From: Treponema sp. Marseille-Q3903
GTDB taxonomy: Bacteria > Spirochaetota > Spirochaetia > Treponematales > Treponemataceae
Assembly (NCBI RefSeq): GCF_014334335.1
Contig: NZ_JACSEU010000001.1
Location: 1,922,001 to 1,986,000, forward strand
Length of the DNA: 64,000 bases
Direction of reading: 5' to 3'
In this document: positions 1 to 64,000 of the stretch, piece by piece
How the letters are laid out: every line of letters starts with the position of its first letter
How positions within the stretch are numbered: position 1 is the stretch's first letter
Program-made: the position numbers and the translations under genes
Notes under the pieces: generated by a model
Database searches by the model: none
The model's input: only the letters and a program-made list of their open reading frames with translations
What the model was told of the DNA's origin: nothing

Positions 1-147
1 ATCATAAATATTTACTTTACTTTCACGGATTAAAGACCACAACAAGTCGAGTGGTCCCTCAAATTCTCCGGCTTTGTAAGCATGTTTTGCAAATGTTTCG
101 GTTTTAGTTTTTTTAGCTGTTGCAACTGTAAAGTCGTTCTGTTCCAT
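1..147 (-). CDS. scpA: Segregation and condensation protein A, N-terminal part
   Basis: Partial gene running off the left edge. The 49 visible residues start MEQNDFTVATAKKTKTETF and continue into EFEGPLDLL followed by SLIRESKVNIYD, which is the highly conserved kleisin N-terminus of ScpA. ScpA bridges the SMC ATPase heads with ScpB and acts in chromosome condensation and segregation. The start ATG lies 35 bases inside the 3' end of folK, and an AAGGCGG Shine-Dalgarno-like sequence sits within folK coding sequence, so the two are translationally coupled. The gene is last in the visible recA-folK-scpA string. The rest of the gene is outside the window. Confidence 0.9.
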   Translation of the reverse strand, partial: MEQNDFTVATAKKTKTETFAKHAYKAGEFEGPLDLLWSLIRESKVNIYD

Positions 148-679
148 TTTCTACCGCCTTCGGGAATTCAGATATTTTTTGAATTCCATAACCCTTGCCG
201 TTTTCCTTTAATTTGGCAAGGTATTTTATATATCGTTCTCTGATAATTTCATCGGCAGAATCTGTAAAAATCTCAAGTGCCGGAATTAAAACAAATTCTC
301 TTTCGTGCATCCTTGCATGTGGGATTTGTAATTCATGAGTATTGATTTCTTCGTCACCGAACAGCTCAATATCTATATCTAATGAACGAGGTCCGAATCT
401 GAGTTCTTTTGAACGGTCACGCCCATATTTTTCTTCAATTTTATTTATTGTTTTTAAAAAAGAAAAAGCGTCTACATCGTCTTCAACGTAGCCAACGGCA
501 GCAGAATTATAAAAATCATCTTGATCTTCAACATACATCGCTTTTGTTTTGTATACATAAGAAAACCGAACATCTTTCATAATTTTGCGGAGCTCAATTC
601 CAGCAAGGAAAAGCAGCTCCGCAGGAGAAAAACCGTTGTATGTTTTGTTAGATCCAAGTCCCAATAGAACGCGTTTCAC
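113..679 (-). CDS. folK: 2-amino-4-hydroxy-6-hydroxymethyldihydropteridine pyrophosphokinase
   Basis: Transfers pyrophosphate from ATP to 6-hydroxymethyl-dihydropterin in folate synthesis. The 188-aa product is a little longer than usual HPPK proteins (about 160 aa). It shows the N-terminal LGLGSN strand, the RFGPRSLDIDIELFGD core (metal- and ATP-binding aspartates) and the IPHARMHEREFVLIPALEI segment diagnostic of the family. The start is a GTG at 679 just after the recA stop; no ATG is available before the LGLGSN strand, and the Shine-Dalgarno is weak, suggesting coupling to recA. The 3' end overlaps the start of scpA by 35 bp. Confidence 0.93.
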   Translation of the reverse strand: MKRVLLGLGSNKTYNGFSPAELLFLAGIELRKIMKDVRFSYVYKTKAMYVEDQDDFYNSAAVGYVEDDVDAFSFLKTINKIEEKYGRDRSKELRFGPRSLDIDIELFGDEEINTHELQIPHARMHEREFVLIPALEIFTDSADEIIRERYIKYLAKLKENGKGYGIQKISEFPKAVENGTERLYSCNS

Positions 680-691
680 TTACAAACACCG

Positions 692-1798
692 CTACATATC
701 AAGTTTTGGCTGAGCGCCGTTTTCTTCAGCAGCAGTTTTTGCTTTCTTTTTTTGGTCTTTACTTTCGATTACCTGATCCGGAAAAACAAGAGCTCGAACT
801 TTGGCTTCAACTTCAGCAGAAACTTTTGGATTAGTCTCAATAAAGTTGACAGCATTTTCTTTACCTTGTCCAATTTTTTCTTCGCCCATTGTATACCATG
901 CACCGCGTTTGTCGATAATTCCGTGCTTTACAGCAGAATCGAGCAAACTTGCAGCCCATGAAATTCCTTTTCCAAAATAAATATCGATTTCACACTTTCT
1001 AAACGGAGGCGCAACCTTGTTTTTTACAATCTTAACTCTTACACGGTTTCCAACAGCATCGTCGTCACCTTTTCCTTCAATAGTCTCTATTCGCCTAATT
1101 TCAAGCCGAACAGAAGAATAAAACTTCAATGCCTGTCCACCAGTCGTAGTCTCAGGGTTACCGAACATAACGCCAATTTTCATACGAATCTGATTGATGA
1201 AAATCACTATACAATTCGATTTCCCAATAATCGCAGTTAACTTTCTCAAAGCTTGGCTCATCAAACGCGCCTGCATACCCATAACAGCGTCGCCCATTTC
1301 ACCCTCGATTTCCTTTTCAGGAGTCAAGGCTGCAACGGAATCGACAACAACAACGTCGACAGCACCGCTTCTCACCAAGTTTTCTGTAATCTCAAGAGCC
1401 TGCTCTCCCGTATCCGGCTGGGAAACCCACAATTCATCAATGTTGACACCAAGGTTTTTAGCATAAACAGGATCAAGAGCGTGTTCCGCATCAACAAAAG
1501 CAGCAACTCCACCGAGCTTTTGAGCTTCAGCAATAGCGTGCAAAGCAAGAGTCGTCTTCCCCGAACTTTCAGGACCATACATTTCAATAACCCGCCCGCG
1601 CGGATAACCGCCGATTCCAAGAGCTTCATCAAGCAAGATAGAACCCGAAGGTATAACTTCAATTCCCGAAACGTTGGCTTTATCGCCAAGCTTCATGATA
1701 GCACCCTGACCGAACTGTTTTTCAATCTGAAGACGTGCAGCCTCCAGCGCTTTCATTTTCTCCGCAGTATCCATTGGAGCTGAACTAACATTTGACAT
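692..1798 (-). CDS. recA: Recombinase RecA
   Basis: Strand-exchange ATPase of homologous recombination and coprotease for the SOS response. The 368-aa protein is full length. It has the Walker [10 protein letters not shown] at residues 75-83, the DAEHALDP motif, the Walker [13 protein letters not shown], and the L2 loop [15 protein letters not shown]. The C-terminus is lysine-rich and then acidic, as in other RecA proteins. A strong GGGAGG Shine-Dalgarno precedes the ATG. It leads the string recA-folK-scpA. The 237-bp upstream gap is very AT-rich with several TATAAT-like hexamers, but I could not assign one promoter and saw no clear LexA-type box. Confidence 0.98.
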
Positions 1799-2035
1799 AC
1801 TGCCACCTTCCTCCCAAATATAATATGGTCATCTATTTATGATTTTTGACAAAAATTTACAAATTTTTATAAGAAAAATGGAAAACTTTCAAAATCAATT
1901 TCGACACATTCTACATAATTATAAAAAAATAAGGAACACATAAAAAGGAAACGTATTATAAAATTTGAAACATAATCTTTACATTTCAATTATATTTTGC
2001 AGTGGCAGCGACAAACCCATTTATAATAAAAAAAA

Positions 2036-3136
2036 CTAATTATGAACACTCTGATAAACAGCTCGTCCTTTCAGAACAACACTTCCGTCCTGCATCATAA
2101 CTTTTCCAAGTATTTTTACCGGTTGACTTCCGTCTATAACAGGAACAGAATCGAATTCAACTTTTATAGTGCCTTCATATTTAGAAAGAGTCTGGTCACC
2201 AACAAGCAAATCACAAGAATAAAAACCGTTTTCATTTGTGACCGCATTTGAGATTTTTCCACCCCACACTACCCAGCAATCAAGGTAAAGTGCGGAATTT
2301 GACAAAACATCGGAATAAGACGGAACATCAGTGATAGAGTCAAAATCAGGGATTTCAAAATACCCCATCAATATGCGAGCTTTTTGCTTGATAGCAAGAG
2401 AAGCGTCTGAATTCAAAATTACATTCACTTCAATTTGAGCAGCATTGTCTCGGTGATTTTGAAAATACATAAGAGCATCATTGTAGCGTTTCGTTATCTC
2501 TTTATTTGAAAGGATGTATTTGTAAGATTGAGTTGTCAAATCTTTTTCTTTAGCGTCAGTTTTTTCATCTAAAGAAAGTTCAAGGCGGCTCAAATCTACG
2601 CGTGGACCTCTGTAATTCCCGGCCTTTGAAAATTTTGGAAAAAAGATAAGCGCAAAAATGGCACCAATCATACATGCGATGATTGGAATTGCAGTCAGCA
2701 AAATTTTATCAGGATTTGGACCTAACGGCGGATAAAATTGCTCTATTCTGCCGGTGTCGACCCAACGACATATCGTATCGTAATCACCGTGAAGTCTTAT
2801 AAACTCCATTGCGTTAGCTGCCGTTTTATTCTGAGGCTCATTTTCTCTTATTTCAAGGTAGTATTGAAGAGCGCGTGCAGTGTCTCCACGTCGCAAAAAA
2901 ATTGCAGCCTGCCCGAGCAAAAGCCGTGTTTCCGTAAGCCTTATTTTCCTTGCCCTTTGGAAATACGACGAAGACGAACCGATATCTCCTACATAAAGAC
3001 ATGCAATGCCAAGAATAAGATAATATTCAAAATTTCCTTCATAGATATCTGCACGAGCTTCGAGGCGTTTGATGGCGGTTGCAAAACGCCTTCTTTTCAT
3101 ATCCTGCCACGCAAGGCTCAACACATCTTTCGCCAT
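2036..3136 (-). CDS. TPR membrane protein, function unknown
   Basis: 366 aa. The N-terminal half (about residues 5-130) is made of tetratricopeptide-like helix pairs (A-x-x-Y-L-x-L-G-I-A style spacing; YYLEIRENEPQN). A single hydrophobic helix, ILLTAIPIIACMIGAIFALIFF, lies near residue 145-170 and is followed by a C-terminal domain of about 190 residues with no motif I recognise. This suggests a cytoplasmic TPR part, one membrane pass and an outside domain. It starts 5 bp after the stop of the lipoprotein gene and is the last gene of the rpe-TPR-lipoprotein-TPR string. There is no signal peptide. A role as an envelope assembly scaffold is only inference. Confidence 0.8.
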   Translation of the reverse strand: MAKDVLSLAWQDMKRRRFATAIKRLEARADIYEGNFEYYLILGIACLYVGDIGSSSSYFQRARKIRLTETRLLLGQAAIFLRRGDTARALQYYLEIRENEPQNKTAANAMEFIRLHGDYDTICRWVDTGRIEQFYPPLGPNPDKILLTAIPIIACMIGAIFALIFFPKFSKAGNYRGPRVDLSRLELSLDEKTDAKEKDLTTQSYKYILSNKEITKRYNDALMYFQNHRDNAAQIEVNVILNSDASLAIKQKARILMGYFEIPDFDSITDVPSYSDVLSNSALYLDCWVVWGGKISNAVTNENGFYSCDLLVGDQTLSKYEGTIKVEFDSVPVIDGSQPVKILGKVMMQDGSVVLKGRAVYQSVHN

Positions 3137-3141
3137 AAAAA

Positions 3142-4380
3142 TTATTGCTGCCTCAATGCTTCAAGGATTGCATCTAACTCTGCGTTAAGCTGTAGAAGTT
3201 CTTCTCTGTTTATATCAGGTTTATTTTCTTCAAGCGATGCTATTTTATCGAGAAGAGCCTGAACATATTCAGGAGAAAGCTGTTCCTTTCCCAGTTTTTT
3301 TACAGTAAAATCTACGCTTTCCGAAACTTCAGGCTTAGAAGGAGTTATCTCGAGCACATCAGCAGGTTCACCCATTTTTTGCGTACTCTGAACTTTTGTT
3401 TTTTCAGTTTCTTCATCTTCAAGATATTCTTCGTGAAATAAATATTTATCGCCATTCGGTTTTCTTAAATCAGAAGCGAGCGCTATATAAAACACATTTT
3501 TAGAAGTTTCGAGAGGAGCTATTTTTGATTCTTGCCAAATTACACCTACAGCAGAATTGTTGTATGAAAGAACTGTATCAAAAGCTCTGTAACTCAGCAT
3601 GTCCGGTTCCCAGCTCCTCTTTTCTAAAGTCGAATAGTTTGCAAGAGCGACAAGAGACGGGGCTGTGCAGTCGCTGCCGTCAAACAAAAGCTGCATCGAT
3701 GCCAACTCATTTTTTGACAAAACCCATTTTTGATTTTGCATAGTCCTGAACATAACTTCATTTTTGACAGGCATCCCATCTGAAGTGTAAAAATGATATT
3801 TATCAGATTCTCCGAGCACAGTATCTAAAATCGCCTTCAAAGAAAAAGTCTCATTTTTTTTCCCTTTATTTGTTATCGTAGCAGTCACTCTAATCATATC
3901 GTCATCGCCGGGAGTTTCAGAAGGGAAGCAATACATATCAACAGCGACATCTGCTACTTTTGGAATATTGTATAATAGCCTTATCGCATTTTTCCCGACA
4001 AAAGATTTTGTGTAAACACCTGAACCGGCTGTCAATTTATAGATTTTTTTTGAAGTTTTCAGATACAACGATGTCGATGTATATTCGTTTGAAGACGACA
4101 AAACTGAAACATCTTTATTGTCGTCGTTGATAACTCCGATGTTGAACGTCCCGAGGTGAGGTTTTGTCTTAATCCGAATAATTCCGCTTTTGAGACGATT
4201 GCCTTCTTTCGCAGACTCAATCCAGCTTGTGTAATTTTTATCTTCGGTATTTTTGTCATCCTGTTTTACGGCTTCGTTTTTAACTTCGCTTTTTTCAACG
4301 ACATCAGCCGATTTACATGAAACAAGCCCAAATAAAATTGAAATGACAGCTGTAGAAAACAATAATTTATTTTTGCTCAT
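3142..4380 (-). CDS. Lipoprotein, function unknown
   Basis: 412 aa from the ATG at 4380, chosen because GAGG lies at the right distance; a GTG at 4392 and an ATG at 4383 are alternatives. The signal peptide ends in a lipobox, LFGLVSC, so the mature protein should be lipid-anchored at the cysteine. The middle contains an immunoglobulin-like stretch (VTATITNKGKKNETFSLKA) of the kind seen in bacterial Ig-fold or DUF-type surface proteins. The C-terminus (ALLDKIASLEENKPDINREE) is helical and probably coiled coil. It overlaps the preceding TPR gene by 14 bp, so the two are translationally coupled and may work together at the membrane. Confidence 0.8.
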   Translation of the reverse strand: MSKNKLLFSTAVISILFGLVSCKSADVVEKSEVKNEAVKQDDKNTEDKNYTSWIESAKEGNRLKSGIIRIKTKPHLGTFNIGVINDDNKDVSVLSSSNEYTSTSLYLKTSKKIYKLTAGSGVYTKSFVGKNAIRLLYNIPKVADVAVDMYCFPSETPGDDDMIRVTATITNKGKKNETFSLKAILDTVLGESDKYHFYTSDGMPVKNEVMFRTMQNQKWVLSKNELASMQLLFDGSDCTAPSLVALANYSTLEKRSWEPDMLSYRAFDTVLSYNNSAVGVIWQESKIAPLETSKNVFYIALASDLRKPNGDKYLFHEEYLEDEETEKTKVQSTQKMGEPADVLEITPSKPEVSESVDFTVKKLGKEQLSPEYVQALLDKIASLEENKPDINREELLQLNAELDAILEALRQQ

Positions 4381-5281
4381 CATTTTCCTCACTTTTTCCC
4401 TGATTTCGCTGATTAAGAATTTTCTGCGCTTCTTGGGCTTTCTTTTTCAATATTCTAATCTGCTCCGTCCGTTCATCGTAAGGCTCCGACTCAGGCACGT
4501 CAACTTTTTCCGCCGCTTTTTCAGCTTCGAGAGACGTAATTTTTGACTGAAGCTCTGCTATTTCAGCTTCAAGTTGTTCATTTTTAGATTGCGCTTCAAC
4601 AAGCCTTTGTTTTGTCAAATCTATTCCTTCAGAATTGTAAAGCCTAAGCTGTTTTTCATACTCTTCTTTTGCAGAAAGATATTCTTCTCCAGTCTGTTTA
4701 AGAAGATAAAGAAGTTTTTCTTCACGAGTGCGCTGCAAAATCGTATCGATCCTGTATTGTGCAGCCGACGTCTTTGGAGAATCTGGATATTCCGTGACGA
4801 TTCTGACAAAAATCTGCTCCGCTTCATCGTATTTATAGCATGCAAAAAGAGACTCGCCAATATAGAAAAGAGCATACGAATACAGTTCATTTTTTTCATT
4901 TTGATGGCAAAAATCGCTCAAAGTTATTATCGCTTTTTCATATTCACCGAGATTGTATAAAAGTTTTCCTTTTTGATAGCAGATGTACGGATAGTAGATT
5001 GTGTCCGGAAAATTTTCAATGTATATATCGCAATCTTCGAGGGCGCTTTTGTAATCAGAATCGTACACTTCAGATGTAATCAGCATATAATAAACGTCAG
5101 GATTTAAGTTTTCGGGATAATAGACAGCTTTTCGCAGCATAAATTTTGCAGACTGCCAATCTCCTTCGGCATACGCTTTGCAACCTTCAACAAAGGCAGA
5201 AACGGCAGATTCAGATGATGCTGCAAAGATAGAAAATAAAGCTGACAGTGTAAGGATCGCCGCCGCGATAATTTTTTTCAT
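4367..5281 (-). CDS. Periplasmic TPR / coiled-coil protein
   Basis: 304 aa with a cleavable signal peptide (MKKIIAAAILTLSALFSIFA). Residues about 30-190 form TPR units (VYYMLITSEVYDSDYKSAL, YICYQKGKLLYNLGEYEKAI, YALFYIGESLFACYKYDEAE, and a YbgF-like EYPDSPKTSAAQYRI). Residues about 190-300 are a long heptad-rich coiled coil. The TPR part resembles CpoB/YbgF, but the coiled coil is C-terminal here rather than N-terminal. GGAG precedes the ATG. The gene follows rpe after 16 bp, and the spacer is part of a 9-bp tandem duplication over the rpe stop codon. Confidence 0.85.
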   Translation of the reverse strand: MKKIIAAAILTLSALFSIFAASSESAVSAFVEGCKAYAEGDWQSAKFMLRKAVYYPENLNPDVYYMLITSEVYDSDYKSALEDCDIYIENFPDTIYYPYICYQKGKLLYNLGEYEKAIITLSDFCHQNEKNELYSYALFYIGESLFACYKYDEAEQIFVRIVTEYPDSPKTSAAQYRIDTILQRTREEKLLYLLKQTGEEYLSAKEEYEKQLRLYNSEGIDLTKQRLVEAQSKNEQLEAEIAELQSKITSLEAEKAAEKVDVPESEPYDERTEQIRILKKKAQEAQKILNQRNQGKSEENDEQK

Positions 5282-5290
5282 AAAAAGCTA

Positions 5291-5308
5291 AACTCCACTA
5301 ATTCCACT
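5291..5308. repeat. 9-bp tandem duplication over the rpe stop
   Basis: On the plus strand aactccact is followed directly by aattccact (8 of 9 identical). The rpe stop codon (cta, 5298-5300) is formed across the junction, and the first copy supplies the GGAG Shine-Dalgarno of the TPR gene. Confidence 0.7.
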
Positions 5309-5927
5309 TGAGGCTTCCGTTAAAAAATGAGGAACCGGAAACAATTACATCGGCACCGGCATCTAAAACAGTTTTTAGGGTATCATTATTTATGCCGCCA
5401 TCTACAGAAATTAAATAATTGTAATTGTGTTCCGCTCTGATTTTTTTCAGTTCTGCCACCTTGTCTGCACAAGATTCAATAAATTTCTGTCCACCCCAGC
5501 CCGGATTTACAGTCATCACTAATATAATATCGGCATATTCAAGGATTTCCGACAGTGCAGATACGGAAGTTCCCGGACAAATTGAAACGCCTGCCTTTAA
5601 TCCTCGTTCGTGAATCATCTGAATAAGACGGTGAGAATGCGCAGTTGCTTCAATATGAAAAGTAATCCAATCTGCGCCGGCATCTGCAAATGAAACAATA
5701 TGATTTTCAGGTTTCTCGACCATAAGATGTACGTCAAAAGGAAGTTTTGTCAAGTTTCTAATTGAACGAACGACAGGCTGACCGTACGTGATTTCAGGTA
5801 CAAAATGGCCGTCCATCACATCGATGTGAACTACAGAACCGCCGTTGTTCTCTATTTGTTTGATTGCACTTTCAAGATTGCTAAAATCAGCAGATAAAAG
5901 TGACGGAGCTAAAACTGGAGTTTTCAT
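5298..5927 (-). CDS. rpe: Ribulose-phosphate 3-epimerase
   Basis: Interconverts ribulose-5-phosphate and xylulose-5-phosphate in the pentose phosphate pathway. 209 aa, a usual length. It has the canonical start LAPSLLSADF, the HIDVMDGHFVPEITYG metal site, HLMVEKPENHI, VMTVNPGWGGQKFI and SVDGGIN. I chose the ATG at 5927 rather than an upstream in-frame TTG (5951) because it matches the family start and because the promoter hexamer TAAAAT ends 8 bp before it. There is no Shine-Dalgarno, so the mRNA is predicted to be leaderless or nearly so. It is the first gene of a four-gene minus-strand string. Confidence 0.95.
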   Translation of the reverse strand: MKTPVLAPSLLSADFSNLESAIKQIENNGGSVVHIDVMDGHFVPEITYGQPVVRSIRNLTKLPFDVHLMVEKPENHIVSFADAGADWITFHIEATAHSHRLIQMIHERGLKAGVSICPGTSVSALSEILEYADIILVMTVNPGWGGQKFIESCADKVAELKKIRAEHNYNYLISVDGGINNDTLKTVLDAGADVIVSGSSFFNGSLKWN

Positions 5928-5935
5928 TTGTAAGT

Positions 5936-5964
5936 ATTTTAACAGAAACAAAGCGGATTTTCAA
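5936..5964 (-). promoter_or_regulatory. rpe promoter, predicted leaderless start
   Basis: Reading the minus strand: TTGAAA (5964-5959), 17-bp spacer, TAAAAT (5941-5936), then 8 nt to the rpe ATG at 5927. With initiation 7-9 nt after the -10 box the transcript would begin at or within 2 nt of the start codon. Confidence 0.7.
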
Positions 5965-5970
5965 GAAAAC

Positions 5971-5986
5971 AGACTGATATCAGTCT
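5971..5986. promoter_or_regulatory. 16-bp perfect palindrome upstream of rpe
   Basis: AGACTGATATCAGTCT is a perfect palindrome with 8-bp arms, 7 bp upstream of the rpe -35 hexamer. It could be a regulator binding site; no regulator can be named. Confidence 0.4.
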
Positions 5987-6098
5987 ACAATCTGGCACAT
6001 CACTTGTAGCTTATTCTAGTCCATATAATTCATACCTCCATTGCAAGAGACAAAATCGCTTACGGATTAGTTAAAAATACACAAAATAAAAAAAATAC

Positions 6099-6127
6099 TT
6101 GACAGATTCAAACGTTAGATGTATAAA
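6099..6127 (+). promoter_or_regulatory. Promoter P1 for TPR-greA operon
   Basis: TTGACA (6099-6104), 17-bp spacer, TATAAA (6122-6127): a near-consensus sigma-70 promoter. It would give a leader of about 75 nt before the ATG at 6209. Confidence 0.75.
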
Positions 6128-6164
6128 CTTTATCCCAAAATTTTTATTTTTGTATATTTTTTGA

Positions 6165-6192
6165 TTGACTAATAAACTCGTTTTTGTATAAA
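6165..6192 (+). promoter_or_regulatory. Promoter P2 for TPR-greA operon
   Basis: TTGACT (6165-6170), 16-bp spacer, TATAAA (6187-6192). It would start transcription near 6199, about 10 nt before the ATG at 6209, and lies downstream of P1 in tandem. Confidence 0.6.
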
Positions 6193-6208
6193 ATTGAATT
6201 CAGACCTT

Positions 6209-7141
6209 ATGGAGATTCAAACGAAAGACAGCTTAAAAGATGCTCTGAACTTTTTAAAGCAAGGGAATCCTTTTGAAGCACAGAGAATTATAAGTACCTT
6301 ATTTGAAACTGAACTGGAAAATAGGGAACTTATATACACTAATAAGTGCTGTATCTTTTGGATTGATTCCATTAAACGTCTGAGAGAAATTGAAGACTCT
6401 TACGAGCGCAGCGAAAATATTCTTTTGGAATGGAAAACTTTTCAGCATTACATTTCAAGGGAAAACAGCTGTTTTGAGCCGGCATTGATTGCGGTTCAGC
6501 AGGGATTTTTTACAAACGCTCTCGCCGAGTTCAACAAATTACTGGAAGAAAGAGACCCGCAACAGAAAGCAGAAATCTATCGAAAAGCGGGAATTTGTTA
6601 CAAAAAACTTGGAGATTTTGAGAACGCAAGGGTTTTTCTGACAGAAGCAAACAAAATCTGCCCGAATCTTGCTTCGGTTATTGCGGAACTTGCAGATTGC
6701 TATTCTCTTTGCGGAGATGACAAGATTGGGAAAGTCCTGTTCAGGGAAGCATTTTTTAATGACCCCGACAGCATTGATTTGGATTTTCTTGATTCGCAGC
6801 TCATAAAGTGCCTTATTGAGCGGACAGAAAAAAAAGGTTATTCGGGAAAAGAACTTCGATACTGGATTCCGATTTACGGCGTCCTCAGCGGAGTTTTCAA
6901 TATAAAACGAGAGTTGACTTCTCAGGAAGTCGCCAGACTAAAAAAAGACATTTTTGCATTGGAAAACGAGATAAATGACCCTTCGTGCAAGAGCGAAATT
7001 CTTGTTCCTCGTCTGCTAAATTGTTATTTCTGGCTTATGGATCATTATGACTTAGCAAACGAAAATCAGGCTAAGATTAGTGAAGTTTTAGTAAAGATTA
7101 AAATTTTGGATTCTTCCATATACGAAGCATATACAAAATAG
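6209..7141 (+). CDS. TPR protein upstream of greA
   Basis: 310 aa from the ATG at 6209. A TTG at 6194 extends the frame by five codons but overlaps the -10 box of promoter P2, so I reject it. No Shine-Dalgarno is visible. The protein has no signal peptide or membrane helix and is therefore cytoplasmic. Residues about 85-190 contain TPR-like pairs (FEPALIAVQQGFFTNALAEFNKLL, AEIYRKAGICYKKLGDFENARVFL). The remainder is unassigned helical sequence. It is followed after 51 bp by the GreA fusion gene, so a role with it in transcription is possible but unproven. Confidence 0.8.
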   Translation: MEIQTKDSLKDALNFLKQGNPFEAQRIISTLFETELENRELIYTNKCCIFWIDSIKRLREIEDSYERSENILLEWKTFQHYISRENSCFEPALIAVQQGFFTNALAEFNKLLEERDPQQKAEIYRKAGICYKKLGDFENARVFLTEANKICPNLASVIAELADCYSLCGDDKIGKVLFREAFFNDPDSIDLDFLDSQLIKCLIERTEKKGYSGKELRYWIPIYGVLSGVFNIKRELTSQEVARLKKDIFALENEINDPSCKSEILVPRLLNCYFWLMDHYDLANENQAKISEVLVKIKILDSSIYEAYTK

Positions 7142-7192
7142 AAAACTTTAATTCAAAATCAAAGGGAGTTTTCCAATTTTAAGGAGATTAAG

Positions 7193-9910
7193 ATGGCAGA
7201 TTTAATTCAGTCAATTCAGGACATGTTGAAAGAAGAAACATGGACAAGAGCGACAATTAGCAATTACACTCAAAACAATCTAAAAGAACTTGCAAATATC
7301 GTTGAGCAGGCTCGCAACGAAAACTGCATAAAAGATATACAGGCTGTTTGTACAGAACACCTAACACATTCAAAAGACAGTATCATAGCACTTTACATCT
7401 GCGGAATTCTTGATTTGCAGAAAGGGTCAATCGACAACTCTAACCTCATGACTCTTGTTGACATTTTTCAGAAAAACCACAAAGAAAACATCGTGACTTA
7501 CCTTTGTGAAAGCATTCTCGAAGATGATCCGAATAACAGGTTTGCACTTAGAACTCTCGCGCAAAGTTATCTCGCAGAAAACAATGAAAAAGTATGGGGA
7601 CTTTATGAAAAAATCGTAAAAATCGATATTGAAGAAGCAAACCTTGCTAAAGTCCTCGCTGAGCATTATGAAAATGCCGGAAACAGAGAAAACGCTATAA
7701 ATTATTACAAAAAATCAATTATCCGCTTCATAAACAACGGAAATTATAACGCCGTAAAAGAAGTTTGGACAAAACTCGTTCAGTTCATTCCTGAAAAAAT
7801 TGAAACATTTCAGATGATTCGCAGCAAAATTGCTAAAATGATGGGTGAAATAAAAACAACTATCTTGATGCAAGAACTCTACGACTGGTACGAAAAAAAT
7901 AAAAAATGGGACACTGCAATCATGATTCTAAAGCAGAATCTTGAGATTGATCCTAAAGATGACTGGGCTCGCAAAAAGATAACGGAATGTTTCCGCCAAA
8001 AATATGCTAAACATGCCCGTCTCAAAGAGTACATTGATGCATCTAACCTTGAAAAAAATTACCGCGACGTTTTTGTAGCTATAAATGACTTTGAAAAACA
8101 CATAGCTTTTGACAAAGGCAACTACATTTTCCACAGAAACTGGGGCGTTGGCGTAATAGGAAAACAAGATAAAGACAATCTTTATATTTATTTTGGAAGA
8201 AAAGATGACCCACGTCAGATGAAGCTTTCAATGGCTGTGACGGCTCTTAAGCCTCTTTCAAAAGATCACATCTGGGTAAAAAAAGCGACGATGAAAAAAG
8301 ATGTTCTTTCAGCTGAAATCAAAAAAGATCCTGCAAAAGCTCTTGAAATTATCATCAAGAGTTTTGACAACAACTGTGATTTCAAACGCATAAAAGCGGA
8401 GTTGTATATTCCTGATAATCCGAACGCTTCGATTCTCAAACAAGGCGAATGGACTTCATGGAGCGCAAAAGCAAAAAAAGAGCTGGCGACAAATCCTAAA
8501 TTCGGGGTAAATCCAAACGACAATTCAATGTACATAGTCCGCGACGGAGAAATAACTCTCGGTGAAAAACTTTCAAGCGAATTTAAAGCGCAGAAACAGT
8601 TTTTTGCACGCGTAGACATCCTCATGAAATATTTTGAAGAAGATGAAACCGACAACTCAAGCGAACTGTTTACAGAAATGTATTCATATTTTACAGGCTT
8701 CCTCAACAATATTTCCAAAGTTACAGAGCAAGTTCTTGCATCTTACCTCATCGTAAAACACATAAGCGCAATAGACAAAAATCTCGCTTATCCTGTAAAA
8801 GAGACTTTTGCGGAAATTTATAACAGAATCGAAGATCCTAGAGAAATATACACTCGTCTAAAAGATTCTAAGAATACAAACCTTCGCGAAGAATTCCTCG
8901 CTGCAATTAAGATGCTTCCTGACTGGAACGTTCAGTACATAAAATTGTTCCCTACAGTTCTGAACGAGAAACTCCTTAAAGAACTAATCGACAACGGCTA
9001 TACGGAAGATTTACAGAAATTTGTAAGGACAGCGTTTGACATGTACAAAGATTATCGCGAAACTGTCCTCTTTTTCTTTGAAAAATGCCGAGAAAAAGAA
9101 TGGTATAAAAACGCCGATATTTCTCTCGACAAGCAGATAATCACTATCATCAACATTATTGAGCTCACGTTCCGCGAAATCAACAATCATGTAAATTCAA
9201 CGGAAAACAAGAAAATCAACAAGAATGCAACATCGCTTCTCTTTGATAACCCTGATGTATTTGAATACATGTTCGGCGGTTCCGAAGACTTTGTAAAAAA
9301 GATGTACACTCTGATCGACGATATCGTTGATTTCGATCCTTCATATAAATCTGATGCGCGCAACAAGATTTTATCTAAATACCCGGACTTTAAGTTCCGC
9401 GTCGCTTCTGAAGAAAAATCTTTGCAGCCAAAAGGTATGATTGTAACTTCTAAAAAACTTGCAGAAAAGAAAGCCGAAATCGACAATATCAAAAATGTTG
9501 AACTTGAAAATAATAAAAAAGACCTTGCCGACGCAAAGGCAAAAGGCGACTTGAAAGAAAACGCAGAATATCAAGCTGCAAAAGAGCGAAAGCATTATCT
9601 AGAGCACACTCTTGCAAAACTTACAGAAGAACTCAACAGAGCTGTTATCTTTGACCCGACTACAAGCACAACATCTTTTGTCTCATTTGCAACAGTTGTT
9701 ACAATGCACAACAACATTGATAATAAAGACGAAGTGTTTACAATTCTCGGTCCTTGGGAATCTGATCCGGAAAACAATGTGATTTCTTACATGTCACCAT
9801 TTGGAAATGCAATACTTGATAAAAAAGCAGGCGATAATGTCAAGTTCACAATCAATGAACATAAATATGACTACACAATAAAAAATATTGCAAAGGCAAA
9901 GAATATCTAG
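7193..9910 (+). CDS. greA: GreA-type transcript cleavage factor with long N-terminal fusion
   Basis: 905 aa, against about 158 aa for ordinary GreA. The last 165 residues are a GreA: a helical hairpin with the signature GDLKENAEYQAAKERKHYLE, whose acidic tip rescues backtracked RNA polymerase through the secondary channel, followed by the FKBP-like C-terminal domain (VFTILGPWESDPENNVISYMSPFGNAILDKKAGD). The first 300 residues are TPR-like helices (EHYENAGNRENAINYYKKSI). Around residue 300-365 is a small beta domain (YIFHRNWGVGVIGKQD) reminiscent of CarD/TRCF-type polymerase-binding modules. Long GreA fusions of this kind are known from Treponema and Borrelia. AAGGAG precedes the ATG by 7 nt. 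Confidence 0.93.
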   Translation: MADLIQSIQDMLKEETWTRATISNYTQNNLKELANIVEQARNENCIKDIQAVCTEHLTHSKDSIIALYICGILDLQKGSIDNSNLMTLVDIFQKNHKENIVTYLCESILEDDPNNRFALRTLAQSYLAENNEKVWGLYEKIVKIDIEEANLAKVLAEHYENAGNRENAINYYKKSIIRFINNGNYNAVKEVWTKLVQFIPEKIETFQMIRSKIAKMMGEIKTTILMQELYDWYEKNKKWDTAIMILKQNLEIDPKDDWARKKITECFRQKYAKHARLKEYIDASNLEKNYRDVFVAINDFEKHIAFDKGNYIFHRNWGVGVIGKQDKDNLYIYFGRKDDPRQMKLSMAVTALKPLSKDHIWVKKATMKKDVLSAEIKKDPAKALEIIIKSFDNNCDFKRIKAELYIPDNPNASILKQGEWTSWSAKAKKELATNPKFGVNPNDNSMYIVRDGEITLGEKLSSEFKAQKQFFARVDILMKYFEEDETDNSSELFTEMYSYFTGFLNNISKVTEQVLASYLIVKHISAIDKNLAYPVKETFAEIYNRIEDPREIYTRLKDSKNTNLREEFLAAIKMLPDWNVQYIKLFPTVLNEKLLKELIDNGYTEDLQKFVRTAFDMYKDYRETVLFFFEKCREKEWYKNADISLDKQIITIINIIELTFREINNHVNSTENKKINKNATSLLFDNPDVFEYMFGGSEDFVKKMYTLIDDIVDFDPSYKSDARNKILSKYPDFKFRVASEEKSLQPKGMIVTSKKLAEKKAEIDNIKNVELENNKKDLADAKAKGDLKENAEYQAAKERKHYLEHTLAKLTEELNRAVIFDPTTSTTSFVSFATVVTMHNNIDNKDEVFTILGPWESDPENNVISYMSPFGNAILDKKAGDNVKFTINEHKYDYTIKNIAKAKNI

Positions 9911-9951
9911 AAATCTGATTTAAGATATTCCGGCAAAGCAAAAGGAATCAA

Positions 9952-10911
9952 ATGGATAACATTTCGGCAAAGATAATAGAATTAGCGTCTGGAGTTTATG
10001 TCATACCTGGAAACACGAACGTAGGTGTTATAATAAGCGGTGACTCTCCGGAAAAAGAAATTTATCTTGTTGACTCCGGCTGTACAGAAATTGATTCGGA
10101 GTACATTCTTGACGTTTTGACTGCTTTTTTTGAGCAGCAAGGATGTACTTTTAAACTTGTAGGGCTTTTGACAACGCACTCACATCCCGACCACTGCGGC
10201 GGACACAATTACCTAAAAGAGCACACAGGAAGCCTTATCTATGCAGCAAAAGGTGAACAAGGAGCTATGGAAACTCCAATTGTTCAAAGTGCTGTTCTCT
10301 GGGGCGGCTATCCTCCTCATGAACTTCGCACACTTTATTTTAAACCGGCGCAGACTTTTGTGGACAAAATTATTTCTGAAAAATTAGAAATTGATATTTC
10401 CGGCGGCAGAAAAATCAACTTTATAGAGCTCCCAGGTCACACAAACTCAAGCATGGGCGTCATAATAAGCGATAAACGAGGAAAAAAAGTTATTTTTGCC
10501 GGAGATGCGATTTTCCCACGCGACGAAATCGGCAGGTACTGGATCCCTTTGATCATAAACCCTGACGAATTTATGCAGTCTCTCGATAAACTCTGTGAAA
10601 TTAAAAACGTCGACTGGTGTATTCCAAGCCACGGCGATTTTCTTAGAAAAAACATAAACGAAGCTGCGGAGCTGAATAAAATTGCAATACTTTCTACAAG
10701 GATGTGTATATTAAACGCTCTAGAAAGCGGGAAAAAGATGACTGCTGACCAGCTCGTAAAATATGTTGCCGATAAAAATTATTTAGAAATGACAGTCAGC
10801 CAATTCGCACTGATAAGTTCAACAGTGCGTTCATATATCTCCGTCATGCACGATGCCCACGAGATCAAGTTTGAGATGAAAAACAATATGCTTTATTTTT
10901 ACAAAGCATAG
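9952..10911 (+). CDS. Metallo-beta-lactamase-fold hydrolase
   Basis: 319 aa. It carries the HSHPDHCGG zinc motif (HxHxDH), a later LPGHTNSSMG histidine, and GDAIFPRDE (bridging aspartate), then PSHGDF, which is the full five-motif set of the superfamily. The sequence is of the glyoxalase II-like MBL hydrolase type. The last 80 residues (MTADQLVKYVADKNYLEMTVSQFAL) look like a small winged-helix lid, as in Treponema and Clostridium MBL proteins of this size. The substrate is unknown. An AAGGA site precedes the start. It is 41 bp after greA and probably co-transcribed. Confidence 0.88.
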   Translation: MDNISAKIIELASGVYVIPGNTNVGVIISGDSPEKEIYLVDSGCTEIDSEYILDVLTAFFEQQGCTFKLVGLLTTHSHPDHCGGHNYLKEHTGSLIYAAKGEQGAMETPIVQSAVLWGGYPPHELRTLYFKPAQTFVDKIISEKLEIDISGGRKINFIELPGHTNSSMGVIISDKRGKKVIFAGDAIFPRDEIGRYWIPLIINPDEFMQSLDKLCEIKNVDWCIPSHGDFLRKNINEAAELNKIAILSTRMCILNALESGKKMTADQLVKYVADKNYLEMTVSQFALISSTVRSYISVMHDAHEIKFEMKNNMLYFYKA

Positions 10912-10929
10912 AGATTTTAGAACAGTATT

Positions 10930-12138
10930 TTAATCCATGATTGTGATTTCGACACGTCTGTTTTTTGCACGCCCCTCTTCCGTTGCGTTGCTTGCGACTG
11001 CTTCGCTTGAGCCTTTTCCCTGAGTATAAATGTGTTTTTTATCGCGGACTCCAAGCGACTCAAGATAATTTGCAACGCTGTATGCTCTCTGTTCGGAAAG
11101 CAGTTTCCGTGATTTTTCGGAACCTCGATCTGCACAATGCCCCGTAATCAACAGATCATTTGAGAACTCTTTTAAGATTTCAGCGATTTTTTCAAGTTTC
11201 TTCTTTTCCGACGCCCTGAGGATATTCGAGTCCGGTTCAAACTGAATTGCGTCGAGGCTGATTGTAAGACCTTTTTCGCCGCGCTTTACAGAGACGTTGT
11301 CGAGTTTCATTTTTTCGACAGAATCCTGAACTTTTTTTATGTTTTTGTCGTCGTTCACTGAATGATATTCTATAACTTCACCTTGAGAAATCCCGTGATA
11401 AAGATACTCATTTCGCTTTATATCATACATTTTGATTTCAAATTCTTCTTCATAGTGTGAAAGCTCGCCTTTTTCGTTGTCCCAAAACAACTTTTGTTTT
11501 GCATAACCAAATGTCTTTAGATAAGTCGAATTGCGGTACGAATTCTTTCTATATGATTCATCATTCAATTCGTAGTAAACTTCTATTATCTGAAGCGCGC
11601 TTCCTGAAGAATTGTCGTCGTCGACATAAGTATAAGTCGCAGTAAAAGGAATCTCGATTGCATCCGTCATCTTAAAAAGCTGGCGGCAGTCGTGTACTTC
11701 AAGACCTTTGCTATTCCACGATTCACCTATTTTTACAGGATAATCAGGGAAAGAAGGAACGTTTCGAACTGTTGGCAAAAAAGCGTTATCGGAATCGTAG
11801 AGCATTCCTGATGTTGTCCTTTTTATGTTGACATAATCTTCTTCGTCGAGTTTGTAACTTGAACCAAAAGAGCTGTTTGTCTCCTGAGTTGTCATGTATT
11901 TTGTATTGAGTTGCGCATCTTCGTTTTCAAATACATCGACTACAGTCGTAGAAGTTCTGTTTACAAAACGAGTGTAATTTACCCTATATCCGTTTATGTA
12001 TGCTTCTTCGGAAACTGTAGAAACGTGCGAAACCGAATCTCCTTTTTTGTGCTTAAACTTAAAAAGCACGGAATTTTCTGCGGCAATGGCAAAAAATCCT
12101 AAAGAAAATAAAATTACAGCGACAAACCTTTTCATCAT
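10930..12138 (-). CDS. OmpA-family periplasmic/outer-membrane protein
   Basis: 402 aa. It has a signal peptide ([20 protein letters not shown]), a beta-rich N-terminal domain of about 270 residues, and a C-terminal OmpA-like peptidoglycan-binding domain: ISLDAIQFEPDSNIL, then ITGHCADRGSEKSRKLLSEQRA and GKGSSEAVASNATEEGRAKNRRVEI. It lacks the usual OmpA eight-strand barrel signature, so a periplasmic anchor is likely. The start ATG overlaps the hisF stop as ATGA with GGAG upstream (there is a second ATG at 12135). Convergent with the MBL gene. Location and partner are inference. Confidence 0.88.
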   Translation of the reverse strand: MMKRFVAVILFSLGFFAIAAENSVLFKFKHKKGDSVSHVSTVSEEAYINGYRVNYTRFVNRTSTTVVDVFENEDAQLNTKYMTTQETNSSFGSSYKLDEEDYVNIKRTTSGMLYDSDNAFLPTVRNVPSFPDYPVKIGESWNSKGLEVHDCRQLFKMTDAIEIPFTATYTYVDDDNSSGSALQIIEVYYELNDESYRKNSYRNSTYLKTFGYAKQKLFWDNEKGELSHYEEEFEIKMYDIKRNEYLYHGISQGEVIEYHSVNDDKNIKKVQDSVEKMKLDNVSVKRGEKGLTISLDAIQFEPDSNILRASEKKKLEKIAEILKEFSNDLLITGHCADRGSEKSRKLLSEQRAYSVANYLESLGVRDKKHIYTQGKGSSEAVASNATEEGRAKNRRVEITIMD

Positions 12139-12911
12139 GATTCTCCTTGTGTTCTGACTGGAACTCCCATCGCACCAAGCTCTTTTTTTATTCCATCGAC
12201 TGTGTATTTTTTGCTGTGAACCATTGTCGCAATGAGAGCTGCATCGGCTTTGCCTTCAGTAAGGACTTGAGCAAGATGTTGAGGTGTCCCGCCGCCGCCG
12301 CTCGCAATCACTGGGACTGAGACATTTTCAGAGATCAGTTTTGTCAACTCTATATCGTAACCGTTTTTAGTTCCATCTGCATCCATTGAGTTTAAAACAA
12401 TTTCACCAGCGCCGAGTTTCACGCATTTTTTTGCCCATTCAAGAGCATCTAATCCGGTGTCTACACGACCACCGTTTATTGTTGTGCCGTAACCGCTTGG
12501 TTTTGAATTGTCGCTGCGAACGTCCATCCCAAGCACAATGCTTTGATTGCCAAAAACGCGTGCGCCTTCTGTTATAAGATTCGGATTTTTTACAGCCTGA
12601 CTGTTCAGCGAAACTTTTTCAGCGCCTGCTAAGATTGTGGAGCGTATGTCGTCGATTGTTCCTATTCCGCCGCCGACACAAAACGGGATGAAAACTTGGG
12701 AAGCGACTTTTGAAATCAGCTCGAGAATTGGACCGCGTCCTCTGGCAGAAGCCATGATATCGTAAAACACAAGTTCATCTACGCCCTGTCTGTAATATTC
12801 TGCTGCCATCTCAACAGGGTCTCCAATATCGATATTGTTTTGAAACTTCACACCTTTTGTGGTGCGACCGTCTTTTACGTCAAGGCAAATAATTATTCGT
12901 TTTTTCAGCAT
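12135..12911 (-). CDS. hisF: Imidazole glycerol phosphate synthase cyclase subunit
   Basis: 258-aa (beta/alpha)8 barrel. It closes the imidazole ring using ammonia delivered by HisH. Both catalytic aspartates are in place: [10 protein letters not shown] (Asp11 equivalent) and VLGMDVRSD (Asp130 equivalent). Phosphate-binding motifs [12 protein letters not shown] and [12 protein letters not shown] are intact. It follows hisH after 58 bp and has an AAGGA site. No other his gene is in the window, so it may serve histidine synthesis or one of the HisHF-type amidation steps of nonulosonic sugar pathways; the sequence alone does not decide. Confidence 0.92.
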
Positions 12912-12969
12912 ATATTTCCTTATTCAGCGGCGACTCTAATAAAAGCGTCCCGCATTCCGCATCTCAAAA

Positions 12970-13596
12970 TCATGTCAAATTACAGAAATTTTCGATTATC
13001 TTCAATCCTGTTTGCCCGGATTTTTCCGGATGGAATTGACATGCGAATATATTGTCTTTTTGAATTACCGCTGGAACTTTTATTCCATATTCTGTGTACG
13101 CTTTTACAACGGATTTACAAGTCGGGCAAATGACGTATGAGTGGACAAAATAAACATCGGAATTGTTTTGAACACCTTTTAAAATCTGACAATCGCCATT
13201 TTCAAAAGTAATATTATTCCAGCCAATCTGCGGAACTTTGATTTTTTGTTCTTTCATTCCCGGCTCTATCGAATAAAAATGTCTGATATTTCCTTCAACA
13301 AGTCCAAGACAAGCCGCATTTCCTTCTTCTGTTTTTTCAAATATTATCTGAGAACCGACGCATATCCCAAGCAATTTTTTCCCATCTGCCACTTGCTTTT
13401 TTACAAAATCATCAAATCCACTCGCTTTGAGCTGGTTCATCGCGTAAGAATCGTCTCCATCTCCTGGGAAAATAAATTTGTCGCAATCTTTTAACTCTTC
13501 TGGATTTTTTGAGCTAATATATTTAATTTTAAGATAATCAAGAGAGCGTTCAAGGCTTGTGATATTTCCAGCATTAAAATCAATAATTCCAGTCAT
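12970..13596 (-). CDS. hisH: Imidazole glycerol phosphate synthase glutaminase subunit
   Basis: 208-aa class I glutamine amidotransferase. The nucleophile is Cys79 in LLGICVGSQ, with the catalytic His-x-Glu in CQFHPEKSG near residue 188. VPQIGWN and YFVHSYV match the family. Several positions differ from common HisH (IDFNAGN instead of IDYGxGN, PGDGDDS instead of PGVGAF, GICVGSQ instead of GICLGMQ), which hints at the divergent HisH2 group. No Shine-Dalgarno is present: TATAAT ends 6 nt before the ATG, so it is predicted to be leaderless. Confidence 0.9.
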   Translation of the reverse strand: MTGIIDFNAGNITSLERSLDYLKIKYISSKNPEELKDCDKFIFPGDGDDSYAMNQLKASGFDDFVKKQVADGKKLLGICVGSQIIFEKTEEGNAACLGLVEGNIRHFYSIEPGMKEQKIKVPQIGWNNITFENGDCQILKGVQNNSDVYFVHSYVICPTCKSVVKAYTEYGIKVPAVIQKDNIFACQFHPEKSGQTGLKIIENFCNLT

Positions 13597-13602
13597 AAAC
13601 TG

Positions 13603-13631
13603 ATTATAGAAGAAATTGGTGTGATTCGCAA
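13603..13631 (-). promoter_or_regulatory. hisH promoter, predicted leaderless start
   Basis: Minus strand: TTGCGA (13631-13626), 17-bp spacer, TATAAT (13608-13603), six bases, then the hisH ATG (13596). Initiation 7 nt after the -10 box falls on the A of the ATG. Confidence 0.8.
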
Positions 13632-13666
13632 CTAAACATCACAGCCCATTATTCCGATAAAAAGAT

Positions 13667-13912
13667 ATGTCGTTCAAAGAATATTTTTCGCTTATTTTTA
13701 GCGTTTTAAAAGATTTTCGCGTAATAGGCACAATTGCCGTTATGATAATTGTGATTGAATTTGCGAAATTTGTGACAACTTATAAAAAAAAGCCGCCTAG
13801 ACCAAGAAAACGAAAAGCACCGAAATCTTCTCCACCGCAAGCTCCTGAAGAAAAAAAAGAAGAAAACGCTGAATCCGAAGAAGAAGATAAAAGCGCTTCT
13901 AAAACATCGTAA
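13667..13912 (+). CDS. Small single-pass membrane protein
   Basis: 81 aa. Residues about 20-40 (VIGTIAVMIIVIEFAKFV) form one membrane helix. The rest is a cytoplasmic-type tail that is first basic (KKKPPRPRKRKAPK) and then strongly acidic and proline-rich. No domain is recognised. It lies divergently from hisH and 38 bp before recQ. There is no Shine-Dalgarno; a weak GATAAA ends 5 nt before the ATG, so it may be another leaderless start. Confidence 0.65.
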   Translation: MSFKEYFSLIFSVLKDFRVIGTIAVMIIVIEFAKFVTTYKKKPPRPRKRKAPKSSPPQAPEEKKEENAESEEEDKSASKTS

Positions 13913-13950
13913 ACTTCCTAAAATATCACATCTGTGACCATTATATATGT

Positions 13951-15600
13951 ATGGAAACACAGACAGAAATTGAAAAATTGATTGAAAGCGTTGAAGCTCA
14001 AAGTGATGATTATGTTGCATTTACCGCTCATGATAATTTTGGAATCAAATACATGTATCCGTGGCAGAGACTTGTAGTTGCAAATATACTCGACGCATTT
14101 GAGTATCAAAAATCGAAGCGTATAGAAAAAAAATCTGATGATAATTACGGCGGCGCTGAAGATTTAAGCGATGATGATTCTTGCTGCAAAGGGCGTCAGA
14201 TTGTGCTTTTGCCTACAGGAGCCGGAAAATCATTATGCTTTCAAGTTCCTGCCATTTTGCTTGATGGTCCGACTTTAGTTATTTACCCTCTTGTTGCGCT
14301 AATGGCTGACCAGCAACGGCGCATGGAAGAAGGAAATCTCGAATGCGTCGTTTTTCGCGGCGGTCAGACTGAGGAAGAGCACAAAACAAATTTTCAGAAA
14401 ATCAAAGATGGCGCTAGAATAATCCTTGCAAATCCTGAAGTTTTGCAAAGCGAAAAACTGCTTGAACAGCTTGCCCTTACAGGCATCAGCCACATTGCGA
14501 TAGATGAAGCACACTGCGTTTCCGAATGGGGAGATTCTTTTAGACCGGCTTATCTTGAACTCGGTAAAATAATCAAAAAGATTGCTCCGCCTGTTATAAC
14601 AGCATTTACAGCGACGGCGTCGCCTCTTGTGCTTTCCAGAGTTGCGGAAATTTTATTCGATGGCGAAGCTCACATTGTAAGAAGTGAAAGCGACCGTCAA
14701 AATATCCACTATTTTGTCCGCTATACGTCAGCTAAGAAAAAAGAAGCTCTCGTGCTCGCAAAAGAAGAACTCCGCCCTATGATTATTTTTTGCGGAACAC
14801 GAAACAAATCGGAAGATATGTCTCATGAATTAAATATATGTTTTGGGCACGGAACATCGCGTTTTTATCATGCAGGCCTGACAAAAGAAGAAAAAACGGA
14901 AACAGAACAGTGGTTTTACAACAGCAAAGACGGCGTTTTATGTGCAACATGCGCATACGGAATGGGCGTTGATAAAAAAGATATAAAAACTGTAGTTCAT
15001 CTTGAAGCGCCTGCAACGGCAGAAGCATACATTCAAGAAGCAGGGCGCGGAGGAAGAGACGGAAGCGTTGCAAAAGCGATACTTTTATGGAGCCTTCAAG
15101 ATTCATTGGATTATTCTGTCTTTGACAAAAATTCCCGGCAAGCATCGATTAGAGAATTTGCAGAAACGACTGAATGCCGCCGTCAAGTTCTGCTAGACGC
15201 ACTTGGTGCAGAAAAAGCAGTTTGCAGCGGCTGTGACATCTGCAGCGCACGTGAAAAATACCATAAAGCAGACAACCTACCTATAATAAAAAAAATAATG
15301 TATCGCCGCAAACTTGAAAAAGCAAGATATGTTGCAGATTGGCAAGAGACGTATTCAATCGTAAAAAAGAACCGCAATTTTTACAGTGAAAACGATATTG
15401 AAAAAGAGCTGTTTCAAAAACTCAACGCAAAAGACAGAAAATCAGTTGGCGTAAATATTTGGACGCATGGAGAAAGCGCTCAAATTGTAAAACAACTAAA
15501 AGATAGCGGAAAAGTAGAAGCAGATAATTTTTTTTGGAAAGGAAATTTGCGGATTAAAAAAGTCAAAAAACTTCAAAATGAAAACTTCAAAATGAGCTGA
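13951..15600 (+). CDS. RecQ-like ATP-dependent DNA helicase
   Basis: 549 aa, superfamily 2. Motif 0 is YPWQR near residue 36. Walker A is LPTGAGKS (88-94) and the DEAH box is IDEAHCVSEWG (184-193). TAFTATAS, the strand-transfer motifs GTRNKSED and FYHAGLTKEEK, and the motif VI AGRGGRDG are present. Four cysteines in ECRRQVLLDALGAEKAVCSGCDIC form the RecQ zinc site. A 20-residue acidic insert separates motif 0 from Walker A. There is no recognisable HRDC domain; the C-terminus is a basic winged-helix-like tail. The start has no Shine-Dalgarno. The 3' end carries a perfect 14-bp tandem duplication and further repeats. Confidence 0.9.
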   Translation: METQTEIEKLIESVEAQSDDYVAFTAHDNFGIKYMYPWQRLVVANILDAFEYQKSKRIEKKSDDNYGGAEDLSDDDSCCKGRQIVLLPTGAGKSLCFQVPAILLDGPTLVIYPLVALMADQQRRMEEGNLECVVFRGGQTEEEHKTNFQKIKDGARIILANPEVLQSEKLLEQLALTGISHIAIDEAHCVSEWGDSFRPAYLELGKIIKKIAPPVITAFTATASPLVLSRVAEILFDGEAHIVRSESDRQNIHYFVRYTSAKKKEALVLAKEELRPMIIFCGTRNKSEDMSHELNICFGHGTSRFYHAGLTKEEKTETEQWFYNSKDGVLCATCAYGMGVDKKDIKTVVHLEAPATAEAYIQEAGRGGRDGSVAKAILLWSLQDSLDYSVFDKNSRQASIREFAETTECRRQVLLDALGAEKAVCSGCDICSAREKYHKADNLPIIKKIMYRRKLEKARYVADWQETYSIVKKNRNFYSENDIEKELFQKLNAKDRKSVGVNIWTHGESAQIVKQLKDSGKVEADNFFWKGNLRIKKVKKLQNENFKMS

Positions 15601-15660
15601 CATAAAATCCGAATGTTGTCGCAAAATCCGAATGCAGCGGCAAACTTGAATGAGCGCTCG
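15567..15660. repeat. Two nested tandem repeats at the recQ 3' end
   Basis: Inside the last codons aaaacttcaaaatg occurs twice in a row (15567-15580 and 15581-15594, perfect). Four bases after the stop a second array begins with period 19: 15604-15622, 15623-15641 and 15642-15660, with the shared core aaaatccgaatg in the first two and a degenerate third copy. Confidence 0.85.
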
Positions 15661-15702
15661 CCTCGTAAACAAAACCTCTAATTTCAAATACTATGCGACT
15701 TC

Positions 15703-15731
15703 TTCACTTAAATCAAGATAAACGTTATAAT
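15703..15731 (+). promoter_or_regulatory. murE promoter, predicted leaderless start
   Basis: TTCACT (15703-15708), 17-bp spacer, perfect TATAAT (15726-15731), then six bases to the ATG at 15738. The expected start point is the A of the ATG. Confidence 0.75.
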
Positions 15732-15737
15732 CTGGCT

Positions 15738-17501
15738 ATGACTAAGTTGCTTTCTCAATTGCTTCCGGCTTTTAAAAATACAATCGTTGCAGTCGACGGT
15801 TCTGAAATTACAGACCTTTCTGAAATAAACGACATTCCGATTTCCAACCTTGTTTTTGATTCTCGTGAAGTTTCAAAAAATTCTCTTTTTTTTGCACTTC
15901 CGGGCACGCATACTGACGGAAACCTTTTTATAGAGCAGGCGATTCTTGCAGGTGCAAATGCTGTTGTTTTTCAAGGGGAACTTTCTCCTTCTCAAAAAAA
16001 AGATGTTGCAACTGCGATAATAAAACGGACGATCGAAAACGGACTTTCAGATGAAAAGACAAAATTTGCTCCAGTTTTAATAAATGTCCCGGACTCACGT
16101 TTTGCAATGGCTCCGGTTTCAGCATGTTTTTATGACAATCCGTCTGAGCGCTTAATCGTAATCGGAGTTACTGGGACTGAAGGAAAATCTTCAACTGTGA
16201 GTTTTATCTGGCAATATCTTCGGGCATGCGGTTACAAAGCTGGATTTATATCGACTGTTGAATATTCTTTTGGCGACGATGCTCTTCCGAATCCTCAGCA
16301 TCAGACAACACCGGAGTCCCCTGTTATTCAACATCACTTAAATGAAATGCTCCAAAACGGATGCACTTACGCAGTGATTGAATCTTCTTCGCACGGGCTA
16401 TCTTCAAAATTAAACAGATGTGGAAACATTATCTTTGACTGCGGAGTTTTTATGAACGTTACGCTTGAGCACCTTGAGTTTCACAAAAACTTTGAAACTT
16501 ATCGCAGTGATAAGGCTAACCTTTTCAGAATGCTCGATAAACATAACCATATAAAGACAATTGCCGGCGAAAAGAAAAAAATCAACTCTATCGGCGTTGT
16601 AAATCTTGAAGACCCTTCCGCAAAATATTTTATTGAAGCTACGAAAAAAAATGTTTACGGTTTTACGACAGGTGGGAAAGCAGGAAAATCGGCTGCGGAA
16701 TCTGGAGCAAATGCAATTCCGCTCCCTGAAATCCCAAAAAATCTACGCTATATGAAAGGACGAAATATCGCCTCGGCAACGTATGGACTTACGTTCGACA
16801 TAGACGCAGACGGAACTTCGGCATTTTATCCTGAGAATTACGACGCAGTTATTCCGCGCGAGCACACTCATTTTTCAGTTCGCGCAAATCTTCCAGGAGC
16901 ATTTAATGCATACAACATCATGGCATCGATCATCGCTGTAAGCAGTGTTACAGAACTTCCGTTTGAAAAAATAGCTGAAAAAACCGGTGAACTGACGCCG
17001 ATTAAAGGGCGGATGACAGTTATTGACGAAGGTCAGCCGTTTGAGCTAATTGTAGATTACGCTCACACTCCTTCAAGCTTTGAAACAATATTTCCTCCGC
17101 TAAAAAAAAGATGCAGCGGGCGAATGTTTGCATTATTTGGGAGCGGTGGCGAACGAGACCTTACAAAAAGGCCTCTTCAAGGGCAGATTGCGGCGAAGTT
17201 TTGCGACGTTGTAGTCCTTGCAGATGAAGATCCGCGCGGAGAAGACCCTGTAGAACTTCTTAAGATGATCGCAGAAGGAGCTGAAAAAGAAGGAAAAGTT
17301 ATCGGCGAAAATCTTTTTATAATTCACGACAGGCAGCAGGCAATCCGCGAAACTTTCAAAATGGCAGGAAAAGGCGACATCGTTCTTTTGCTCGGAAAAT
17401 CACACGAAAACAGCATAATCTACAAAGACCATGTAATGCCATACGATGAGATTTCAGAAGCAAAAAAAGCGCTCAAGGAACTAGGGTGTTCGAGGAACTA
17501 G
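15738..17501 (+). CDS. murE: UDP-N-acetylmuramyl-tripeptide synthetase
   Basis: Adds the third amino acid to UDP-MurNAc-L-Ala-D-Glu in peptidoglycan synthesis, in the cytoplasm. 587 aa, longer than the usual 490-500 because of an insert of about 50 residues near 300-350. It has the N-terminal DSREVSKNSLFFALPGTHTDG, the ATP loop VTGTEGKSSTV, ESSSHGLSSKLNR, and DYAHTPSSFE. The substrate-selecting loop reads DEDPRGEDP, a variant of the DNPR motif of diaminopimelate ligases. Treponemes are known for ornithine at this position, so the substrate is uncertain. I chose the ATG at 15738 over 15693 because the TATAAT box ends 6 nt upstream. Confidence 0.93.
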   Translation: MTKLLSQLLPAFKNTIVAVDGSEITDLSEINDIPISNLVFDSREVSKNSLFFALPGTHTDGNLFIEQAILAGANAVVFQGELSPSQKKDVATAIIKRTIENGLSDEKTKFAPVLINVPDSRFAMAPVSACFYDNPSERLIVIGVTGTEGKSSTVSFIWQYLRACGYKAGFISTVEYSFGDDALPNPQHQTTPESPVIQHHLNEMLQNGCTYAVIESSSHGLSSKLNRCGNIIFDCGVFMNVTLEHLEFHKNFETYRSDKANLFRMLDKHNHIKTIAGEKKKINSIGVVNLEDPSAKYFIEATKKNVYGFTTGGKAGKSAAESGANAIPLPEIPKNLRYMKGRNIASATYGLTFDIDADGTSAFYPENYDAVIPREHTHFSVRANLPGAFNAYNIMASIIAVSSVTELPFEKIAEKTGELTPIKGRMTVIDEGQPFELIVDYAHTPSSFETIFPPLKKRCSGRMFALFGSGGERDLTKRPLQGQIAAKFCDVVVLADEDPRGEDPVELLKMIAEGAEKEGKVIGENLFIIHDRQQAIRETFKMAGKGDIVLLLGKSHENSIIYKDHVMPYDEISEAKKALKELGCSRN

Positions 17502-17509
17502 AGTGCTTA
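17476..17509. repeat. 17-bp tandem duplication over the murE stop
   Basis: aggaactagggtgttcg (17476-17492) is followed directly by aggaactagagtgctta (17493-17509), 13 of 17 identical. The in-frame TAG is the one in the second copy; the first copy is read in another frame. Confidence 0.75.
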
Positions 17510-17561
17510 CCAACTCGGAATAAAATAAAATTAAGACTATAAGTATAGGGGAAATATAGAA

Positions 17562-18692
17562 ATGAATATTTGTGTAATATATGGCGGACGTTCGGGTGAA
17601 CATGAAGTCAGTTTGGTTACCGCAGCAGCAATCACGCGTGGTATAGACAAAAGCAACCGCGTTATACTGATTGGAATCACTAAAAACGGAAAATGGTACC
17701 TCCAAGAAGATTCCGAATACGAACGAATATGCAAAGATGATAAAGCATCGTTTGTAATTAAGACCGATGAAAGTAAAATTGTAAGCCTCGTTCCCGGTGC
17801 AAAAAAAGCATCTTTTGTTGTAGAAGGAAAGCCTCTTAACGTTGATGTTGTTTTCCCTGCCCTTCACGGAACTTATGGCGAAGACGGAACAATACAAGGG
17901 CTTTTTGAAATGGCTGATATTCCATACGTTGGCTGTTCACATACGGCATCGGCAATCACTATGGATAAAGAAAAAACAAAAATGATATGGCAGAGCGTGG
18001 GGCTTCCTGTAGTCCCTTATGTCTGCATAAAACGCTGTGTAGTGCTCGACTCTGTTGTTTATGATGCGGTTATAGAAGACACAGAAAAAGAACTCGGATA
18101 TCCGATGTTTGTAAAACCGTGCTGTGCAGGAAGTTCAAACGGAGCGTCTAAAGCATCAAACAGAAAAGAGCTTTCATTTGCCATAATGGAAGCATTCGAG
18201 TGGGACGACAAAGTTTTGATTGAAAAATCTATCAATGCGCGCGAAATAGAATGCAGCGTTACAGGAAACTCAGTTACTTATCCGGCAGACAGCGATATTG
18301 AAGATGTAGTTGCATATATTCCTGGAGAAATAATTCCAACTCACACTTTTTACGATTTTGATGCAAAATACAACGACCCTGACGGCGCAGAATTTTTGAT
18401 TCCGGCTGCTCTTTCAGAAAACGATTTGGAAAAAATCAGAAAAACCGCGTGCGCTGCCTACAAAGTGCTCGATACGACAGGACTTGCCAGAGTTGATTTT
18501 TTTATTGAACGCAATACGAAACAAGTTTATCTCAATGAAATCAACACAATGCCGGGCTTTACTCCAATCAGCATGTTCCCAAAACTCTGCGATGCAGCCG
18601 GGCTAAAATTCAACGCTCTCATAAAGCTTTTAATAGAAGAAGCAATCGCACGCTATGAAGCAAAATGTAAACTTGTCACAAACCGCACATAA
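17562..18692 (+). CDS. ddl: D-alanine--D-alanine ligase
   Basis: Makes the D-Ala-D-Ala dipeptide for peptidoglycan; cytoplasmic ATP-grasp enzyme. 376 aa. N-terminal IYGGRSGEHEVSLVTA, FPALHGTYGEDGTIQGL, the ATP-grasp segment MFVKPCCAGSSNGASK, the VLIEKSI hinge, and C-terminal VDFFIERNTKQVYLNEINTMPGFTPISMFP with the metal-binding residues. AGGGGA lies 8 nt before the ATG. It follows murE after 60 bp, so the two peptidoglycan precursor steps are likely co-expressed. Confidence 0.96.
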   Translation: MNICVIYGGRSGEHEVSLVTAAAITRGIDKSNRVILIGITKNGKWYLQEDSEYERICKDDKASFVIKTDESKIVSLVPGAKKASFVVEGKPLNVDVVFPALHGTYGEDGTIQGLFEMADIPYVGCSHTASAITMDKEKTKMIWQSVGLPVVPYVCIKRCVVLDSVVYDAVIEDTEKELGYPMFVKPCCAGSSNGASKASNRKELSFAIMEAFEWDDKVLIEKSINAREIECSVTGNSVTYPADSDIEDVVAYIPGEIIPTHTFYDFDAKYNDPDGAEFLIPAALSENDLEKIRKTACAAYKVLDTTGLARVDFFIERNTKQVYLNEINTMPGFTPISMFPKLCDAAGLKFNALIKLLIEEAIARYEAKCKLVTNRT

Positions 18693-18702
18693 AGCACATA
18701 AA
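18685..18702. repeat. 9-bp tandem duplication over the ddl stop
   Basis: gcacataaa is repeated twice without a gap (18685-18693, 18694-18702). The ddl TAA lies in copy one, and copy two provides a second in-frame TAA. Confidence 0.75.
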
Positions 18703-18788
18703 GATTGAAGTCAAAAATGCTGGACTAAAACAAAAGGTGCATTTAAAATATAGCGAAAACGTTTTTTTGCAAATTTCGATTTTGGAGT

Positions 18789-18817
18789 TTGCCATCAAAA
18801 AATCTGAAAAATAAAAT
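18789..18817 (+). promoter_or_regulatory. Promoter for the hydroxyacyl-CoA dehydrogenase-like gene
   Basis: TTGCCA (18789-18794), 17-bp spacer, TAAAAT (18812-18817). The predicted start near 18824 would leave only about 7 nt of leader and cut off the GGAG at 18820-18823, so initiation may be slightly upstream or the mRNA nearly leaderless. Confidence 0.5.
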
Positions 18818-18830
18818 ATGGAGTATAATT

Positions 18831-19769
18831 ATGAAGAAAATTGTTGTTGCCGGTGGCGGCGTACTCGGAAGTCAAATCGCTTTTCAAACAGCTTATTGCG
18901 GTTTTGATGTCACAATCTGGCTGAGAAGTCAGGGAAGTATTGGAAGAACTCAGCCGAAACTTGATAGCGTGAAAAAAAAGTACGAAGCCGCTGTTGAAAA
19001 AATGGCTTCGGATGGCGATAATCCTAGAGCTTGGAGTTATGGGCTTGCCGACAAAGAAAATTTCAACAAAGAAGAATGCCTCGCAAAAATCCAAAAAGCG
19101 TATTCGGGAATAAAGATTGAGCTTGATTTACAAAAAGCAGTTGCAGATGCAGATTTAATAATCGAGTCGATGGCGGAAGACAAAAAACAAAAAATCGATT
19201 TTTACAAAAAACTTGCACCGTTCACGGAAGAAAAAACGATCGTCGTTACAAATTCATCGACTTTGCTTCCTTCAGAGTTTGCAAAATTTACTAAACACCC
19301 GGAAAAATATCTTTCTCTTCATTTTGCGAACGATATTTGGTACTGCAACACCGCAGAAGTTATGGCTCAGCCGATAACCGATAAAAAATATTTTGACGCA
19401 GTGATTGAATTTGCAAAAGAAATCAGAATGGTTCCTCTTCCTGTTCACAAAGAAAAAGCCGGTTATCTTTTGAATTCAATGCTCGTTCCATTTTTGAGTG
19501 CCGCTATGGATCTTTACGCAACCGACATTTCCGATCCTGAGAGTATCGACAAAGCTTGGACAATCGGGACAGGAGCTCCAAAAGGACCGTTCCAGATTCT
19601 TGATATCGTCGGGCTAACTACAGTTGCAAACATAAACAAGCGCTTTGAAAAGATTCCGTCATTCCTTGCGCCGTTTAATTTCAAAGCGATAGGAAAAATG
19701 CTCAAAAAATACATTGATGAAGGAAAACTCGGTGTAAATGCGGGCGAAGGATTCTACAAATATAAGTAA
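18831..19769 (+). CDS. 3-hydroxyacyl-CoA dehydrogenase family protein
   Basis: 312 aa from the ATG at 18831 (an upstream TTG at 18789 is the -35 box). NAD-binding Rossmann fold at the N-terminus (IVVAGGGVLGSQIAFQTAYCGFDVTIW), then VVTNSSTLLPSEFAK, LHFANDIWYCNTAEVM and the helical C-terminal 3HCDH domain (YLLNSMLVPFLSAAMDLYA, IGTGAPKGPFQILDIVG). The HFAN-IW-NTAE variant replaces the usual HFFNPVPVM motif of butyryl-type enzymes, as in a subgroup common in Firmicutes. Expected reaction: NAD-dependent oxidation or reduction of a 3-hydroxyacyl thioester; the substrate is not certain. Confidence 0.88.
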   Translation: MKKIVVAGGGVLGSQIAFQTAYCGFDVTIWLRSQGSIGRTQPKLDSVKKKYEAAVEKMASDGDNPRAWSYGLADKENFNKEECLAKIQKAYSGIKIELDLQKAVADADLIIESMAEDKKQKIDFYKKLAPFTEEKTIVVTNSSTLLPSEFAKFTKHPEKYLSLHFANDIWYCNTAEVMAQPITDKKYFDAVIEFAKEIRMVPLPVHKEKAGYLLNSMLVPFLSAAMDLYATDISDPESIDKAWTIGTGAPKGPFQILDIVGLTTVANINKRFEKIPSFLAPFNFKAIGKMLKKYIDEGKLGVNAGEGFYKYK

Positions 19770-19855
19770 TTTTAAAGCAAAAGCAACGATTATTGTAAAA
19801 TCGCTTTAGTGACGCTAAAGATTAGCACTGTATTTCAACACGCTAAAATTATCGC

Positions 19856-19884
19856 TGGACTTCACATAGATTATGTGATAATAT
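19856..19884 (+). promoter_or_regulatory. Promoter with dyad operator before the PpiC-like gene
   Basis: TGGACT (19856-19861), 17-bp spacer, TAATAT (19879-19884). The spacer contains CACATAGATTATGTG (19863-19877), a 6-bp perfect inverted repeat with a 3-bp centre, well placed for a repressor. Confidence 0.5.
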
Positions 19885-19924
19885 TAGCCCACTATTTTAA
19901 AATTAATAAAACAAGGACTTCATA

Positions 19925-21394
19925 ATGAAAAAAAATATTGCATACACAATTGGTTCAATAATTGTTCTTTTGATCAGTGCATTTTGTTTTATTGCACTTC
20001 CGGCTTTTACAGGCAATAGTTCAAATCAGCAAGGCTACGAGACATACGGAAAATACGGCAAAAAAGCAATCACAAACGAACCTGAATCTATATTTACAGA
20101 CTACGTAAACCGCTACGTACAGCTTTATCAGCAATACGGACAGCAGATTGATCAGTCGAGTTACTTTAGAATCTTGAACAATGCTTTCAACGCAACAGTT
20201 TTAAATTACGCTTATAAAGATGAGGTAAAATCAAGTGGCTATGTTGTCCCAAAATCTGCCGTAAACAGACAAATTTTGCCATATTTTTACGATGAAAACG
20301 GAAGATATTCTTCTAAACTTTACAAACAGACTCCAGATAAAACAAAAGCAAAAATCGTAAAGTCTACGGAAGATTCTTTGACAGCCGACCGCTTTTATTC
20401 CGACAACTTCGGCTCAAGCTCTGAGATGATTGGAAATAATTCGCTTTTTGGACTTAAAGTTGCAGAGAATGAACTGAACTTTGTTGCAGATATGGATACG
20501 GAACGACGCGGATTCAGCATGGCTCTTTTTCCTATGGGCGATTATCCATCATCTGAAAAAGCAAGTTTTGGAAAAGCTCACGCAGAAAAATTCAACAAAT
20601 ACGACATGTCGGTTATCACAGTTGAAGATAAATCAACGGCATCGACTGTCGTAAAACGCATCGCCAATAAAGAGCTGACATTCGAAGACGCAGTTTCCGA
20701 ATATTCAGATAAAAAATACTCTGACACGCAGGGAAAACTGACAGGTGCTTATCAGTATCAGATTGAAAACATCCTTGAAAACAAAGACGATTTTGAAAAA
20801 GTTTCTTCAACAGCTAAAGATGACGTAAGCGAAGTTATTGCGACAAAAAGCGGCTTTTCAATTTTCAAAAATAACGGTCCTGTTGAAAAAGCCGATTTCG
20901 ACACAGAAGTAAGTCAGCAGGCTGTTTACGCTTATCTTACAACTTACGAAAGCACAGTGATAGAAGATTATTTTACAGATAAAGCTATTGCGTTTGTTGC
21001 AGACGCAATGAAAGGTAATTTTGAACAAGCGTGCAAAAAGCATTCAGTAAAGAGCTATACAATCGCTCCGTTCCCGTTGAACTATGGAAACTTGAGCATC
21101 CTTGGTAAGCTCGACACATCTGTTTCAGGACTTTCAAATGCCGATTCAAATGAAAACTTCCTAAAAACTGCTTTCACTCTTAAAAAAGGAGAAATTTCAA
21201 AACCGATAGTTTTGAACAACAACGTAATCGTCCTTAAATATACAACTTCGGAAAATAAATCGGCAGAATCTCCAGACGCTAACAAAAGCCAGTTTGCGAG
21301 TTATGACGAAGAAAGTGCCCGTAACAGTATTCTTTCAAGCAGCAAAGTTAAAAACAACGTTATGAGCGTATATTTCAATTCCATGATAAAATAA
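19925..21394 (+). CDS. Periplasmic PpiC/SurA-like foldase
   Basis: 489 aa with an N-terminal membrane anchor or signal (TIGSIIVLLISAFCFIALPAF). A SurA-N-like helical segment (YVNRYVQLYQQYGQQIDQSSYFRILNNAF) is followed by a parvulin-like region (ASTVVKRIANKELTFEDAVSEYSDKKYSDTQGKL, DDVSEVIATKSGFSIFKN) and a second, more diverged one (FPLNYGNLSILGKLDTSVSGL, FTLKKGEISKPIVL). It probably assists folding of outer-membrane or periplasmic proteins. AAGGA precedes the ATG. Prolyl isomerase activity is inferred, as the parvulin core is diverged. Confidence 0.8.
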   Translation: MKKNIAYTIGSIIVLLISAFCFIALPAFTGNSSNQQGYETYGKYGKKAITNEPESIFTDYVNRYVQLYQQYGQQIDQSSYFRILNNAFNATVLNYAYKDEVKSSGYVVPKSAVNRQILPYFYDENGRYSSKLYKQTPDKTKAKIVKSTEDSLTADRFYSDNFGSSSEMIGNNSLFGLKVAENELNFVADMDTERRGFSMALFPMGDYPSSEKASFGKAHAEKFNKYDMSVITVEDKSTASTVVKRIANKELTFEDAVSEYSDKKYSDTQGKLTGAYQYQIENILENKDDFEKVSSTAKDDVSEVIATKSGFSIFKNNGPVEKADFDTEVSQQAVYAYLTTYESTVIEDYFTDKAIAFVADAMKGNFEQACKKHSVKSYTIAPFPLNYGNLSILGKLDTSVSGLSNADSNENFLKTAFTLKKGEISKPIVLNNNVIVLKYTTSENKSAESPDANKSQFASYDEESARNSILSSSKVKNNVMSVYFNSMIK

Positions 21395-23083
21395 TTGCAA
21401 AACACTTCTATAAATCAAAAGCCCGGTGTTGTTCAAACTTCGCTGGGCTTTTCAGTTTCATATCAAAATCGCCTTCTCTATTCAAAATACAATCCTTCAA
21501 AATCTATCATTCAAACAGTAAACAGTCTGCAGATTTTATCTGGTACGATTGTATTATGTTTTTCACCTCTTTTATGCTATGGACTCAAAGAGCTTTATGA
21601 GAAATTGCCTGAAAACTGTATTTTGTTTTTGTGCGAAAATGACATGGAACTTTATGATTTCACTATCGAAAACCTAAAAAATTCAATTCTCTTTGATTTT
21701 GATAAAAAAGTAATAAAATTTGTGCCGCAGGAAGAATTAAGCAATCTGCCCGACACTGTTTACGATTTAGCTTCAAGTGGTCTTTACAAACGGACAGTCA
21801 GAATCGATTTTTCGGCAGGAACTCAGTTTCACACAGATTTCTACAATCAGCTTTATGATGCCTGCTGTGAATCAATTATGACTTTTTGGAAAAACAGAAT
21901 CACGTTGACGAAGTTTGGAAGGCGCTATTCTAAAGATTTGTTCCAAAATTTAAAAATACTCGGGGAAACAACTCCTCTCGTCTCTTATTTTAACACTGTC
22001 GAAAAGCCTATATTGGTTTTTGGGGCCGGCGAAAGTCTTGATATATTTTTAGAAGAAAACAGCCATTTTGATTTCTCAGATTATTTTATTTTGTGCGCAG
22101 ACACTGCGATGCAGCCGCTGCTAGCGAGAAAAATTGTCCCTGATGGAGTTTTCATTGAAGAATCACAGCAGATTATAACAAAGGCGTTTATCGGGATACC
22201 TCAAGATGTTCACGTATTTGCAGGATTGTCGGCTATTTCAACAATCAGCAGAATTACAGATAAAAAAAATATTTCTTTTTTTGCGACTCAATATGCGGAT
22301 GCAATTTTTTTTGAAAAACTAAGGCAAAACGATTTTTTCCCGCCGGTAAACGCTCCTTTTGGCTCTGTCGGAATCACAGCCGTCTACTATGCTCTAAAAT
22401 TTCGAAAAGATGAAAATACAAAAGTTTTTGTGTGCGGGCTAGATTTTTCTTTTTCAGTTGGCAAAACTCACGCGAAACAGACAGTCGCACACGACCAAAG
22501 GCTTATAGACACTACAAAGCTCGTTCCCGTTCAAAATTATAAAGCTGCTTTTGGATTTGGAGCTGAAAAAATCAAAGGCAAAGACAATAAAACTTTTATA
22601 ACGACACCGTCTCTAAAAACGTATGCAAAAATATTTGACAGCCGTTTTGAAAGGATTAAAAATCTGTTCGACGCAGGGAGATGCGGGATTCCACTTGGAA
22701 TAACAAAAGAAAACCCTGTCTTTAAAAACTCAAAAAATTCAGCCATGAATTCGGAGAATGAGAAAGAAAGAGAGACAGAACAGCATTCACGCCTGATAAA
22801 AATCATTAAAAACAGATTTTCCGACAGTTATTCGGACAAGCAATGTGTTGAAATTGAAAAATATTTATCGAATGAACGCTCAGTTTTACAAAAACTCAAA
22901 AAACTTTTAACAAGCGGCACAAAACTTTCAGAAGAAGAATTAAAGCAAAAAATAACTGAAATTGCCTGTTGCAGAGAGTATTTATTTTTGCACTTTGCAG
23001 ACGGAACACAGTTTGTTTATTCTCAGTCGTTTTTGAACAGAATCAGAACTGAGATAGACTTTTTCCTGAAGATTTTAGATTAG
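21395..23083 (+). CDS. MptE-like / DUF115 family protein (motility accessory factor type)
   Basis: 562 aa starting with a TTG directly after the stop of the foldase gene; there is no ATG before the conserved region and no Shine-Dalgarno, so coupling is likely. The central part (PILVFGAGESLDIFLEEN, YFILCADTAMQPLLARKIVPDGVFIEES, FFATQYADAIFF, FGSVGITAVYYALKF, VFVCGLDFSF) matches the 6-hydroxymethylpterin pyrophosphokinase MptE-like fold of DUF115, found in Maf flagellin glycosyltransferases. In spirochaetes, whose flagellins carry glycans, a role in glycosylation is plausible but is inference. Confidence 0.7.
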   Translation: MQNTSINQKPGVVQTSLGFSVSYQNRLLYSKYNPSKSIIQTVNSLQILSGTIVLCFSPLLCYGLKELYEKLPENCILFLCENDMELYDFTIENLKNSILFDFDKKVIKFVPQEELSNLPDTVYDLASSGLYKRTVRIDFSAGTQFHTDFYNQLYDACCESIMTFWKNRITLTKFGRRYSKDLFQNLKILGETTPLVSYFNTVEKPILVFGAGESLDIFLEENSHFDFSDYFILCADTAMQPLLARKIVPDGVFIEESQQIITKAFIGIPQDVHVFAGLSAISTISRITDKKNISFFATQYADAIFFEKLRQNDFFPPVNAPFGSVGITAVYYALKFRKDENTKVFVCGLDFSFSVGKTHAKQTVAHDQRLIDTTKLVPVQNYKAAFGFGAEKIKGKDNKTFITTPSLKTYAKIFDSRFERIKNLFDAGRCGIPLGITKENPVFKNSKNSAMNSENEKERETEQHSRLIKIIKNRFSDSYSDKQCVEIEKYLSNERSVLQKLKKLLTSGTKLSEEELKQKITEIACCREYLFLHFADGTQFVYSQSFLNRIRTEIDFFLKILD

Positions 23084-23141
23084 ATAACGAGAGCGTAGAT
23101 TAAAGTCATAAAACCGAACTGCCATGATGAAGCAGAATCTT

Positions 23142-24944
23142 TTAATCTTCTTTTTCTTTTAAAACCGCAAGGAACGCACTCTGAGGCAACTCAACATCGC
23201 CGATCATCTTCATTCGCTTCTTTCCTTCCTTTTGCTTTTCAAGAAGTTTTCGTTTACGAGTTATATCACCGCCGTAACATTTTGCAAGGACGTCTTTTCG
23301 GACAGGGCTTACAGTTTCGCGGGCAATAACCTGACTTCCTATAGCACCTTGAATTGCAATCTTAAACTGCTGGCGTGAAATTTCATCTTTCAGGCGTTCA
23401 CAGACTTTGCGAGCACGGTCTACCGCATTTTGACGGAACGTCAGCAGAGAAAGAGCATCTACCATCTTTCCGTTTAACAAAATATCGACTTTTACGAGCT
23501 CTGTCGGTCTGTAACCTATGACTTCGTAGTCAAATGACGCATATCCTCGGCTGTAGCTTTTAAGTCTGTCGTAAAAATCAAAAAGAACTTCAGCGAGCGG
23601 CATTTCATAAGTGATTTCAACGCGCTTTGTATCAAGATACTGCATATTTGTCTGCAAGCCCCGTTTTTCCGTGCAAAGCGCCATAATTGAACCAAGATAT
23701 TCGGCAGGAGTTATTATAGATGCTTTGATGTAAGGCTCCTCTGCCTCTTTGATTCTTCCCTGAGGGTATTCGGACGGATTATCGATGAACATATCTTCTC
23801 CGCTAGTGAGATGCAGAAGATATCTTACAGATGGCGCTGTGAAAATTACAGCTTGATCATAATCGCGTTCAAGGCGTTCTTGAATAATTTCAAGATGAAG
23901 AAGTCCTAAAAATCCGCATCGAAAACCGTTTCCAAGCGCAAGCGAATTATCTTTTTCATAAATGAGGCTCGCATCGTTCAGCTTTAATTTTTCCATGCTG
24001 TCTTTAAGCTCTTCATAATCGTTTGAATCCATCGGATAAATTGACGAATAAACGACAGGTTTAACTTCTTTAAATCCCGGAAGCGCAGTCTCTATTCCAT
24101 TTTGAACTGTTGTGATAGTGTCTCCAACCCGAACATCGCTTACAGTTTTCAGTCCCGAGATTATATAACCGACGTCGCCAGCTTCAAGCACTCCAGTCTC
24201 TTCGTAGTTGATTTTAAAAATACCGCACTGCTCTACTTTGTAATGTGTATCGGAACTCATCATCTTGATGAGGTCTCCTGTCTTCAATTTTCCTTCCATG
24301 ACGCGGACGTGAACAACGACGCCACGATAAACATCGTAATGGCAATCAAAAATCAAAGCTGCAAGTTTTCCGTCAGGATTACCTTTTGGCGAAGGAAATT
24401 TTGTCACAATAGCTTCAAGGAGTTCATCGATGCCCTGACCAGTTTTTGCAGACACAAGCTGAGTATCTGAAGGGTCGAGCCCGAGCTCATTTTCAATCTG
24501 ATTTTGACATGAAGCAACATCTGCAGACGCAAGGTCAATTTTGTTGATTACAGGAACAATTGTAAGGTCATGCTCAAGAGCCATGTACATATTTGAGACG
24601 GTTTGGCTTTCAACCCCCTGTGTTGCATCGATTAAAAGCAGCGCACCTTCACAAGACGCAATTGCCCGTGAAACTTCGTAAGAAAAGTCTACGTGACCGG
24701 GCGTGTCTACAAAGTTCAATTCATAGTCGTGTCCGTCTTTAGCGTGATAAGGGATTGTGACTGCCTGACTTTTTATTGTGATACCGCGTTCGCGTTCAAT
24801 ATCCATATTATCGAGAATCTGGTTCACCATTTTACGGTCATCGATTATCTGTGCTTTTTGAATGAGTCTGTCTGACAAAGTCGATTTGCCGTGGTCAATG
24901 TGAGCAACGATACAAAAATTGCGTTTATATTTCATTTCAGCCAT
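23142..24944 (-). CDS. lepA: Elongation factor 4 (LepA), ribosome back-translocase GTPase
   Basis: 600 aa, full length. G-domain motifs AHIDHGKSTLSD (G1), GITIKSQ (G2), DTPGHVDF (G3), NKIDLA (G4) and SAKTGQ (G5) are intact. The LepA-specific C-terminal domain is recognisable (YGGDITRKRKLLEKQKEGKKRMK near the end). It binds stalled ribosomes and affects translocation under stress. AGGGGA precedes the ATG. It follows the HtrA-like protease gene after 33 bp. Confidence 0.98.
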   Translation of the reverse strand: MAEMKYKRNFCIVAHIDHGKSTLSDRLIQKAQIIDDRKMVNQILDNMDIERERGITIKSQAVTIPYHAKDGHDYELNFVDTPGHVDFSYEVSRAIASCEGALLLIDATQGVESQTVSNMYMALEHDLTIVPVINKIDLASADVASCQNQIENELGLDPSDTQLVSAKTGQGIDELLEAIVTKFPSPKGNPDGKLAALIFDCHYDVYRGVVVHVRVMEGKLKTGDLIKMMSSDTHYKVEQCGIFKINYEETGVLEAGDVGYIISGLKTVSDVRVGDTITTVQNGIETALPGFKEVKPVVYSSIYPMDSNDYEELKDSMEKLKLNDASLIYEKDNSLALGNGFRCGFLGLLHLEIIQERLERDYDQAVIFTAPSVRYLLHLTSGEDMFIDNPSEYPQGRIKEAEEPYIKASIITPAEYLGSIMALCTEKRGLQTNMQYLDTKRVEITYEMPLAEVLFDFYDRLKSYSRGYASFDYEVIGYRPTELVKVDILLNGKMVDALSLLTFRQNAVDRARKVCERLKDEISRQQFKIAIQGAIGSQVIARETVSPVRKDVLAKCYGGDITRKRKLLEKQKEGKKRMKMIGDVELPQSAFLAVLKEKED

Positions 24945-24977
24945 AGCTTTCCCCTGAAAAGTTATTTGTAATTTAAT

Positions 24978-26591
24978 TTAAAAATAATATGGGCTGTCTA
25001 AAAGGGTCGCCATCGTCATCACTATATCAAGAAAACCTTTTTTTTGTCTTTTTGTATAAAGCTGAACATAGATGGCGTTGTTTTTATCATCAACAGAAAC
25101 ATCCCGTATTTGCACAGAGTCGTTTTCAGAAAAACTCATTTCATCTGCGCTGCTGCCCTGAATAATTTTTTCTATTGTATAGGAATTTTTATTCAATGTC
25201 GATGACGACTTTAGCTTCATCCCGAACAACGGTTCCATCGCATTTGAAATCAAATCAGATTCATATATCTCTTTACCCGGATTTTCAGAGCGTTTATCAA
25301 GATATATTTTACATTCTCTATCACTTCCGTCAGAAGTTAAATATTTGCACTTCAGCATTGTCTCGTGCTCGTAAGCCATCAAAATATAGTTCATATCATC
25401 TAGCGAAGTAATTTTATTTCCATCAAGTTCATAAATCACATCTCCTGAACGCAGCCCGCTTATAAATGCTGAACCTCCCGGCATGACATATTGAATTTCA
25501 ACGCCGACTTTCTTTTTTCCATTTCGCTTTGTGTGACCGTAACAGCCAGTCCACGTATGGACAACTTCGCCGTTGCTGTACATTGAATTGAGCACCTGTT
25601 TTAAGTATTCAACAGGAATCGCAAAGTTCAGCCCCTGATAACGAAGCATCCCTGCAAACACGACAGCCTGAACGTTCATATTAGAGTCAATCAGCGGGCC
25701 ACCGGAGTTTCCTGAATTTATCGCAGCATCAATCTGGAATACATTTCCAAGCGAAAGAAGTTTGCGGTCTGTAGATGAGATGATTCCCGAAGTCAACGTG
25801 CCTTCAAGCCCAATCGGAGTACCGATTGCAGAAACTTTATCTCCGACGTGTAAATCTTTACTTGAATTGAGACTTAGGACATATTTTGGAGTGATTTCTG
25901 TTTTTAGAAGCGCAAGGTCTAAAATCGGGTCATAACCGATAACTTTTGCAGGAATTTTTGTATCAGGGTCTTCAAGTTGTTTGATGTAAAGCCTTGAATA
26001 GCCTTCGTATTTCGGGTCTACCATCGACTCTATCACGTGATGATTTGTGACGATGTAGCCGCGGCTGTCAATAAAAAAACCCGAACCTATCACAACATCG
26101 GCATATCCTGCTCCATTTTGCACTTTTACACCGCGGTCAACCAACACAGTGACAGTAGCGTCTATACAGTCGCCTATAGACTTTGGAGCATGCTGATTTT
26201 TTTTTGAAATTCCCGGTATATCTTTTGCAATCAAATCATCTATGGCTGCTAAAGAATATTTAACATTTTTCCATCCTGCCGATTCGAGAGATTTATAATA
26301 TTTTTTTGCATCAAAATATTTTTTTTCTTCAATTGATTTTGACAGTTGTGTCTCAACATTTTTTATACATCTGTCGATTACATCTTGATTTCCAAGCAAA
26401 ATAGAGCGCCACATTGCACGGACAGGCTCAAATTCAAGATAGGAGTTTATTCGTTGTATTTCACTCTCTACGATGTCTTTATCAGAATAATCAAGAGGTT
26501 CAATAATTTTTTTATTTACGGAGACACAAGAGAGCAACCACAAAGAAAGCCCGGCAGCACACAAAGCAGATTTTATGACTTTTGTTCCCAT
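24978..26591 (-). CDS. HtrA/DegP-like lipoprotein serine protease
   Basis: 537 aa with a lipobox (SLWLLSC, Cys22), so probably membrane-anchored and periplasmic. The trypsin-like domain has His185 (TNHHV), Asp225 (LDLALL) and Ser296 (GNSGGPL), giving a complete triad. A PDZ domain follows (VGVEIQYVMPGGSAFISGLRSGDVIYELDGNKI), then about 110 residues of unknown type. The first 130 residues are a helical region not usual in DegP. Its start overlaps the stop of the preceding gene as TAATG. Expected role: protein quality control or stress proteolysis in the envelope. Confidence 0.9.
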   Translation of the reverse strand: MGTKVIKSALCAAGLSLWLLSCVSVNKKIIEPLDYSDKDIVESEIQRINSYLEFEPVRAMWRSILLGNQDVIDRCIKNVETQLSKSIEEKKYFDAKKYYKSLESAGWKNVKYSLAAIDDLIAKDIPGISKKNQHAPKSIGDCIDATVTVLVDRGVKVQNGAGYADVVIGSGFFIDSRGYIVTNHHVIESMVDPKYEGYSRLYIKQLEDPDTKIPAKVIGYDPILDLALLKTEITPKYVLSLNSSKDLHVGDKVSAIGTPIGLEGTLTSGIISSTDRKLLSLGNVFQIDAAINSGNSGGPLIDSNMNVQAVVFAGMLRYQGLNFAIPVEYLKQVLNSMYSNGEVVHTWTGCYGHTKRNGKKKVGVEIQYVMPGGSAFISGLRSGDVIYELDGNKITSLDDMNYILMAYEHETMLKCKYLTSDGSDRECKIYLDKRSENPGKEIYESDLISNAMEPLFGMKLKSSSTLNKNSYTIEKIIQGSSADEMSFSENDSVQIRDVSVDDKNNAIYVQLYTKRQKKGFLDIVMTMATLLDSPYYF

Positions 26592-28669
26592 TACTTAGAA
26601 ACCTCTTCTGTAACTTCTGACTGAGGAAGAATTCTTAAATAATAACAATTATCGACTTTGATTACGGAAATCCGCTGCCCTTCAACCTGAATGACAGATA
26701 AAGTTCCCTGTTCAAGTTTATCGCTTATTTTTTTTATAACTTTTATTTCAAGGTCGCCCGAGCCTCTTTCTTCAATCCAATATATATTTTCAGATTCTCC
26801 TGCATAAATCATAACTTCTTGATTATCGTAAATCATTTTTACAGGAATTTTATCAATTACGGTCAGCGAAAGTTTTTTCAATCCGTTAGAATCAAAATAA
26901 ATTGTCTCTTCAATCTGCTCTTCACCGTCTTTTTTAGGATATTTTATGTATTGGCAATCCCATATACCATTATCATCACTATCCCAAATTGTGACTTTTC
27001 CTCCATCTTCAAGATATTCTTCAGTAAATTCATAGTTTGTGTTGCCGTTGCGGTCAATCTGAACTTTTCTGAGATATAGATTAGAGCTGTTTGCAGCTGA
27101 TGTAAAAATATCTGTCACCATTGTATCTGCAGGCATTGAACTAGGCGCATAATCATAGATTTCTGATGTTTCGTAATAACCATCATTGTCGTAATCAACA
27201 TACCGAATAAAAGGAACGCCTGTTGTAAAATCGCATGTTGCATATTTATGTTCCCCTTGTATAAAGTTTGCAAATACAAGTTTCCCCTCGTAAGTCGTGT
27301 AAACTACTTTTGCATTTTCGCGCTCTTTTGTCGGCAACTCTACGCTCGATGAAAGCAATACAAGTTCTCGCGGTGTCGGCAATTTTTCGCTTTCATCAAT
27401 CAGAGGAATATAAAATTCAAGATTCAGTTTTGAAAATATTTCGTCCTTTACAAGCTCAAAAGGGCTTAAAAGTAGAGAATCTTCAAAAAAATTGAATGTA
27501 AAATTGTCATTGTTGAACACGACCCTTGAGACTTTTGGATATGTATCGTAAAAAATTTCCGTATTCTTTGCATTAAAATAGGCAAAAAGAGGAACCCCAA
27601 AATCGAATGAAGAATATAAGTCGGTGACACCGTCGTTGTCCTTGTCGTATTTTATATAAGATGGACGACCAAGTTCGTATTCGACTGTCAGTTCATTCTG
27701 TAAATCATCATTTGTATCGATGAAAATTGAACCGTTGAAATTTGCAAGTTTTTCGGCAATATTTTGCTTTACGCCATCATCCTTTATAGCCTTTACAAAA
27801 CTCTCGAGCATTTCGAGCGAAATTGAATTGCCAAGAGAATCAAAAAACATTTCAAATGCCTGCTTTTCTGAATAAATACCGCTTTGCAATCCGAGGTATG
27901 CGAGCAGAGGGCTTTCGGAAGTTTTTTTTGCATCTATTGCTCGCAAAAGTCTTTCTCGTTCTGATTTTTCTGCAAATGATGTTGCAAGAAGTTCAACAAC
28001 ATAGTTTTTGTTTGAATAATCAGGTAGCTTTATGATGTATGACGAAGCGATATCTTTTACAATTTCGGGGATTTCGTAATCAACATCTTCAAGGTATGAT
28101 TTATTGACAAACATCGATTCAAACAAAAAGAAAATATAAGGGAAGCGTTCATCATCAGGATAAATCCTTCTCACGCTGTTCAATTTGAGCCTTGCATTTG
28201 CAATAGAATCTGAAGTTTTCATTCTGTAATAATTTTTTATTCTGATAAACTCGGCGTCGGCAGAATATATAAATGATTCACTGTCAAGGACGTTTAAAGA
28301 TTGGGCATATTTTCCTGTGTCGGACAAAAGATCTGCCAACAGTATTCTAGCACCTGCTTTAGAATATCCAACCCAATTGTTTTTGTCGAACGCAGCCTGA
28401 ATAATTTTGAGCACTTCGGCGCGTGTTTTTCCGGCGTTTATTTCTGCACCTGCTTTTACATAAAATAAATCGGAGATGCTGTCATCATAAGAAATACCTA
28501 AATCTGCCTGTTTTATTGCATTTTCCCAGTCTTTGCCGGCAAGACAGCTTTCTGCGAATTTCAAGCATCGCAGTGCTGTATTTTTGTTTGCGGTTCCGGC
28601 TGAATTCTGTGAGAACACGCAAAATGCAAAAGATAAAAAAACAAATGATATTGCTAAAAACTTTTTCAT
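26591..28669 (-). CDS. Secreted TPR protein with Asp-rich calcium-type loops
   Basis: 692 aa from the ATG at 28669, which overlaps the tilS stop as ATGA. The signal peptide is MKKFLAISFVFLSFAFCVFS. Residues about 25-110 are TPR-like (LRCLKFAESCLAGKDWENAIKQADLGI). The C-terminal half carries repeated D-x-D-x-D-G loops: DKDNDGVTDLY, DYDNDGYYETSE, DRNGNTNYEF and DSDDNGIWDCQY, as in EF-hand-like or thrombospondin type-3 calcium motifs. Function is unknown. Probably periplasmic or outer-membrane associated, and co-transcribed with the HtrA-like protease. Confidence 0.8.
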   Translation of the reverse strand: MKKFLAISFVFLSFAFCVFSQNSAGTANKNTALRCLKFAESCLAGKDWENAIKQADLGISYDDSISDLFYVKAGAEINAGKTRAEVLKIIQAAFDKNNWVGYSKAGARILLADLLSDTGKYAQSLNVLDSESFIYSADAEFIRIKNYYRMKTSDSIANARLKLNSVRRIYPDDERFPYIFFLFESMFVNKSYLEDVDYEIPEIVKDIASSYIIKLPDYSNKNYVVELLATSFAEKSERERLLRAIDAKKTSESPLLAYLGLQSGIYSEKQAFEMFFDSLGNSISLEMLESFVKAIKDDGVKQNIAEKLANFNGSIFIDTNDDLQNELTVEYELGRPSYIKYDKDNDGVTDLYSSFDFGVPLFAYFNAKNTEIFYDTYPKVSRVVFNNDNFTFNFFEDSLLLSPFELVKDEIFSKLNLEFYIPLIDESEKLPTPRELVLLSSSVELPTKERENAKVVYTTYEGKLVFANFIQGEHKYATCDFTTGVPFIRYVDYDNDGYYETSEIYDYAPSSMPADTMVTDIFTSAANSSNLYLRKVQIDRNGNTNYEFTEEYLEDGGKVTIWDSDDNGIWDCQYIKYPKKDGEEQIEETIYFDSNGLKKLSLTVIDKIPVKMIYDNQEVMIYAGESENIYWIEERGSGDLEIKVIKKISDKLEQGTLSVIQVEGQRISVIKVDNCYYLRILPQSEVTEEVSK

Positions 28670-30003
28670 AACTTTACGATCCAATCCTTATATCCGAGAA
28701 AACATGCAAATATGCATTTTATCGGTTGTGTACTGCCGGAAAGTTCCTGAAGTACAACAACTTTTTCCCTATCTTCATTTGAAACGTGCCAATCCGACAG
28801 TATATCGCTGACATTTTTCATTTTTCCATCAGCACTTTTTATCTGATCCCCGATACGCACGCTCCTCAAACAAAAAGGGGAAGTCGCCCCGAGTGCCTTT
28901 AATTGTAAAACATCAAATTTTACAAAAGGTAACTCAATCTCACAATTATCTTTTAGACAAGCTTCGTCTATTATAACAAAAAAATTTGAATCGGTATCGC
29001 TTTTAGAAAGTTTTTTTACACTTATAGTGCCGTTTTTTACCTCGATTTTAATGCTGCTAAACTGTTTAATAAAACAGCCTGACTTTCTATTTTCTGACAC
29101 AGAATTGATAACATCTTTTAGAAAAGCGTATGGAATCCGTTTTGTTTCGCCGGCATCATTGCATGCTTTAAGCAAAACGCGTATTTTTACAGACTCGGGA
29201 AGCTCAACAAAATCAGAAAGCGATATTTCACATTGTTTATGATTTTTTAGAATAATCGATATCATCTGATTTATTGCATCGGAATCTTCCACAGATTTTT
29301 CTCCACCGCTCAAAACAGCTTTTTGCCAGCCTGGAAACTCTTTATCTAAAAATGGAACGAGTTTTAATCTGATTTTATTTCGGAAATATTCTGTTTCAAA
29401 GTTTGTGCAGTCTGTCCGCCATGCAATTTTTTTTTCATTTAAATATTTTTCAATTTCACACCGTTCGATATTCAAAAGAGGTCTGACAAATTTTCCGCGT
29501 GTGGGTTTTATTCCACCGGAAGAATCACAAGAACTCCCCTGCAAAAAACGCATGAGCAATGTTTCTAACTGATCATTTTTATTGTGTGCAAGGCATAGCG
29601 CATCAAGATTTTTTTCTTTTATAAAAGATTCAAACGCCTGATAGCGCAGAGCTCTTGCAGCTTCTTCAATTCCTCCAGAGCGTTGTCGAGAGACCTCCGC
29701 AACCTCACCTTTTTTTAGTTTTACAACATCGCATTCAACTTTTAATCCGTCTTGTCGCAATTTACGGCACATCTCTTCGACGTAATTTGCATCTCCATCA
29801 GATTCCTCAGCCAAGCGAATATTGTGATTGACAGTGATTACAAATAGAGGGATATCTAATTCAGAAAGAATAGAACTCAATGAAACTAAAAGGGAAATCG
29901 AATCTGCACCGCCGGAAACAGCCGCTCCGAGCCGCATTTTTTTTTCGAGAGTAATTCCACATTTTATAAGATTATTTTTTACATCATTTTCAAATTTGCA
30001 CAT
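28666..30003 (-). CDS. tilS: tRNA(Ile)-lysidine synthetase
   Basis: Modifies C34 of the tRNA-Ile(CAU) anticodon to lysidine, letting it read AUA. 445 aa. The N-type ATP pyrophosphatase loop is SGGADS (30-35). The family motifs TVNHNIR, EEAARALRYQAFE, CLAHNKNDQLETLLMRFLQG and the C-terminal SDWHVSNEDREK region are present. The ATG directly follows the U-tract of the rplY terminator, with no Shine-Dalgarno. A promoter nested in the terminator (see separate entry) probably drives it together with the TPR and HtrA genes. Confidence 0.93.
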   Translation of the reverse strand: MCKFENDVKNNLIKCGITLEKKMRLGAAVSGGADSISLLVSLSSILSELDIPLFVITVNHNIRLAEESDGDANYVEEMCRKLRQDGLKVECDVVKLKKGEVAEVSRQRSGGIEEAARALRYQAFESFIKEKNLDALCLAHNKNDQLETLLMRFLQGSSCDSSGGIKPTRGKFVRPLLNIERCEIEKYLNEKKIAWRTDCTNFETEYFRNKIRLKLVPFLDKEFPGWQKAVLSGGEKSVEDSDAINQMISIILKNHKQCEISLSDFVELPESVKIRVLLKACNDAGETKRIPYAFLKDVINSVSENRKSGCFIKQFSSIKIEVKNGTISVKKLSKSDTDSNFFVIIDEACLKDNCEIELPFVKFDVLQLKALGATSPFCLRSVRIGDQIKSADGKMKNVSDILSDWHVSNEDREKVVVLQELSGSTQPIKCIFACFLGYKDWIVKL

Positions 30004-30032
30004 AAAAAAAGACTGCCCTTTTAGGACAGCCT
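30004..30032 (-). terminator. Rho-independent terminator of rplY
   Basis: Minus-strand hairpin: AGGCTGTCC (30032-30024), loop TAAAA, GGGCAGTCT (30018-30010), nine pairs with two G-U, followed by seven U. It ends one base before the tilS start codon. Confidence 0.85.
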
Positions 30033-30034
30033 TT

Positions 30035-30063
30035 ATTATACAACAGATTGTATCTATTATCTA
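30035..30063 (-). promoter_or_regulatory. tilS promoter overlapping the rplY terminator region
   Basis: Minus strand: TAGATA (30063-30058), 17-bp spacer, TATAAT (30040-30035). Predicted start near 30028 lies in the first arm of the terminator hairpin, so the tilS transcript would lack part of that arm and could not fold the terminator. Confidence 0.55.
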
Positions 30064-30082
30064 TCGAGCCATCAAATTAAGA

Positions 30083-30634
30083 TTAACGTGCCGGTGACAC
30101 AGTAACCAATGGAAGATTAGAATCTGTAAGGATTTCAACTTTTTTACCGAGATCCAAATCTTTTACACGTAGTGCTTCGCTTATATTGATGTTGGAGATA
30201 TCTGCAACAATTGTTTCAGGAAGGTCAGTGATGGCAGCCTTGATTTTGATTTCATTATTTCTTTCAATTTTGAAACCACCTTTAAGAACGCCGGCTGGTG
30301 TTCCTGTGTAATGAATTTTAATTTTCATTACAAGCTTTTCGTCTGCATTTGGGGCAAAGAAATCTGCATGAAGAACTTTGTCTGTGCGGATATTGTACTC
30401 AACATCCTTGATCAAAGTTGTAAATTCCTTTCCGTCAACTACAAGTGCAATATTTGTTGTAGGTGTAACTGTTCTCCAGATTTTGTTGAATGCAACTTCA
30501 TCAACGTCAATAGAAGTAGCCTCCCCTTTTCCATTGTAAACAACAGCAGGGATACGTCCTTCTTTGCGAAGATTTTTAGCAGCTGTTTTTCCGGTTACAG
30601 TTCTTGTTTTAGCATCAAGTTTCTGCTTACTCAT
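30083..30634 (-). CDS. rplY: 50S ribosomal protein L25 (CTC form)
   Basis: 183 aa, the long form with the C-terminal TL5/CTC domain. The N-terminal domain begins LDAKTRTVTGKTAAKNLRKEGRIPAVVYNGKG and binds 5S rRNA. The C-terminal beta domain contains GVLKGGFKIERNNEIKIKA and LPETIVADISNINISEALRVKDLDL. AAGGAG lies 10 nt before the ATG. It is preceded by tRNA-Gln and spoVG and followed by a strong terminator. Confidence 0.96.
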   Translation of the reverse strand: MSKQKLDAKTRTVTGKTAAKNLRKEGRIPAVVYNGKGEATSIDVDEVAFNKIWRTVTPTTNIALVVDGKEFTTLIKDVEYNIRTDKVLHADFFAPNADEKLVMKIKIHYTGTPAGVLKGGFKIERNNEIKIKAAITDLPETIVADISNINISEALRVKDLDLGKKVEILTDSNLPLVTVSPAR

Positions 30635-30666
30635 TTTCTTAAAGCTCCTTATATCTCTAAAATGAA

Positions 30667-30739
30667 CTGGGTCGGCTGGATTCGAACCAGCGGAATGACG
30701 GCACCAAAAGCCGTTGTCTTACCACTTGACGACGACCCA
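30667..30739 (-). tRNA. tRNA-Gln (anticodon TTG)
   Basis: 73 nt including the discriminator G; CCA is not encoded. Acceptor arms TGGGTCG/CGACCCA pair fully. The anticodon arm is ACGGC-TTTTGGT-GCCGT with anticodon TTG, reading CAA and CAG. The T arm holds GGTTCGAATCC. A U at position 1 and G at the discriminator fit glutamine tRNAs. It lies between spoVG and rplY on the same strand. Confidence 0.97.
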
Positions 30740-30764
30740 ATATAGGAGCTTAGTATATCACAAA

Positions 30765-31046
30765 TCAATCATCAGGGGAAGTACCTGTTTCAACATGTCC
30801 TGCATTATATTCATAAAGAATTTTACTTTGAAGCTCAGTTCTAAAATCAGGACTAATAGGATGAGCTACATCTTTATATTCCCCGTTAGCAGTTTTTCTG
30901 CTGGGCATTGCAATGAAAAGTCCACTTTTCCCATCGATAATTTTTACGTTGTGAACTACGAAACAGTTGTCGAAAGTTGCAGTTACATAAGCCCGAAGTT
31001 TTCCTTCATCATCAACCTTTCTAATTCTTAATTCTGTAATTTGCAT
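30765..31046 (-). CDS. spoVG: SpoVG family nucleic-acid-binding regulator
   Basis: 93 aa. It begins MQITELRIRKVDDEGKLRAYVTATFDNCFVVHNVKIIDG and continues GLFIAMPSRKTANGEYKDVAHPISPDFR, the complete SpoVG signature. SpoVG proteins of spirochaetes and Firmicutes bind DNA and RNA site-specifically and modulate virulence or metabolic genes. AGTGGAGG Shine-Dalgarno. It follows ispE after 29 bp. Confidence 0.97.
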   Translation of the reverse strand: MQITELRIRKVDDEGKLRAYVTATFDNCFVVHNVKIIDGKSGLFIAMPSRKTANGEYKDVAHPISPDFRTELQSKILYEYNAGHVETGTSPDD

Positions 31047-31063
31047 AACACACCTCCACTAAA

Positions 31064-31082
31064 TTACACAATGACTTACACA
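31064..31082. repeat. 12-bp period repeat at the ispE stop
   Basis: ttacaca occurs at 31064-31070 and 31076-31082, period 12. Read on the minus strand this gives GTG TAA ... GTG TAA in frame, so the stop codon is duplicated four codons later. Confidence 0.5.
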
Positions 31083-31942
31083 GTCTTAACAAGTTTACAA
31101 TTCCAAGCACATGCAAGCAAACTACTTACAGCTTCAGCTTGTTGTCTTTCAGTAAACGCTCCAAAAACAGTCGAACCCGAACCTGACATTTCGGCATAAC
31201 AACATCCGGCTTTCTTTAGCTCGTTGATTGCTCGTCCAATCTCCTCATAATGAACTGCAACTACTGGAGTAAAGGTATTCGCTAATGTCCATTCTTTTAG
31301 CGGCTTATGGTAAACGAACTCAAATTCATCTAAATCAGGGGCATCAGATTTTTTTTCGACTTTGAACTCTTTATCTACAAGCTCGTAGGCAACTTTCGTA
31401 GAAGAGCTGACTTTCGGAAAAATCAGAAGTAAAAACAAATCATGTCGTGGTATAATATTATGTACAATTTCTCCGCGGCCTGAAACTAAAGCACAGCCTT
31501 TTCCTTCTTCATCACAATGCATAAAAAAGAAAACATCGCTGCCTATTTTTGATGAAATAAGATCAAGTTTCTCCTCATTTAACTTGATTTTATTTAATTT
31601 TTCGAGAACCTTGATTAAAGCTGCGGCATCCGAAGATCCGCCGCCTAACCCGCCGCCAGAAGGAATCCGTTTTTTAAGAAATACATTGACACCAATTGAA
31701 TTCTTTCCGGTCACATCACAGAATGCGTTATAAGCACTTACCAAAGTATTGTTTTCGGGCAACCGCATTGAATCGCAGTGAACCTCACAGACCATTTTGG
31801 GAACAGGAGTCACAATCAACTCGTCAAATAAATCGATTGTCTGAAATATACTCTCTATGTTGTGAAATCCGTCAGCTCGCTTTTGCAAAACTTTTAAGCC
31901 AAAATTTATTTTAGCGTAAGCTTTCACCGTAATTTCACGCAT
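31076..31942 (-). CDS. ispE: 4-diphosphocytidyl-2-C-methyl-D-erythritol kinase
   Basis: GHMP kinase of the MEP isoprenoid pathway, phosphorylating CDP-ME. 288 aa. N-terminal AYAKINFGLKVLQKRADGFHNIESIFQTI, the ATP loop PSGGGLGGGSSDAAA (94-107), and C-terminal MSGSGSTVFGAF. The start ATG has no Shine-Dalgarno. A strong promoter (TTGACA-18-TACAAT) ends 8 nt before it, so the transcript should be leaderless or have at most a few bases of leader. Confidence 0.95.
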   Translation of the reverse strand: MREITVKAYAKINFGLKVLQKRADGFHNIESIFQTIDLFDELIVTPVPKMVCEVHCDSMRLPENNTLVSAYNAFCDVTGKNSIGVNVFLKKRIPSGGGLGGGSSDAAALIKVLEKLNKIKLNEEKLDLISSKIGSDVFFFMHCDEEGKGCALVSGRGEIVHNIIPRHDLFLLLIFPKVSSSTKVAYELVDKEFKVEKKSDAPDLDEFEFVYHKPLKEWTLANTFTPVVAVHYEEIGRAINELKKAGCCYAEMSGSGSTVFGAFTERQQAEAVSSLLACAWNCKLVKTV

Positions 31943-31950
31943 ACACTTAC

Positions 31951-31980
31951 ATTGTATAACGTTTTTAACTTATATGTCAA
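31951..31980 (-). promoter_or_regulatory. ispE promoter, predicted leaderless start
   Basis: Minus strand: TTGACA (31980-31975), 18-bp spacer, TACAAT (31956-31951), then 8 nt to the ATG at 31942. Highest-scoring promoter by eye in this region. Confidence 0.8.
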
Positions 31981-32001
31981 AAAAAAATCAATTTTTCTTC
32001 C

Positions 32002-32022
32002 ATATATATATATATATATATA
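32002..32022. repeat. (AT)10 dinucleotide tract
   Basis: Twenty-one bases of uninterrupted AT alternation between the divergent genes ispE and dgt, 22 bp beyond the ispE -35 box. Such tracts are prone to slippage. Confidence 0.95.
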
Positions 32023-32109
32023 AGTATAGTATTTTAATTAAAACAAAAATAATTAATGACAAATCTCTTTTTATAATATAGAGTTATACTGGCTAAGGCG
32101 AGGCAAGAT

Positions 32110-33396
32110 ATGCAAAATTCTTTTTATGATGTGAGGATGTGCCCTGAAAATTCTAAATGGGAACAGGCCATCTCGCGGGAAATTGTTCTTTACAACAGAA
32201 ATAACGATATAAGAACAGATTTTGAACGCGATTACACTCGTATTTTGCACAGTCAGGCTTACCGCAGACTTAAGCATAAAACTCAAGTTTTTTTTGCTCC
32301 GCACAACGACCACATCTGTACAAGGATGGAACACGTTTTGCACGTCGCATCTGTCGCTTCTACAATTGCAAAATATCTTGGGCTGAATGAACAGCTGGCA
32401 AGTGCAATTGCAATGGGACACGACATCGGTCATGCGCCGTTCGGGCATCACGGGGAACACTGCCTCAACAGCTTGCTCGAACAAAAAGAAGGGAAAAACG
32501 CACCAAAAAAATTTTGGCACGAACGAAACAGTCTTTTTTTTGCCGACTACATTGAAACTCTCCAAGACCCTGACGGAGTTGAACAACCGCTAAACTTGAC
32601 GTATGCCGTGCGGGATGGGCTTATATGTCACTGTGGAGAAATTGACCAGCAGGGAATTAAACCTCGTGATGAGGCTATTGATTTATATTCGATAAAAAGG
32701 CCGGGACTCATTCAGCCGTTCACTTGGGAAGGCTGCGTCGTAAAGATTGCCGATAAGATTGCGTATCTCGGGCGGGATATTGAAGATGCACGTTCGTATC
32801 ACATAATCGATATGTCATCATACCGCACTTTGCGCGAGATTGTAGGGTCAACGCTAGGATTTGAGAATAAAGGTGCTCATGCTCTGAAAAGTGGGAAAGC
32901 AGTAAACACAACGGTTCTCATCAACGACCTTATATTAGACTTATGCGAACAAAGCAGCCCTGAAAAAGGACTTTGTTTTTCTGACCAATACTTTCGATTT
33001 ATCATTGAGCTAAAAAAATTCAATTATTCACACATTTACAATCACTGGAGGCTCGGCGAATTTGGTATTTATGCAGATAACATAATCGGAACACTTTATC
33101 GGACACTTCAAAAAACATATTTATATGCACAAAACGGACGAGTTGCACAAGCTCTAAAATTATACCCAAAACTCTGCGAGACTTTTGAAGACTGGCTTAT
33201 AAAATACACAAATTACAGACCGTTTATCAGCGAACGCCATTCGTTTGTAGATAAAAAAACAATATTAAAATACAACACTCAGACTGTATTTGATTTAAGC
33301 GATTCAAATTCTTTTACAAAATGCATAATCGAATACATTTCCGGGATGACAGACCAGTTTGCAATCCAAGTTTACGAAGAAATAATCTCATTCTAA
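32110..33396 (+). CDS. dgt: dGTP triphosphohydrolase-like HD protein
   Basis: 428 aa, the type found in Gram-positives and spirochaetes. HD motif: histidine in RMEHVLHVASVAS, then the paired HD in MGHDIGHAPFGHHGE, and a distal aspartate in KIADKIAYLGRDIEDA. NB: YNRNNDIRTDFERDYTRILHSQAYRRLKHKTQVF is the conserved N-terminal signature. It hydrolyses dNTPs to deoxynucleoside and triphosphate and so lowers dNTP pools. GCGAGG precedes the ATG by about 8 nt. TATAAT at 32072-32077 may be its -10 box. Confidence 0.92.
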   Translation: MQNSFYDVRMCPENSKWEQAISREIVLYNRNNDIRTDFERDYTRILHSQAYRRLKHKTQVFFAPHNDHICTRMEHVLHVASVASTIAKYLGLNEQLASAIAMGHDIGHAPFGHHGEHCLNSLLEQKEGKNAPKKFWHERNSLFFADYIETLQDPDGVEQPLNLTYAVRDGLICHCGEIDQQGIKPRDEAIDLYSIKRPGLIQPFTWEGCVVKIADKIAYLGRDIEDARSYHIIDMSSYRTLREIVGSTLGFENKGAHALKSGKAVNTTVLINDLILDLCEQSSPEKGLCFSDQYFRFIIELKKFNYSHIYNHWRLGEFGIYADNIIGTLYRTLQKTYLYAQNGRVAQALKLYPKLCETFEDWLIKYTNYRPFISERHSFVDKKTILKYNTQTVFDLSDSNSFTKCIIEYISGMTDQFAIQVYEEIISF

Positions 33397-33428
33397 AACT
33401 GGGAGTTTGCTGCATTTGTATTTTTTGC

Positions 33429-33464
33429 GAACACATTTTCGTGCACATTTTTGACAGCATTTAT
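33429..33464. repeat. 12-bp repeats downstream of dgt
   Basis: gaacacattttc, gtgcacattttt and gacagcatttat follow each other without gaps (period 12). The first two match at 9 of 12 positions; the third is degenerate. They begin 32 bp after the dgt stop. Confidence 0.55.
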
Positions 33465-33468
33465 TTTA

Positions 33469-33483
33469 ATTTATTTATTTATT
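33469..33483. repeat. ATTT tetranucleotide repeat over the recX stop
   Basis: 3.75 copies of ATTT; the recX TAA (33475-33477 on the minus strand) lies inside. A 4-bp period puts a TAA in every frame. Confidence 0.7.
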
Positions 33484-34074
33484 GATGAGCTTTATCATTT
33501 TATAAGAAAAGCCCGCCCTTATCATTGCCGAGATCAATTTTTCTCCCTCTTTTCCCTGTTTCAAAAAGGTTTCGTAAGCCCTTTTGCAGATTTCCATTTC
33601 GTCATGTTCAGAAAAAAACTCATCTAGCGCAAAAGTTGAAATCTCTTTTGAGATTCCCCTCGATATCAGCTCCGACAAAAGCCTTGTTCTTCCTTCATAA
33701 TGTTTAAGACTCCTTAGATGAAGCCACGCCCTTGCAAACCTCTGATCGCTCAGGTAATCGTTGTTTTCAAGATAATCGAGAGCGGTTTCTATATATTTTT
33801 TATCATATTTTTTTTTCAGCAATTTAAGAGTAAGCCCAAAACGGCTTTGTTCTGAGCGTCCTAAATATTCAACCGCCTTTAATTCAATAACTGATACAAG
33901 ACCTGCATCTAATATTTTGCCGCTTTCTTCTTCGTCGAACTCCGTACCCGCTTCAATCCTGGCAAAATCCAGGTCAGGAATATATTCTTTTCTGACAAAA
34001 AAGACCGCGCCGTTTTCTTCTACAACTTTATACATTCCGCTGTAAGAAGTTTCTGCAATCGATTTAATTTTCAT
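33475..34074 (-). CDS. recX: RecX regulatory protein
   Basis: Caps RecA filaments and inhibits RecA activity. 199 aa. The three-helix RecX repeats are recognisable: RSEQSRFGLTLKLLKKKYDKKYIETALDYLENNDYLSDQRFARAWLHLRSLKHYEGRTRLLSELISRGISKE. An N-terminal extension of about 75 residues precedes them. It is not next to recA here. There is no Shine-Dalgarno. The sequence TATATT TATAAT ATG stands right before the start, so a -10 box 6 nt upstream of the ATG is possible, only 30 bp after the rpsI terminator. Confidence 0.88.
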   Translation of the reverse strand: MKIKSIAETSYSGMYKVVEENGAVFFVRKEYIPDLDFARIEAGTEFDEEESGKILDAGLVSVIELKAVEYLGRSEQSRFGLTLKLLKKKYDKKYIETALDYLENNDYLSDQRFARAWLHLRSLKHYEGRTRLLSELISRGISKEISTFALDEFFSEHDEMEICKRAYETFLKQGKEGEKLISAMIRAGFSYKMIKLINK

Positions 34075-34107
34075 ATTATAAATATACCGTCAATAAATGA
34101 TTCCGGG

Positions 34108-34142
34108 CAAAAAAAAACGCAGACACAACCGGCTGCGTTTTC
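34108..34142 (-). terminator. Rho-independent terminator of rplM-rpsI
   Basis: Minus-strand hairpin with arms AAACGCAG and CTGCGTTT and a short loop, followed by nine T. It lies 39 bp after the rpsI stop. Confidence 0.88.
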
Positions 34143-34180
34143 GGATATTGCGGACTACCCCGCAACAAAGAGTTTGAATA

Positions 34181-34573
34181 CTAACGTTTAGAGAACTGGA
34201 ATCTTCTGCGGGCACCTTTCTGACCGTACTTCTTACGTTCAACCATGCGTGAGTCACGTGTGAGATAACCGTTAGCTTTTAACGATGTGCGGGCATCCGG
34301 ATCAATCTGTACGAGAGCACGGGAAATACCATGCAGACATGCTGCTGCCTGTCCGTTCAAACCGCCGCCTTCTACATTGATTAAAATATCATATTTTGCA
34401 CCCATTGAAGTTACAAGCAAAGGCTGCTGAACAACTTTTATCTGTTCTTCTGTTACAAAATAATCTTTCAAATCTTTACCGTTTACAACAATCTTTCCAG
34501 AACCGTCGCGAACAAAAACGCGAGCTGAAGCTGTCTTTCTTCTTCCTGTACCAATAGCAATATTTTTTACCAT
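34181..34573 (-). CDS. rpsI: 30S ribosomal protein S9
   Basis: 130 aa. Begins [31 protein letters not shown] and ends with the basic tail [15 protein letters not shown] that reaches the P-site tRNA. It follows rplM after 15 bp as in nearly all bacteria and ends before a strong terminator. Confidence 0.98.
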
Positions 34574-34588
34574 TTTCTAACCTCTGAA

Positions 34589-35017
34589 TTAAAGTTCTAC
34601 CGGCTGTGGATTCTGAGCAACGTGTGGATGTCCAGCACCAGCATAAATTTTTACGCAATCCATCATCTTGCGGCCAAGACGACCGTTTGGAAGCATTCCG
34701 GCAACAGCGAGTTCCATCGGTTTTGAAGGATGTTTAGCCAACAATTTTTCATACGTGTGAGCACGAAGCCCACCAACAAATCCTGTATGATGATAGTAAA
34801 TCTTCTTCTGTTCTTTTCCACCAGTAACCAATGCTTTTTCAGCGTTGATGATAACTACAAAGTCACCCATAAGCTGGTTTTTTGTGAATGAAGGTTTGTT
34901 TTTACCACGTGCAATATAAGCAGCTTTTGCAGCTACACGTCCAAGTGGTTTTCCGGCTGCATCGATTATGTACCATTTGCGAGCCTGTTCGTATTCTTTG
35001 ACGAAAATAGTTTCCAT
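34589..35017 (-). CDS. rplM: 50S ribosomal protein L13
   Basis: 142 aa. WYIIDAAGKPLGRVAAKAAYIARGKNKPSFTKNQLMGDFVVIINAEKALVTGGKEQKKIYYHHTGFVGG is the standard L13 core, with LPNGRLGRKMMDCVKIYAG near the end. AAGG precedes the ATG. It has its own promoter and a leader of about 105 nt with two competing hairpins. Confidence 0.98.
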   Translation of the reverse strand: METIFVKEYEQARKWYIIDAAGKPLGRVAAKAAYIARGKNKPSFTKNQLMGDFVVIINAEKALVTGGKEQKKIYYHHTGFVGGLRAHTYEKLLAKHPSKPMELAVAGMLPNGRLGRKMMDCVKIYAGAGHPHVAQNPQPVEL

Positions 35018-35060
35018 GATATACCTTACTAAAAATAAAAGTTTATCTGCAATTTAAAAT

Positions 35061-35116
35061 CTTTGCATCTGATTTAAAACTGCAAAGGATTTTAGATGAG
35101 CGGTCAAAAATCCTTT
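35061..35116 (-). promoter_or_regulatory. rplM leader: two mutually exclusive hairpins
   Basis: Hairpin 1 pairs AAAGGATTTT with AAAATCCTTT (plus-strand arms 35084-35093 and 35107-35116, ten perfect pairs, 13-nt loop). Hairpin 2 pairs CTTTGCA with TGCAAAG (35061-35067 and 35081-35087, seven pairs). They share 35084-35087, so only one can form at a time. Candidate ribosomal-protein autoregulatory leader. Confidence 0.5.
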
Positions 35117-35128
35117 AACGGGTAGAAT

Positions 35129-35158
35129 ATAATATCAAAAATTAAGGATAAATGTCAA
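35129..35158 (-). promoter_or_regulatory. rplM-rpsI promoter
   Basis: Minus strand: TTGACA (35158-35153), 18-bp spacer, TATTAT (35134-35129) with an extended TGA just upstream. Start near 35122. Confidence 0.75.
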
Positions 35159-35219
35159 TTGCCTATGTTTTTTTGTCATCAATCCGTGATATTTTAGAAA
35201 TAGATTTTTTGAAAATAAA

Positions 35220-35459
35220 TTATCGTTCTTCAGCTTCGGAAGATTCAATTTTTTCGTTTTCTTCTTTTTTTGCCTCTCGTTTGTCTTTTACATCAGCAGC
35301 TCCGATAAACAAACAGATTAAACCGACGAACGCAGCCAAAACAGGAAGCCCGCCTTTTAAAAAAGCAATCACTTCCTGACCCCAGTTGAGCGGACACATC
35401 GGAAGAACTGAAAACACTGTAAAACCAATAAAAATAATGCCGACGATTATCGAAATCAT
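35220..35459 (-). CDS. Small two-helix membrane protein
   Basis: 79 aa from the ATG at 35459, which has AGAGG upstream (an ATG at 35477 lacks one). Two membrane helices (ISIIVGIIFIGFTVFSVLPM and VLAAFVGLICLFIGAADV) are joined by a short WGQEV loop, followed by a charged tail rich in Lys and Glu. No family is recognised. It is a stand-alone gene between rplM and potA. Confidence 0.65.
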   Translation of the reverse strand: MISIIVGIIFIGFTVFSVLPMCPLNWGQEVIAFLKGGLPVLAAFVGLICLFIGAADVKDKREAKKEENEKIESSEAEER

Positions 35460-35781
35460 ATAAATACCTCTGTACAATTTTTTCTACGACAACTGATATT
35501 TTCCACAAAAATAATCATATTAAAAGATAAATCAAAAATTCAATTCTTTCAACTGATTTTTAATTTAATTGATTGCTGATTGTCATGCAAATACTTTTCG
35601 CAAATCTTTTACTTAATTGTTATTGACATAATCAAATATATGGTGCATTTTATTTTTAGAAAGAAAAAATAAAAACGAACCAGACAAATAGCTAAGTTTT
35701 TGAAAAAGCGCTTTTTATCATACGTATGTATGATATCATACGTATGTATGATATATCATTTTTAAGATTGAGGTCACTTGA
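35460..35781. other. 322-bp intergenic region before potA
   Basis: Holds the ribosome-binding site of the small membrane protein at its left edge and a stack of palindromes at 35703-35752. A TTGACA at 35623-35628 has no good -10 partner. TTGAAA at 35700-35705 has only a poor partner (TATGTA, 19-bp spacer) inside the first dyad. No ORF or RNA gene is seen. Confidence 0.6.
35703..35752 (+). promoter_or_regulatory. potABCD operator: palindrome plus two tandem 18-bp dyads
   Basis: AAAAAGCGCTTTTT (35703-35716) is a perfect palindrome. It is followed without a gap by two identical 18-bp units ATCATACGTATGTATGAT (35717-35734 and 35735-35752), each an inverted repeat ATCATAC/GTATGAT around GTAT. The potA GTG is 30 bp downstream. 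This is the layout of a regulator binding as two dimers side by side. Confidence 0.8.
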
Positions 35782-36972
35782 GTGAACGGAAGTCAGGTTA
35801 CCATTGATCATGTATCCAAAAGATTTGGCGACTTTGTTGCTTTGGATGACATCAACTTTACTATTAAACCAGGCGAATTCTTTTCATTGCTTGGTCCATC
35901 AGGATGCGGAAAGACTACTTTGCTCCGCATTATTGCCGGCTTTGAATTTCCAGACGATGGAGCGGTTCTTTTTGATGATAAGAATATAATTCCTATTCCA
36001 CCTGATAAAAGACATTCAAATACGGTATTCCAGACTTATGCATTGTTCCCGCACATGACGATTTACGAAAATGTAGCGTTTCCATTGCGTTTGAGAAAGT
36101 TACCTAAAGACGAAATCGATAAAAAAGTGCGTGAGTACGTACATCTTGTTCAACTCGACCAGCATATAGACAAAAAACCTAACCAGCTTTCGGGCGGTCA
36201 AAAGCAACGAGTAGCTATTGCGCGTGCTTTGATAAATGAACCGAAAGTTTTGCTTTTAGACGAGCCTCTTTCCGCACTCGATGCAAAACTGCGTGCAAAC
36301 CTTCTGATAGATTTGGACAGACTTCACGATCAGATTGGAATTACATTTATTTACGTAACCCACGACCAGTCGGAGGCTCTTTCAGTATCCGATAGAATTG
36401 CTGTCATGAATGCAGGTCACGTTCTTCAAATTGGTACTCCTTACGAAATCTATGAAAGTCCGGCAACACAGTTTGTAGCGCAATTTATAGGTGAAACAAA
36501 CTTGTTTGATGCTGAAGTTGTAGACTGCGTACCTCATAAAACAGCTTCCGGCGATGATGACTTTATGGCAACTCTAAGCGTTCCCGAACTCGGCAAACAA
36601 GCTCCCCTCGCTACTGATACGGAAGCAACTGCCGCCCTCGACCGCTTCATGCAAGTCACCGATTATGAACATACAAAAAAAGGACAGAAAGTTGCATTTA
36701 CAATCCGCCCTGAAAAAATCCGCATCACCCTTGAACCACCTGCCACAGGCGGTCGCACAGATGTAAACGTATTCAGTGGAGTTGTAGAAGAGCCAATTTA
36801 TTCAGGTTTCCAGTCAAAATTCTATGTAAAACTCGACACCGGCAAAGTGATCAAAGTGTTCAAGCAACACACTGACTATATGGATGATGGTCCTGTAATT
36901 CAATGGAAAGACAGAGTTTACGTTTCATGGTCTGCAGAAGATGCATACATTGTTGAGGATATTGAAAAATAA
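35782..36972 (+). CDS. potA: Spermidine/putrescine ABC transporter ATP-binding protein
   Basis: 396 aa, GTG start with GAGG 8 nt upstream. Walker A GPSGCGKTT (38-46), Q-loop TVFQTYALFPHM, signature LSGGQKQRVAIARAL, Walker B VLLLDEPLSALD, H-loop YVTHDQSEAL. The C-terminal TOBE-type domain (KVAFTIRPEKIRI, GVVEEPIYSGFQSKFYV) is present with an insert of about 40 residues. It couples ATP hydrolysis to polyamine uptake. First gene of potABCD. Confidence 0.95.
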   Translation: MNGSQVTIDHVSKRFGDFVALDDINFTIKPGEFFSLLGPSGCGKTTLLRIIAGFEFPDDGAVLFDDKNIIPIPPDKRHSNTVFQTYALFPHMTIYENVAFPLRLRKLPKDEIDKKVREYVHLVQLDQHIDKKPNQLSGGQKQRVAIARALINEPKVLLLDEPLSALDAKLRANLLIDLDRLHDQIGITFIYVTHDQSEALSVSDRIAVMNAGHVLQIGTPYEIYESPATQFVAQFIGETNLFDAEVVDCVPHKTASGDDDFMATLSVPELGKQAPLATDTEATAALDRFMQVTDYEHTKKGQKVAFTIRPEKIRITLEPPATGGRTDVNVFSGVVEEPIYSGFQSKFYVKLDTGKVIKVFKQHTDYMDDGPVIQWKDRVYVSWSAEDAYIVEDIEK

Positions 36973-37073
36973 AGTATAAGACATCATGATAATGCGTCAT
37001 GCCATTTGTTTTCAATTTGAATGCGTTAAAATGCAAAATCATTTTTAGCTTATCATTATGGGGTTTTGATTTA

Positions 37074-37982
37074 ATGAAAGAAAAGAAATTGAAAAATAAC
37101 GAGGGATTTTTTCTGTCCGGCTCAAGTTACGGTTGGCCAATGGGGCTCTGGCTTGTGATTTTTTTTGTAGCACCGCTTGTGATTATCTTTATCTACAGCT
37201 TTTTGAAAAAAGGAATTTATGGCGGCATTGAATGGCAATTCTCTCTAAAAGCTTACAAACAGATGTGTAAACCGGAATATGGACTGATTGTTTTACGAAC
37301 GTTAAAAATATCTGTCATCTCTACGATAATCACAATTTTGGTTTCTATTCCGAGCGCTTACGCCATGGCAAGAAGCAAAAATCAGACACTGTTTCTATTT
37401 CTTATCATAATCCCATTCTGGACAAACTCGCTTATCAGAATCTTTGCATGGATGAGCATTTTGAACAACGACGGTATTCTCAATCAGTTTTTGATTAAAC
37501 TTCATCTTATAAATGATTACATACCTTTTTTATATAATACTAAAGCTGTAATACTAGTAAGTGTGTACATGTACATTCCATACGCCATACTCCCTATGTT
37601 CACCGCTGTTGACCGTTTTGACTTTTCATTACTTGAAGCTGCACGCGACCTTGGGGCAACAAAAACTCAGGCAATCTTAAAAGTTTTAATTCCAGGAGTC
37701 AAAAGCGGCATAATTTCTGCATTGATTTTTACATTTATTCCAATCTTTGGTGCTTACACAGTTCCACTGCTTGTAGGAGGTAAAGAATCTTACATGCTTG
37801 GAAACCTGATAGTTGACCAAGTCCAAAAAACGCGCAATTGGCCTCTTGCTGCAGCTTTCTCAATGGTGATAACAATTATTTCTATCGCAGGAATTCTCAT
37901 GATTACAAGAACGGCTAAAAAAGAAGCTCAGCTTAAAAAAAAGAGCACAAAAGAAGATAACTATGTGGGAGGACCTCGCTGA
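37074..37982 (+). CDS. potB: Spermidine/putrescine ABC transporter permease
   Basis: 302 aa from the ATG at 37074 (an upstream frame extension from 36999 lacks a site). About six membrane helices, and the permease EAA motif LEAARDLGATKTQAILKVLIPGVKSGI. TVPLLVGGKESYMLGNLI is typical of PotB. It starts 102 bp after potA and overlaps potC by one base (TGATG). Confidence 0.94.
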   Translation: MKEKKLKNNEGFFLSGSSYGWPMGLWLVIFFVAPLVIIFIYSFLKKGIYGGIEWQFSLKAYKQMCKPEYGLIVLRTLKISVISTIITILVSIPSAYAMARSKNQTLFLFLIIIPFWTNSLIRIFAWMSILNNDGILNQFLIKLHLINDYIPFLYNTKAVILVSVYMYIPYAILPMFTAVDRFDFSLLEAARDLGATKTQAILKVLIPGVKSGIISALIFTFIPIFGAYTVPLLVGGKESYMLGNLIVDQVQKTRNWPLAAAFSMVITIISIAGILMITRTAKKEAQLKKKSTKEDNYVGGPR

Positions 37983-38863
37983 TGGCTAGGAATCTGTTTT
38001 TACTGTTCAACAACGCTTTTTCAAATCGAGGAAAACCGAAATCTGAAAACGCAAGGCATGCTAAACGTGCGTGGAAAAAACGCGGACATAATTTTTCATT
38101 CTCAAAAGTTGTCCTCTATTTCACTATTTTATTTTTATTTATCCCTCTTTTTGTGATAATTTTTTATTCTTTCAACGAGAGCAAAGATTCACAATTTACT
38201 CGCCCGAGCCTGAACTGGTACAGAGAGCTCTTTGTAAATTCTGATGCGCTTTGGGCTGCCCTTTTGAACAGCATTCTCGTTGCATTTGTATCGGCTACGC
38301 TTTCAACAATTTTGGGAACTCTGGCTTCTATCGGTGTAAACTGGTATAAATTTCGCGGTAAAAAACTGATTCAAGCTCTAACTTTTCTTCCAATGGTTTT
38401 GCCAGAAGTGATAATCGGTATTTCGATGGTAATTTTTTTCAGTGGGATTCGGCTTCCGCTGGGGCTGTTCACAGTGTTCGCAGCTCATACGACATTTTGT
38501 CTTCCATTTGTTTTTCTTATGGTTAATGCGCGCTTAGACGAGTTTGATTATTCGATTGTTGAAGCGGCGCACGACCTTGGAGCTACGGAAGCGCAGACTA
38601 TGTTCAAAGTCGTTTTTCCTGCAATAATGCCCGGAATCATTTCAGGATTTTTGATGGCTATCACAATGTCCCTTGAAGATTTTGTGATAACTTTTTTTGT
38701 CTCGGGGCCGGGCTCAACAACGTTGCCGTTATATGTATATTCGATGATCCGTTTCGGAGTTTCACCTGTCATAAATTCGCTTTCTGTCGTGATGATTTTG
38801 TTTACATGTCTGATTGCGTTTATATGCCGTAAAGGGCTGAAAAGTTTTGCGGCAGGACACTAA
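37982..38863 (+). CDS. potC: Spermidine/putrescine ABC transporter permease
   Basis: 293 aa. An N-terminal basic extension (SNRGKPKSENARHAKRAWKKRGHN) of about 35 residues precedes six membrane helices. EAA motif VEAAHDLGATEAQTMFKVVFPAIMPGIISGFL, then SLEDFVITFFVSGPGSTTLPLYVYSMIRFGVSP, specific to PotC. The stop codon is inside a codon-phased 12-bp tandem repeat. Confidence 0.94.
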   Translation: MARNLFLLFNNAFSNRGKPKSENARHAKRAWKKRGHNFSFSKVVLYFTILFLFIPLFVIIFYSFNESKDSQFTRPSLNWYRELFVNSDALWAALLNSILVAFVSATLSTILGTLASIGVNWYKFRGKKLIQALTFLPMVLPEVIIGISMVIFFSGIRLPLGLFTVFAAHTTFCLPFVFLMVNARLDEFDYSIVEAAHDLGATEAQTMFKVVFPAIMPGIISGFLMAITMSLEDFVITFFVSGPGSTTLPLYVYSMIRFGVSPVINSLSVVMILFTCLIAFICRKGLKSFAAGH

Positions 38864-38887
38864 GCCGAACATTACGCCGGACACTAA
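38852..38887. repeat. 12-bp x3 repeat over the potC stop
   Basis: gcaggacactaa, gccgaacattac, gccggacactaa. The unit is exactly four codons, so copies one and three both end in an in-frame TAA; the first is the real stop. Confidence 0.85.
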
Positions 38888-38900
38888 GGAGAAATATTAT

Positions 38901-39947
38901 ATGAAAAAAATTATGCTTGCCGTAGCCGCAGCAATTTTATCAGCAATCGGCTTGGCATCTTGTGATGGGAAAAAAGATGACGGCACATTGTATCTTTATA
39001 ACTGGACATACTACACTCCCGAATCTATTTTAAAACAGTTTGAAACCGAATTTAACTGCAAAGTAAAAGTCGACACATTTGACTCAAACGAAGTTATGTA
39101 TTCAAAACTAAAAGCAGGCGCAAAGGGATACGACATCACATTTCCGTCTCAGGACTACACTTCCATAATGATAAATCAAGGGATGCTCCAAAAAATAGAC
39201 CACACTAAATTTACGAATATCGAAAAAATCAACCCTGCTTGCAAAGAAATCATGACTTTTGATCCAAATATGGAATGGCAAGTTCCATACTATCTCGGCA
39301 TGGCTGGCGTTGCAGTCAATAAACAAAAAGTAAAAGTTTATCAAAAATCTTGGAGTATTTTTTCACGCAAAGATTTGAAAGGTCACATGTCTATGATGGA
39401 CGATATGCGCGAAGTGATAGGAGATGCGCTAGCTTACAAAGGTTTTTCAGTAAACACAGTCGATCCGAAAAAGCTTCAGATTGCGGCTGATGTTATCAAC
39501 AAAGAATGGAAACCGAACCTTGTAAAATTCGATGCTGAAGGTTTTGGAAAGTCTTTTGCATCGGGTGATTTTTGGGTTTGTCAAGGATATGCAGAAGTCG
39601 TATTCGGTGAAGTTCCTGAAGATAAACAGGCAGACATGATTGATTTTTTTATCCCAGAAGAAGGCGGTCCTAAGTATCTTGATTCGATGGTGATTCTGAA
39701 AGGAGCAAAACATTACGAGCGCGCAAACGAGTTTATCAATTTTATCCACAGACCGGAGATATACGTTCAGTTCCTAGATACTTTCAGATTTCCGGGCTTT
39801 ATCAATCCTGAAGCAGATTCTCTTCGCACAACAGTTCCAATGTACAAATCAGAAGATATGAAAAATGGAGAGCTTAAACTCGATATTGCAGAGAATCTTG
39901 AAACTTTCAATGAAAAGTGGGAATCGATTCGCTTTACGGCAAACTAA
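38901..39947 (+). CDS. potD: Spermidine/putrescine-binding lipoprotein
   Basis: 348 aa from the ATG at 38901 with GGAG upstream. Lipobox AIGLASC. LYLYNWTYYTPESILKQFETEFNCKVKVDTFDSNEVMYSKLKAGAKGYDITFPSQDYTSIMI is the standard PotD opening. Polyamine-binding acidic residues occur in the later part (GFGKSFASGDFWVCQGYAEV). It is the substrate-binding part of PotABCD. Convergent with the endonuclease gene: the stop codons overlap by 2 bp. Confidence 0.95.
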   Translation: MKKIMLAVAAAILSAIGLASCDGKKDDGTLYLYNWTYYTPESILKQFETEFNCKVKVDTFDSNEVMYSKLKAGAKGYDITFPSQDYTSIMINQGMLQKIDHTKFTNIEKINPACKEIMTFDPNMEWQVPYYLGMAGVAVNKQKVKVYQKSWSIFSRKDLKGHMSMMDDMREVIGDALAYKGFSVNTVDPKKLQIAADVINKEWKPNLVKFDAEGFGKSFASGDFWVCQGYAEVVFGEVPEDKQADMIDFFIPEEGGPKYLDSMVILKGAKHYERANEFINFIHRPEIYVQFLDTFRFPGFINPEADSLRTTVPMYKSEDMKNGELKLDIAENLETFNEKWESIRFTAN

Positions 39948-40327
39948 ATTTTATATTCCACATAGCGGACTCGTCCATCTTTTACAGCATTTTTTATCTG
40001 GCGTTCGCGGCTGCTCAAATCTGACTGCCCTGTTTTCACTTCGATTAAGAGAATTTCATCTACGGTGTCGTATTCGGAAAGCCCAGAAAATGCAATAAAG
40101 TCTACAGGTTTTCCGATAAAGCGTGCGTCTGACGGATTGCACGGAAAGTTTGGAAGAAAAGGGGCAACTTGCTCTACAACCTGCCCTCCGATGACGGCAC
40201 GAGAGCGCTTTATCGCATCTTTTCTAATCCGGTGATGACGGACGTGCAGACGGATTGTCTGGACTACAAACAGAATAAACAAAACAGCGCAGGCGACAAT
40301 TAGCGGAAAATAATCTGATGATATCAT
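39944..40327 (-). CDS. Membrane-anchored endonuclease, Holliday junction resolvase-related
   Basis: 127 aa. N-terminal helix YFPLIVACAVLFILFVVQTI (residues about 6-25) is a membrane anchor. The rest, VAPFLPNFPCNPSDARFIGKPVDFIAFSGL followed by EILLIEVKTGQSDLSSRERQIKNAVKDGRVRYVEY, matches the Endonuc_Holl family of restriction-like fold (D in PVDF, E-x-K in EVKTG). Function in the family is unproven. It starts within the parE stop (ATGA). Confidence 0.82.
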   Translation of the reverse strand: MISSDYFPLIVACAVLFILFVVQTIRLHVRHHRIRKDAIKRSRAVIGGQVVEQVAPFLPNFPCNPSDARFIGKPVDFIAFSGLSEYDTVDEILLIEVKTGQSDLSSRERQIKNAVKDGRVRYVEYKI

Positions 40328-42267
40328 GCGTCGATTTCGCTGGCGAGATTGTGCACAATAAAGTCTCGGCGTTCAGGCGTATTTTTTCCCATGTAAAACT
40401 GAAGGACTTCGGGAACGTTTTTTAGAGTTTGAATTGTGACAGGCGTCAAATGCATTCCTTTGTCTTCGGATTCACCTTCTTTGCGGGGAAAAATAAACTG
40501 TCCGAATTCTGACGGATTTATCTCTCCAAGACCTTTAAATCGCGTCACTTCCGCAGATTTTCCCATCTTCGCAACTTCTTTGTCACGGCTTTCTTCCGAA
40601 TAGCAGTAAACTGTTTTTGTCTTATTGCGGACACGGAAAAGAGGAGTTTCAAGAATGTAGACGTGACCTGTCAAAACAAGTTCTTCAAAAAAGATAAGGA
40701 GAAAAGTCATCACAAGATTTCTGATGTGGTAACCGTCGTTATCGGCATCTGTTGCAATTATAATTTTGTCATAGCGGAGATCTTCAATATTTTTTTGAAC
40801 ACCAAGGCTGAAAGTCAGGTTTTTTAGTTCTTCGTTTTCAAACAAAGCTGATTTTTTGCGACCATACATATTTTCCGGTTTACCGCGCAAACTGAAGATT
40901 GCCTGATAAGAAACATCGCGGCTTCCTACCATTGAACCTGTGGCAGAATCACCTTCTGTTATAAAAATCATTGAATTTGCGCCTTTAACACCGTCCTGCA
41001 AATGATAGCGGCAGTCTTTAAGCTTTTTAATCTTAAGCATGACAGATTTTTCAGCTTCGCGAATCTGTTTGTCTGTAACGCTGTTTATTTCGTTGCGCGC
41101 CTTTTGATTTTTGATAATTTTTTCTTCGAGGATACCGGCGATATCGGGATTGTGGCGAAGCCAGTCATCTACAGCAATCTGAACTTCTTTTATTATCGGT
41201 ACACGAATTTCAACATTTCCCAGTTTATTTTTTGTCTGCGAGGTAAACATCGGATTGTCGAGCCCGACTTTTAGCGCAACGTACAAACCGCTTGAAATAT
41301 CTTTGATATCATACGATTTTTTAAAAAACTCGTTGACACCTTTTGCAAAACCGTCTAAAAACGCTGTGACGTGAGTGCCGCCATCTTCCGTGCTCTGGCC
41401 GTTTACAAACGAATAAATAAATTTATCGAGGCTAGCACCATGAGTTAAAACAAACTCGAGGTTATTTCCTCCTGCATAACAAAACAAAGGATAAAGACTT
41501 TTGTCGACCCCGCCCATTTCGTTTACGAGAAGATCTTGAATGCCGTTTTCACTTAAGTATTCAACCCCGTTGCACTTTAACAAAAGTCCGGGATTCAAAT
41601 ATGCATAGTTCCACAGGCGTTTTTCGACATAATCCATGTTGTATGCATATTTGCCGAACAGCTCTTTATCAGGCTCAAATTCAAGATAAGTTCCATCAGG
41701 CACGCCGGGTTTTGCTTTTCCCATCTTTGCAGAAATTTTGTTTCCTTTTGAAAATTCAACGACAGCCATTTTTCCGTCGCGGATAGAGGCTGCTCTAAAC
41801 GACGAAGAAAGTGCATTTGTCGCCTTTATGCCAACACCGTTCATACCGATTGCTTGCTTAAAAACCGAGTTGTTGTATTTTGCACCTGTGTTTACATTGC
41901 TTACACAGTCTTCGAGTTTTCCAAGAGGAATACCACGCCCATAATCGCGGATTTTTACGCGACCATCTTTTATTTCAATATCTATGCGTTTGCCAAATCC
42001 TTGTGAAAATTCATCTACGGCGTTGTCGATGCCTTCTTTTAAAAGAATATAAATTCCGTCGTTTTCATTTGAGCCGTCCCCTAAAGAGCCGATGTACATG
42101 CCGGGGCGGAGACGTATATGCTCTAGACCTTCAAGGTGCTGAATTGAGCTTTCATCGTATACGGCAGTTGGTTTTGCAGCCGATTTTGCCTTTGCAGCAG
42201 CCGATTTTGCAGCTGTCGATTTAGTTTTACTTGCCGGAGCGCTTGCAGCGGTTTTCTTTTCAGCCAT
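40324..42267 (-). CDS. parE: DNA topoisomerase IV subunit B
   Basis: 647 aa. GHKL ATPase: EGIDNAVDEF, IRDYGRGIPLGKLEDC, GMNGVGIKATNALSS. Transducer: FTSQTKNKLG. TOPRIM: FITEGDSATGSMVGSRD, IIATDADNDGYHI. I call it ParE rather than GyrB because it is short, lacks a GyrB C-terminal insert and ends in the ParE-like FKGLGEINPSEFGQFIF. The first 36 residues are an Ala/Lys/Ser/Thr tail resembling histone H1 tails, unusual in ParE. parC is not adjacent. Its start is inside the second copy of a 16-bp tandem duplication. Confidence 0.88.
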   Translation of the reverse strand: MAEKKTAASAPASKTKSTAAKSAAAKAKSAAKPTAVYDESSIQHLEGLEHIRLRPGMYIGSLGDGSNENDGIYILLKEGIDNAVDEFSQGFGKRIDIEIKDGRVKIRDYGRGIPLGKLEDCVSNVNTGAKYNNSVFKQAIGMNGVGIKATNALSSSFRAASIRDGKMAVVEFSKGNKISAKMGKAKPGVPDGTYLEFEPDKELFGKYAYNMDYVEKRLWNYAYLNPGLLLKCNGVEYLSENGIQDLLVNEMGGVDKSLYPLFCYAGGNNLEFVLTHGASLDKFIYSFVNGQSTEDGGTHVTAFLDGFAKGVNEFFKKSYDIKDISSGLYVALKVGLDNPMFTSQTKNKLGNVEIRVPIIKEVQIAVDDWLRHNPDIAGILEEKIIKNQKARNEINSVTDKQIREAEKSVMLKIKKLKDCRYHLQDGVKGANSMIFITEGDSATGSMVGSRDVSYQAIFSLRGKPENMYGRKKSALFENEELKNLTFSLGVQKNIEDLRYDKIIIATDADNDGYHIRNLVMTFLLIFFEELVLTGHVYILETPLFRVRNKTKTVYCYSEESRDKEVAKMGKSAEVTRFKGLGEINPSEFGQFIFPRKEGESEDKGMHLTPVTIQTLKNVPEVLQFYMGKNTPERRDFIVHNLASEIDA

Positions 42268-42297
42268 TATTCATCGTCTCCATTATTAATCGTCTCC
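42266..42297. repeat. 16-bp tandem duplication at ggdef stop / parE start
   Basis: attattcatcgtctcc (42266-42281) and attattaatcgtctcc (42282-42297), 15 of 16 identical. On the minus strand copy one contains the GGDEF gene's stop; copy two contains GGAG and leads into the parE ATG. Confidence 0.85.
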
Positions 42298-43647
42298 TTC
42301 AAAATAAAATGAACAGTTTGACCTTCCGTTATTTTTTACACGATAAAGCGCCTTGTCGGCTTTTTCCATCAGGGATTCATTGTAACCGGCTTCAGAAAAA
42401 GCGACACCAACGCTGACGGAAACTACAGGAAGTCCGTCAACTCCCGACCTTAGAATTTTATTTAAATTATCAACCTTTTCCTGAATTATATTTTTTATAG
42501 ATTTTCCAAACTTAGTCATTATGACAGCAAACTCATCGCCGCCAAGCCTTGCAATATAGTCAGTTTTGCGGAATTGGTTCGTAAGAAGTTCTGCAACTTT
42601 TTTAAGAACATCATCTCCGGTTTTATGCCCGTAACAATCATTTACATCCTTAAAGAAATCAATGTCTATGAGAAGATACGCAATCGACTCGGGGATAGAA
42701 AGCTCCGCTTTGATAATCTCAAAACCTTCTCGGTTTATAAGCCCTGTAAGAGAATCATGTTCAGCTTTATGACGCAGTTCAGAAGCCCTAATTTCATTTC
42801 TTTCGCAAAGCGAATTATATGAAGAAGCAAGATATTTTATTTCGTACGAACCGTTTAGCTTCATTTTTGTGCCGTTTTGAATCGCTTCAAGATTTTTGAA
42901 TAAAGGCCGCAAGACAAGCGTAACGAGATGAAAATACAGAAAAACACATACTGCAAAAAGAAGAGCGACAAAGAGAATCAACTTGGAAAGCATTGGGCGT
43001 ATGACTTGATCGCCGTTTTTCTTGGCATTCATATATTGAGAAGTTAAATCAGAATGCGCTTCGTGTATATAACGATTGAGTCTTGCTTTTGATGCAACAT
43101 ATTCCGCATTAAAAAGTAGAGAGCGCGCAGCTTCGAGTTTTTCAAGAGCTGAAAGCCTTCCGTAATTTTCTTCAAGCTCGAAATCGATTATCGCTTCCGG
43201 AATCAGCTCTTCAGGAATTTTTGAACTTTCACAGAGAAGTTTCATAATAAGATATTCAAATTTTATCAAAGCGTCTGATTCCTTTTTCGCAAATTTTATA
43301 TTGAGATCAATAGAATCATTTTTGTGCGTAAATTCAATGATTTCAACAGAAGTTTCACGCCGCCGATAAATATCTTTTTCAGTAAAATACGAAGTCATAA
43401 AAACCGGTGCAAGATTTATCGAAAAGAAGTTGACTTGATTTGTCATAAAGTCAGATGCGATGCGCATTTCTTCAATCGCTTTTAAGCAGTCCGCATAATC
43501 GGTTGCAGAAGCGATAACAGCTCTATATCTTGACTTTACTTGAAACGTAAGTGTGAAAACAAGCAAAGTCAAAACAGCACCTGAAATCATCAAGAGCGTA
43601 TTGATTTTCTGGACTTTTATGCCCTTTATATTTATTTTCTCTTTCAT
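42286..43647 (-). CDS. Membrane diguanylate cyclase (GGDEF)
   Basis: 453 aa. Two membrane helices (about 17-36 and 222-246) flank a periplasmic sensing region of about 185 residues, and a HAMP-like linker follows. The GGDEF domain (about 295-450) has the intact signature ARLGGDEFAVIM (GGDEF 369-373) and an RKTD inhibitory I-site at 360-363, five residues before, so it should make c-di-GMP with product inhibition. DIDFFKDVNDCYGHKTGDDVL is complete. The sensed signal is unknown. Co-transcribed with parE. Confidence 0.92.
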   Translation of the reverse strand: MKEKINIKGIKVQKINTLLMISGAVLTLLVFTLTFQVKSRYRAVIASATDYADCLKAIEEMRIASDFMTNQVNFFSINLAPVFMTSYFTEKDIYRRRETSVEIIEFTHKNDSIDLNIKFAKKESDALIKFEYLIMKLLCESSKIPEELIPEAIIDFELEENYGRLSALEKLEAARSLLFNAEYVASKARLNRYIHEAHSDLTSQYMNAKKNGDQVIRPMLSKLILFVALLFAVCVFLYFHLVTLVLRPLFKNLEAIQNGTKMKLNGSYEIKYLASSYNSLCERNEIRASELRHKAEHDSLTGLINREGFEIIKAELSIPESIAYLLIDIDFFKDVNDCYGHKTGDDVLKKVAELLTNQFRKTDYIARLGGDEFAVIMTKFGKSIKNIIQEKVDNLNKILRSGVDGLPVVSVSVGVAFSEAGYNESLMEKADKALYRVKNNGRSNCSFYFEGDD

Positions 43648-43698
43648 TTTTCCCGCCAGGAACGATATTTTAAATCCTATAATCTGATTAGATTAAAG

Positions 43699-44505
43699 TC
43701 AAGACATCATTACAGTTTTGATTTCTGCGAGCATATCTAAAATTCTTGAAGTGATTTCAAACGATTGCGGCATAAGGCTTTCAAAATCATCTTTCATTGT
43801 GTGAAATAGTTGCCAAGTGTATGGCATGTTCCCCTTTAAGGCATCTGATATTTCTGAAGATGGGAGCATTGTTATTGCGACAGCCGGAATCCCATTTGCA
43901 ATAAAGCTTGCGTTATCCGAATAGTTGCACGGCAATGAAAACCACTTTCCATGCCCTGCAGATTGAATCAGATTTGCGGCGCGTTCTTCAAGAGCAGCAA
44001 AATCTTTTTTAAATTTTTGTGATGCGCCGTGCGGTAAAACTGTTTGAGTGAGGACAGGAACATCGCCTCGCCCCATGCAGTCAAAAACATAGATATCGTT
44101 ATCTGTAATCCCAAGCTTTCTGAACAATGTTGCAAGCGGGAATGCTCCCTGCCTGCAAACTCCATCTTTTCCAAGCTCTTCGCCATCAGTAAAAATCAGC
44201 CTGATATTGTGGAATTCTTTCATTTTAACAAGGCGTTCGCACCATTCAAGCATGCACCAAACAGCAGCGGAATTGTCGTTTGCGCCGGGAGAGTTTTCAA
44301 CGCGGTCGTAATGAGCTATGACAGTCTTAATTCTGAACTCGGGATTGTAATATCTAAGCGGAAACTTCACATATATGTGATTTTTTTCATTCATCCGAAT
44401 CACAGGTGCGTCAATGCCGGACTTATTTAAATACGATTGGATAAAAGAAGCTCTATCGCATTCAAGTTCTATAAATTTTTTAAATTCAAAAGGAATCTGA
44501 TACAT
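43699..44505 (-). CDS. M28-family zinc peptidase-like protein
   Basis: 268 aa without a signal peptide. Metal-binding motifs are AHYDRVENSPGANDNSAAVW (His and Asp), FTDGEELGKDG (Glu-Glu) and IPAVAITMLP. Typical aminopeptidase fold, substrate unknown. The promoter with TGATATAAT ends six bases before the ATG and there is no Shine-Dalgarno: leaderless. Divergent from glyA. Confidence 0.85.
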   Translation of the reverse strand: MYQIPFEFKKFIELECDRASFIQSYLNKSGIDAPVIRMNEKNHIYVKFPLRYYNPEFRIKTVIAHYDRVENSPGANDNSAAVWCMLEWCERLVKMKEFHNIRLIFTDGEELGKDGVCRQGAFPLATLFRKLGITDNDIYVFDCMGRGDVPVLTQTVLPHGASQKFKKDFAALEERAANLIQSAGHGKWFSLPCNYSDNASFIANGIPAVAITMLPSSEISDALKGNMPYTWQLFHTMKDDFESLMPQSFEITSRILDMLAEIKTVMMS

Positions 44506-44511
44506 GGTTGT

Positions 44512-44520
44512 ATTATATCA
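44512..44520 (-). promoter_or_regulatory. M28 gene promoter (extended -10), predicted leaderless start
   Basis: Minus strand TGATATAAT (44520-44512), an extended -10 (TGnTATAAT), then ACAACC and the ATG at 44505. No clear -35, as usual for extended -10 promoters. Confidence 0.75.
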
Positions 44521-44543
44521 CAATATAACAATTTTCCGCTCTG

Positions 44544-44572
44544 TTGAAATTACTCATTTTTCAATGTAATAT
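44544..44572 (+). promoter_or_regulatory. glyA promoter
   Basis: TTGAAA (44544-44549), 17-bp spacer, TAATAT (44567-44572) with TG before it. Start near 44579, after the upstream ATG at 44573, which supports 44603 as the real start codon. Confidence 0.65.
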
Positions 44573-44602
44573 ATGGCAATTGTAAAAACAAAGGAGCTTT
44601 AT

Positions 44603-46105
44603 ATGCCTACGTCTTTAGAAAATTACATCGCATCTTGTAACGGAAAACCGAACCCTGCAATGACAGCTTATGTCGCGAATCTTCAGCAAGTTGCTGCTGT
44701 TGGACCTGATATCGCTGCTGCAATTGTCAGCGAACTAGAAAATCAGAGAAGCCATTTAAAACTCGTAGCTTCTGAAAACTATTGTTCTTTGAACGTTCAG
44801 GCTGCGATGGGCAACCTTCTTACAGATAAATATGCCGAAGGGTATCCGGAGCACAGATATTACGGCGGATGCGTAAATATTGACACAGTTGAAAATACTG
44901 CTGCACGAGAGGCGGAAGCTCTTTTTGGTGCAGATTACGCATACGTTCAGCCACATTCAGGAGCCGACACAAATTTAGTCGCTTATTGGGCAATTTTGAG
45001 TGCAAAAGTTGAAACTCCGGCTCTCGAAGAACTCGGCGTAAAATCGTTAAACGACCTGACAGAAGAACAGTTTGATATGCTTAGAAAACGCTTTGGAAAT
45101 CAAAAACTTATGGGATTAGATTATTCTTGCGGCGGTCACCTAACTCACGGATACAAAATGAATGTTTCAGCGAGAATGTTCGAAAGCCATCCTTATGGAG
45201 TCGATAAAGAAACAGGGCTTTTAGACTACGATGCTATTGAAAAACAGGCGATGGAAGTAAAACCTCTTATACTTTTGGCAGGCTATTCAGCTTATCCTCG
45301 TAAAATCAACTTTAAAAGATTCCGCGAAATCGCAGACAAGTGCGGAGCTGTGCTCATGGTAGATATGGCGCACTTTGCAGGACTTGTCGCAGGAAAGGTA
45401 TTCACAGACGACTACGATCCTGTAAAATGGGCCGATATAGTTACGACAACAACTCATAAAACTCTGCGAGGTCCGCGCGGTGCTATGATTTTGTGCAAAA
45501 AAGAATTTGAAGACTACGTAAACAAAGGATGCCCGATGGTACTCGGTGGTCCTCTTGGGCACATAATGGCGGCAAAAGCGATTGCGTTTAAAGAAGCACA
45601 GCAAAAAGATTACAAAGAGTATGCGCACAACGTTGTAAAAAATGCAAAAGCGCTTGCAAAAGCATGTATGGCACACGGAATGCGGCTTCAGACAGGAGGA
45701 ACTGACAACCACCTTATGCTCGTAGATGTCACAAGTTACGGATTGACTGGCAAACAGGCAGAAGCAGCTTTGTTCAAATGCGGCGTTACTGCAAACGCAA
45801 ATGCTCTTCCTTATGATAAAAACGGCGCTTGGTGGACTTCCGGCATACGCATTGGAACTCCGGGTCTTACAACTCTCGGCATGAACGAAAATGACATGGA
45901 AGAAGTTGCTGACATCATAGACTTTGTATTAAAAGAAACAAAACCTGGTGTCACAAAAGACGGAAAACCTGCAAAAGGTAAAATAGAAATCTCTGATGAT
46001 ACAGTGACGGCGGCTAAATCGAAGGTGAACAAATTGCTCAAAGAGCATGTTCTATATCCTGAGCTCGACATCGATTTTTTAAAAAGAGAGTTTGTAAAAG
46101 CCTGA
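44603..46105 (+). CDS. glyA: Serine hydroxymethyltransferase
   Basis: 500 aa from the ATG at 44603 (AGGAG 8 nt upstream). The frame opens at 44573, but that codon lies before the predicted transcription start. PLP enzyme converting serine and tetrahydrofolate to glycine and methylene-THF. LVASENYCS, KYAEGYPEHRYYGGC, ADTNLVAY, HLTHGYKMNVS, VDMAHFAGL and the PLP lysine in TTTTHKTLRGPRGA are present. It is longer than the usual 420 aa because of an N-terminal extension and an insert of about 35 residues after AYWAILSA. Confidence 0.96.
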   Translation: MPTSLENYIASCNGKPNPAMTAYVANLQQVAAVGPDIAAAIVSELENQRSHLKLVASENYCSLNVQAAMGNLLTDKYAEGYPEHRYYGGCVNIDTVENTAAREAEALFGADYAYVQPHSGADTNLVAYWAILSAKVETPALEELGVKSLNDLTEEQFDMLRKRFGNQKLMGLDYSCGGHLTHGYKMNVSARMFESHPYGVDKETGLLDYDAIEKQAMEVKPLILLAGYSAYPRKINFKRFREIADKCGAVLMVDMAHFAGLVAGKVFTDDYDPVKWADIVTTTTHKTLRGPRGAMILCKKEFEDYVNKGCPMVLGGPLGHIMAAKAIAFKEAQQKDYKEYAHNVVKNAKALAKACMAHGMRLQTGGTDNHLMLVDVTSYGLTGKQAEAALFKCGVTANANALPYDKNGAWWTSGIRIGTPGLTTLGMNENDMEEVADIIDFVLKETKPGVTKDGKPAKGKIEISDDTVTAAKSKVNKLLKEHVLYPELDIDFLKREFVKA

Positions 46106-46110
46106 CAAGA

Positions 46111-46142
46111 TTTTCCGGCTAATTGATTTTGTTTTTCCGGCT
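46111..46142. repeat. 22-bp period repeat at the glyA/CYTH convergent junction
   Basis: ttttccggct occurs at 46111-46120 and 46133-46142. The stop codon of the CYTH gene (46119-46121) straddles the end of the first copy. Confidence 0.5.
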
Positions 46143-46790
46143 GCCGGTTATAATTTCGTACCAAGACCTTGGTTCTTTTAAGCTAGGATCAAGGTCAAAC
46201 AGCCTGACAAAATCGCACAGTTTTTTCTGGGCAAAGTCATTTTCTGAATTCTCTGCATTTTTTGCATTTGTTGAGGCTTCAGCGGCGCCCGCATCCTCCG
46301 CATCGCTTTTTACAATTTCAACTTCGAGCCACTTGCTGTCGTTTACAATCTCGAGTTCAAGATGAAAATCAAAATCGGCAGAAGACGACATTTTACAGTG
46401 GCATGAATACGCATGCTTTTCCTTGCTGAACCATTTATGATATCCTGCTTCTTTTAAAAAAATGTACATGACTTCGGGATTTGAAACAGATGATTCATAT
46501 TCTCTGTTGACTTCGATTGCGTTTTCGAGTTTTTTATATTTTATCGTAAAATAAGTTTTTATTTCGTCGTCATCGATTGTCTCGCTTCTCATCCTGATGA
46601 CGTCGGGCTCGCCATTTTTTAGCTTTTCGTCTCTTGAATCATAGCGCGTAAAATATTCATCTTTTTTGAAAAGTTTTGCCGGAGAACTCGTCGTCAGCCC
46701 CGATACGGAAGATTTCCCGAAAATCACATCACGAACATAATCGTACTGTAAATCGGTGAGCGGAATTTTTATCTCTATCTCGCGTCCCAT
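46119..46790 (-). CDS. CYTH-domain protein
   Basis: 223 aa from the ATG at 46790 (a TTG at 46805 extends it). CYTH fold: the ExExK start is MGREIEIKIPL, followed by YFTRYDSRD, VIRMRSETIDDDEIKTYFTIKYK and a FHLELEIV acidic strand. Members bind triphosphates (thiamine triphosphatase, CyaB-type adenylyl cyclase, tripolyphosphatase); this one's substrate cannot be told. The start is in the second copy of a 16-bp duplication over the thioesterase stop. Confidence 0.85.
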   Translation of the reverse strand: MGREIEIKIPLTDLQYDYVRDVIFGKSSVSGLTTSSPAKLFKKDEYFTRYDSRDEKLKNGEPDVIRMRSETIDDDEIKTYFTIKYKKLENAIEVNREYESSVSNPEVMYIFLKEAGYHKWFSKEKHAYSCHCKMSSSADFDFHLELEIVNDSKWLEVEIVKSDAEDAGAAEASTNAKNAENSENDFAQKKLCDFVRLFDLDPSLKEPRSWYEIITGSRKNKIN

Positions 46791-46816
46791 AAAATTTAAA
46801 TCCAATGAAAATTAAA
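46785..46816. repeat. 16-bp tandem duplication at thioesterase stop / CYTH start
   Basis: tcccataaaatttaaa (46785-46800) and tccaatgaaaattaaa (46801-46816), 13 of 16 identical. On the minus strand copy one holds the thioesterase stop TAA and copy two holds the CYTH ATG. Confidence 0.75.
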
Positions 46817-47222
46817 GAGGCTGTTCCAATTCTGCAAATGCTTTTGCCAGAGCGGGATAAGATTTTTCTATGATTACAGGCATCCCTTTTTCGTTTATAA
46901 AGCAGTGCGATGATTTTCCTGTAAAAACAACATCGTCTCCGACCATAAACTTGTAGCCGAACGTGATTTTACAAGCAGAACGTTTTTCAACATTTATATA
47001 AACGTTTATCACATCAGGAAAAGATGTCGATTTTTTATAATTTGCCTCAAGCGACATGACAGGAGAGCCGATTCCCGTCGCTTCAAGTTTGTCATAGCTC
47101 CAACCGATTTTATCGAGAAGATAGATACGCGCTTCTTCCATGATGCGAATGTAGTTTGAATGGTGCGTGATTCCCATCTTATCTGTTTCATAATAGTTGA
47201 CTTTGTGTATATAAGGTCCCAT
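46812..47222 (-). CDS. Acyl-CoA thioesterase, 4-hydroxybenzoyl-CoA type
   Basis: 136 aa from the ATG at 47222 with GGAG upstream. Hot-dog fold: VNYYETDKMGITHHSNYIRIMEEARIYLLDKIG with the catalytic aspartate and HHSNY typical of the YbgC/FadM family, then DVVFTGKSSHCFINEKGMPV. Hydrolyses acyl-CoA thioesters; the physiological substrate is not known. Confidence 0.9.
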   Translation of the reverse strand: MGPYIHKVNYYETDKMGITHHSNYIRIMEEARIYLLDKIGWSYDKLEATGIGSPVMSLEANYKKSTSFPDVINVYINVEKRSACKITFGYKFMVGDDVVFTGKSSHCFINEKGMPVIIEKSYPALAKAFAELEQPL

Positions 47223-47240
47223 TTTATTCTCCAATAAAAC

Positions 47241-49076
47241 TCAATATTTACTTACAAGCGAAATATTTCCACATACAATTCCATATTTATCGTAGACATA
47301 ATCGTTGAGCGCAACAGCCGCATCTTCAAAACCTCTCCCTTTTGTTTCTCGAACATAGGCGGCAAGTTCCGGAGTGTATTTCATGACAGAACCACGGTTT
47401 GCGCAGTGAACAAAATATGAAGCGACATCTGAAAGTTTTTGCTGCATTATATATGCCATAAACTCGTTTTGCAACAGATAATCATCATTTATATCATAGC
47501 CAAGCTGAGGCTGCGATTTAAAATAATCAATTAAAAATGCACGTGAGAGCGGATCAAAAGTGTAAAAAACAGCAGATACAAAGTTGCGGAAATCTGCATC
47601 GCGGAAGAAAATTGTGTGCCAGCCTTCGTGTGCAAGGAGTTTTTGTCGATTCCATTCAGGCGTTTCCTGCGAAATTGAAACGACGCCTCCTTCATTTGCA
47701 CGGACAAAATCTCCATCAGATTCTAAAAGACCATTCGCAATCAAAATCTTTTTTAAAAGCAGCTCCTCTTTGTTTAAAACAAACCCCGTCTTATTCGCTT
47801 TGTTAAAAAAATCAGCCATAGAGACAGCGCTGTAATCATGAGCGTTGTAACCGTGCAAGTCCGCAAGCTCTTCATTTGTCAAAAGCCGACCTTTGTATCC
47901 TTGTTTTTCCACAAAATACGCCATTCGCCTAAAAAAATTGTTTTGCACATTGTAATTGCGTGTGTCAAAAAACAAAATGTTTGAAAATCTGTCCCATTCA
48001 AATATTTCATAGTCGAGCGTACGCCAGCCTGAACGTTTGTAATTCAATATTAAACCGGGTTCTGTTCTTATCGGGATGAGGACTTCGCTTCCGCTTCTGT
48101 TTGTGCTATGCATCATGACAGAAGAAACACATTCAGCATTGTTCACGATTTCCAGGCGAGAAAAAGGAGCTTTCATAGAATCACAAGGTACGATAATTTC
48201 ATCTGCTGGAACAACGTTGTTGATAAAAAGTTTTTCACCTCCAAGGTTGATTTCAGCGCGGACAGATTTTTCTTTGCTCGATTTATTTTCAGGATTATCC
48301 GAAAGTTTGATTGCAAATTCGGGCATTGTCATTTTCGTATTATTGACAACAGGGAAAATCATTGAACCGCCGGAAAAATCAAAACTCTTATTTTCAAAAT
48401 CTATGATTCCGCCGTTGTACGCAAATCCGTAGAACGGAATTGATGAAGCAATGTCAAAACCGAGTTTTGCAGGCATGATACAAGCTGCAACAATTTTACA
48501 CTTTACGGACGAATAAATAAAAAAACCTTCCGGTAAAACTTTTCTTATATCATCGTTTTTTTGAACTGCAAAAGAAACGTCAAAAACTTCCGGCGACTTT
48601 TTCAAATCGCCCTGCACAAGAATTCGGTGAGATGGTTGATAAACGCGGCGAATAAATTTTCCTTTGGAATTAAAATCTTGATCGCTCAAAAATCCGTATC
48701 TAAAATAAAGATTTTCATCGCCGCTAAGAATTTTCTTTTGCAAGTGCGAACGATTTACCTGAAACCTGATTGTAATTGCAAGCGTGCCGTTTTCCTCGCA
48801 AAAAAAAGCCATGCGCTCTCTCTGACTTTCCGTAAATTTGAAGTTTGCATAGTCGCCGCTTTTTATAATTCCGCTGCGGGCACTTTTATCTAAAGAAAAA
48901 AGACTGTCTTTTACATCGCTCCCGAAACATTCGAGTTTTACACCTGATTTATGTCTTGTCGCAATTAGAAATATTCCAAGCAATAAATCTGTAAAAATAA
49001 AACAGGCAATGAGTGCAGCGATTTTTTTCTGCTGTTTTGAAAATGTTTGAAATTTTGGTAATTTAAACGAAAGCAT
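47241..49076 (-). CDS. Membrane-anchored putative zinc metallopeptidase (HEXXH)
   Basis: 611 aa. An N-terminal membrane helix (about 20-40, IAALIACFIFTDLLLGIFLI) is followed by about 430 residues of beta-rich sequence. HEGWH at 483-487 (LLAHEGWHTIFF) is an HExxH zinc motif, and NEFMAY (537-542) supplies a plausible third ligand Glu538, the arrangement of gluzincin-type peptidases. No family can be named. The start has no Shine-Dalgarno; an extended -10 box ends 6 nt upstream. Confidence 0.75.
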   Translation of the reverse strand: MLSFKLPKFQTFSKQQKKIAALIACFIFTDLLLGIFLIATRHKSGVKLECFGSDVKDSLFSLDKSARSGIIKSGDYANFKFTESQRERMAFFCEENGTLAITIRFQVNRSHLQKKILSGDENLYFRYGFLSDQDFNSKGKFIRRVYQPSHRILVQGDLKKSPEVFDVSFAVQKNDDIRKVLPEGFFIYSSVKCKIVAACIMPAKLGFDIASSIPFYGFAYNGGIIDFENKSFDFSGGSMIFPVVNNTKMTMPEFAIKLSDNPENKSSKEKSVRAEINLGGEKLFINNVVPADEIIVPCDSMKAPFSRLEIVNNAECVSSVMMHSTNRSGSEVLIPIRTEPGLILNYKRSGWRTLDYEIFEWDRFSNILFFDTRNYNVQNNFFRRMAYFVEKQGYKGRLLTNEELADLHGYNAHDYSAVSMADFFNKANKTGFVLNKEELLLKKILIANGLLESDGDFVRANEGGVVSISQETPEWNRQKLLAHEGWHTIFFRDADFRNFVSAVFYTFDPLSRAFLIDYFKSQPQLGYDINDDYLLQNEFMAYIMQQKLSDVASYFVHCANRGSVMKYTPELAAYVRETKGRGFEDAAVALNDYVYDKYGIVCGNISLVSKY

Positions 49077-49082
49077 TCTTAA

Positions 49083-49091
49083 ACTATATCA
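49083..49091 (-). promoter_or_regulatory. Leaderless promoter of the HEXXH gene
   Basis: Minus strand TGATATAGT (49091-49083), then TTAAGA and the ATG at 49076. Extended -10 type. Confidence 0.65.
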
Positions 49092-49107
49092 AAAAATCAA
49101 AAAAGTT

Positions 49108-49113
49108 TATACT
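49108..49113 (+). promoter_or_regulatory. -10 box of the 174-aa gene
   Basis: TATACT, then eight bases to the ATG at 49122. No convincing -35. With the divergent gene it gives two predicted leaderless starts in a 45-bp gap. Confidence 0.45.
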
Positions 49114-49121
49114 ATACCGAA

Positions 49122-49646
49122 ATGACTGTTATTGTTTTACATCAGGCAGATGAGCTGAAATTGATTGATTTTCAAAAAAAACTCATAGAAAATACAAAAG
49201 GCGGATGGTATGCCCATATACCACTTTGGATTGAACTCCCTGATATTTTTTGTGCAAAAAATAAAGATGATTTAAAAAAACTCTCAAAACAGATTTCAAA
49301 AGTCGAAGTCGGAAGAGTATGCCATTCAGATGAAACCTCTGACTTGATTTATGCGAATATCACAATTTTTGATAAAAATGATAATGCGTTTTTTGCAAGG
49401 CTGCCACTTTTGCACCGCCTGAGCGAAAATTCTCGATGCGAAAAAGATTTTCCCGCCACAAAAGAAAACGATTTTGCCTGCCCGCTCTCAAAAATAAAAA
49501 TATTCAGGCTTGGAATAGAAAAAGAGACAGATGTCTCGGAAAAAAGCAGACATTTGAATTCTCAGAATATCTTAAACGTACAGTTGAGAGCTTTGACAGA
49601 CTCAATCTGGGTCAAATTACATGACAGCGCTTCCTCGGTCGAGTGA
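49122..49646 (+). CDS. Hypothetical protein, 174 aa
   Basis: No recognised domain, signal peptide or membrane helix. The N-terminal half (VLHQADELKLIDFQKKLIENTKGGWYAHIPLWIELP) looks like a folded alpha/beta domain; later there are conserved-looking charged patches. The 3' end overlaps the ilvN 3' end by 30 bp on the opposite strand. The codon usage looks like its neighbours, and the -10 box and ATG support a real gene. Confidence 0.6.
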   Translation: MTVIVLHQADELKLIDFQKKLIENTKGGWYAHIPLWIELPDIFCAKNKDDLKKLSKQISKVEVGRVCHSDETSDLIYANITIFDKNDNAFFARLPLLHRLSENSRCEKDFPATKENDFACPLSKIKIFRLGIEKETDVSEKSRHLNSQNILNVQLRALTDSIWVKLHDSASSVE

Positions 49647-50105
49647 CGTTATTCCCGTTCTCACATATTCGAGGATTCCGTAAGGCTCAAGCAGCCGAAG
49701 CAAACTTTCAATTTTTTCTTCGCTTCCTGTGATTTCTATTATCACCGATTCAAGTCCCACATCGACTATGCGAGCTTTGTAAATATCACAAGTTTCGATG
49801 ATTGTTCCTCGGTTGTTCGCTTCTGCACGGACTTTGATCAATCCCATTTCACGCTGTACAGAAGAAAGTTTTTCGCACTTTTTGATTCCGATAACTTCCT
49901 GAAGCTTTGAAAGCTGTTTTTGAATCTGGTCAAGGATATGTTCATCGCCTTTCACGACAATCGTCATTCTAGACTGCTCAGGCTTGTCTGTCGCACATAC
50001 AGTCAGAGAGTCGATGTTGTAACCCCGGCGGCTAAACAGCCCTGAAACTCTGGACAAAACTCCTGATTTATTTTCAACAAGAACACTTAAAACAAATCTT
50101 TCCAT
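49617..50105 (-). CDS. ilvN: Acetolactate synthase small (regulatory) subunit
   Basis: 162 aa. An ACT domain at the N-terminus (VLVENKSGVLSRVSGLFSRRGYNIDSLTVCATDKPEQSRMTIVV), then the C-terminal domain (EANNRGTIIETCDIYKARIVDVGLESVIIEITGSEEKIESLLRLLEPYGILEYVRTG). It binds branched-chain amino acids and controls the catalytic subunit. No catalytic subunit (ilvB) is nearby; instead thrA lies 9 bp upstream, linking it to the threonine/isoleucine branch. Confidence 0.94.
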   Translation of the reverse strand: MERFVLSVLVENKSGVLSRVSGLFSRRGYNIDSLTVCATDKPEQSRMTIVVKGDEHILDQIQKQLSKLQEVIGIKKCEKLSSVQREMGLIKVRAEANNRGTIIETCDIYKARIVDVGLESVIIEITGSEEKIESLLRLLEPYGILEYVRTGITSLDRGSAVM

Positions 50106-50114
50106 ATTTTCTCT

Positions 50115-52616
50115 CTATTTTTCAGGGTTGAAAGACACTGTTCTTAAAATATCTCCGAACACGCCGGCCGCCGTCACGCCTGCCCCTGCCCCATATCCGC
50201 GAACAGTTAGAGGAATCGGCTGATAACGTTCTGTATAGAACACAAATGCGTTTTCACCGCCTCGAACACCGTAAAGCGGATCATCAGAGCTGACATCCAT
50301 CATCCCGACAGAAACATTTCCATCTTTTATAGAAGCACCCATTCGGAGAACTTTTCCATTTTTCTTCAAACTCGCAATTTTTTTCGCAAAATAATCATCG
50401 ACTTCAGGAAGTTTTTTAAGGAATTCTTCAACTGTTCCTGAAGAATCGAACGATTCAGGGAATACTTTATACATCGTGATGTCGGAAAGTTCTATATCGA
50501 AACCTGATTCGCGTGCGATGATAAGAGCTTTCCGTGCAACATCCATTCCGCTTAAATCATCACGTGGGTCAGGCTCTGTGTAACGCAATTCTTTTGCTTC
50601 GAGAACAGCTTTGCTAAAAGGAATACCTTCATCGAGCCTACCGAATATATATGAAAGCGAGCCCGACATAATTCCGGTAAAGCTCTCAAGCCTATCTCCT
50701 GATTTATAGAGGTTTTGCAGAGTATCGATTATAGGGAGTCCGGCGCCAACATTTGTCTCGTACAAGAAACGGCGGTGCATCTTGTTGGCAGCTCTGCGCA
50801 ATTCGTGGTAAAAATCGATTCCCATTGAGTTTGCGCGCTTATTAGGAGTTGCAATGCTCATTCCCGCGTTGATGATGTCTAAGTAACGTTCAGGCAAATC
50901 ATAAGACGCAGTGCAGTCCACAAATACAGGATTGAGAGGCTTTTTATCTTTTACAAATTTTATTATGTCGTCAACATTCTGCGGCCCAAACTGAAAATCA
51001 GTTTTTTTCATCTGTTCACGCCAATTAGAAAGGTCTATTCCATCTTCTTTCAAAAGCATACCGTCGATAGTTGTGATCGCAAGAACTTTGATATCGACAT
51101 TTTCTTTAAGAAGCTTGTCATGCTGTTGATAAATCTGGTCGATCATCGTACCGCCGATTGTTCCGGCTCCAAAAGCGAACACTTGAATTGTCTGAGCTGT
51201 GTGGAAGAAAAACTGATGAGCTGCGAGAACGGCAGTGTCGGCAAACTCGCTGCAAATTACAGTTGAAATACAACGTTCTGAACTGCCTTGAGCTATTGCG
51301 AGGATATTTATATCCTGACTTGAAAGCGCATTGAAAAATTTAGAAGCGACGCCTCTGTTTGCAATCATCCCGTCTCCAACAACAGAGACAATCGCACAGT
51401 CGTTGCGTACATCAATTTCATCGATCAGTTTTTCACGTATTTCAAGTTCGAATTTTGCTGCAAGAGCATCACGAACTTTTTCTGCCTCATCATCGCGGAC
51501 GCAAAAAGAAATTGTATATTCGGAAGACGATTGAGTTATCAAAAGAACCGAAACACCTGCTCCCGATACGGCAGAGAAAATCTTGCTTGCCATACCTGAG
51601 CGTCCACGCATCAGAGAGCCGCCAACACTCACCATTGCGATGTGCTTTAATGAAGAAATCCCACATATACTTGATTTTCTGTGGCTTTCAAACGGGCCTT
51701 TTCCGATTCTAGTCCCGCGTGCATTTGGATTGTGGCTGTTCAAACTCCACGCCTCAATTCCCTTAGCTTGAAGCGGCGCAATAGTTTTAGGATGAAGAAC
51801 TTTAGAACCGAAAAATGAAAGTTCCATCGCTTCTTCATAAGTCATATCGTCGACGAGAATTGCATCTTTTACAATACGAGGGTCTGCTGTATAAACACCA
51901 TCTACATCTGTCCAGAATTCAACGCGTTTAACACGAAGGCTCGCACCGATAATTGCGGCAGAAAAATCAGAACCATTGCGACCAAGCAAACCTGCAACAG
52001 GTTTAGAACCGGAGCCGCCTTGCCATGTACATATAAATCCCGGAAATAAAAGGATTCGAGTTTGATCGGGGCTAGCTCCGTCTCGGAAAGGTGCGCAAGC
52101 CTCGTTGCAAAGCGCATAATCGGCTTCACCTTCTTTTTGGTTCCCGGTTGTAAACACAAATTTACGGCTGTCTAACAAAATCACACTTTGTTTTTTAGCG
52201 AGCAAAACGGCTTCCATGATAGGAGCAGAGAGAAGCTCTCCCATGCCCATTATACGGCAGTGGACAGTATCAGGGCACTCGCCAAAGCTCACACAGCCTG
52301 CGAGCAGTTTTTCAAGTTCAACAAAATTAGATTCAATCTTAGACATTGTCTTTTCTGCATCAAAACCCGAAAGTTTTGAATGAAGTTCCAGACATATTTC
52401 ATTGTGGATATTTCTTATTTCAGTTACATAATTGGCTCCGGTAATTCCCGATGTCGTTGCATCAATCGCAGATTGCAGCGTGTTAGAAACGCCGGCAACA
52501 GCACTTACAATAACACTAATACGATCTTCTTTTGCACGATTGATTATAATTTCGGAAGAAGCCAAGATACGGCGAGCGTTTGCCATTGAAGTGCCGCCAA
52601 ATTTGAGAGCAATCAT
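50115..52616 (-). CDS. thrA: Bifunctional aspartokinase / homoserine dehydrogenase
   Basis: 833 aa from the ATG at 52616, with AAGGTGGT upstream. Aspartokinase with KFGGTSMANA (4-13), GRNGSDFSAAIIGASL and FWTDVDGVYTADPRIV; two ACT domains near residues 310-450; then homoserine dehydrogenase from about 475 (VFAFGAGTIGGTM, NKRANSM, GAGLPIIDTL, GYGAGAGVTAAGVFGD). It catalyses the first and third steps of threonine/methionine/isoleucine synthesis from aspartate. Promoter and a short coupled ORF lie upstream. Confidence 0.96.
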   Translation of the reverse strand: MIALKFGGTSMANARRILASSEIIINRAKEDRISVIVSAVAGVSNTLQSAIDATTSGITGANYVTEIRNIHNEICLELHSKLSGFDAEKTMSKIESNFVELEKLLAGCVSFGECPDTVHCRIMGMGELLSAPIMEAVLLAKKQSVILLDSRKFVFTTGNQKEGEADYALCNEACAPFRDGASPDQTRILLFPGFICTWQGGSGSKPVAGLLGRNGSDFSAAIIGASLRVKRVEFWTDVDGVYTADPRIVKDAILVDDMTYEEAMELSFFGSKVLHPKTIAPLQAKGIEAWSLNSHNPNARGTRIGKGPFESHRKSSICGISSLKHIAMVSVGGSLMRGRSGMASKIFSAVSGAGVSVLLITQSSSEYTISFCVRDDEAEKVRDALAAKFELEIREKLIDEIDVRNDCAIVSVVGDGMIANRGVASKFFNALSSQDINILAIAQGSSERCISTVICSEFADTAVLAAHQFFFHTAQTIQVFAFGAGTIGGTMIDQIYQQHDKLLKENVDIKVLAITTIDGMLLKEDGIDLSNWREQMKKTDFQFGPQNVDDIIKFVKDKKPLNPVFVDCTASYDLPERYLDIINAGMSIATPNKRANSMGIDFYHELRRAANKMHRRFLYETNVGAGLPIIDTLQNLYKSGDRLESFTGIMSGSLSYIFGRLDEGIPFSKAVLEAKELRYTEPDPRDDLSGMDVARKALIIARESGFDIELSDITMYKVFPESFDSSGTVEEFLKKLPEVDDYFAKKIASLKKNGKVLRMGASIKDGNVSVGMMDVSSDDPLYGVRGGENAFVFYTERYQPIPLTVRGYGAGAGVTAAGVFGDILRTVSFNPEK

Positions 52617-52721
52617 ATTACCACCTTGATTAAAGACCGCAATTTCCCCGAGTTTCCGAGCGAGCATCTACACAATTGGCAGAGTCGGAATTTAACCATA
52701 ACTAATAACTTTAATTCTGAC

Positions 52722-52750
52722 ATTTTAATTTAAAAGATTTTTTTAAGCAA
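52722..52750 (-). promoter_or_regulatory. thrA promoter
   Basis: Minus strand: TTGCTT (52750-52745), 17-bp spacer, TAAAAT (52727-52722). Start near 52715, leader about 100 nt before the thrA ATG. Confidence 0.6.
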
Positions 52751-52771
52751 GATTCCCAATTTTTGTGCCAA

Positions 52772-52848
52772 CAACTCGTGTGTGCAATATCAGCAACTCG
52801 TGTGTGCAATATCAACAACTCGTGTGTGCAAACAATTCGTGATATCAC
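52772..52848. repeat. 22-bp x3 tandem repeat between exonuclease and thrA
   Basis: Unit starting CAACTCGTGTGTGCAATATC at 52772, 52794 and 52816 (period 22), followed by a degenerate fragment from 52833. Lies 45-120 bp past the exonuclease stop. Copies are nearly identical. No spacer structure, so not a CRISPR. Confidence 0.9.
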
Positions 52849-52892
52849 GACTAGAAAACTCGCTAAAAATTATCAAAAAAAATAAAAATATT

Positions 52893-53810
52893 TTATTTTA
52901 ATATTGTGTTGATTTCGTCGACAGTTTTACATTCAAGACCGCGTCCCAAAACTTTCTTTAACAATTCTGGATGAGGCTTGTCGCGAAAAATTACAGTCCC
53001 TTTACCGTTCAACCGCTCCCCAAGTATTCCGCCGTTGTCATATATTTTTTTTGCTAGTTCAAACGCAACATCCACATCATGCATAAGCTTATGTTCAAAC
53101 TCAAACTTCTGATTGTCGACAGTTTTATACTTTGGCATCGGAGATTTTTTATTATACAGACGCTTTATTTTCTCAGTGATTTCCTTGCGGTATTCCCGTT
53201 CTTGAGCTTGTTCGAGAATCTGTTCATTAGATACAAAAAGAGCTTTATTTTCTTCCAATATCTCTTCGACTGTCTTCCCTGATTTTGCACATTCGGCCTT
53301 AAGGCAAAGCATAGTCATAATTGCGTCATCTTCAGACTTGTGGCTATGATATTTTGCAACATTTACACAAAATTCTTCCGCCCACTCGACAAGTTTTTGC
53401 TTTTTTTGATATTTTTTTTCAAGGTATTTTTCGATATCAAAAGCACGAAACTGAATATAAGGAAGCTGATAGCGTTCGCACGCATTGTTTACAAAGCCGA
53501 CATCGTTAGATACTGCAAAACCGACGATGTAACGATTTCCCGTAGTCAAAAGTTTTTTGATATTTTTATAGTAAGATTCAAAATTAGGCTTAGCTCTAAA
53601 ATAATCTTTTGAATATGCAAGTTGACATCCACCTTTTTTGCTAAAAAGATACCAGTCAAAATCGCACTCAGGATTTATTACAACATCTTCATGCTCAATT
53701 ATATTAAGCTCATCGTCGGCAATTACGTAACCGAACGAACACATCTTTCCAATTCCGTCAAAAGTGTTTGCGCATTCACAGTCAAAAAAAACAAAAGATT
53801 TATGAATCAT
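52893..53810 (-). CDS. DnaQ-like 3'-5' exonuclease
   Basis: 305 aa. Exo I motif FFDCECAN (D-x-E) near the N-terminus, an Exo II-like aspartate in VGFAVSNDVGFVNNACE, and Exo III HKSEDDAIMT (H-4x-D), the DEDDh arrangement. The C-terminal 120 residues are lysine-rich and unassigned. Could trim DNA or RNA ends; substrate unknown. No Shine-Dalgarno: TAAAAT ends six bases before the ATG. Confidence 0.85.
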   Translation of the reverse strand: MIHKSFVFFDCECANTFDGIGKMCSFGYVIADDELNIIEHEDVVINPECDFDWYLFSKKGGCQLAYSKDYFRAKPNFESYYKNIKKLLTTGNRYIVGFAVSNDVGFVNNACERYQLPYIQFRAFDIEKYLEKKYQKKQKLVEWAEEFCVNVAKYHSHKSEDDAIMTMLCLKAECAKSGKTVEEILEENKALFVSNEQILEQAQEREYRKEITEKIKRLYNKKSPMPKYKTVDNQKFEFEHKLMHDVDVAFELAKKIYDNGGILGERLNGKGTVIFRDKPHPELLKKVLGRGLECKTVDEINTILK

Positions 53811-53816
53811 AATGTG

Positions 53817-53845
53817 ATTTTACAGTTTAATTTAGTTTTGTTCAA
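53817..53845 (-). promoter_or_regulatory. Exonuclease promoter, predicted leaderless start
   Basis: Minus strand: TTGAAC (53845-53840), 17-bp spacer, TAAAAT (53822-53817), CACATT, ATG at 53810. Confidence 0.75.
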
Positions 53846-53857
53846 TTTTCCGATTTT

Positions 53858-54934
53858 TTATGTTTCATTTTTTTTGTCTGATTTTGTACGCTCTTCGCAA
53901 CAAACATCGCCACCACTTGTTTTTTCATTTTTATCGTATTTTTTTTTCATCTCTGCTTCAACGCGGCGGACGAGAGACTCCCCCCAGAAATCTTCAAGAA
54001 TTTTATGAGCGTCCTCTTTTAATTCAGGAAGAACTTCTTTATTGAATTGAATAAGATTTTTTTGAAGATATTCTACAGCAACGTTAAGTAAATTGTTCAA
54101 TTCGTCAGCTTCAAGCGGCGGTTTTCCAGTTAGATTTTCTTGCGTTTGACACCAATCAAAAAGCACTGTAAAAACTGAGGAAACGGAGCAAATGCTTTCC
54201 CACTGGTCGAGCGTCTCAACTTTTACGTTAGAAGTTATGCCGGTGTTTACGCAGTAATAATACGAAGTAAAATCGATCCCAATATAAAGTTTTGAACAGA
54301 GGCTTATAAAAAAGAAAAAAAGCAAATCTTCTGCGACGGTGCAATAAACAGAAGGAACATTTTCGAGGGCATTTAGCAAGACTTCGCGGTCTATAAGTTT
54401 ATTCCAAAGGAAACTTGATATTTTAGGAGGATTAACCCGCGTGTAGTGAAAAATATCGCGCCAAGTCACAATTCCTAAAACCTGCGAATCTCTTGGTTTA
54501 TTTAAAAACAAAACTTCGCCGTTTTTAAGCTCAAATTGCTCAGATTTTCCTTGAACAATATCTGGAAGTTCTTCCGAACTGCAATTTAATATCGGTTTTG
54601 TAAGCTCTAGCAGAGCATCTTTATCTAAAAAATCATCGCTGTCGAGCATAAAGATATATTTTCCGCGCGCAGCATAAACCATATCGCGGCGAGTTTTCAC
54701 AATTCCTTCATTGTTTTTGTGAACGATATACACAACATGATTTTTTATGTGTTTTTTAAACTGATGTATGATTTTTTTGCAAGTTCTGCCGTCTTTATCA
54801 GTTCCTGTGCTAGAGTCATTTAAGATAACAACTTCAAAATCACAAAAAGTCTGCCCCGCAACGCTGTTCAAACAACGCTGCAAGGTAGACTCCGTATTAT
54901 AGACAGGAATGCAGATTGAAATTAAAGGCGGCAT
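53858..54934 (-). CDS. Glycosyltransferase family 2
   Basis: 358 aa. GT-A fold: SICIPVYNTESTLQRCLNSVAGQTFCDFEVVILNDSSTGTD at the N-terminus, then the metal-binding MLDSDDFLDKDALLEL (DxD type). The C-terminal part is helical and charged. Transfers a sugar from a nucleotide donor; acceptor unknown. Its ATG directly follows the TAA of the lipoprotein gene, so it is coupled to it and may modify a surface product. Confidence 0.92.
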   Translation of the reverse strand: MPPLISICIPVYNTESTLQRCLNSVAGQTFCDFEVVILNDSSTGTDKDGRTCKKIIHQFKKHIKNHVVYIVHKNNEGIVKTRRDMVYAARGKYIFMLDSDDFLDKDALLELTKPILNCSSEELPDIVQGKSEQFELKNGEVLFLNKPRDSQVLGIVTWRDIFHYTRVNPPKISSFLWNKLIDREVLLNALENVPSVYCTVAEDLLFFFFISLCSKLYIGIDFTSYYYCVNTGITSNVKVETLDQWESICSVSSVFTVLFDWCQTQENLTGKPPLEADELNNLLNVAVEYLQKNLIQFNKEVLPELKEDAHKILEDFWGESLVRRVEAEMKKKYDKNEKTSGGDVCCEERTKSDKKNET

Positions 54935-57181
54935 TTAGTCATCGACTTTTATGTCATATCCTGAGAAACCTACTGTATTATCATCTAAGCCGATAAGCTT
55001 AAGATAACTATTAGAAATATCTACGGAAGCACCCGGTATGAATGAATCTAAATCAAAGTAAACAAATCTGGTGACCTTAACATTATTAAGAACACTTCCT
55101 CTTTCAGAAAATACTAGCTTCTTTTTTTCAGGATCGATCGCAACAAAACGCGCAGGATGAATAAAATGCATATAGTCGTTTTCATCTTTAGCTACACTTG
55201 TAAAAATATGATTATTTGCCGTATTCTTATATTCTTCTGTTTTAGCTTTTCCAAAGCGATTGAGAACAGCCAAACTATCGCCGGACAGTTTAATAATTTG
55301 ACCGGTACAAATAGCATGTTCGCCATCTGAAATTGAGCTATTTGATTCTGTAATATTATGCTGCACAACGAGCAAATACAAATTGCCGTCGAAAACAAGC
55401 ATATCATTGACAAAAACAGTCTGTTTAGAAAGGTTCGAAGAATTATTTCCTTTATAAGGGATAGCCTTATAAATCTCCTCTCGAAGCTGTTTATGAGAAA
55501 TTAAATTAGCAAAAGTAATTTTGTTTGAACCTTCTGAAAAACTACGCTTCATTAAGAAGTTAGCGCCACCATCTTTATAATAATATAAATACAAATCATT
55601 GCCGGAAACCGCAAAATCGATGTCATCAGGAGCGTTCCCAATCTCAAAATAACCAAAAGAAGGGTGAGCAATATCATTTATTTTGCATTTTAGTAAACCG
55701 ATATAATTGTCAGAGTCCTTAACAACATGCATACAGAAGTATATGTTTTCTCCATCTCTATAGATTTTTTGGAGGTACGTAGCATATGGAGGCGTCCATT
55801 CTACAGGAACCGGAATATTTATTAGAGTGCCATTTAATGGATTAAAAGGAGTTGACGTTGGCATGCTCGATAAATTTGCATAACGAAATTCGTTTGCGTT
55901 TTCACGGACATAGTATACATTGCCATCAGCTAAAACAAACTCTTCAACTGCGGCAGAGAATTCATAGCTTTTGTCATTTGGTGCGCTTAAAGTAGGCAAG
56001 TCACCTAAATTTTTTGAGTTAATGCTAAAAATATACTTTTGAGACGCGTTAGATTCACCATAAAGAGATCCCATTACATCAGGATATTCATACCATTTTG
56101 CATATAAAGAGAGATTTTTTGTAGAATTACTAACATCATTGCCATCTTCTTTTAATTGAGACTCCAACGATTTAGAAAAAGTTTCGTCGTCTAAATACCA
56201 TCCCTTAAAAGCAAAACCGTATTTTTTAGGCGAGAATCTATTTGGCGCTAAAAAGAAATCACTTTTAGCCATCAGGTACTTTTTGCCAGCTTCTATCGGC
56301 TGAAAGCTTTGCACAGCACCGTGTGGAGTAATGATTCCTCCTTTCGTCAAAAGATTCACAATCATAAATTTATTTTCAGGATTAGATGCCTCTTCGCCCG
56401 GCGTAATATAAAGATTTTCTTGAACTAAATAAACAGTTTTATTATCGAGTTCAATCTCTATTGTTACATAATATGCCCCCGAAGGAATATCGCTCAGCCA
56501 AACTCTGTTGACAAAAAAATTCGCCTTTTGCCCCCATGTACCTCCAAAAACATTGGAAACTCCATATTCGGCAGACAGATTTTTTGCAGAAGCTTTATTT
56601 TTTTTATAATCTTCCAAATCGTACAATTTAATAGTCGGGTGAGAATTACGTAGCGTATCATAAAAATTAACGCTCGGCACTGCTATTCCCAAAGTAGTAC
56701 CGAGATCAGCTGGAACTTTAATAGAAATATCAGCGCTTCCCTTTCCTGAAAAAGTAAAATTTACACTGTTTAAGCCTGACACTATAGTTTTAGAAATGAC
56801 AGACTTAAAAACCTTGTCGGGAGGAAAGCCTGGTTTGGAAATATGTTTGGCTGTCAATGTGAATTTCCAGCTGCCGGCAAGAACCGAGATAAAAAAGACT
56901 TTTTCTTTCAAGTACTCTTCGCCTTTAAAAGATTTTGAAAATTTTCTGCCATCAGAACAGACAGCTTCCAACTCAAAGTCAAATGTTGAAATATCGATCG
57001 CATCTGAAGATATTTTTCTTGAGCTGCCTGATAAGCCGTCTATTGTTATGCTTAAAACTGTTGAATTTTTTGAGTCATTGTCTCGGTCGTTGTTTTCAAG
57101 TTGATTTACACAAGAGATAAAAAATAACATTAAACAACAAATAAAAACTCGATTGATAAACTTAATTATATTTTTTTTCAT
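54935..57181 (-). CDS. Large surface lipoprotein with an InlB B-repeat-like motif
   Basis: 748 aa from the ATG at 57181 (GGGGG site). Lipobox LMLFFISC. Residues about 310-375 contain FAFKGWYLDDETF ... LSLYAKWYE, the GWY/YAKW pattern of InlB B-repeats (Listeria-Bacteroides repeat). The first 250 residues are beta-rich; the last 350 look like a beta-propeller (repeated DLYLYYYKDGGANF, NLYLLVVQHNI, YVYFDLDSF-type strands). Likely surface exposed. Adhesion or binding is a guess from the domain type. Confidence 0.82.
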   Translation of the reverse strand: MKKNIIKFINRVFICCLMLFFISCVNQLENNDRDNDSKNSTVLSITIDGLSGSSRKISSDAIDISTFDFELEAVCSDGRKFSKSFKGEEYLKEKVFFISVLAGSWKFTLTAKHISKPGFPPDKVFKSVISKTIVSGLNSVNFTFSGKGSADISIKVPADLGTTLGIAVPSVNFYDTLRNSHPTIKLYDLEDYKKNKASAKNLSAEYGVSNVFGGTWGQKANFFVNRVWLSDIPSGAYYVTIEIELDNKTVYLVQENLYITPGEEASNPENKFMIVNLLTKGGIITPHGAVQSFQPIEAGKKYLMAKSDFFLAPNRFSPKKYGFAFKGWYLDDETFSKSLESQLKEDGNDVSNSTKNLSLYAKWYEYPDVMGSLYGESNASQKYIFSINSKNLGDLPTLSAPNDKSYEFSAAVEEFVLADGNVYYVRENANEFRYANLSSMPTSTPFNPLNGTLINIPVPVEWTPPYATYLQKIYRDGENIYFCMHVVKDSDNYIGLLKCKINDIAHPSFGYFEIGNAPDDIDFAVSGNDLYLYYYKDGGANFLMKRSFSEGSNKITFANLISHKQLREEIYKAIPYKGNNSSNLSKQTVFVNDMLVFDGNLYLLVVQHNITESNSSISDGEHAICTGQIIKLSGDSLAVLNRFGKAKTEEYKNTANNHIFTSVAKDENDYMHFIHPARFVAIDPEKKKLVFSERGSVLNNVKVTRFVYFDLDSFIPGASVDISNSYLKLIGLDDNTVGFSGYDIKVDD

Positions 57182-57191
57182 GCTTTCCCCC

Positions 57192-58184
57192 TTAGTTAGG
57201 TAAATTTCCCAACTCAAGAACTTCATCATCGTATTCTGCTACAGAGCCAACTACGTGCGCCGTACAACGAACCATGATTTTTTTCCTATTGATGTAGCTT
57301 GCTGACTCCATCTCGATTTTTAACTTTTTACCGTCTCCTTCAAGTTCAAATTTTGCTTGAGTGCCGTTGTGCTCAACAGAAACTTGTTGTCCTTTCTCAA
57401 TTTTAGTATAAGGACCGTATACTAACGAATATTCCCAAACGTAAGAATCATACTTTTTAGTTTCTGAGGAATTGTCCAAAGTTAAAGTGATTTTTTTCGT
57501 TGTTCCGACAGTTTCTGATTTTATATAGAAATACAAATCATCGAGATGTCCCCCCTGATCGATAATAATCCGAGTTTTATCTTTTTTTGATAATTTTACA
57601 ACAACAAGATTTTTTCCGGGAATAATTGGAATTTCATCGGAAGTGCCGGAAATTTCAAAAGAATTGTACAACTTTTTTGCGTTTTTAAATTTTAAAACTT
57701 CTTTTTGAATATCATTTTCAGAAGCCGCTTCTCCAAAAATTTCTTTGAACTTTGCTCTGATTTGCTGTTCCATGTTCTCAAGACTGCCTTCGTTGAGTTT
57801 TATAGATACGCTGACTTTTATCTTTTTACCGATTGCAACTTTATCAAATGCTACATTGCTGTCGATGTAAGATTTTTGATTGTCTGCATTGATAAATTGG
57901 AGCAAAGACAATTGCGTAGACTTGCTGGCTGCAACTTTACCGTCTTCTAAAAGATCAAATGATAAATCATATTTTATGAGCGAATTGATGTAATTTTCCA
58001 TTTCTTCGCTTGTTGTTGCGGCACGTGACGAAAGTCCGTTTGAAAAAACAGGCGAACAAGCCTTTGCAATTTCTGCAACATCAAAAGAAACCTCGCCATT
58101 TTTCTGATCTGAAAGATTTAGACCTGAGCAAGATGTAATAAGCAAAAGGAAAAGTGAAAAAAAGATAACAAAATATTTTTTCAT
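57192..58184 (-). CDS. Lipoprotein, function unknown
   Basis: 330 aa from the ATG at 58184 with GGAGG upstream. Lipobox LLLITSC. No recognised domain; the central and C-terminal parts are beta-rich. It is the first gene of a three-gene operon with the larger lipoprotein and the glycosyltransferase. Its promoter is TTGCTT-17-TATAAT. Confidence 0.82.
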   Translation of the reverse strand: MKKYFVIFFSLFLLLITSCSGLNLSDQKNGEVSFDVAEIAKACSPVFSNGLSSRAATTSEEMENYINSLIKYDLSFDLLEDGKVAASKSTQLSLLQFINADNQKSYIDSNVAFDKVAIGKKIKVSVSIKLNEGSLENMEQQIRAKFKEIFGEAASENDIQKEVLKFKNAKKLYNSFEISGTSDEIPIIPGKNLVVVKLSKKDKTRIIIDQGGHLDDLYFYIKSETVGTTKKITLTLDNSSETKKYDSYVWEYSLVYGPYTKIEKGQQVSVEHNGTQAKFELEGDGKKLKIEMESASYINRKKIMVRCTAHVVGSVAEYDDEVLELGNLPN

Positions 58185-58218
58185 AAACACCTCCATAATA
58201 TTCAAATTCCGTCGCCAC

Positions 58219-58247
58219 ATTATACATGAAAAATAAAAACAAAGCAA
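58219..58247 (-). promoter_or_regulatory. Promoter of the lipoprotein operon
   Basis: Minus strand: TTGCTT (58247-58242), 17-bp spacer, TATAAT (58224-58219). Leader about 28 nt with GGAGG. Confidence 0.75.
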
Positions 58248-58315
58248 ATTAGCTTAGCATTTTCTCTTATATTAAATATATTTTTTGCAAAATGTGCAAC
58301 AATTTACTCGCTTCG

Positions 58316-58324
58316 TGATATAAT
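58316..58324 (+). promoter_or_regulatory. Extended -10 promoter of the 54-aa gene and NhaC
   Basis: TGATATAAT, an extended -10 (TGnTATAAT). Start near 58331, 40-nt leader with GGAGG. Confidence 0.7.
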
Positions 58325-58370
58325 CCATTTATTCTGATTTTCCTAGTAAAATCTCAAAACGGAGGCGAAA

Positions 58371-58535
58371 ATGATGACTACGGAAAAAGCTTTAACGGCG
58401 CTCAAGCATATAAAAACTTACTGTAATGCGGCTCAGCTTGTTGAGCTTGATTATGTGATTGAGGTTCTCGAAAAACTTGAAAAAGCGGGTGTTCAAGACC
58501 CTCTCTCTGCAGATTTTAAATTACTCGCAAAATGA
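58371..58535 (+). CDS. 54-aa helical protein before NhaC
   Basis: Short gene with a strong GGAGG seven bases before the ATG (a second ATG follows directly). The product is MMTTEKALTALKHIKTYCN, then AAQLVELDYVIEVLEKLEK and AGVQDPLSADFKLLAK: two amphipathic helices, no membrane segment, no signal. I recognise no family. It shares the promoter with the antiporter gene that begins 36 bp later. The strong start site and open frame favour a real gene. Confidence 0.6.
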   Translation: MMTTEKALTALKHIKTYCNAAQLVELDYVIEVLEKLEKAGVQDPLSADFKLLAK

Positions 58536-58550
58536 GCTTAAAATGCTCTT
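58529..58550. repeat. 11-bp tandem duplication over the 54-aa gene stop
   Basis: aaaatgagctt (58529-58539) and aaaatgctctt (58540-58550), 9 of 11 identical; the TGA lies in copy one. Confidence 0.6.
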
Positions 58551-58571
58551 AAAAAAAAGGATACACAAAAA

Positions 58572-60125
58572 ATGATAGGAACTTTTTGGGCGCTTGTGCC
58601 CGCTATCGTCGCCATAGCTTTGGCTCTTTTGACTAAAGAAGTTTATTCTTCTCTATTTATTGGAATTATAATCGGCGCAATTTTTTACGCTATCGACACA
58701 GCGGCTGGTTTTCCAGGCTTTTTCAATCACCTGTTTAATGACGGCATGATTTCTCAGCTTTCTGACAGCTGGAACGTCGGAATCATCATCTTCCTTGTAG
58801 TTCTTGGAGTGATGGTTGCTATGATGAACAAAGCCGGCGGTTCTGCCGCATTTGGCGATTGGGCTAAAAAACATATAAAATCTAAAGCCGGCGCTCAGGT
58901 AGCGACAATTTTTCTCGGCATTCTGATTTTTATAGACGACTATTTCAACTGCCTTACAGTCGGCTCAGTTATGAAACCTGTGACGACAAAATACGGAGTT
59001 TCTAAAGAAAAACTCGCATACATAATAGACGCGACAGCGGCTCCAGTCTGCATCATCGCTCCGATTTCTTCATGGGCAGCTGCCGTTTCAGGATTTGCTT
59101 CTGAAGGGGAAAACGGAATTTTACTTTTCTGCAAGGCAATTCCATTCAACTTTTACGCAATTTTGACTCTTGCGATGTTGTTTATTTTAGTTTTTATGAA
59201 CTTTGAATACGGAACGATGGAAAAGTTCGAAACAGCTTTTGAAGCATCTAAAGTCACTTCTGATTTTGAAGATGAAAGCGGCGGAAACGGAAAAGTGATA
59301 GACCTCGTGTTACCGATAGCAGCTTTAATCGTGCTTTGTGTGACCGGAATAATTTATACCGGGGGATTTTTCACTAAGACAACGCTCGGCGATGACGGCG
59401 CTATTTTTGCCAACGAAACATACCTAAACTTTATTGAAGCATTTGCAGGAGCTAACGCTTCTTTCGGTCTCGTGATAGGTTCTTTTGCTGCCCTCATAAT
59501 CACAATTATCTTTTATATTTTCCGCAGAGTTATCTCTTTTAAATCGATTATGCAGTCTATCCCTGACGGATTTAAAGCTATGGTTCCTGCAATCTTGATT
59601 TTGACTCTTGCATGGACGCTAAAAGCTATGACAGATTCTCTTGGTGCTAAAGACTATGTTGCAGGCATTGTAGAAGGTTCTGCCTCAGGATTTAAGATGT
59701 TTCTTCCTGCTATAATCTTTGTGATTGCGGTTGGCCTTGCATTCGCAACAGGGACTTCGTGGGGAACGTTCGGAATTCTAATTCCAATCTGCATTGCAAT
59801 ATTTGCCCCGGGAAATCCGCTGAGAATTATCTCTATCTCCGCATGTATGGCAGGAGCAGTCTGCGGCGACCACTGTTCTCCGATATCAGACACAACTATC
59901 ATGGCAAGTGCGGGCGCCCAATGTGACCACGTAAACCACGTTTCAACCCAGTTGCCGTATGCGCTTTCTGTAGCGGCGATTTCATTTCTTACATACATAA
60001 TCTCGGGTTTTACGCAGAGGCTTGGTCTTGTGGCAAGTGGAATCATTTCGTGGACGTTTGGATTTTCGGCACTCTTTTCATTCTTGATTTTTATGAAAAA
60101 AAGAAGTTTACGAAAGCAGAAATAA
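58572..60125 (+). CDS. NhaC-family Na+/H+ antiporter
   Basis: 517 aa with about 12 membrane helices. VGIIIFLVVLGVMVAMMNKAGG, FIDDYFNCLTVGSVMKPVTTKYGVSKEKLAYIIDATAAPVCIIAPISSWAAAV, and FATGTSWGTFGILIPI with VCGDHCSPISDTTIMASAGAQCDHVNHVSTQLPYA are NhaC-type signatures. Exchanges sodium, or possibly an organic acid, for protons; the ion is not proved. An AAGGA site lies 9-10 nt before the ATG. Confidence 0.9.
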   Translation: MIGTFWALVPAIVAIALALLTKEVYSSLFIGIIIGAIFYAIDTAAGFPGFFNHLFNDGMISQLSDSWNVGIIIFLVVLGVMVAMMNKAGGSAAFGDWAKKHIKSKAGAQVATIFLGILIFIDDYFNCLTVGSVMKPVTTKYGVSKEKLAYIIDATAAPVCIIAPISSWAAAVSGFASEGENGILLFCKAIPFNFYAILTLAMLFILVFMNFEYGTMEKFETAFEASKVTSDFEDESGGNGKVIDLVLPIAALIVLCVTGIIYTGGFFTKTTLGDDGAIFANETYLNFIEAFAGANASFGLVIGSFAALIITIIFYIFRRVISFKSIMQSIPDGFKAMVPAILILTLAWTLKAMTDSLGAKDYVAGIVEGSASGFKMFLPAIIFVIAVGLAFATGTSWGTFGILIPICIAIFAPGNPLRIISISACMAGAVCGDHCSPISDTTIMASAGAQCDHVNHVSTQLPYALSVAAISFLTYIISGFTQRLGLVASGIISWTFGFSALFSFLIFMKKRSLRKQK

Positions 60126-60126
60126 A

Positions 60127-60206
60127 GTTCTCTCGGTAAACAAAAAGTTCTCTCGGTGAACAAAAAGTTCTCTCGGTGAACAAAATGTCCACCTAGCAGA
60201 CAAAAC
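60127..60206. repeat. 20-bp x3 (+1) tandem repeat after the NhaC stop
   Basis: GTTCTCTCGGTGAACAAAAA units begin at 60127, 60147 and 60167 (period 20; the first has one change). A degenerate fourth unit begins at 60187. The array starts two bases after the NhaC stop. Confidence 0.9.
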
Positions 60207-60272
60207 CCCGAAGTGTGGGAAATTACGTGTCTAAGACGCTCTCAAAAATTCTATACACTTTCGGGATTTTTT
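60207..60272 (+). terminator. Terminator after NhaC, overlapping the rsfS 3' end
   Basis: CCCGAAGTGT (60207-60216) pairs with ACACTTTCGGG (60255-60265, one bulged T), followed by ATTTTTT. The loop of 38 nt is long. The second arm is the last codons of rsfS. Confidence 0.6.
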
Positions 60273-60628
60273 GATCGTTGATTGAATTCTATAACTCTTC
60301 CTGCATGCCACAGTTTTTCCAAATCATAGAACTCGCGCGCAGTTTCTGACATCAGATGGATAACAATCGGTCCTAAATCTATGAGGTTCCAGTCGTTTCC
60401 ATCAGGTCTTTTTTTGTTTGTAAGGTGAATCTCAAGGTCAGTATCTTTTATAAAATCCTTTATGTCTTTGTATAACCCCTGCCAGTGAGCAGAACTGTTT
60501 ACTGTGACGATTACAAAATAATCTGTCCAGCTGTTTAATTCACTTACATCAAGAAGGACGACATTCTCACCTTTTCCATCTTCCATCAATTTTGCAATTT
60601 TAATTGCGTTTTCTTCTGTTGTTTTCAT
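60251..60628 (-). CDS. rsfS: Ribosomal silencing factor RsfS
   Basis: 125 aa, Iojap/RsfS family: VVLLDVSELNSWTDYFVIVTVNSSAHWQGLYKDIKDFIKD, then LIDLGPIVIHLMSETAREFYDLEKLW. Binds L14 and blocks subunit joining in starvation. Last gene of the obg-nadD-yqeK-LCP-rsfS string, separated by 1 bp from the LCP gene. Confidence 0.95.
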   Translation of the reverse strand: MKTTEENAIKIAKLMEDGKGENVVLLDVSELNSWTDYFVIVTVNSSAHWQGLYKDIKDFIKDTDLEIHLTNKKRPDGNDWNLIDLGPIVIHLMSETAREFYDLEKLWHAGRVIEFNQRSKNPESV

Positions 60629-60629
60629 T

Positions 60630-61841
60630 TTAATTAGATTTTCTCCTTGGAATTACATAACGTCCGTTAAAATCTTTGCCAAGAATAATTGTGAAGTCAA
60701 CTCCGATTTCCGAATAACTCTCAAGTTCTTCTTCCGACGCTTCACGTATATTCGTACAATGGATAAATTCTCCGACGCTCTTTGCAACTTCTCTGTTGTT
60801 TATGTGGTCAATGATTACAGTCTCTTCGTAATCTGTCCGAGCAGCATTGACAGGGCTCAACACATCATAACTTGCGTTCTGGAACAGCACAGCGGTATTC
60901 CTTGCAAGCCCTTGCACAGTAGTTCCGTTTTGAATTTCAAGAACATACACTCGACTTGACAAAGAACCGTCTGTAGACGCAAGCATATTTGTTGTCTGTT
61001 TTACAGCTTCTTTTATGAATTCACCGTTATTATCAGGCATCAGCAATAACTGACCGTCGACACGACGCAAAGACCCTGTAATAGTAGATTTAATTATCGA
61101 TTCTGCATCTACATCAGCGATAAGTTTAAACAAGCTCTCCTGTTCATTTTTATTGAGATTTATCTTTATACTTTGTGTATAAAGCGAGGCATTATCTTTT
61201 TTGAAAATCACAAACTTCTTGTCGTGAATGCCTGTTATAAAAGCGACCATCGCATTTTGGTATCTGTCTTGAACATCAGCTTCGCTTTCGTCTTCAAGTC
61301 TGTAATGAAGATATGCGTTGATTTTATCTCCGTCAAGATTTATAGCGCCTGAAGGCAATAGACAGCGGACGCCGTTTTCATCAATCGAATCTACAGGCTC
61401 TGCAATAAATACACGCATACCGCCAAGATAATCTGAAACTTTTAGGAAATCCTGAAGCGACAGCAGTGCGTAATACGGAATTTTCATCCCGAGAAGTTTT
61501 TCGACTTCTGATTTATATAAATCGATTCCCTTTTCCTGATAAACTTTGTCAAGCCTATCTACACGGCCGAGTGAAGAATAAATAGAGCCTGTGTAGCCTG
61601 GAAGGTTTACAAGAGCTGCCTTTGAAGATTTTGTGTTCAATATCAAAACTGACGAACAAAGGACGCTTTTATCTTGATCTTCTATTACCAACAACGTCCT
61701 TACAACAGGATTATCTTTCAGGCTGTCCTCTACAGCGTTCGTTCTTAACGTAAAACTAAAAAAAAGAATGAGACCGATTGTAATCAAAATAATAAGCAAA
61801 ATAAAAATTAAGCCTTTTTGTTCATCTCTTATTTTTTTCAT
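60630..61841 (-). CDS. LytR-CpsA-Psr family protein with LytR C-terminal domain
   Basis: 403 aa. One N-terminal membrane helix (FILLIILITIGLILFFSFTL). The LCP domain occupies about residues 60-220 and contains SKAALVNLPGYTG and YLGGMRVFIAEPVDSI. The LytR_C domain (VYVLEIQNGTTVQGLARNTAVLFQNASYDVLSPVNAARTDYEETVIIDHINNREVAKSVGEFI) is at the C-terminus. LCP enzymes attach glycopolymers to peptidoglycan. The start overlaps the yqeK stop as ATGA. Confidence 0.85.
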   Translation of the reverse strand: MKKIRDEQKGLIFILLIILITIGLILFFSFTLRTNAVEDSLKDNPVVRTLLVIEDQDKSVLCSSVLILNTKSSKAALVNLPGYTGSIYSSLGRVDRLDKVYQEKGIDLYKSEVEKLLGMKIPYYALLSLQDFLKVSDYLGGMRVFIAEPVDSIDENGVRCLLPSGAINLDGDKINAYLHYRLEDESEADVQDRYQNAMVAFITGIHDKKFVIFKKDNASLYTQSIKINLNKNEQESLFKLIADVDAESIIKSTITGSLRRVDGQLLLMPDNNGEFIKEAVKQTTNMLASTDGSLSSRVYVLEIQNGTTVQGLARNTAVLFQNASYDVLSPVNAARTDYEETVIIDHINNREVAKSVGEFIHCTNIREASEEELESYSEIGVDFTIILGKDFNGRYVIPRRKSN

Positions 61842-62428
61842 TTTTCAGCTCCAAATGCCTGTTTTCTGTAGTATTCAAGCATGCGCTCCGTGTTCGGGTA
61901 TATTTCATAACCTTTTTTTAACAGATATTGATAATTTTCTTCAAAAACTGAATAAAACATCTTTGAAAGCGGCATCGCAAGCAGTTTTTCCCGATATTCG
62001 GATGTTGACTGTGGTCTACCCGGTTCAATTTTATCAGCAAGAAATAAAGCTTTTGTCAAATCGCACATTTTTTCAATTCCAGATGTGTGGTTCGCAACTG
62101 CTTCAAGAATATCGTTATCTTTGATGCCGAATTTTTCTTTCATGACAACGGCGGCAGCTCTTCCATGCAATAGCGAAGGATTTTCAAGCTCCATCTGCGA
62201 AATCGGATTTCCGTCGCGCTTTGCAATTCTTATCATCTCGTCATAAGGCAGATCTTTACACATATCGTGCCCGATTCCTGCAAGATAGCCCGCTCTATCA
62301 TCTAATCCGCAAAGCCTGCAAATCTTCGCACACATTTCGGCAACGCGTTTTGAATGTTCATATCGCGATTTTTTTACTGACTTTTTTGTGTACTCTCTAA
62401 TCTGCTCTGTCAGTTTTTCCCAATCCAT
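61838..62428 (-). CDS. yqeK: HD-domain hydrolase YqeK
   Basis: 196 aa. His25 (YEHSKRV) and the His54-Asp55 pair (GIGHDMCKDL) form the HD site; NPSLLHGRAAAVVM, NHTSGIEKMCDLTKALFLADKIEPGRP complete the YqeK pattern. Predicted to split diadenosine tetraphosphate symmetrically. It overlaps the 3' end of nadD by 32 bp. Confidence 0.92.
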   Translation of the reverse strand: MDWEKLTEQIREYTKKSVKKSRYEHSKRVAEMCAKICRLCGLDDRAGYLAGIGHDMCKDLPYDEMIRIAKRDGNPISQMELENPSLLHGRAAAVVMKEKFGIKDNDILEAVANHTSGIEKMCDLTKALFLADKIEPGRPQSTSEYREKLLAMPLSKMFYSVFEENYQYLLKKGYEIYPNTERMLEYYRKQAFGAEK

Positions 62429-63089
62429 TGAATTTCCCTTCCGCTATTGTCCTTTCAATATACTCAAAAACCGAGCGTGGAACAAGATATTTGTAACTTC
62501 TGCCAAATGATATGCGCGTGCGAATCTCTGTAGAAGAAACAGAGACCATAGGATATTTTATCATTGTATAATCGTAACCAAATTTATCTGCATCAAAATC
62601 TGAAGCAAAATCAGAGTTGAAATGACCTATGGGCGTGTTTCGGCTCGACGTAGACTCTCTGCTTACCATATCTTGTCTGCGCGGCACAATGATAAAATCT
62701 ACGAGTTTTGCAATACGCTCCGGCTTATTCCAATTGTGAAATTCTGCGGCAACTTCTTCGCCCATCAAAAAGCCGATTTTACCTTCAATCACATCTTTAT
62801 ATTTTTCTGTGATAAATTCTATCGTGTCTACAGAATATGAAATTCCCTTCCTTGTTATTTCACAGTCTTCAACATCAAAATGTCCGTCGCCTTCAGAACG
62901 GCAAAACAGGCGGACTTGTTCAAGGCGCTGTTCCGGTGAAAAACCGTCATTTATCTGTTTGTGAGGTGGAATAAATGTTGGCACAAACAAAACTTTATCG
63001 TAGCCAAGCTCTTTAATAGCAGTGTCGCCGAGCATTGCGTGTCCAATGTGAAGAGGATTAAAACTTCCGCCCAAAACAGCAATTTTCAT
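62397..63089 (-). CDS. nadD: Nicotinate-nucleotide adenylyltransferase
   Basis: 230 aa. Nucleotidyltransferase motif GGSFNPLHIGHAML (8-21), VPTFIPPHK, the LMGEEVAAEFHNWNKPERI segment and the C-terminal VSSTEIRTRI. Makes NaAD in NAD synthesis. Starts 3 bp after the obg stop, within a period-7 tandem repeat. Confidence 0.94.
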   Translation of the reverse strand: MKIAVLGGSFNPLHIGHAMLGDTAIKELGYDKVLFVPTFIPPHKQINDGFSPEQRLEQVRLFCRSEGDGHFDVEDCEITRKGISYSVDTIEFITEKYKDVIEGKIGFLMGEEVAAEFHNWNKPERIAKLVDFIIVPRRQDMVSRESTSSRNTPIGHFNSDFASDFDADKFGYDYTMIKYPMVSVSSTEIRTRISFGRSYKYLVPRSVFEYIERTIAEGKFNGLGKTDRAD

Positions 63090-63104
63090 TTTTTACTTTT
63101 CACT
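63084..63104. repeat. 7-bp x3 repeat over the obg stop and nadD start
   Basis: tttcatt, ttttact, tttcact (plus strand); read on the minus strand AGTGAAA-AGTAAAA-AATGAAA. The obg TAA is in copy two and the nadD ATG in copy three. Confidence 0.65.
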
Positions 63105-64000
63105 TCCCGGGTATTGAATATCGTCTTCTTCTGAAAAATATTTTGTATTCATAAAACTCGGTGTCGTTTTTTCATTTTTATCTTTATAATCAGAGTTCCT
63201 GTTTACAAGTTTTACGATATGTTCCCTTGCAGAGTTCATTCCAAATCCTGTCATCACAGAAACAGGAATTACATTTGTATTCGGCTCGGATTTTTTGATT
63301 TTTTCTACAACTTCCATCGTCCGCTCGTAAACGCCATCTTCGTCAATTTTGTTGCATAGCACAATCTTCGGCTTTTCCATGAGAGCGTCAGAAAAATTTG
63401 AAAGCTCATTGCAGAGAGTATCGTACGCTGTGAGATAATTTTCATCGCTACAGTCGATCATAAATATCAGACATGAAGTCCTTGTGATGTGTTTGAGGAA
63501 TGTATCGCCAAGACCAAGCCCTTCAGATGCACCTTCAATGATTCCCGGAATATCAGCGATTATGATATCGCTTTCGTCATCAATGCGCAGCACACCGAGG
63601 TTCGGAATTATCGTTGTAAACGGATACGGAGCAATCTTCGGGCGGGCATTTGTAAAGAAAGTAAGCAGAGATGATTTACCTGCGTTAGGAAACCCTACAA
63701 GTCCGACATCAGCCATGATAGAAAGTTCAAGTTTTAAAAAACGTTTTTCGCCGGGCTGACCGGGATTTGCCTGACGAGGAGCCTGATTTGTTGAAGTCTT
63801 AAAGTGTACATTTCCCCAGCCGCCTTTACCGCCTGTCAAAAAGATAAACCGCTCTTCGCCTTTCGCAGTTGAAAAATCGTAGATGATTTCTTCGGTTTCT
63901 GCATCGCGAATCGTAGTTCCGGGAGGGACAGCTATTATACAGTCTTCTCCGTCAGCGCCATAACGATTCCAACCTTGACCATCGCCGCCGTTTTGAGCTT
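63093..64000 (-). CDS. obg: GTPase Obg, C-terminal part
   Basis: Runs off the right edge; about 302 residues are visible. The end of the Obg fold (AQNGGDGQGWNRYGADGEDCIIAVPPGTTIRD) leads into GGKGGWGNVHFKTSTNQAPRQA and the G domain: GFPNAGKSSLL (G1), PFTTIIPNLGV (G2), DIPGIIEGA (G3), NKIDE (G4). Ribosome-associated GTPase for large-subunit assembly. No OCT domain is present at the C-terminus. Confidence 0.97.
   Translation of the reverse strand, partial: AQNGGDGQGWNRYGADGEDCIIAVPPGTTIRDAETEEIIYDFSTAKGEERFIFLTGGKGGWGNVHFKTSTNQAPRQANPGQPGEKRFLKLELSIMADVGLVGFPNAGKSSLLTFFTNARPKIAPYPFTTIIPNLGVLRIDDESDIIIADIPGIIEGASEGLGLGDTFLKHITRTSCLIFMIDCSDENYLTAYDTLCNELSNFSDALMEKPKIVLCNKIDEDGVYERTMEVVEKIKKSEPNTNVIPVSVMTGFGMNSAREHIVKLVNRNSDYKDKNEKTTPSFMNTKYFSEEDDIQYPGSEK

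What the first reader, a model, noticed from the sequence alone, without database searches (positions are those of the whole stretch)
5925..53845. A class of predicted leaderless mRNAs: -10 box ends 6-8 nt before the ATG, with no Shine-Dalgarno
Reading each operon-leading start, a repeated architecture appears. A good -10 hexamer is followed by 6 nt (hisH, murE, M28 peptidase, HEXXH protein, exonuclease) or 8 nt (rpe, ispE, 174-aa gene) and then ATG. Several have a proper -35 at 17-18 bp: rpe TTGAAA-17-TAAAAT, hisH TTGCGA-17-TATAAT, ispE TTGACA-18-TACAAT, exonuclease TTGAAC-17-TAAAAT, murE TTCACT-17-TATAAT. None of these starts has a Shine-Dalgarno, whereas recA, rplY, spoVG, lepA, ddl, glyA, thrA, the lipoproteins and others do. 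All the leaderless candidates use ATG. Weaker cases are recX, recQ and the 81-aa protein (13667). The consistency suggests a regular second mode of translation initiation in this lineage, not chance. I do not recall it being described for Treponema.
Basis: partly seen in the sequence, partly recalled or inferred. Interest (0 to 1): 0.75.

Follow-up and report, generated by a model that had tools for sequence, protein, structure and literature searches.

The report
Leaderless mRNAs in a gut Treponema
About one in seven operon-leading genes of this rumen-type Treponema appears to start its mRNA at, or a base or two before, the AUG, so the ribosome must begin without a leader or Shine-Dalgarno sequence; the trait is known in other bacteria, and here statistics and conservation point to it in treponemes and other spirochaetes.

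Summary
Confirmed. All eight main window cases (rpe, hisH, murE, ispE, M28, HEXXH, exonuclease, 174-aa gene) have a -10 box of at least 5/6 ending 6 or 8 nt before an ATG, without Shine-Dalgarno (SD). In 464 kb (18%) of the genome, with starts called without upstream signals, 38 of 142 SD-less operon leaders carry such a box at 6-9 nt (shuffles 5.1 +/- 2.1), against 1 of 75 SD leaders and 3 of 93 operon-internal genes. A -35 box appears independently at 17 bp. The signal recurs in a second species of the genus, another genus of the family and, more weakly, two order-level genomes; not in E. coli. rpe, murE and, less strictly, hisH and ispE orthologues keep it. lepA is mostly SD-led inside an operon in the window's genus, while 9 of 11 order-level relatives, where it seems to lead, have the leaderless box. 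A 43-45 bp divergent pair with two such boxes occurs in four species. Best reading: sigma70 leaderless mRNAs, roughly 15% of operon leaders. No 5' ends were mapped. Leaderless genes are known in bacteria, including Spirochaetes (Zheng 2011) and Leptospira (2017); my searches found nothing specific to Treponema. A well-supported new member of a known kind.

The parts
5925..5964 (-). rpe (ribulose-phosphate 3-epimerase) leaderless promoter: -35 5959-5964 TTGAAA, 17 bp, -10 5936-5941 TAAAAT, 8 nt, ATG 5925-5927
   Evidence: box at 6-9 nt in 26 of 30 orthologues, own included, at >=5/6
13594..13631 (-). hisH leaderless promoter: -35 13626-13631 TTGCGA, 17 bp, -10 13603-13608 TATAAT, 6 nt, ATG 13594-13596
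   Evidence: 11 of 21 orthologues at >=5/6, 17 of 21 at >=4/6
15703..15740 (+). murE-type Mur ligase leaderless promoter: -35 15703-15708 TTCACT, 17 bp, -10 15726-15731 TATAAT, 6 nt, ATG 15738-15740
   Evidence: 18 of 25 orthologues at >=5/6
31940..31980 (-). ispE leaderless promoter: -35 31975-31980 TTGACA, 18 bp, -10 31951-31956 TACAAT, 8 nt, ATG 31940-31942
   Evidence: 11 of 29 orthologues at >=5/6, 21 of 29 at >=4/6, 0 of 29 with SD
44503..44517 (-). M28 peptidase: TGn-extended -10 44512-44517 TATAAT, 6 nt, ATG 44503-44505
   Evidence: 8 of 20 orthologues at >=5/6, 14 of 20 at >=4/6, SD in 3
49074..49088 (-). HEXXH protein (611 aa): TGn-extended -10 49083-49088 TATAGT, 6 nt, ATG 49074-49076
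   Evidence: divergent arrangement seen in three other species
49108..49124 (+). 174-aa gene: -10 49108-49113 TATACT, 8 nt, ATG 49122-49124; shares the 45-bp intergenic 49077-49121 with the HEXXH gene
53808..53845 (-). RNase_T-type exonuclease leaderless promoter: -35 53840-53845 TTGAAC, 17 bp, -10 53817-53822 TAAAAT, 6 nt, ATG 53808-53810
   Evidence: 5 of 14 orthologues at >=5/6, SD in 3
24942..24955 (-). lepA start with GGGGA Shine-Dalgarno (contrast case: follows another gene by 33 nt here; leaderless-type in most order-level relatives)

Best explanation
These are leaderless transcription units. A housekeeping sigma70 promoter lies so close to the gene that RNA polymerase, starting about 7 nt downstream of the -10 box (established knowledge), begins the mRNA at the A of the AUG or a base or two before it. 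Translation then starts at a 5'-terminal AUG without SD pairing, as described for other bacteria (70S route; not tested here). The same cell keeps a normal anti-SD tail and uses SD for operon-internal genes and many other leaders. Shown: box position, spacing, linked -35, near restriction to SD-less leaders, conservation in orthologues, SD and leaderless forms of lepA in different relatives. Inferred: the exact 5' end and the ribosomal step. About 15% of operon leaders (about 9% of called genes) in the sampled 18% of the genome.
For: Peak at 6-9 nt, 38 of 142 SD-less leaders against 1 of 75 SD leaders (Fisher p=4e-7) and 3 of 93 internal genes (p=9e-7); shuffles 5.1 +/- 2.1. Independent -35: mean match to TTGACA 2.92 of 6 at spacer 17, 1.4-1.9 at the other spacers from 8 to 29; spacer 17 is also the maximum of 14-20 in G001, G033, G036 and G062 (2.88, 3.00, 3.00, 4.17). 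EM started with flat spacing finds the 6-9 nt peak, not in E. coli. Same class in G001 17 of 85 and G062 12 of 86 SD-less leaders, against 0 of 75 and 0 of 98 SD leaders, and in 24 of the 80 loci (treponeme/spirochaete titles) 19 of 103 against 1 of 36. Orthologues keep the box: rpe 26 of 30 (7 of 7 order-level), murE 18 of 25 at >=5/6. lepA: SD in 13 of 18 same-genus genomes, 0 of 11 order-level genomes; box (>=4/6) in 9 of those 11. 1 of 39 box-bearing genes has an SD-preceded alternative start within 25 codons, against 19 of 104 other SD-less leaders (p=0.014). Anti-SD tail pattern GGATCACCTCCTTT present 3 times.
Against: No 5' end was mapped and no protein start was tested. G036 is weak (8 of 98, p=0.079 against SD leaders); in G033 the difference from internal genes is p=0.056. 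16 of 39 boxes in the own sample have no -35 of 4/6 at 16-18, and 13 have neither that nor TGn. M28 and exonuclease orthologues keep the box less well (8 of 20, 5 of 14). lepA does not follow operon position strictly: in G005 and G026 the box lies 12-15 nt behind the upstream gene. T before the ATG (29 of 39) does not differ clearly from SD leaders (p=0.10) and is not seen in G001 (7 of 17) or G036 (1 of 9). In the 24 loci there is a second peak at 13-14 nt (11 genes), which is one orthologous gene beside rpe, apparently with a short leader and no SD. The one Treponema sigma70 start site I saw in print, T. [quoted passage not shown]
Confidence: 0.88

Rival explanations
1. The boxes are true promoters but RNA starts a few nt upstream of the AUG, giving very short leaders (2-5 nt) rather than strictly leaderless mRNAs.
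For: Boxes at 8 and 9 nt (8 and 5 of the SD-less leaders; 8 nt in rpe, ispE and the 174-aa gene) leave room for 1-3 extra nt. A gene beside rpe keeps its box at 13-14 nt without SD in 11 loci, so short leaders seem to exist.
Against: The peak is at 6 nt, where the A of AUG is the usual start position.
Confidence: 0.15
2. An AT-rich translation signal without SD (S1-type or Bacteroidota-like) that only resembles a -10 box.
For: AT-rich upstream biases of SD-less genes in other phyla have been linked to S1 as well as to leaderless mRNAs (PMC5397173, passages).
Against: A translation signal would also serve operon-internal genes, but 3 of 93 have it, and it would not come with TTGACA at exactly 17 bp.
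Confidence: 0.03
3. The promoters are real but the start codons are wrong: translation starts further downstream with an SD, so the mRNAs are leadered.
For: 19 of 104 other SD-less leaders have an SD-preceded in-frame start within 25 codons, so some called starts are wrong.
Against: 1 of 39 box-bearing genes has one, none with ATG, and 17 have no alternative start within 25 codons; most rpe and murE orthologues start at the ATG that aligns with the window's (shift 0 in 25 of 30 and 22 of 25).
Confidence: 0.03
4. Chance in AT-rich intergenic DNA, or the reader choosing starts to fit.
Against: Starts called without upstream signal agree for rpe, hisH, murE, ispE, M28, HEXXH, recX and exonuclease (the 174-aa gene was not called); shuffles, SD leaders and E. 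coli show no peak.
Confidence: 0.01

Closest known systems
TA-led (leaderless) bacterial genes of Zheng et al. 2011 (PMC3160421; abstract, sections 7 and 9 and passages read)
   Same: TA-type signal about 10 bp upstream of the start, no SD, exchange of SD and TA signals between orthologues, link to operon position; 6 of 18 Spirochaetes genomes reported with 1.8-6.9% leaderless genes.
   Different: Treponema not found in the main text (supplement not seen); the share here (about 9% of sampled genes, another method) is slightly above their Spirochaetes range; here a linked -35 is shown and single genes are followed across families.
Leaderless mRNAs of Leptospira interrogans by dRNA-seq (PMC5243855; passages read)
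   Same: Same phylum; about 440 mRNAs with 5'UTR under 10 nt, half of them under 2 nt.
   Different: There 5' ends were measured but no common motif other than RpoN was found; here clear -35/-10 motifs but no 5' ends.
Leaderless transcriptome of Mycobacterium tuberculosis (PMC3898074, PMC4633059; search listing only)
   Same: Leaderless and SD-led genes in one cell.
   Different: High-GC Actinomycetota; 505 leaderless mRNAs as quoted in PMC5243855.
Bidirectional bacterial promoters (PMC10268837, PMC12825309; start of abstract in search listing only)
   Same: Back-to-back promoter elements driving divergent transcription.
   Different: Here both divergent genes seem to begin directly at the box (45-bp and 23-bp intergenic regions).

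Membership tests
Bacterial leaderless (TA-led) genes | -10-like signal about 10 bp upstream of the start codon, in excess of background | tested here: met
   38 of 142 SD-less leaders, shuffles 5.1 +/- 2.1
Bacterial leaderless (TA-led) genes | No Shine-Dalgarno | tested here: met
   38 of 39 box-bearing leaders without GGAG/GAGG/AGGA at -20..-4
Bacterial leaderless (TA-led) genes | Operon-proximal position | tested here: met
   3 of 93 internal genes carry the box, near the shuffle mean of 1.9; lepA broadly follows operon position, with G005 and G026 as exceptions
Bacterial leaderless (TA-led) genes | AUG start codon | tested here: inconclusive
   38 of 39 ATG against 160 of 178 in other leaders, p=0.21; the caller's prior favours ATG
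Bacterial leaderless (TA-led) genes | mRNA 5' end at or within about 2 nt of the AUG | not testable with these tools
   needs RNA
Bacterial leaderless (TA-led) genes | Ribosomes start on the 5'-terminal AUG | not testable with these tools
   needs translation assays
sigma70 promoter | TTGACA-like -35 at 17 +/- 1 bp from the -10 | tested here: met
   mean match 2.92 at spacer 17 against 1.4-1.9 elsewhere; maximum at 17 in all five genomes; 23 of 39 with >=4/6 at 16-18
Bacteroidota-type initiation without SD | Altered promoter (TAnnTTTG near -7, recalled) and general loss of SD | tested here: not met
   -10/-35 are sigma70-like; 75 of 217 leaders and 54 of 93 internal genes have SD; anti-SD tail present

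The most novel reading that the evidence does not exclude
Leaderless initiation is an old, gene-specific trait of the class Spirochaetia: rpe has kept the leaderless box across the order (7 of 7 order-level genomes examined), lepA has it in 8 of 16 further families sampled in the class, and a gene tends to swap it for an SD when it is drawn into an operon (lepA in the window's genus). It also permits divergent gene pairs to share 23-45 bp with two back-to-back promoters and no leaders, one such pair being kept in four species.
Probability: 0.6. Interest if true: 0.55.

Novelty: new member of a known kind. Interest (0 to 1): 0.42.

Why it matters
It adds treponemes, a group with hard-to-grow species (general knowledge), to the bacteria that run two start modes side by side, and names genes and bases to test. 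Gene finders that assume SD may misplace such starts. lepA, leaderless-type in many spirochaete families but mostly SD-led inside an operon in the window's genus, is a natural experiment on how a gene changes its start mode. Leaderless mRNAs are reported to escape some initiation inhibitors (stated in PMC3160421, and PMC9581028).

Tried and rejected
Considered and rejected: chance (shuffles), a translation-only AT signal (linked -35, few internal genes), wrong starts. Tried with little gain: T before the ATG is enriched against other SD-less leaders in the own genome (29 of 39 against 36 of 104, p=3e-5) but not clearly against SD leaders (p=0.10), and not in G001 or G036. Box-bearing leaders more often have a divergent neighbour (19 of 39 against 55 of 178, p=0.04, uncorrected). 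AT-rich controls: Pelagibacteraceae 3 of 58 and Clostridium/Geosporobacter loci 1 of 16 SD-less leaders show no peak, but the samples are small, and the Pelagibacteraceae internal count (13 of 44) is inflated because the loci are homologous. In the EM fit the promoter share ran to 1.00 in five of six sets, so its absolute shares are not used; by its flat-spacing measure internal genes also reach 8% in G000 and 12% in E. coli. First prints of orthologue upstreams were unoriented and were redone. The 81-aa ORF and recQ were dropped from the leaderless list.

Dropped before counts: in the own sample 50 of 360 genes (no upstream neighbour or 70 nt in the stretch, or same-strand gap of 25-49 nt). 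The exonuclease (gap 47) and the 174-aa gene (not called by the codon model) are therefore not among the 39. Orthologue counts (own genome included): rpe 30 of 30 fetched loci, from 39 genomes with a match; murE 25 of 30; ispE 29 of 30; hisH 21 of 30; lepA 29 of 30 (same-genus G002 and G009 and order-level G013 left out); M28 20 of 20; exonuclease 14 of 16. Class-level lepA: 20 of 66 genomes with a match.
Full report
What was checked. The window lies at G000:C1:1922001-1986000 of a 2.51-Mb, 4-contig genome. Relatives with titled records, found through rpe, are mainly rumen/gut Treponema and spirochaete bins, with T. bryantii B25 at 75% and T. parvum at 65% identity in rpe (records of the same or a very near genome may be left out there). 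Five also have a -35 of at least 4/6 at 17-18 bp (for the exonuclease TTGAAC at 17, read directly). M28 and the HEXXH protein instead have a TGn extension, which rpe has as well. recX is a good ninth case. recQ and the 81-aa ORF fail.

Beyond chance. To avoid choosing starts by their promoters, I called genes from codon usage only in the window plus 20 stretches of 20 kb (464 kb, 18% of the genome; 360 genes). Among 217 operon leaders (divergent neighbour or gap of 50 nt or more), 142 lack an SD. In these, -10-like hexamers lie at 6, 7, 8, 9 nt in 14, 11, 8, 5 cases, against about 1.6 per distance at the other distances from 0 to 49; at 6-9 nt SD leaders have 1 of 75 and operon-internal genes 3 of 93. 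Dinucleotide shuffles of the SD-less leaders give 5.14 +/- 2.14, maximum 12 in 300. Fisher p is 4e-7 against SD leaders and 9e-7 against internal genes. The excess is about 33 genes: some 15% of the 217 leaders, some 9% of the 360 called genes.

Why it is a promoter. The boxes were chosen by the -10 alone, yet TTGACA-like hexamers stand out upstream only at spacer 17 (mean match 2.92 of 6; 17 of 39 with at least 4/6), the other spacers from 8 to 29 giving 1.4-1.9. Spacer 17 is the maximum of 14-20 in all five treponeme-order genomes; in G062, another genus of the same family, the mean is 4.17 against 0.9-1.8 at the other six. An EM fit started with a flat spacing finds the 6-9 nt peak in G000 and G001 with a TTGAAA/TATAAT pair, in weaker forms in G033 and G036, and in 24 of the 80 loci; not in E. 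coli. In those 24 loci it also finds a peak at 13-14 nt; the 11 genes behind it are one orthologous gene of 309-312 aa beside rpe, apparently with a short leader and no SD. The 16S tail pattern is normal (3 places), so SD pairing should be intact.

Relatives. The same blind count at 6-9 nt gives G001 (same genus) 17 of 85 SD-less leaders against 0 of 75 SD leaders; G062 (same family) 12 of 86 against 0 of 98; G033 (same order) 11 of 85 against 0 of 77, but 4 of 96 internal genes (p=0.056); G036 (same order, 51% GC) 8 of 98 against 1 of 76 (p=0.079), weak. E. coli K-12, five stretches of 50 kb: 0 of 64 and 0 of 57. For orthologues, own genome included and with the start set by protein alignment, the box at 6-9 nt (>=5/6; in brackets >=4/6) is present in rpe 26 (27) of 30, murE 18 (19) of 25, ispE 11 (21) of 29, hisH 11 (17) of 21, M28 8 (14) of 20, exonuclease 5 (7) of 14. 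Some ispE misses are boxes at 5, 10 or 11 nt.

lepA as a natural experiment. In all 18 same-genus genomes examined (of 20 searched) a homologue of the window's upstream gene lies on the same strand, 9-111 nt before lepA; 13 of 18 have an SD by the tetramer rule, two more (the window's own and G010) a GGGGA, and three (G005, G007, G026) a >=5/6 box at 6-9 nt. In G005 and G026 that box lies only 12-15 nt behind the upstream gene, so the coupling to operon position is not strict. In all 11 order-level genomes examined (of 12) no such homologue was found within the 1.5 kb held; 9 of 11 have the box (>=4/6), none an SD. In G062 lepA reads TTGACA-17-TATAAT-7-ATG. Of 20 class-level genomes from 16 families, 10 (8 families) have a >=5/6 box at 6-9 nt, one of them also scored SD by an AGGA next to the box; 5 of 20 score SD in all, and G057 has an unscored GGGGAGG before a TTG start. 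So the start mode seems to go with operon position. Zheng et al. 2011 proposed this coupling for genomes as a whole (PMC3160421, section 9).

Divergent pairs. The HEXXH and 174-aa genes stand back to back over 45 bp with a -10 box on each strand. Of 25 genomes searched, five match the 174-aa protein. Besides the own genome, G010, G003 and G023 keep both genes divergent over 45, 44 and 43 bp, each 174-aa orthologue with a >=5/6 box at 6-9 nt; a TATAGT 6-8 nt before the HEXXH-homologue ATG can be read on the other strand (the latter my reading of the printed sequence). The fifth, G006, lacks the arrangement in the locus held. HEXXH homologues are 49-59% and 174-aa homologues 31-35% identical. 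In G062 two called genes are 23 bp apart with overlapping -10 boxes (L330 10949/10973).

What stays open. No RNA was available. 104 of the 142 SD-less leaders have no box at 6-9 nt; 19 of these have an SD-preceded downstream start and are probably mis-called, the rest are unexplained. Literature: searches for leaderless with Treponema, spirochete, Borrelia and Spirochaetes, and for Treponema with transcription start sites, listed no report of leaderless mRNAs in Treponema in the held library; the two T. pallidum papers heading concern peptides or only cite a gene finder. Subscription papers and supplements were not searched. Known: Spirochaetes 6 of 18 genomes with leaderless genes (PMC3160421); Leptospira about 440 leaderless mRNAs (PMC5243855); leaderless transcription predicted in 21.6% of bacterial species (PMC9581028). 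Hence: a well-supported new member of a known kind.

Noticed in passing
window 49077-49121; L318, L319, L320: A 43-45 bp divergent intergenic region with two back-to-back -10 boxes between a HEXXH protein and a 174-aa protein, both without a Pfam match; kept in four species.
   Followed up: partly
L330 10949-10973 (G062): Two divergent called genes only 23 bp apart with overlapping -10 boxes, 6 and 7 nt before their ATGs.
   Followed up: no
L142, L143, L144, L145, L146, L147, L149, L150, L152, L154, L164 (gene of 309-312 aa beside rpe; window counterpart about 6209-7141): An orthologous gene keeps its -10 box at 13-14 nt before the ATG without SD, which would give a leader of about 6-7 nt: a possible short-leader class.
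   Followed up: partly
window 52667: The longest ORF of thrA (aspartate kinase/homoserine dehydrogenase) probably starts too far upstream: the best family matches begin at residues 17-22, where an ATG preceded by AAGGTGGT lies.
   Followed up: no
sample L002-L021 and window: 104 of 142 SD-less operon leaders have no -10 box at 6-9 nt either; about a fifth look like mis-called starts, the rest have neither signal.
   Followed up: partly
L009, L021, L002: 20-kb stretches of the own genome at 30-32% GC against 35-41% in the others sampled, perhaps acquired islands.
   Followed up: no
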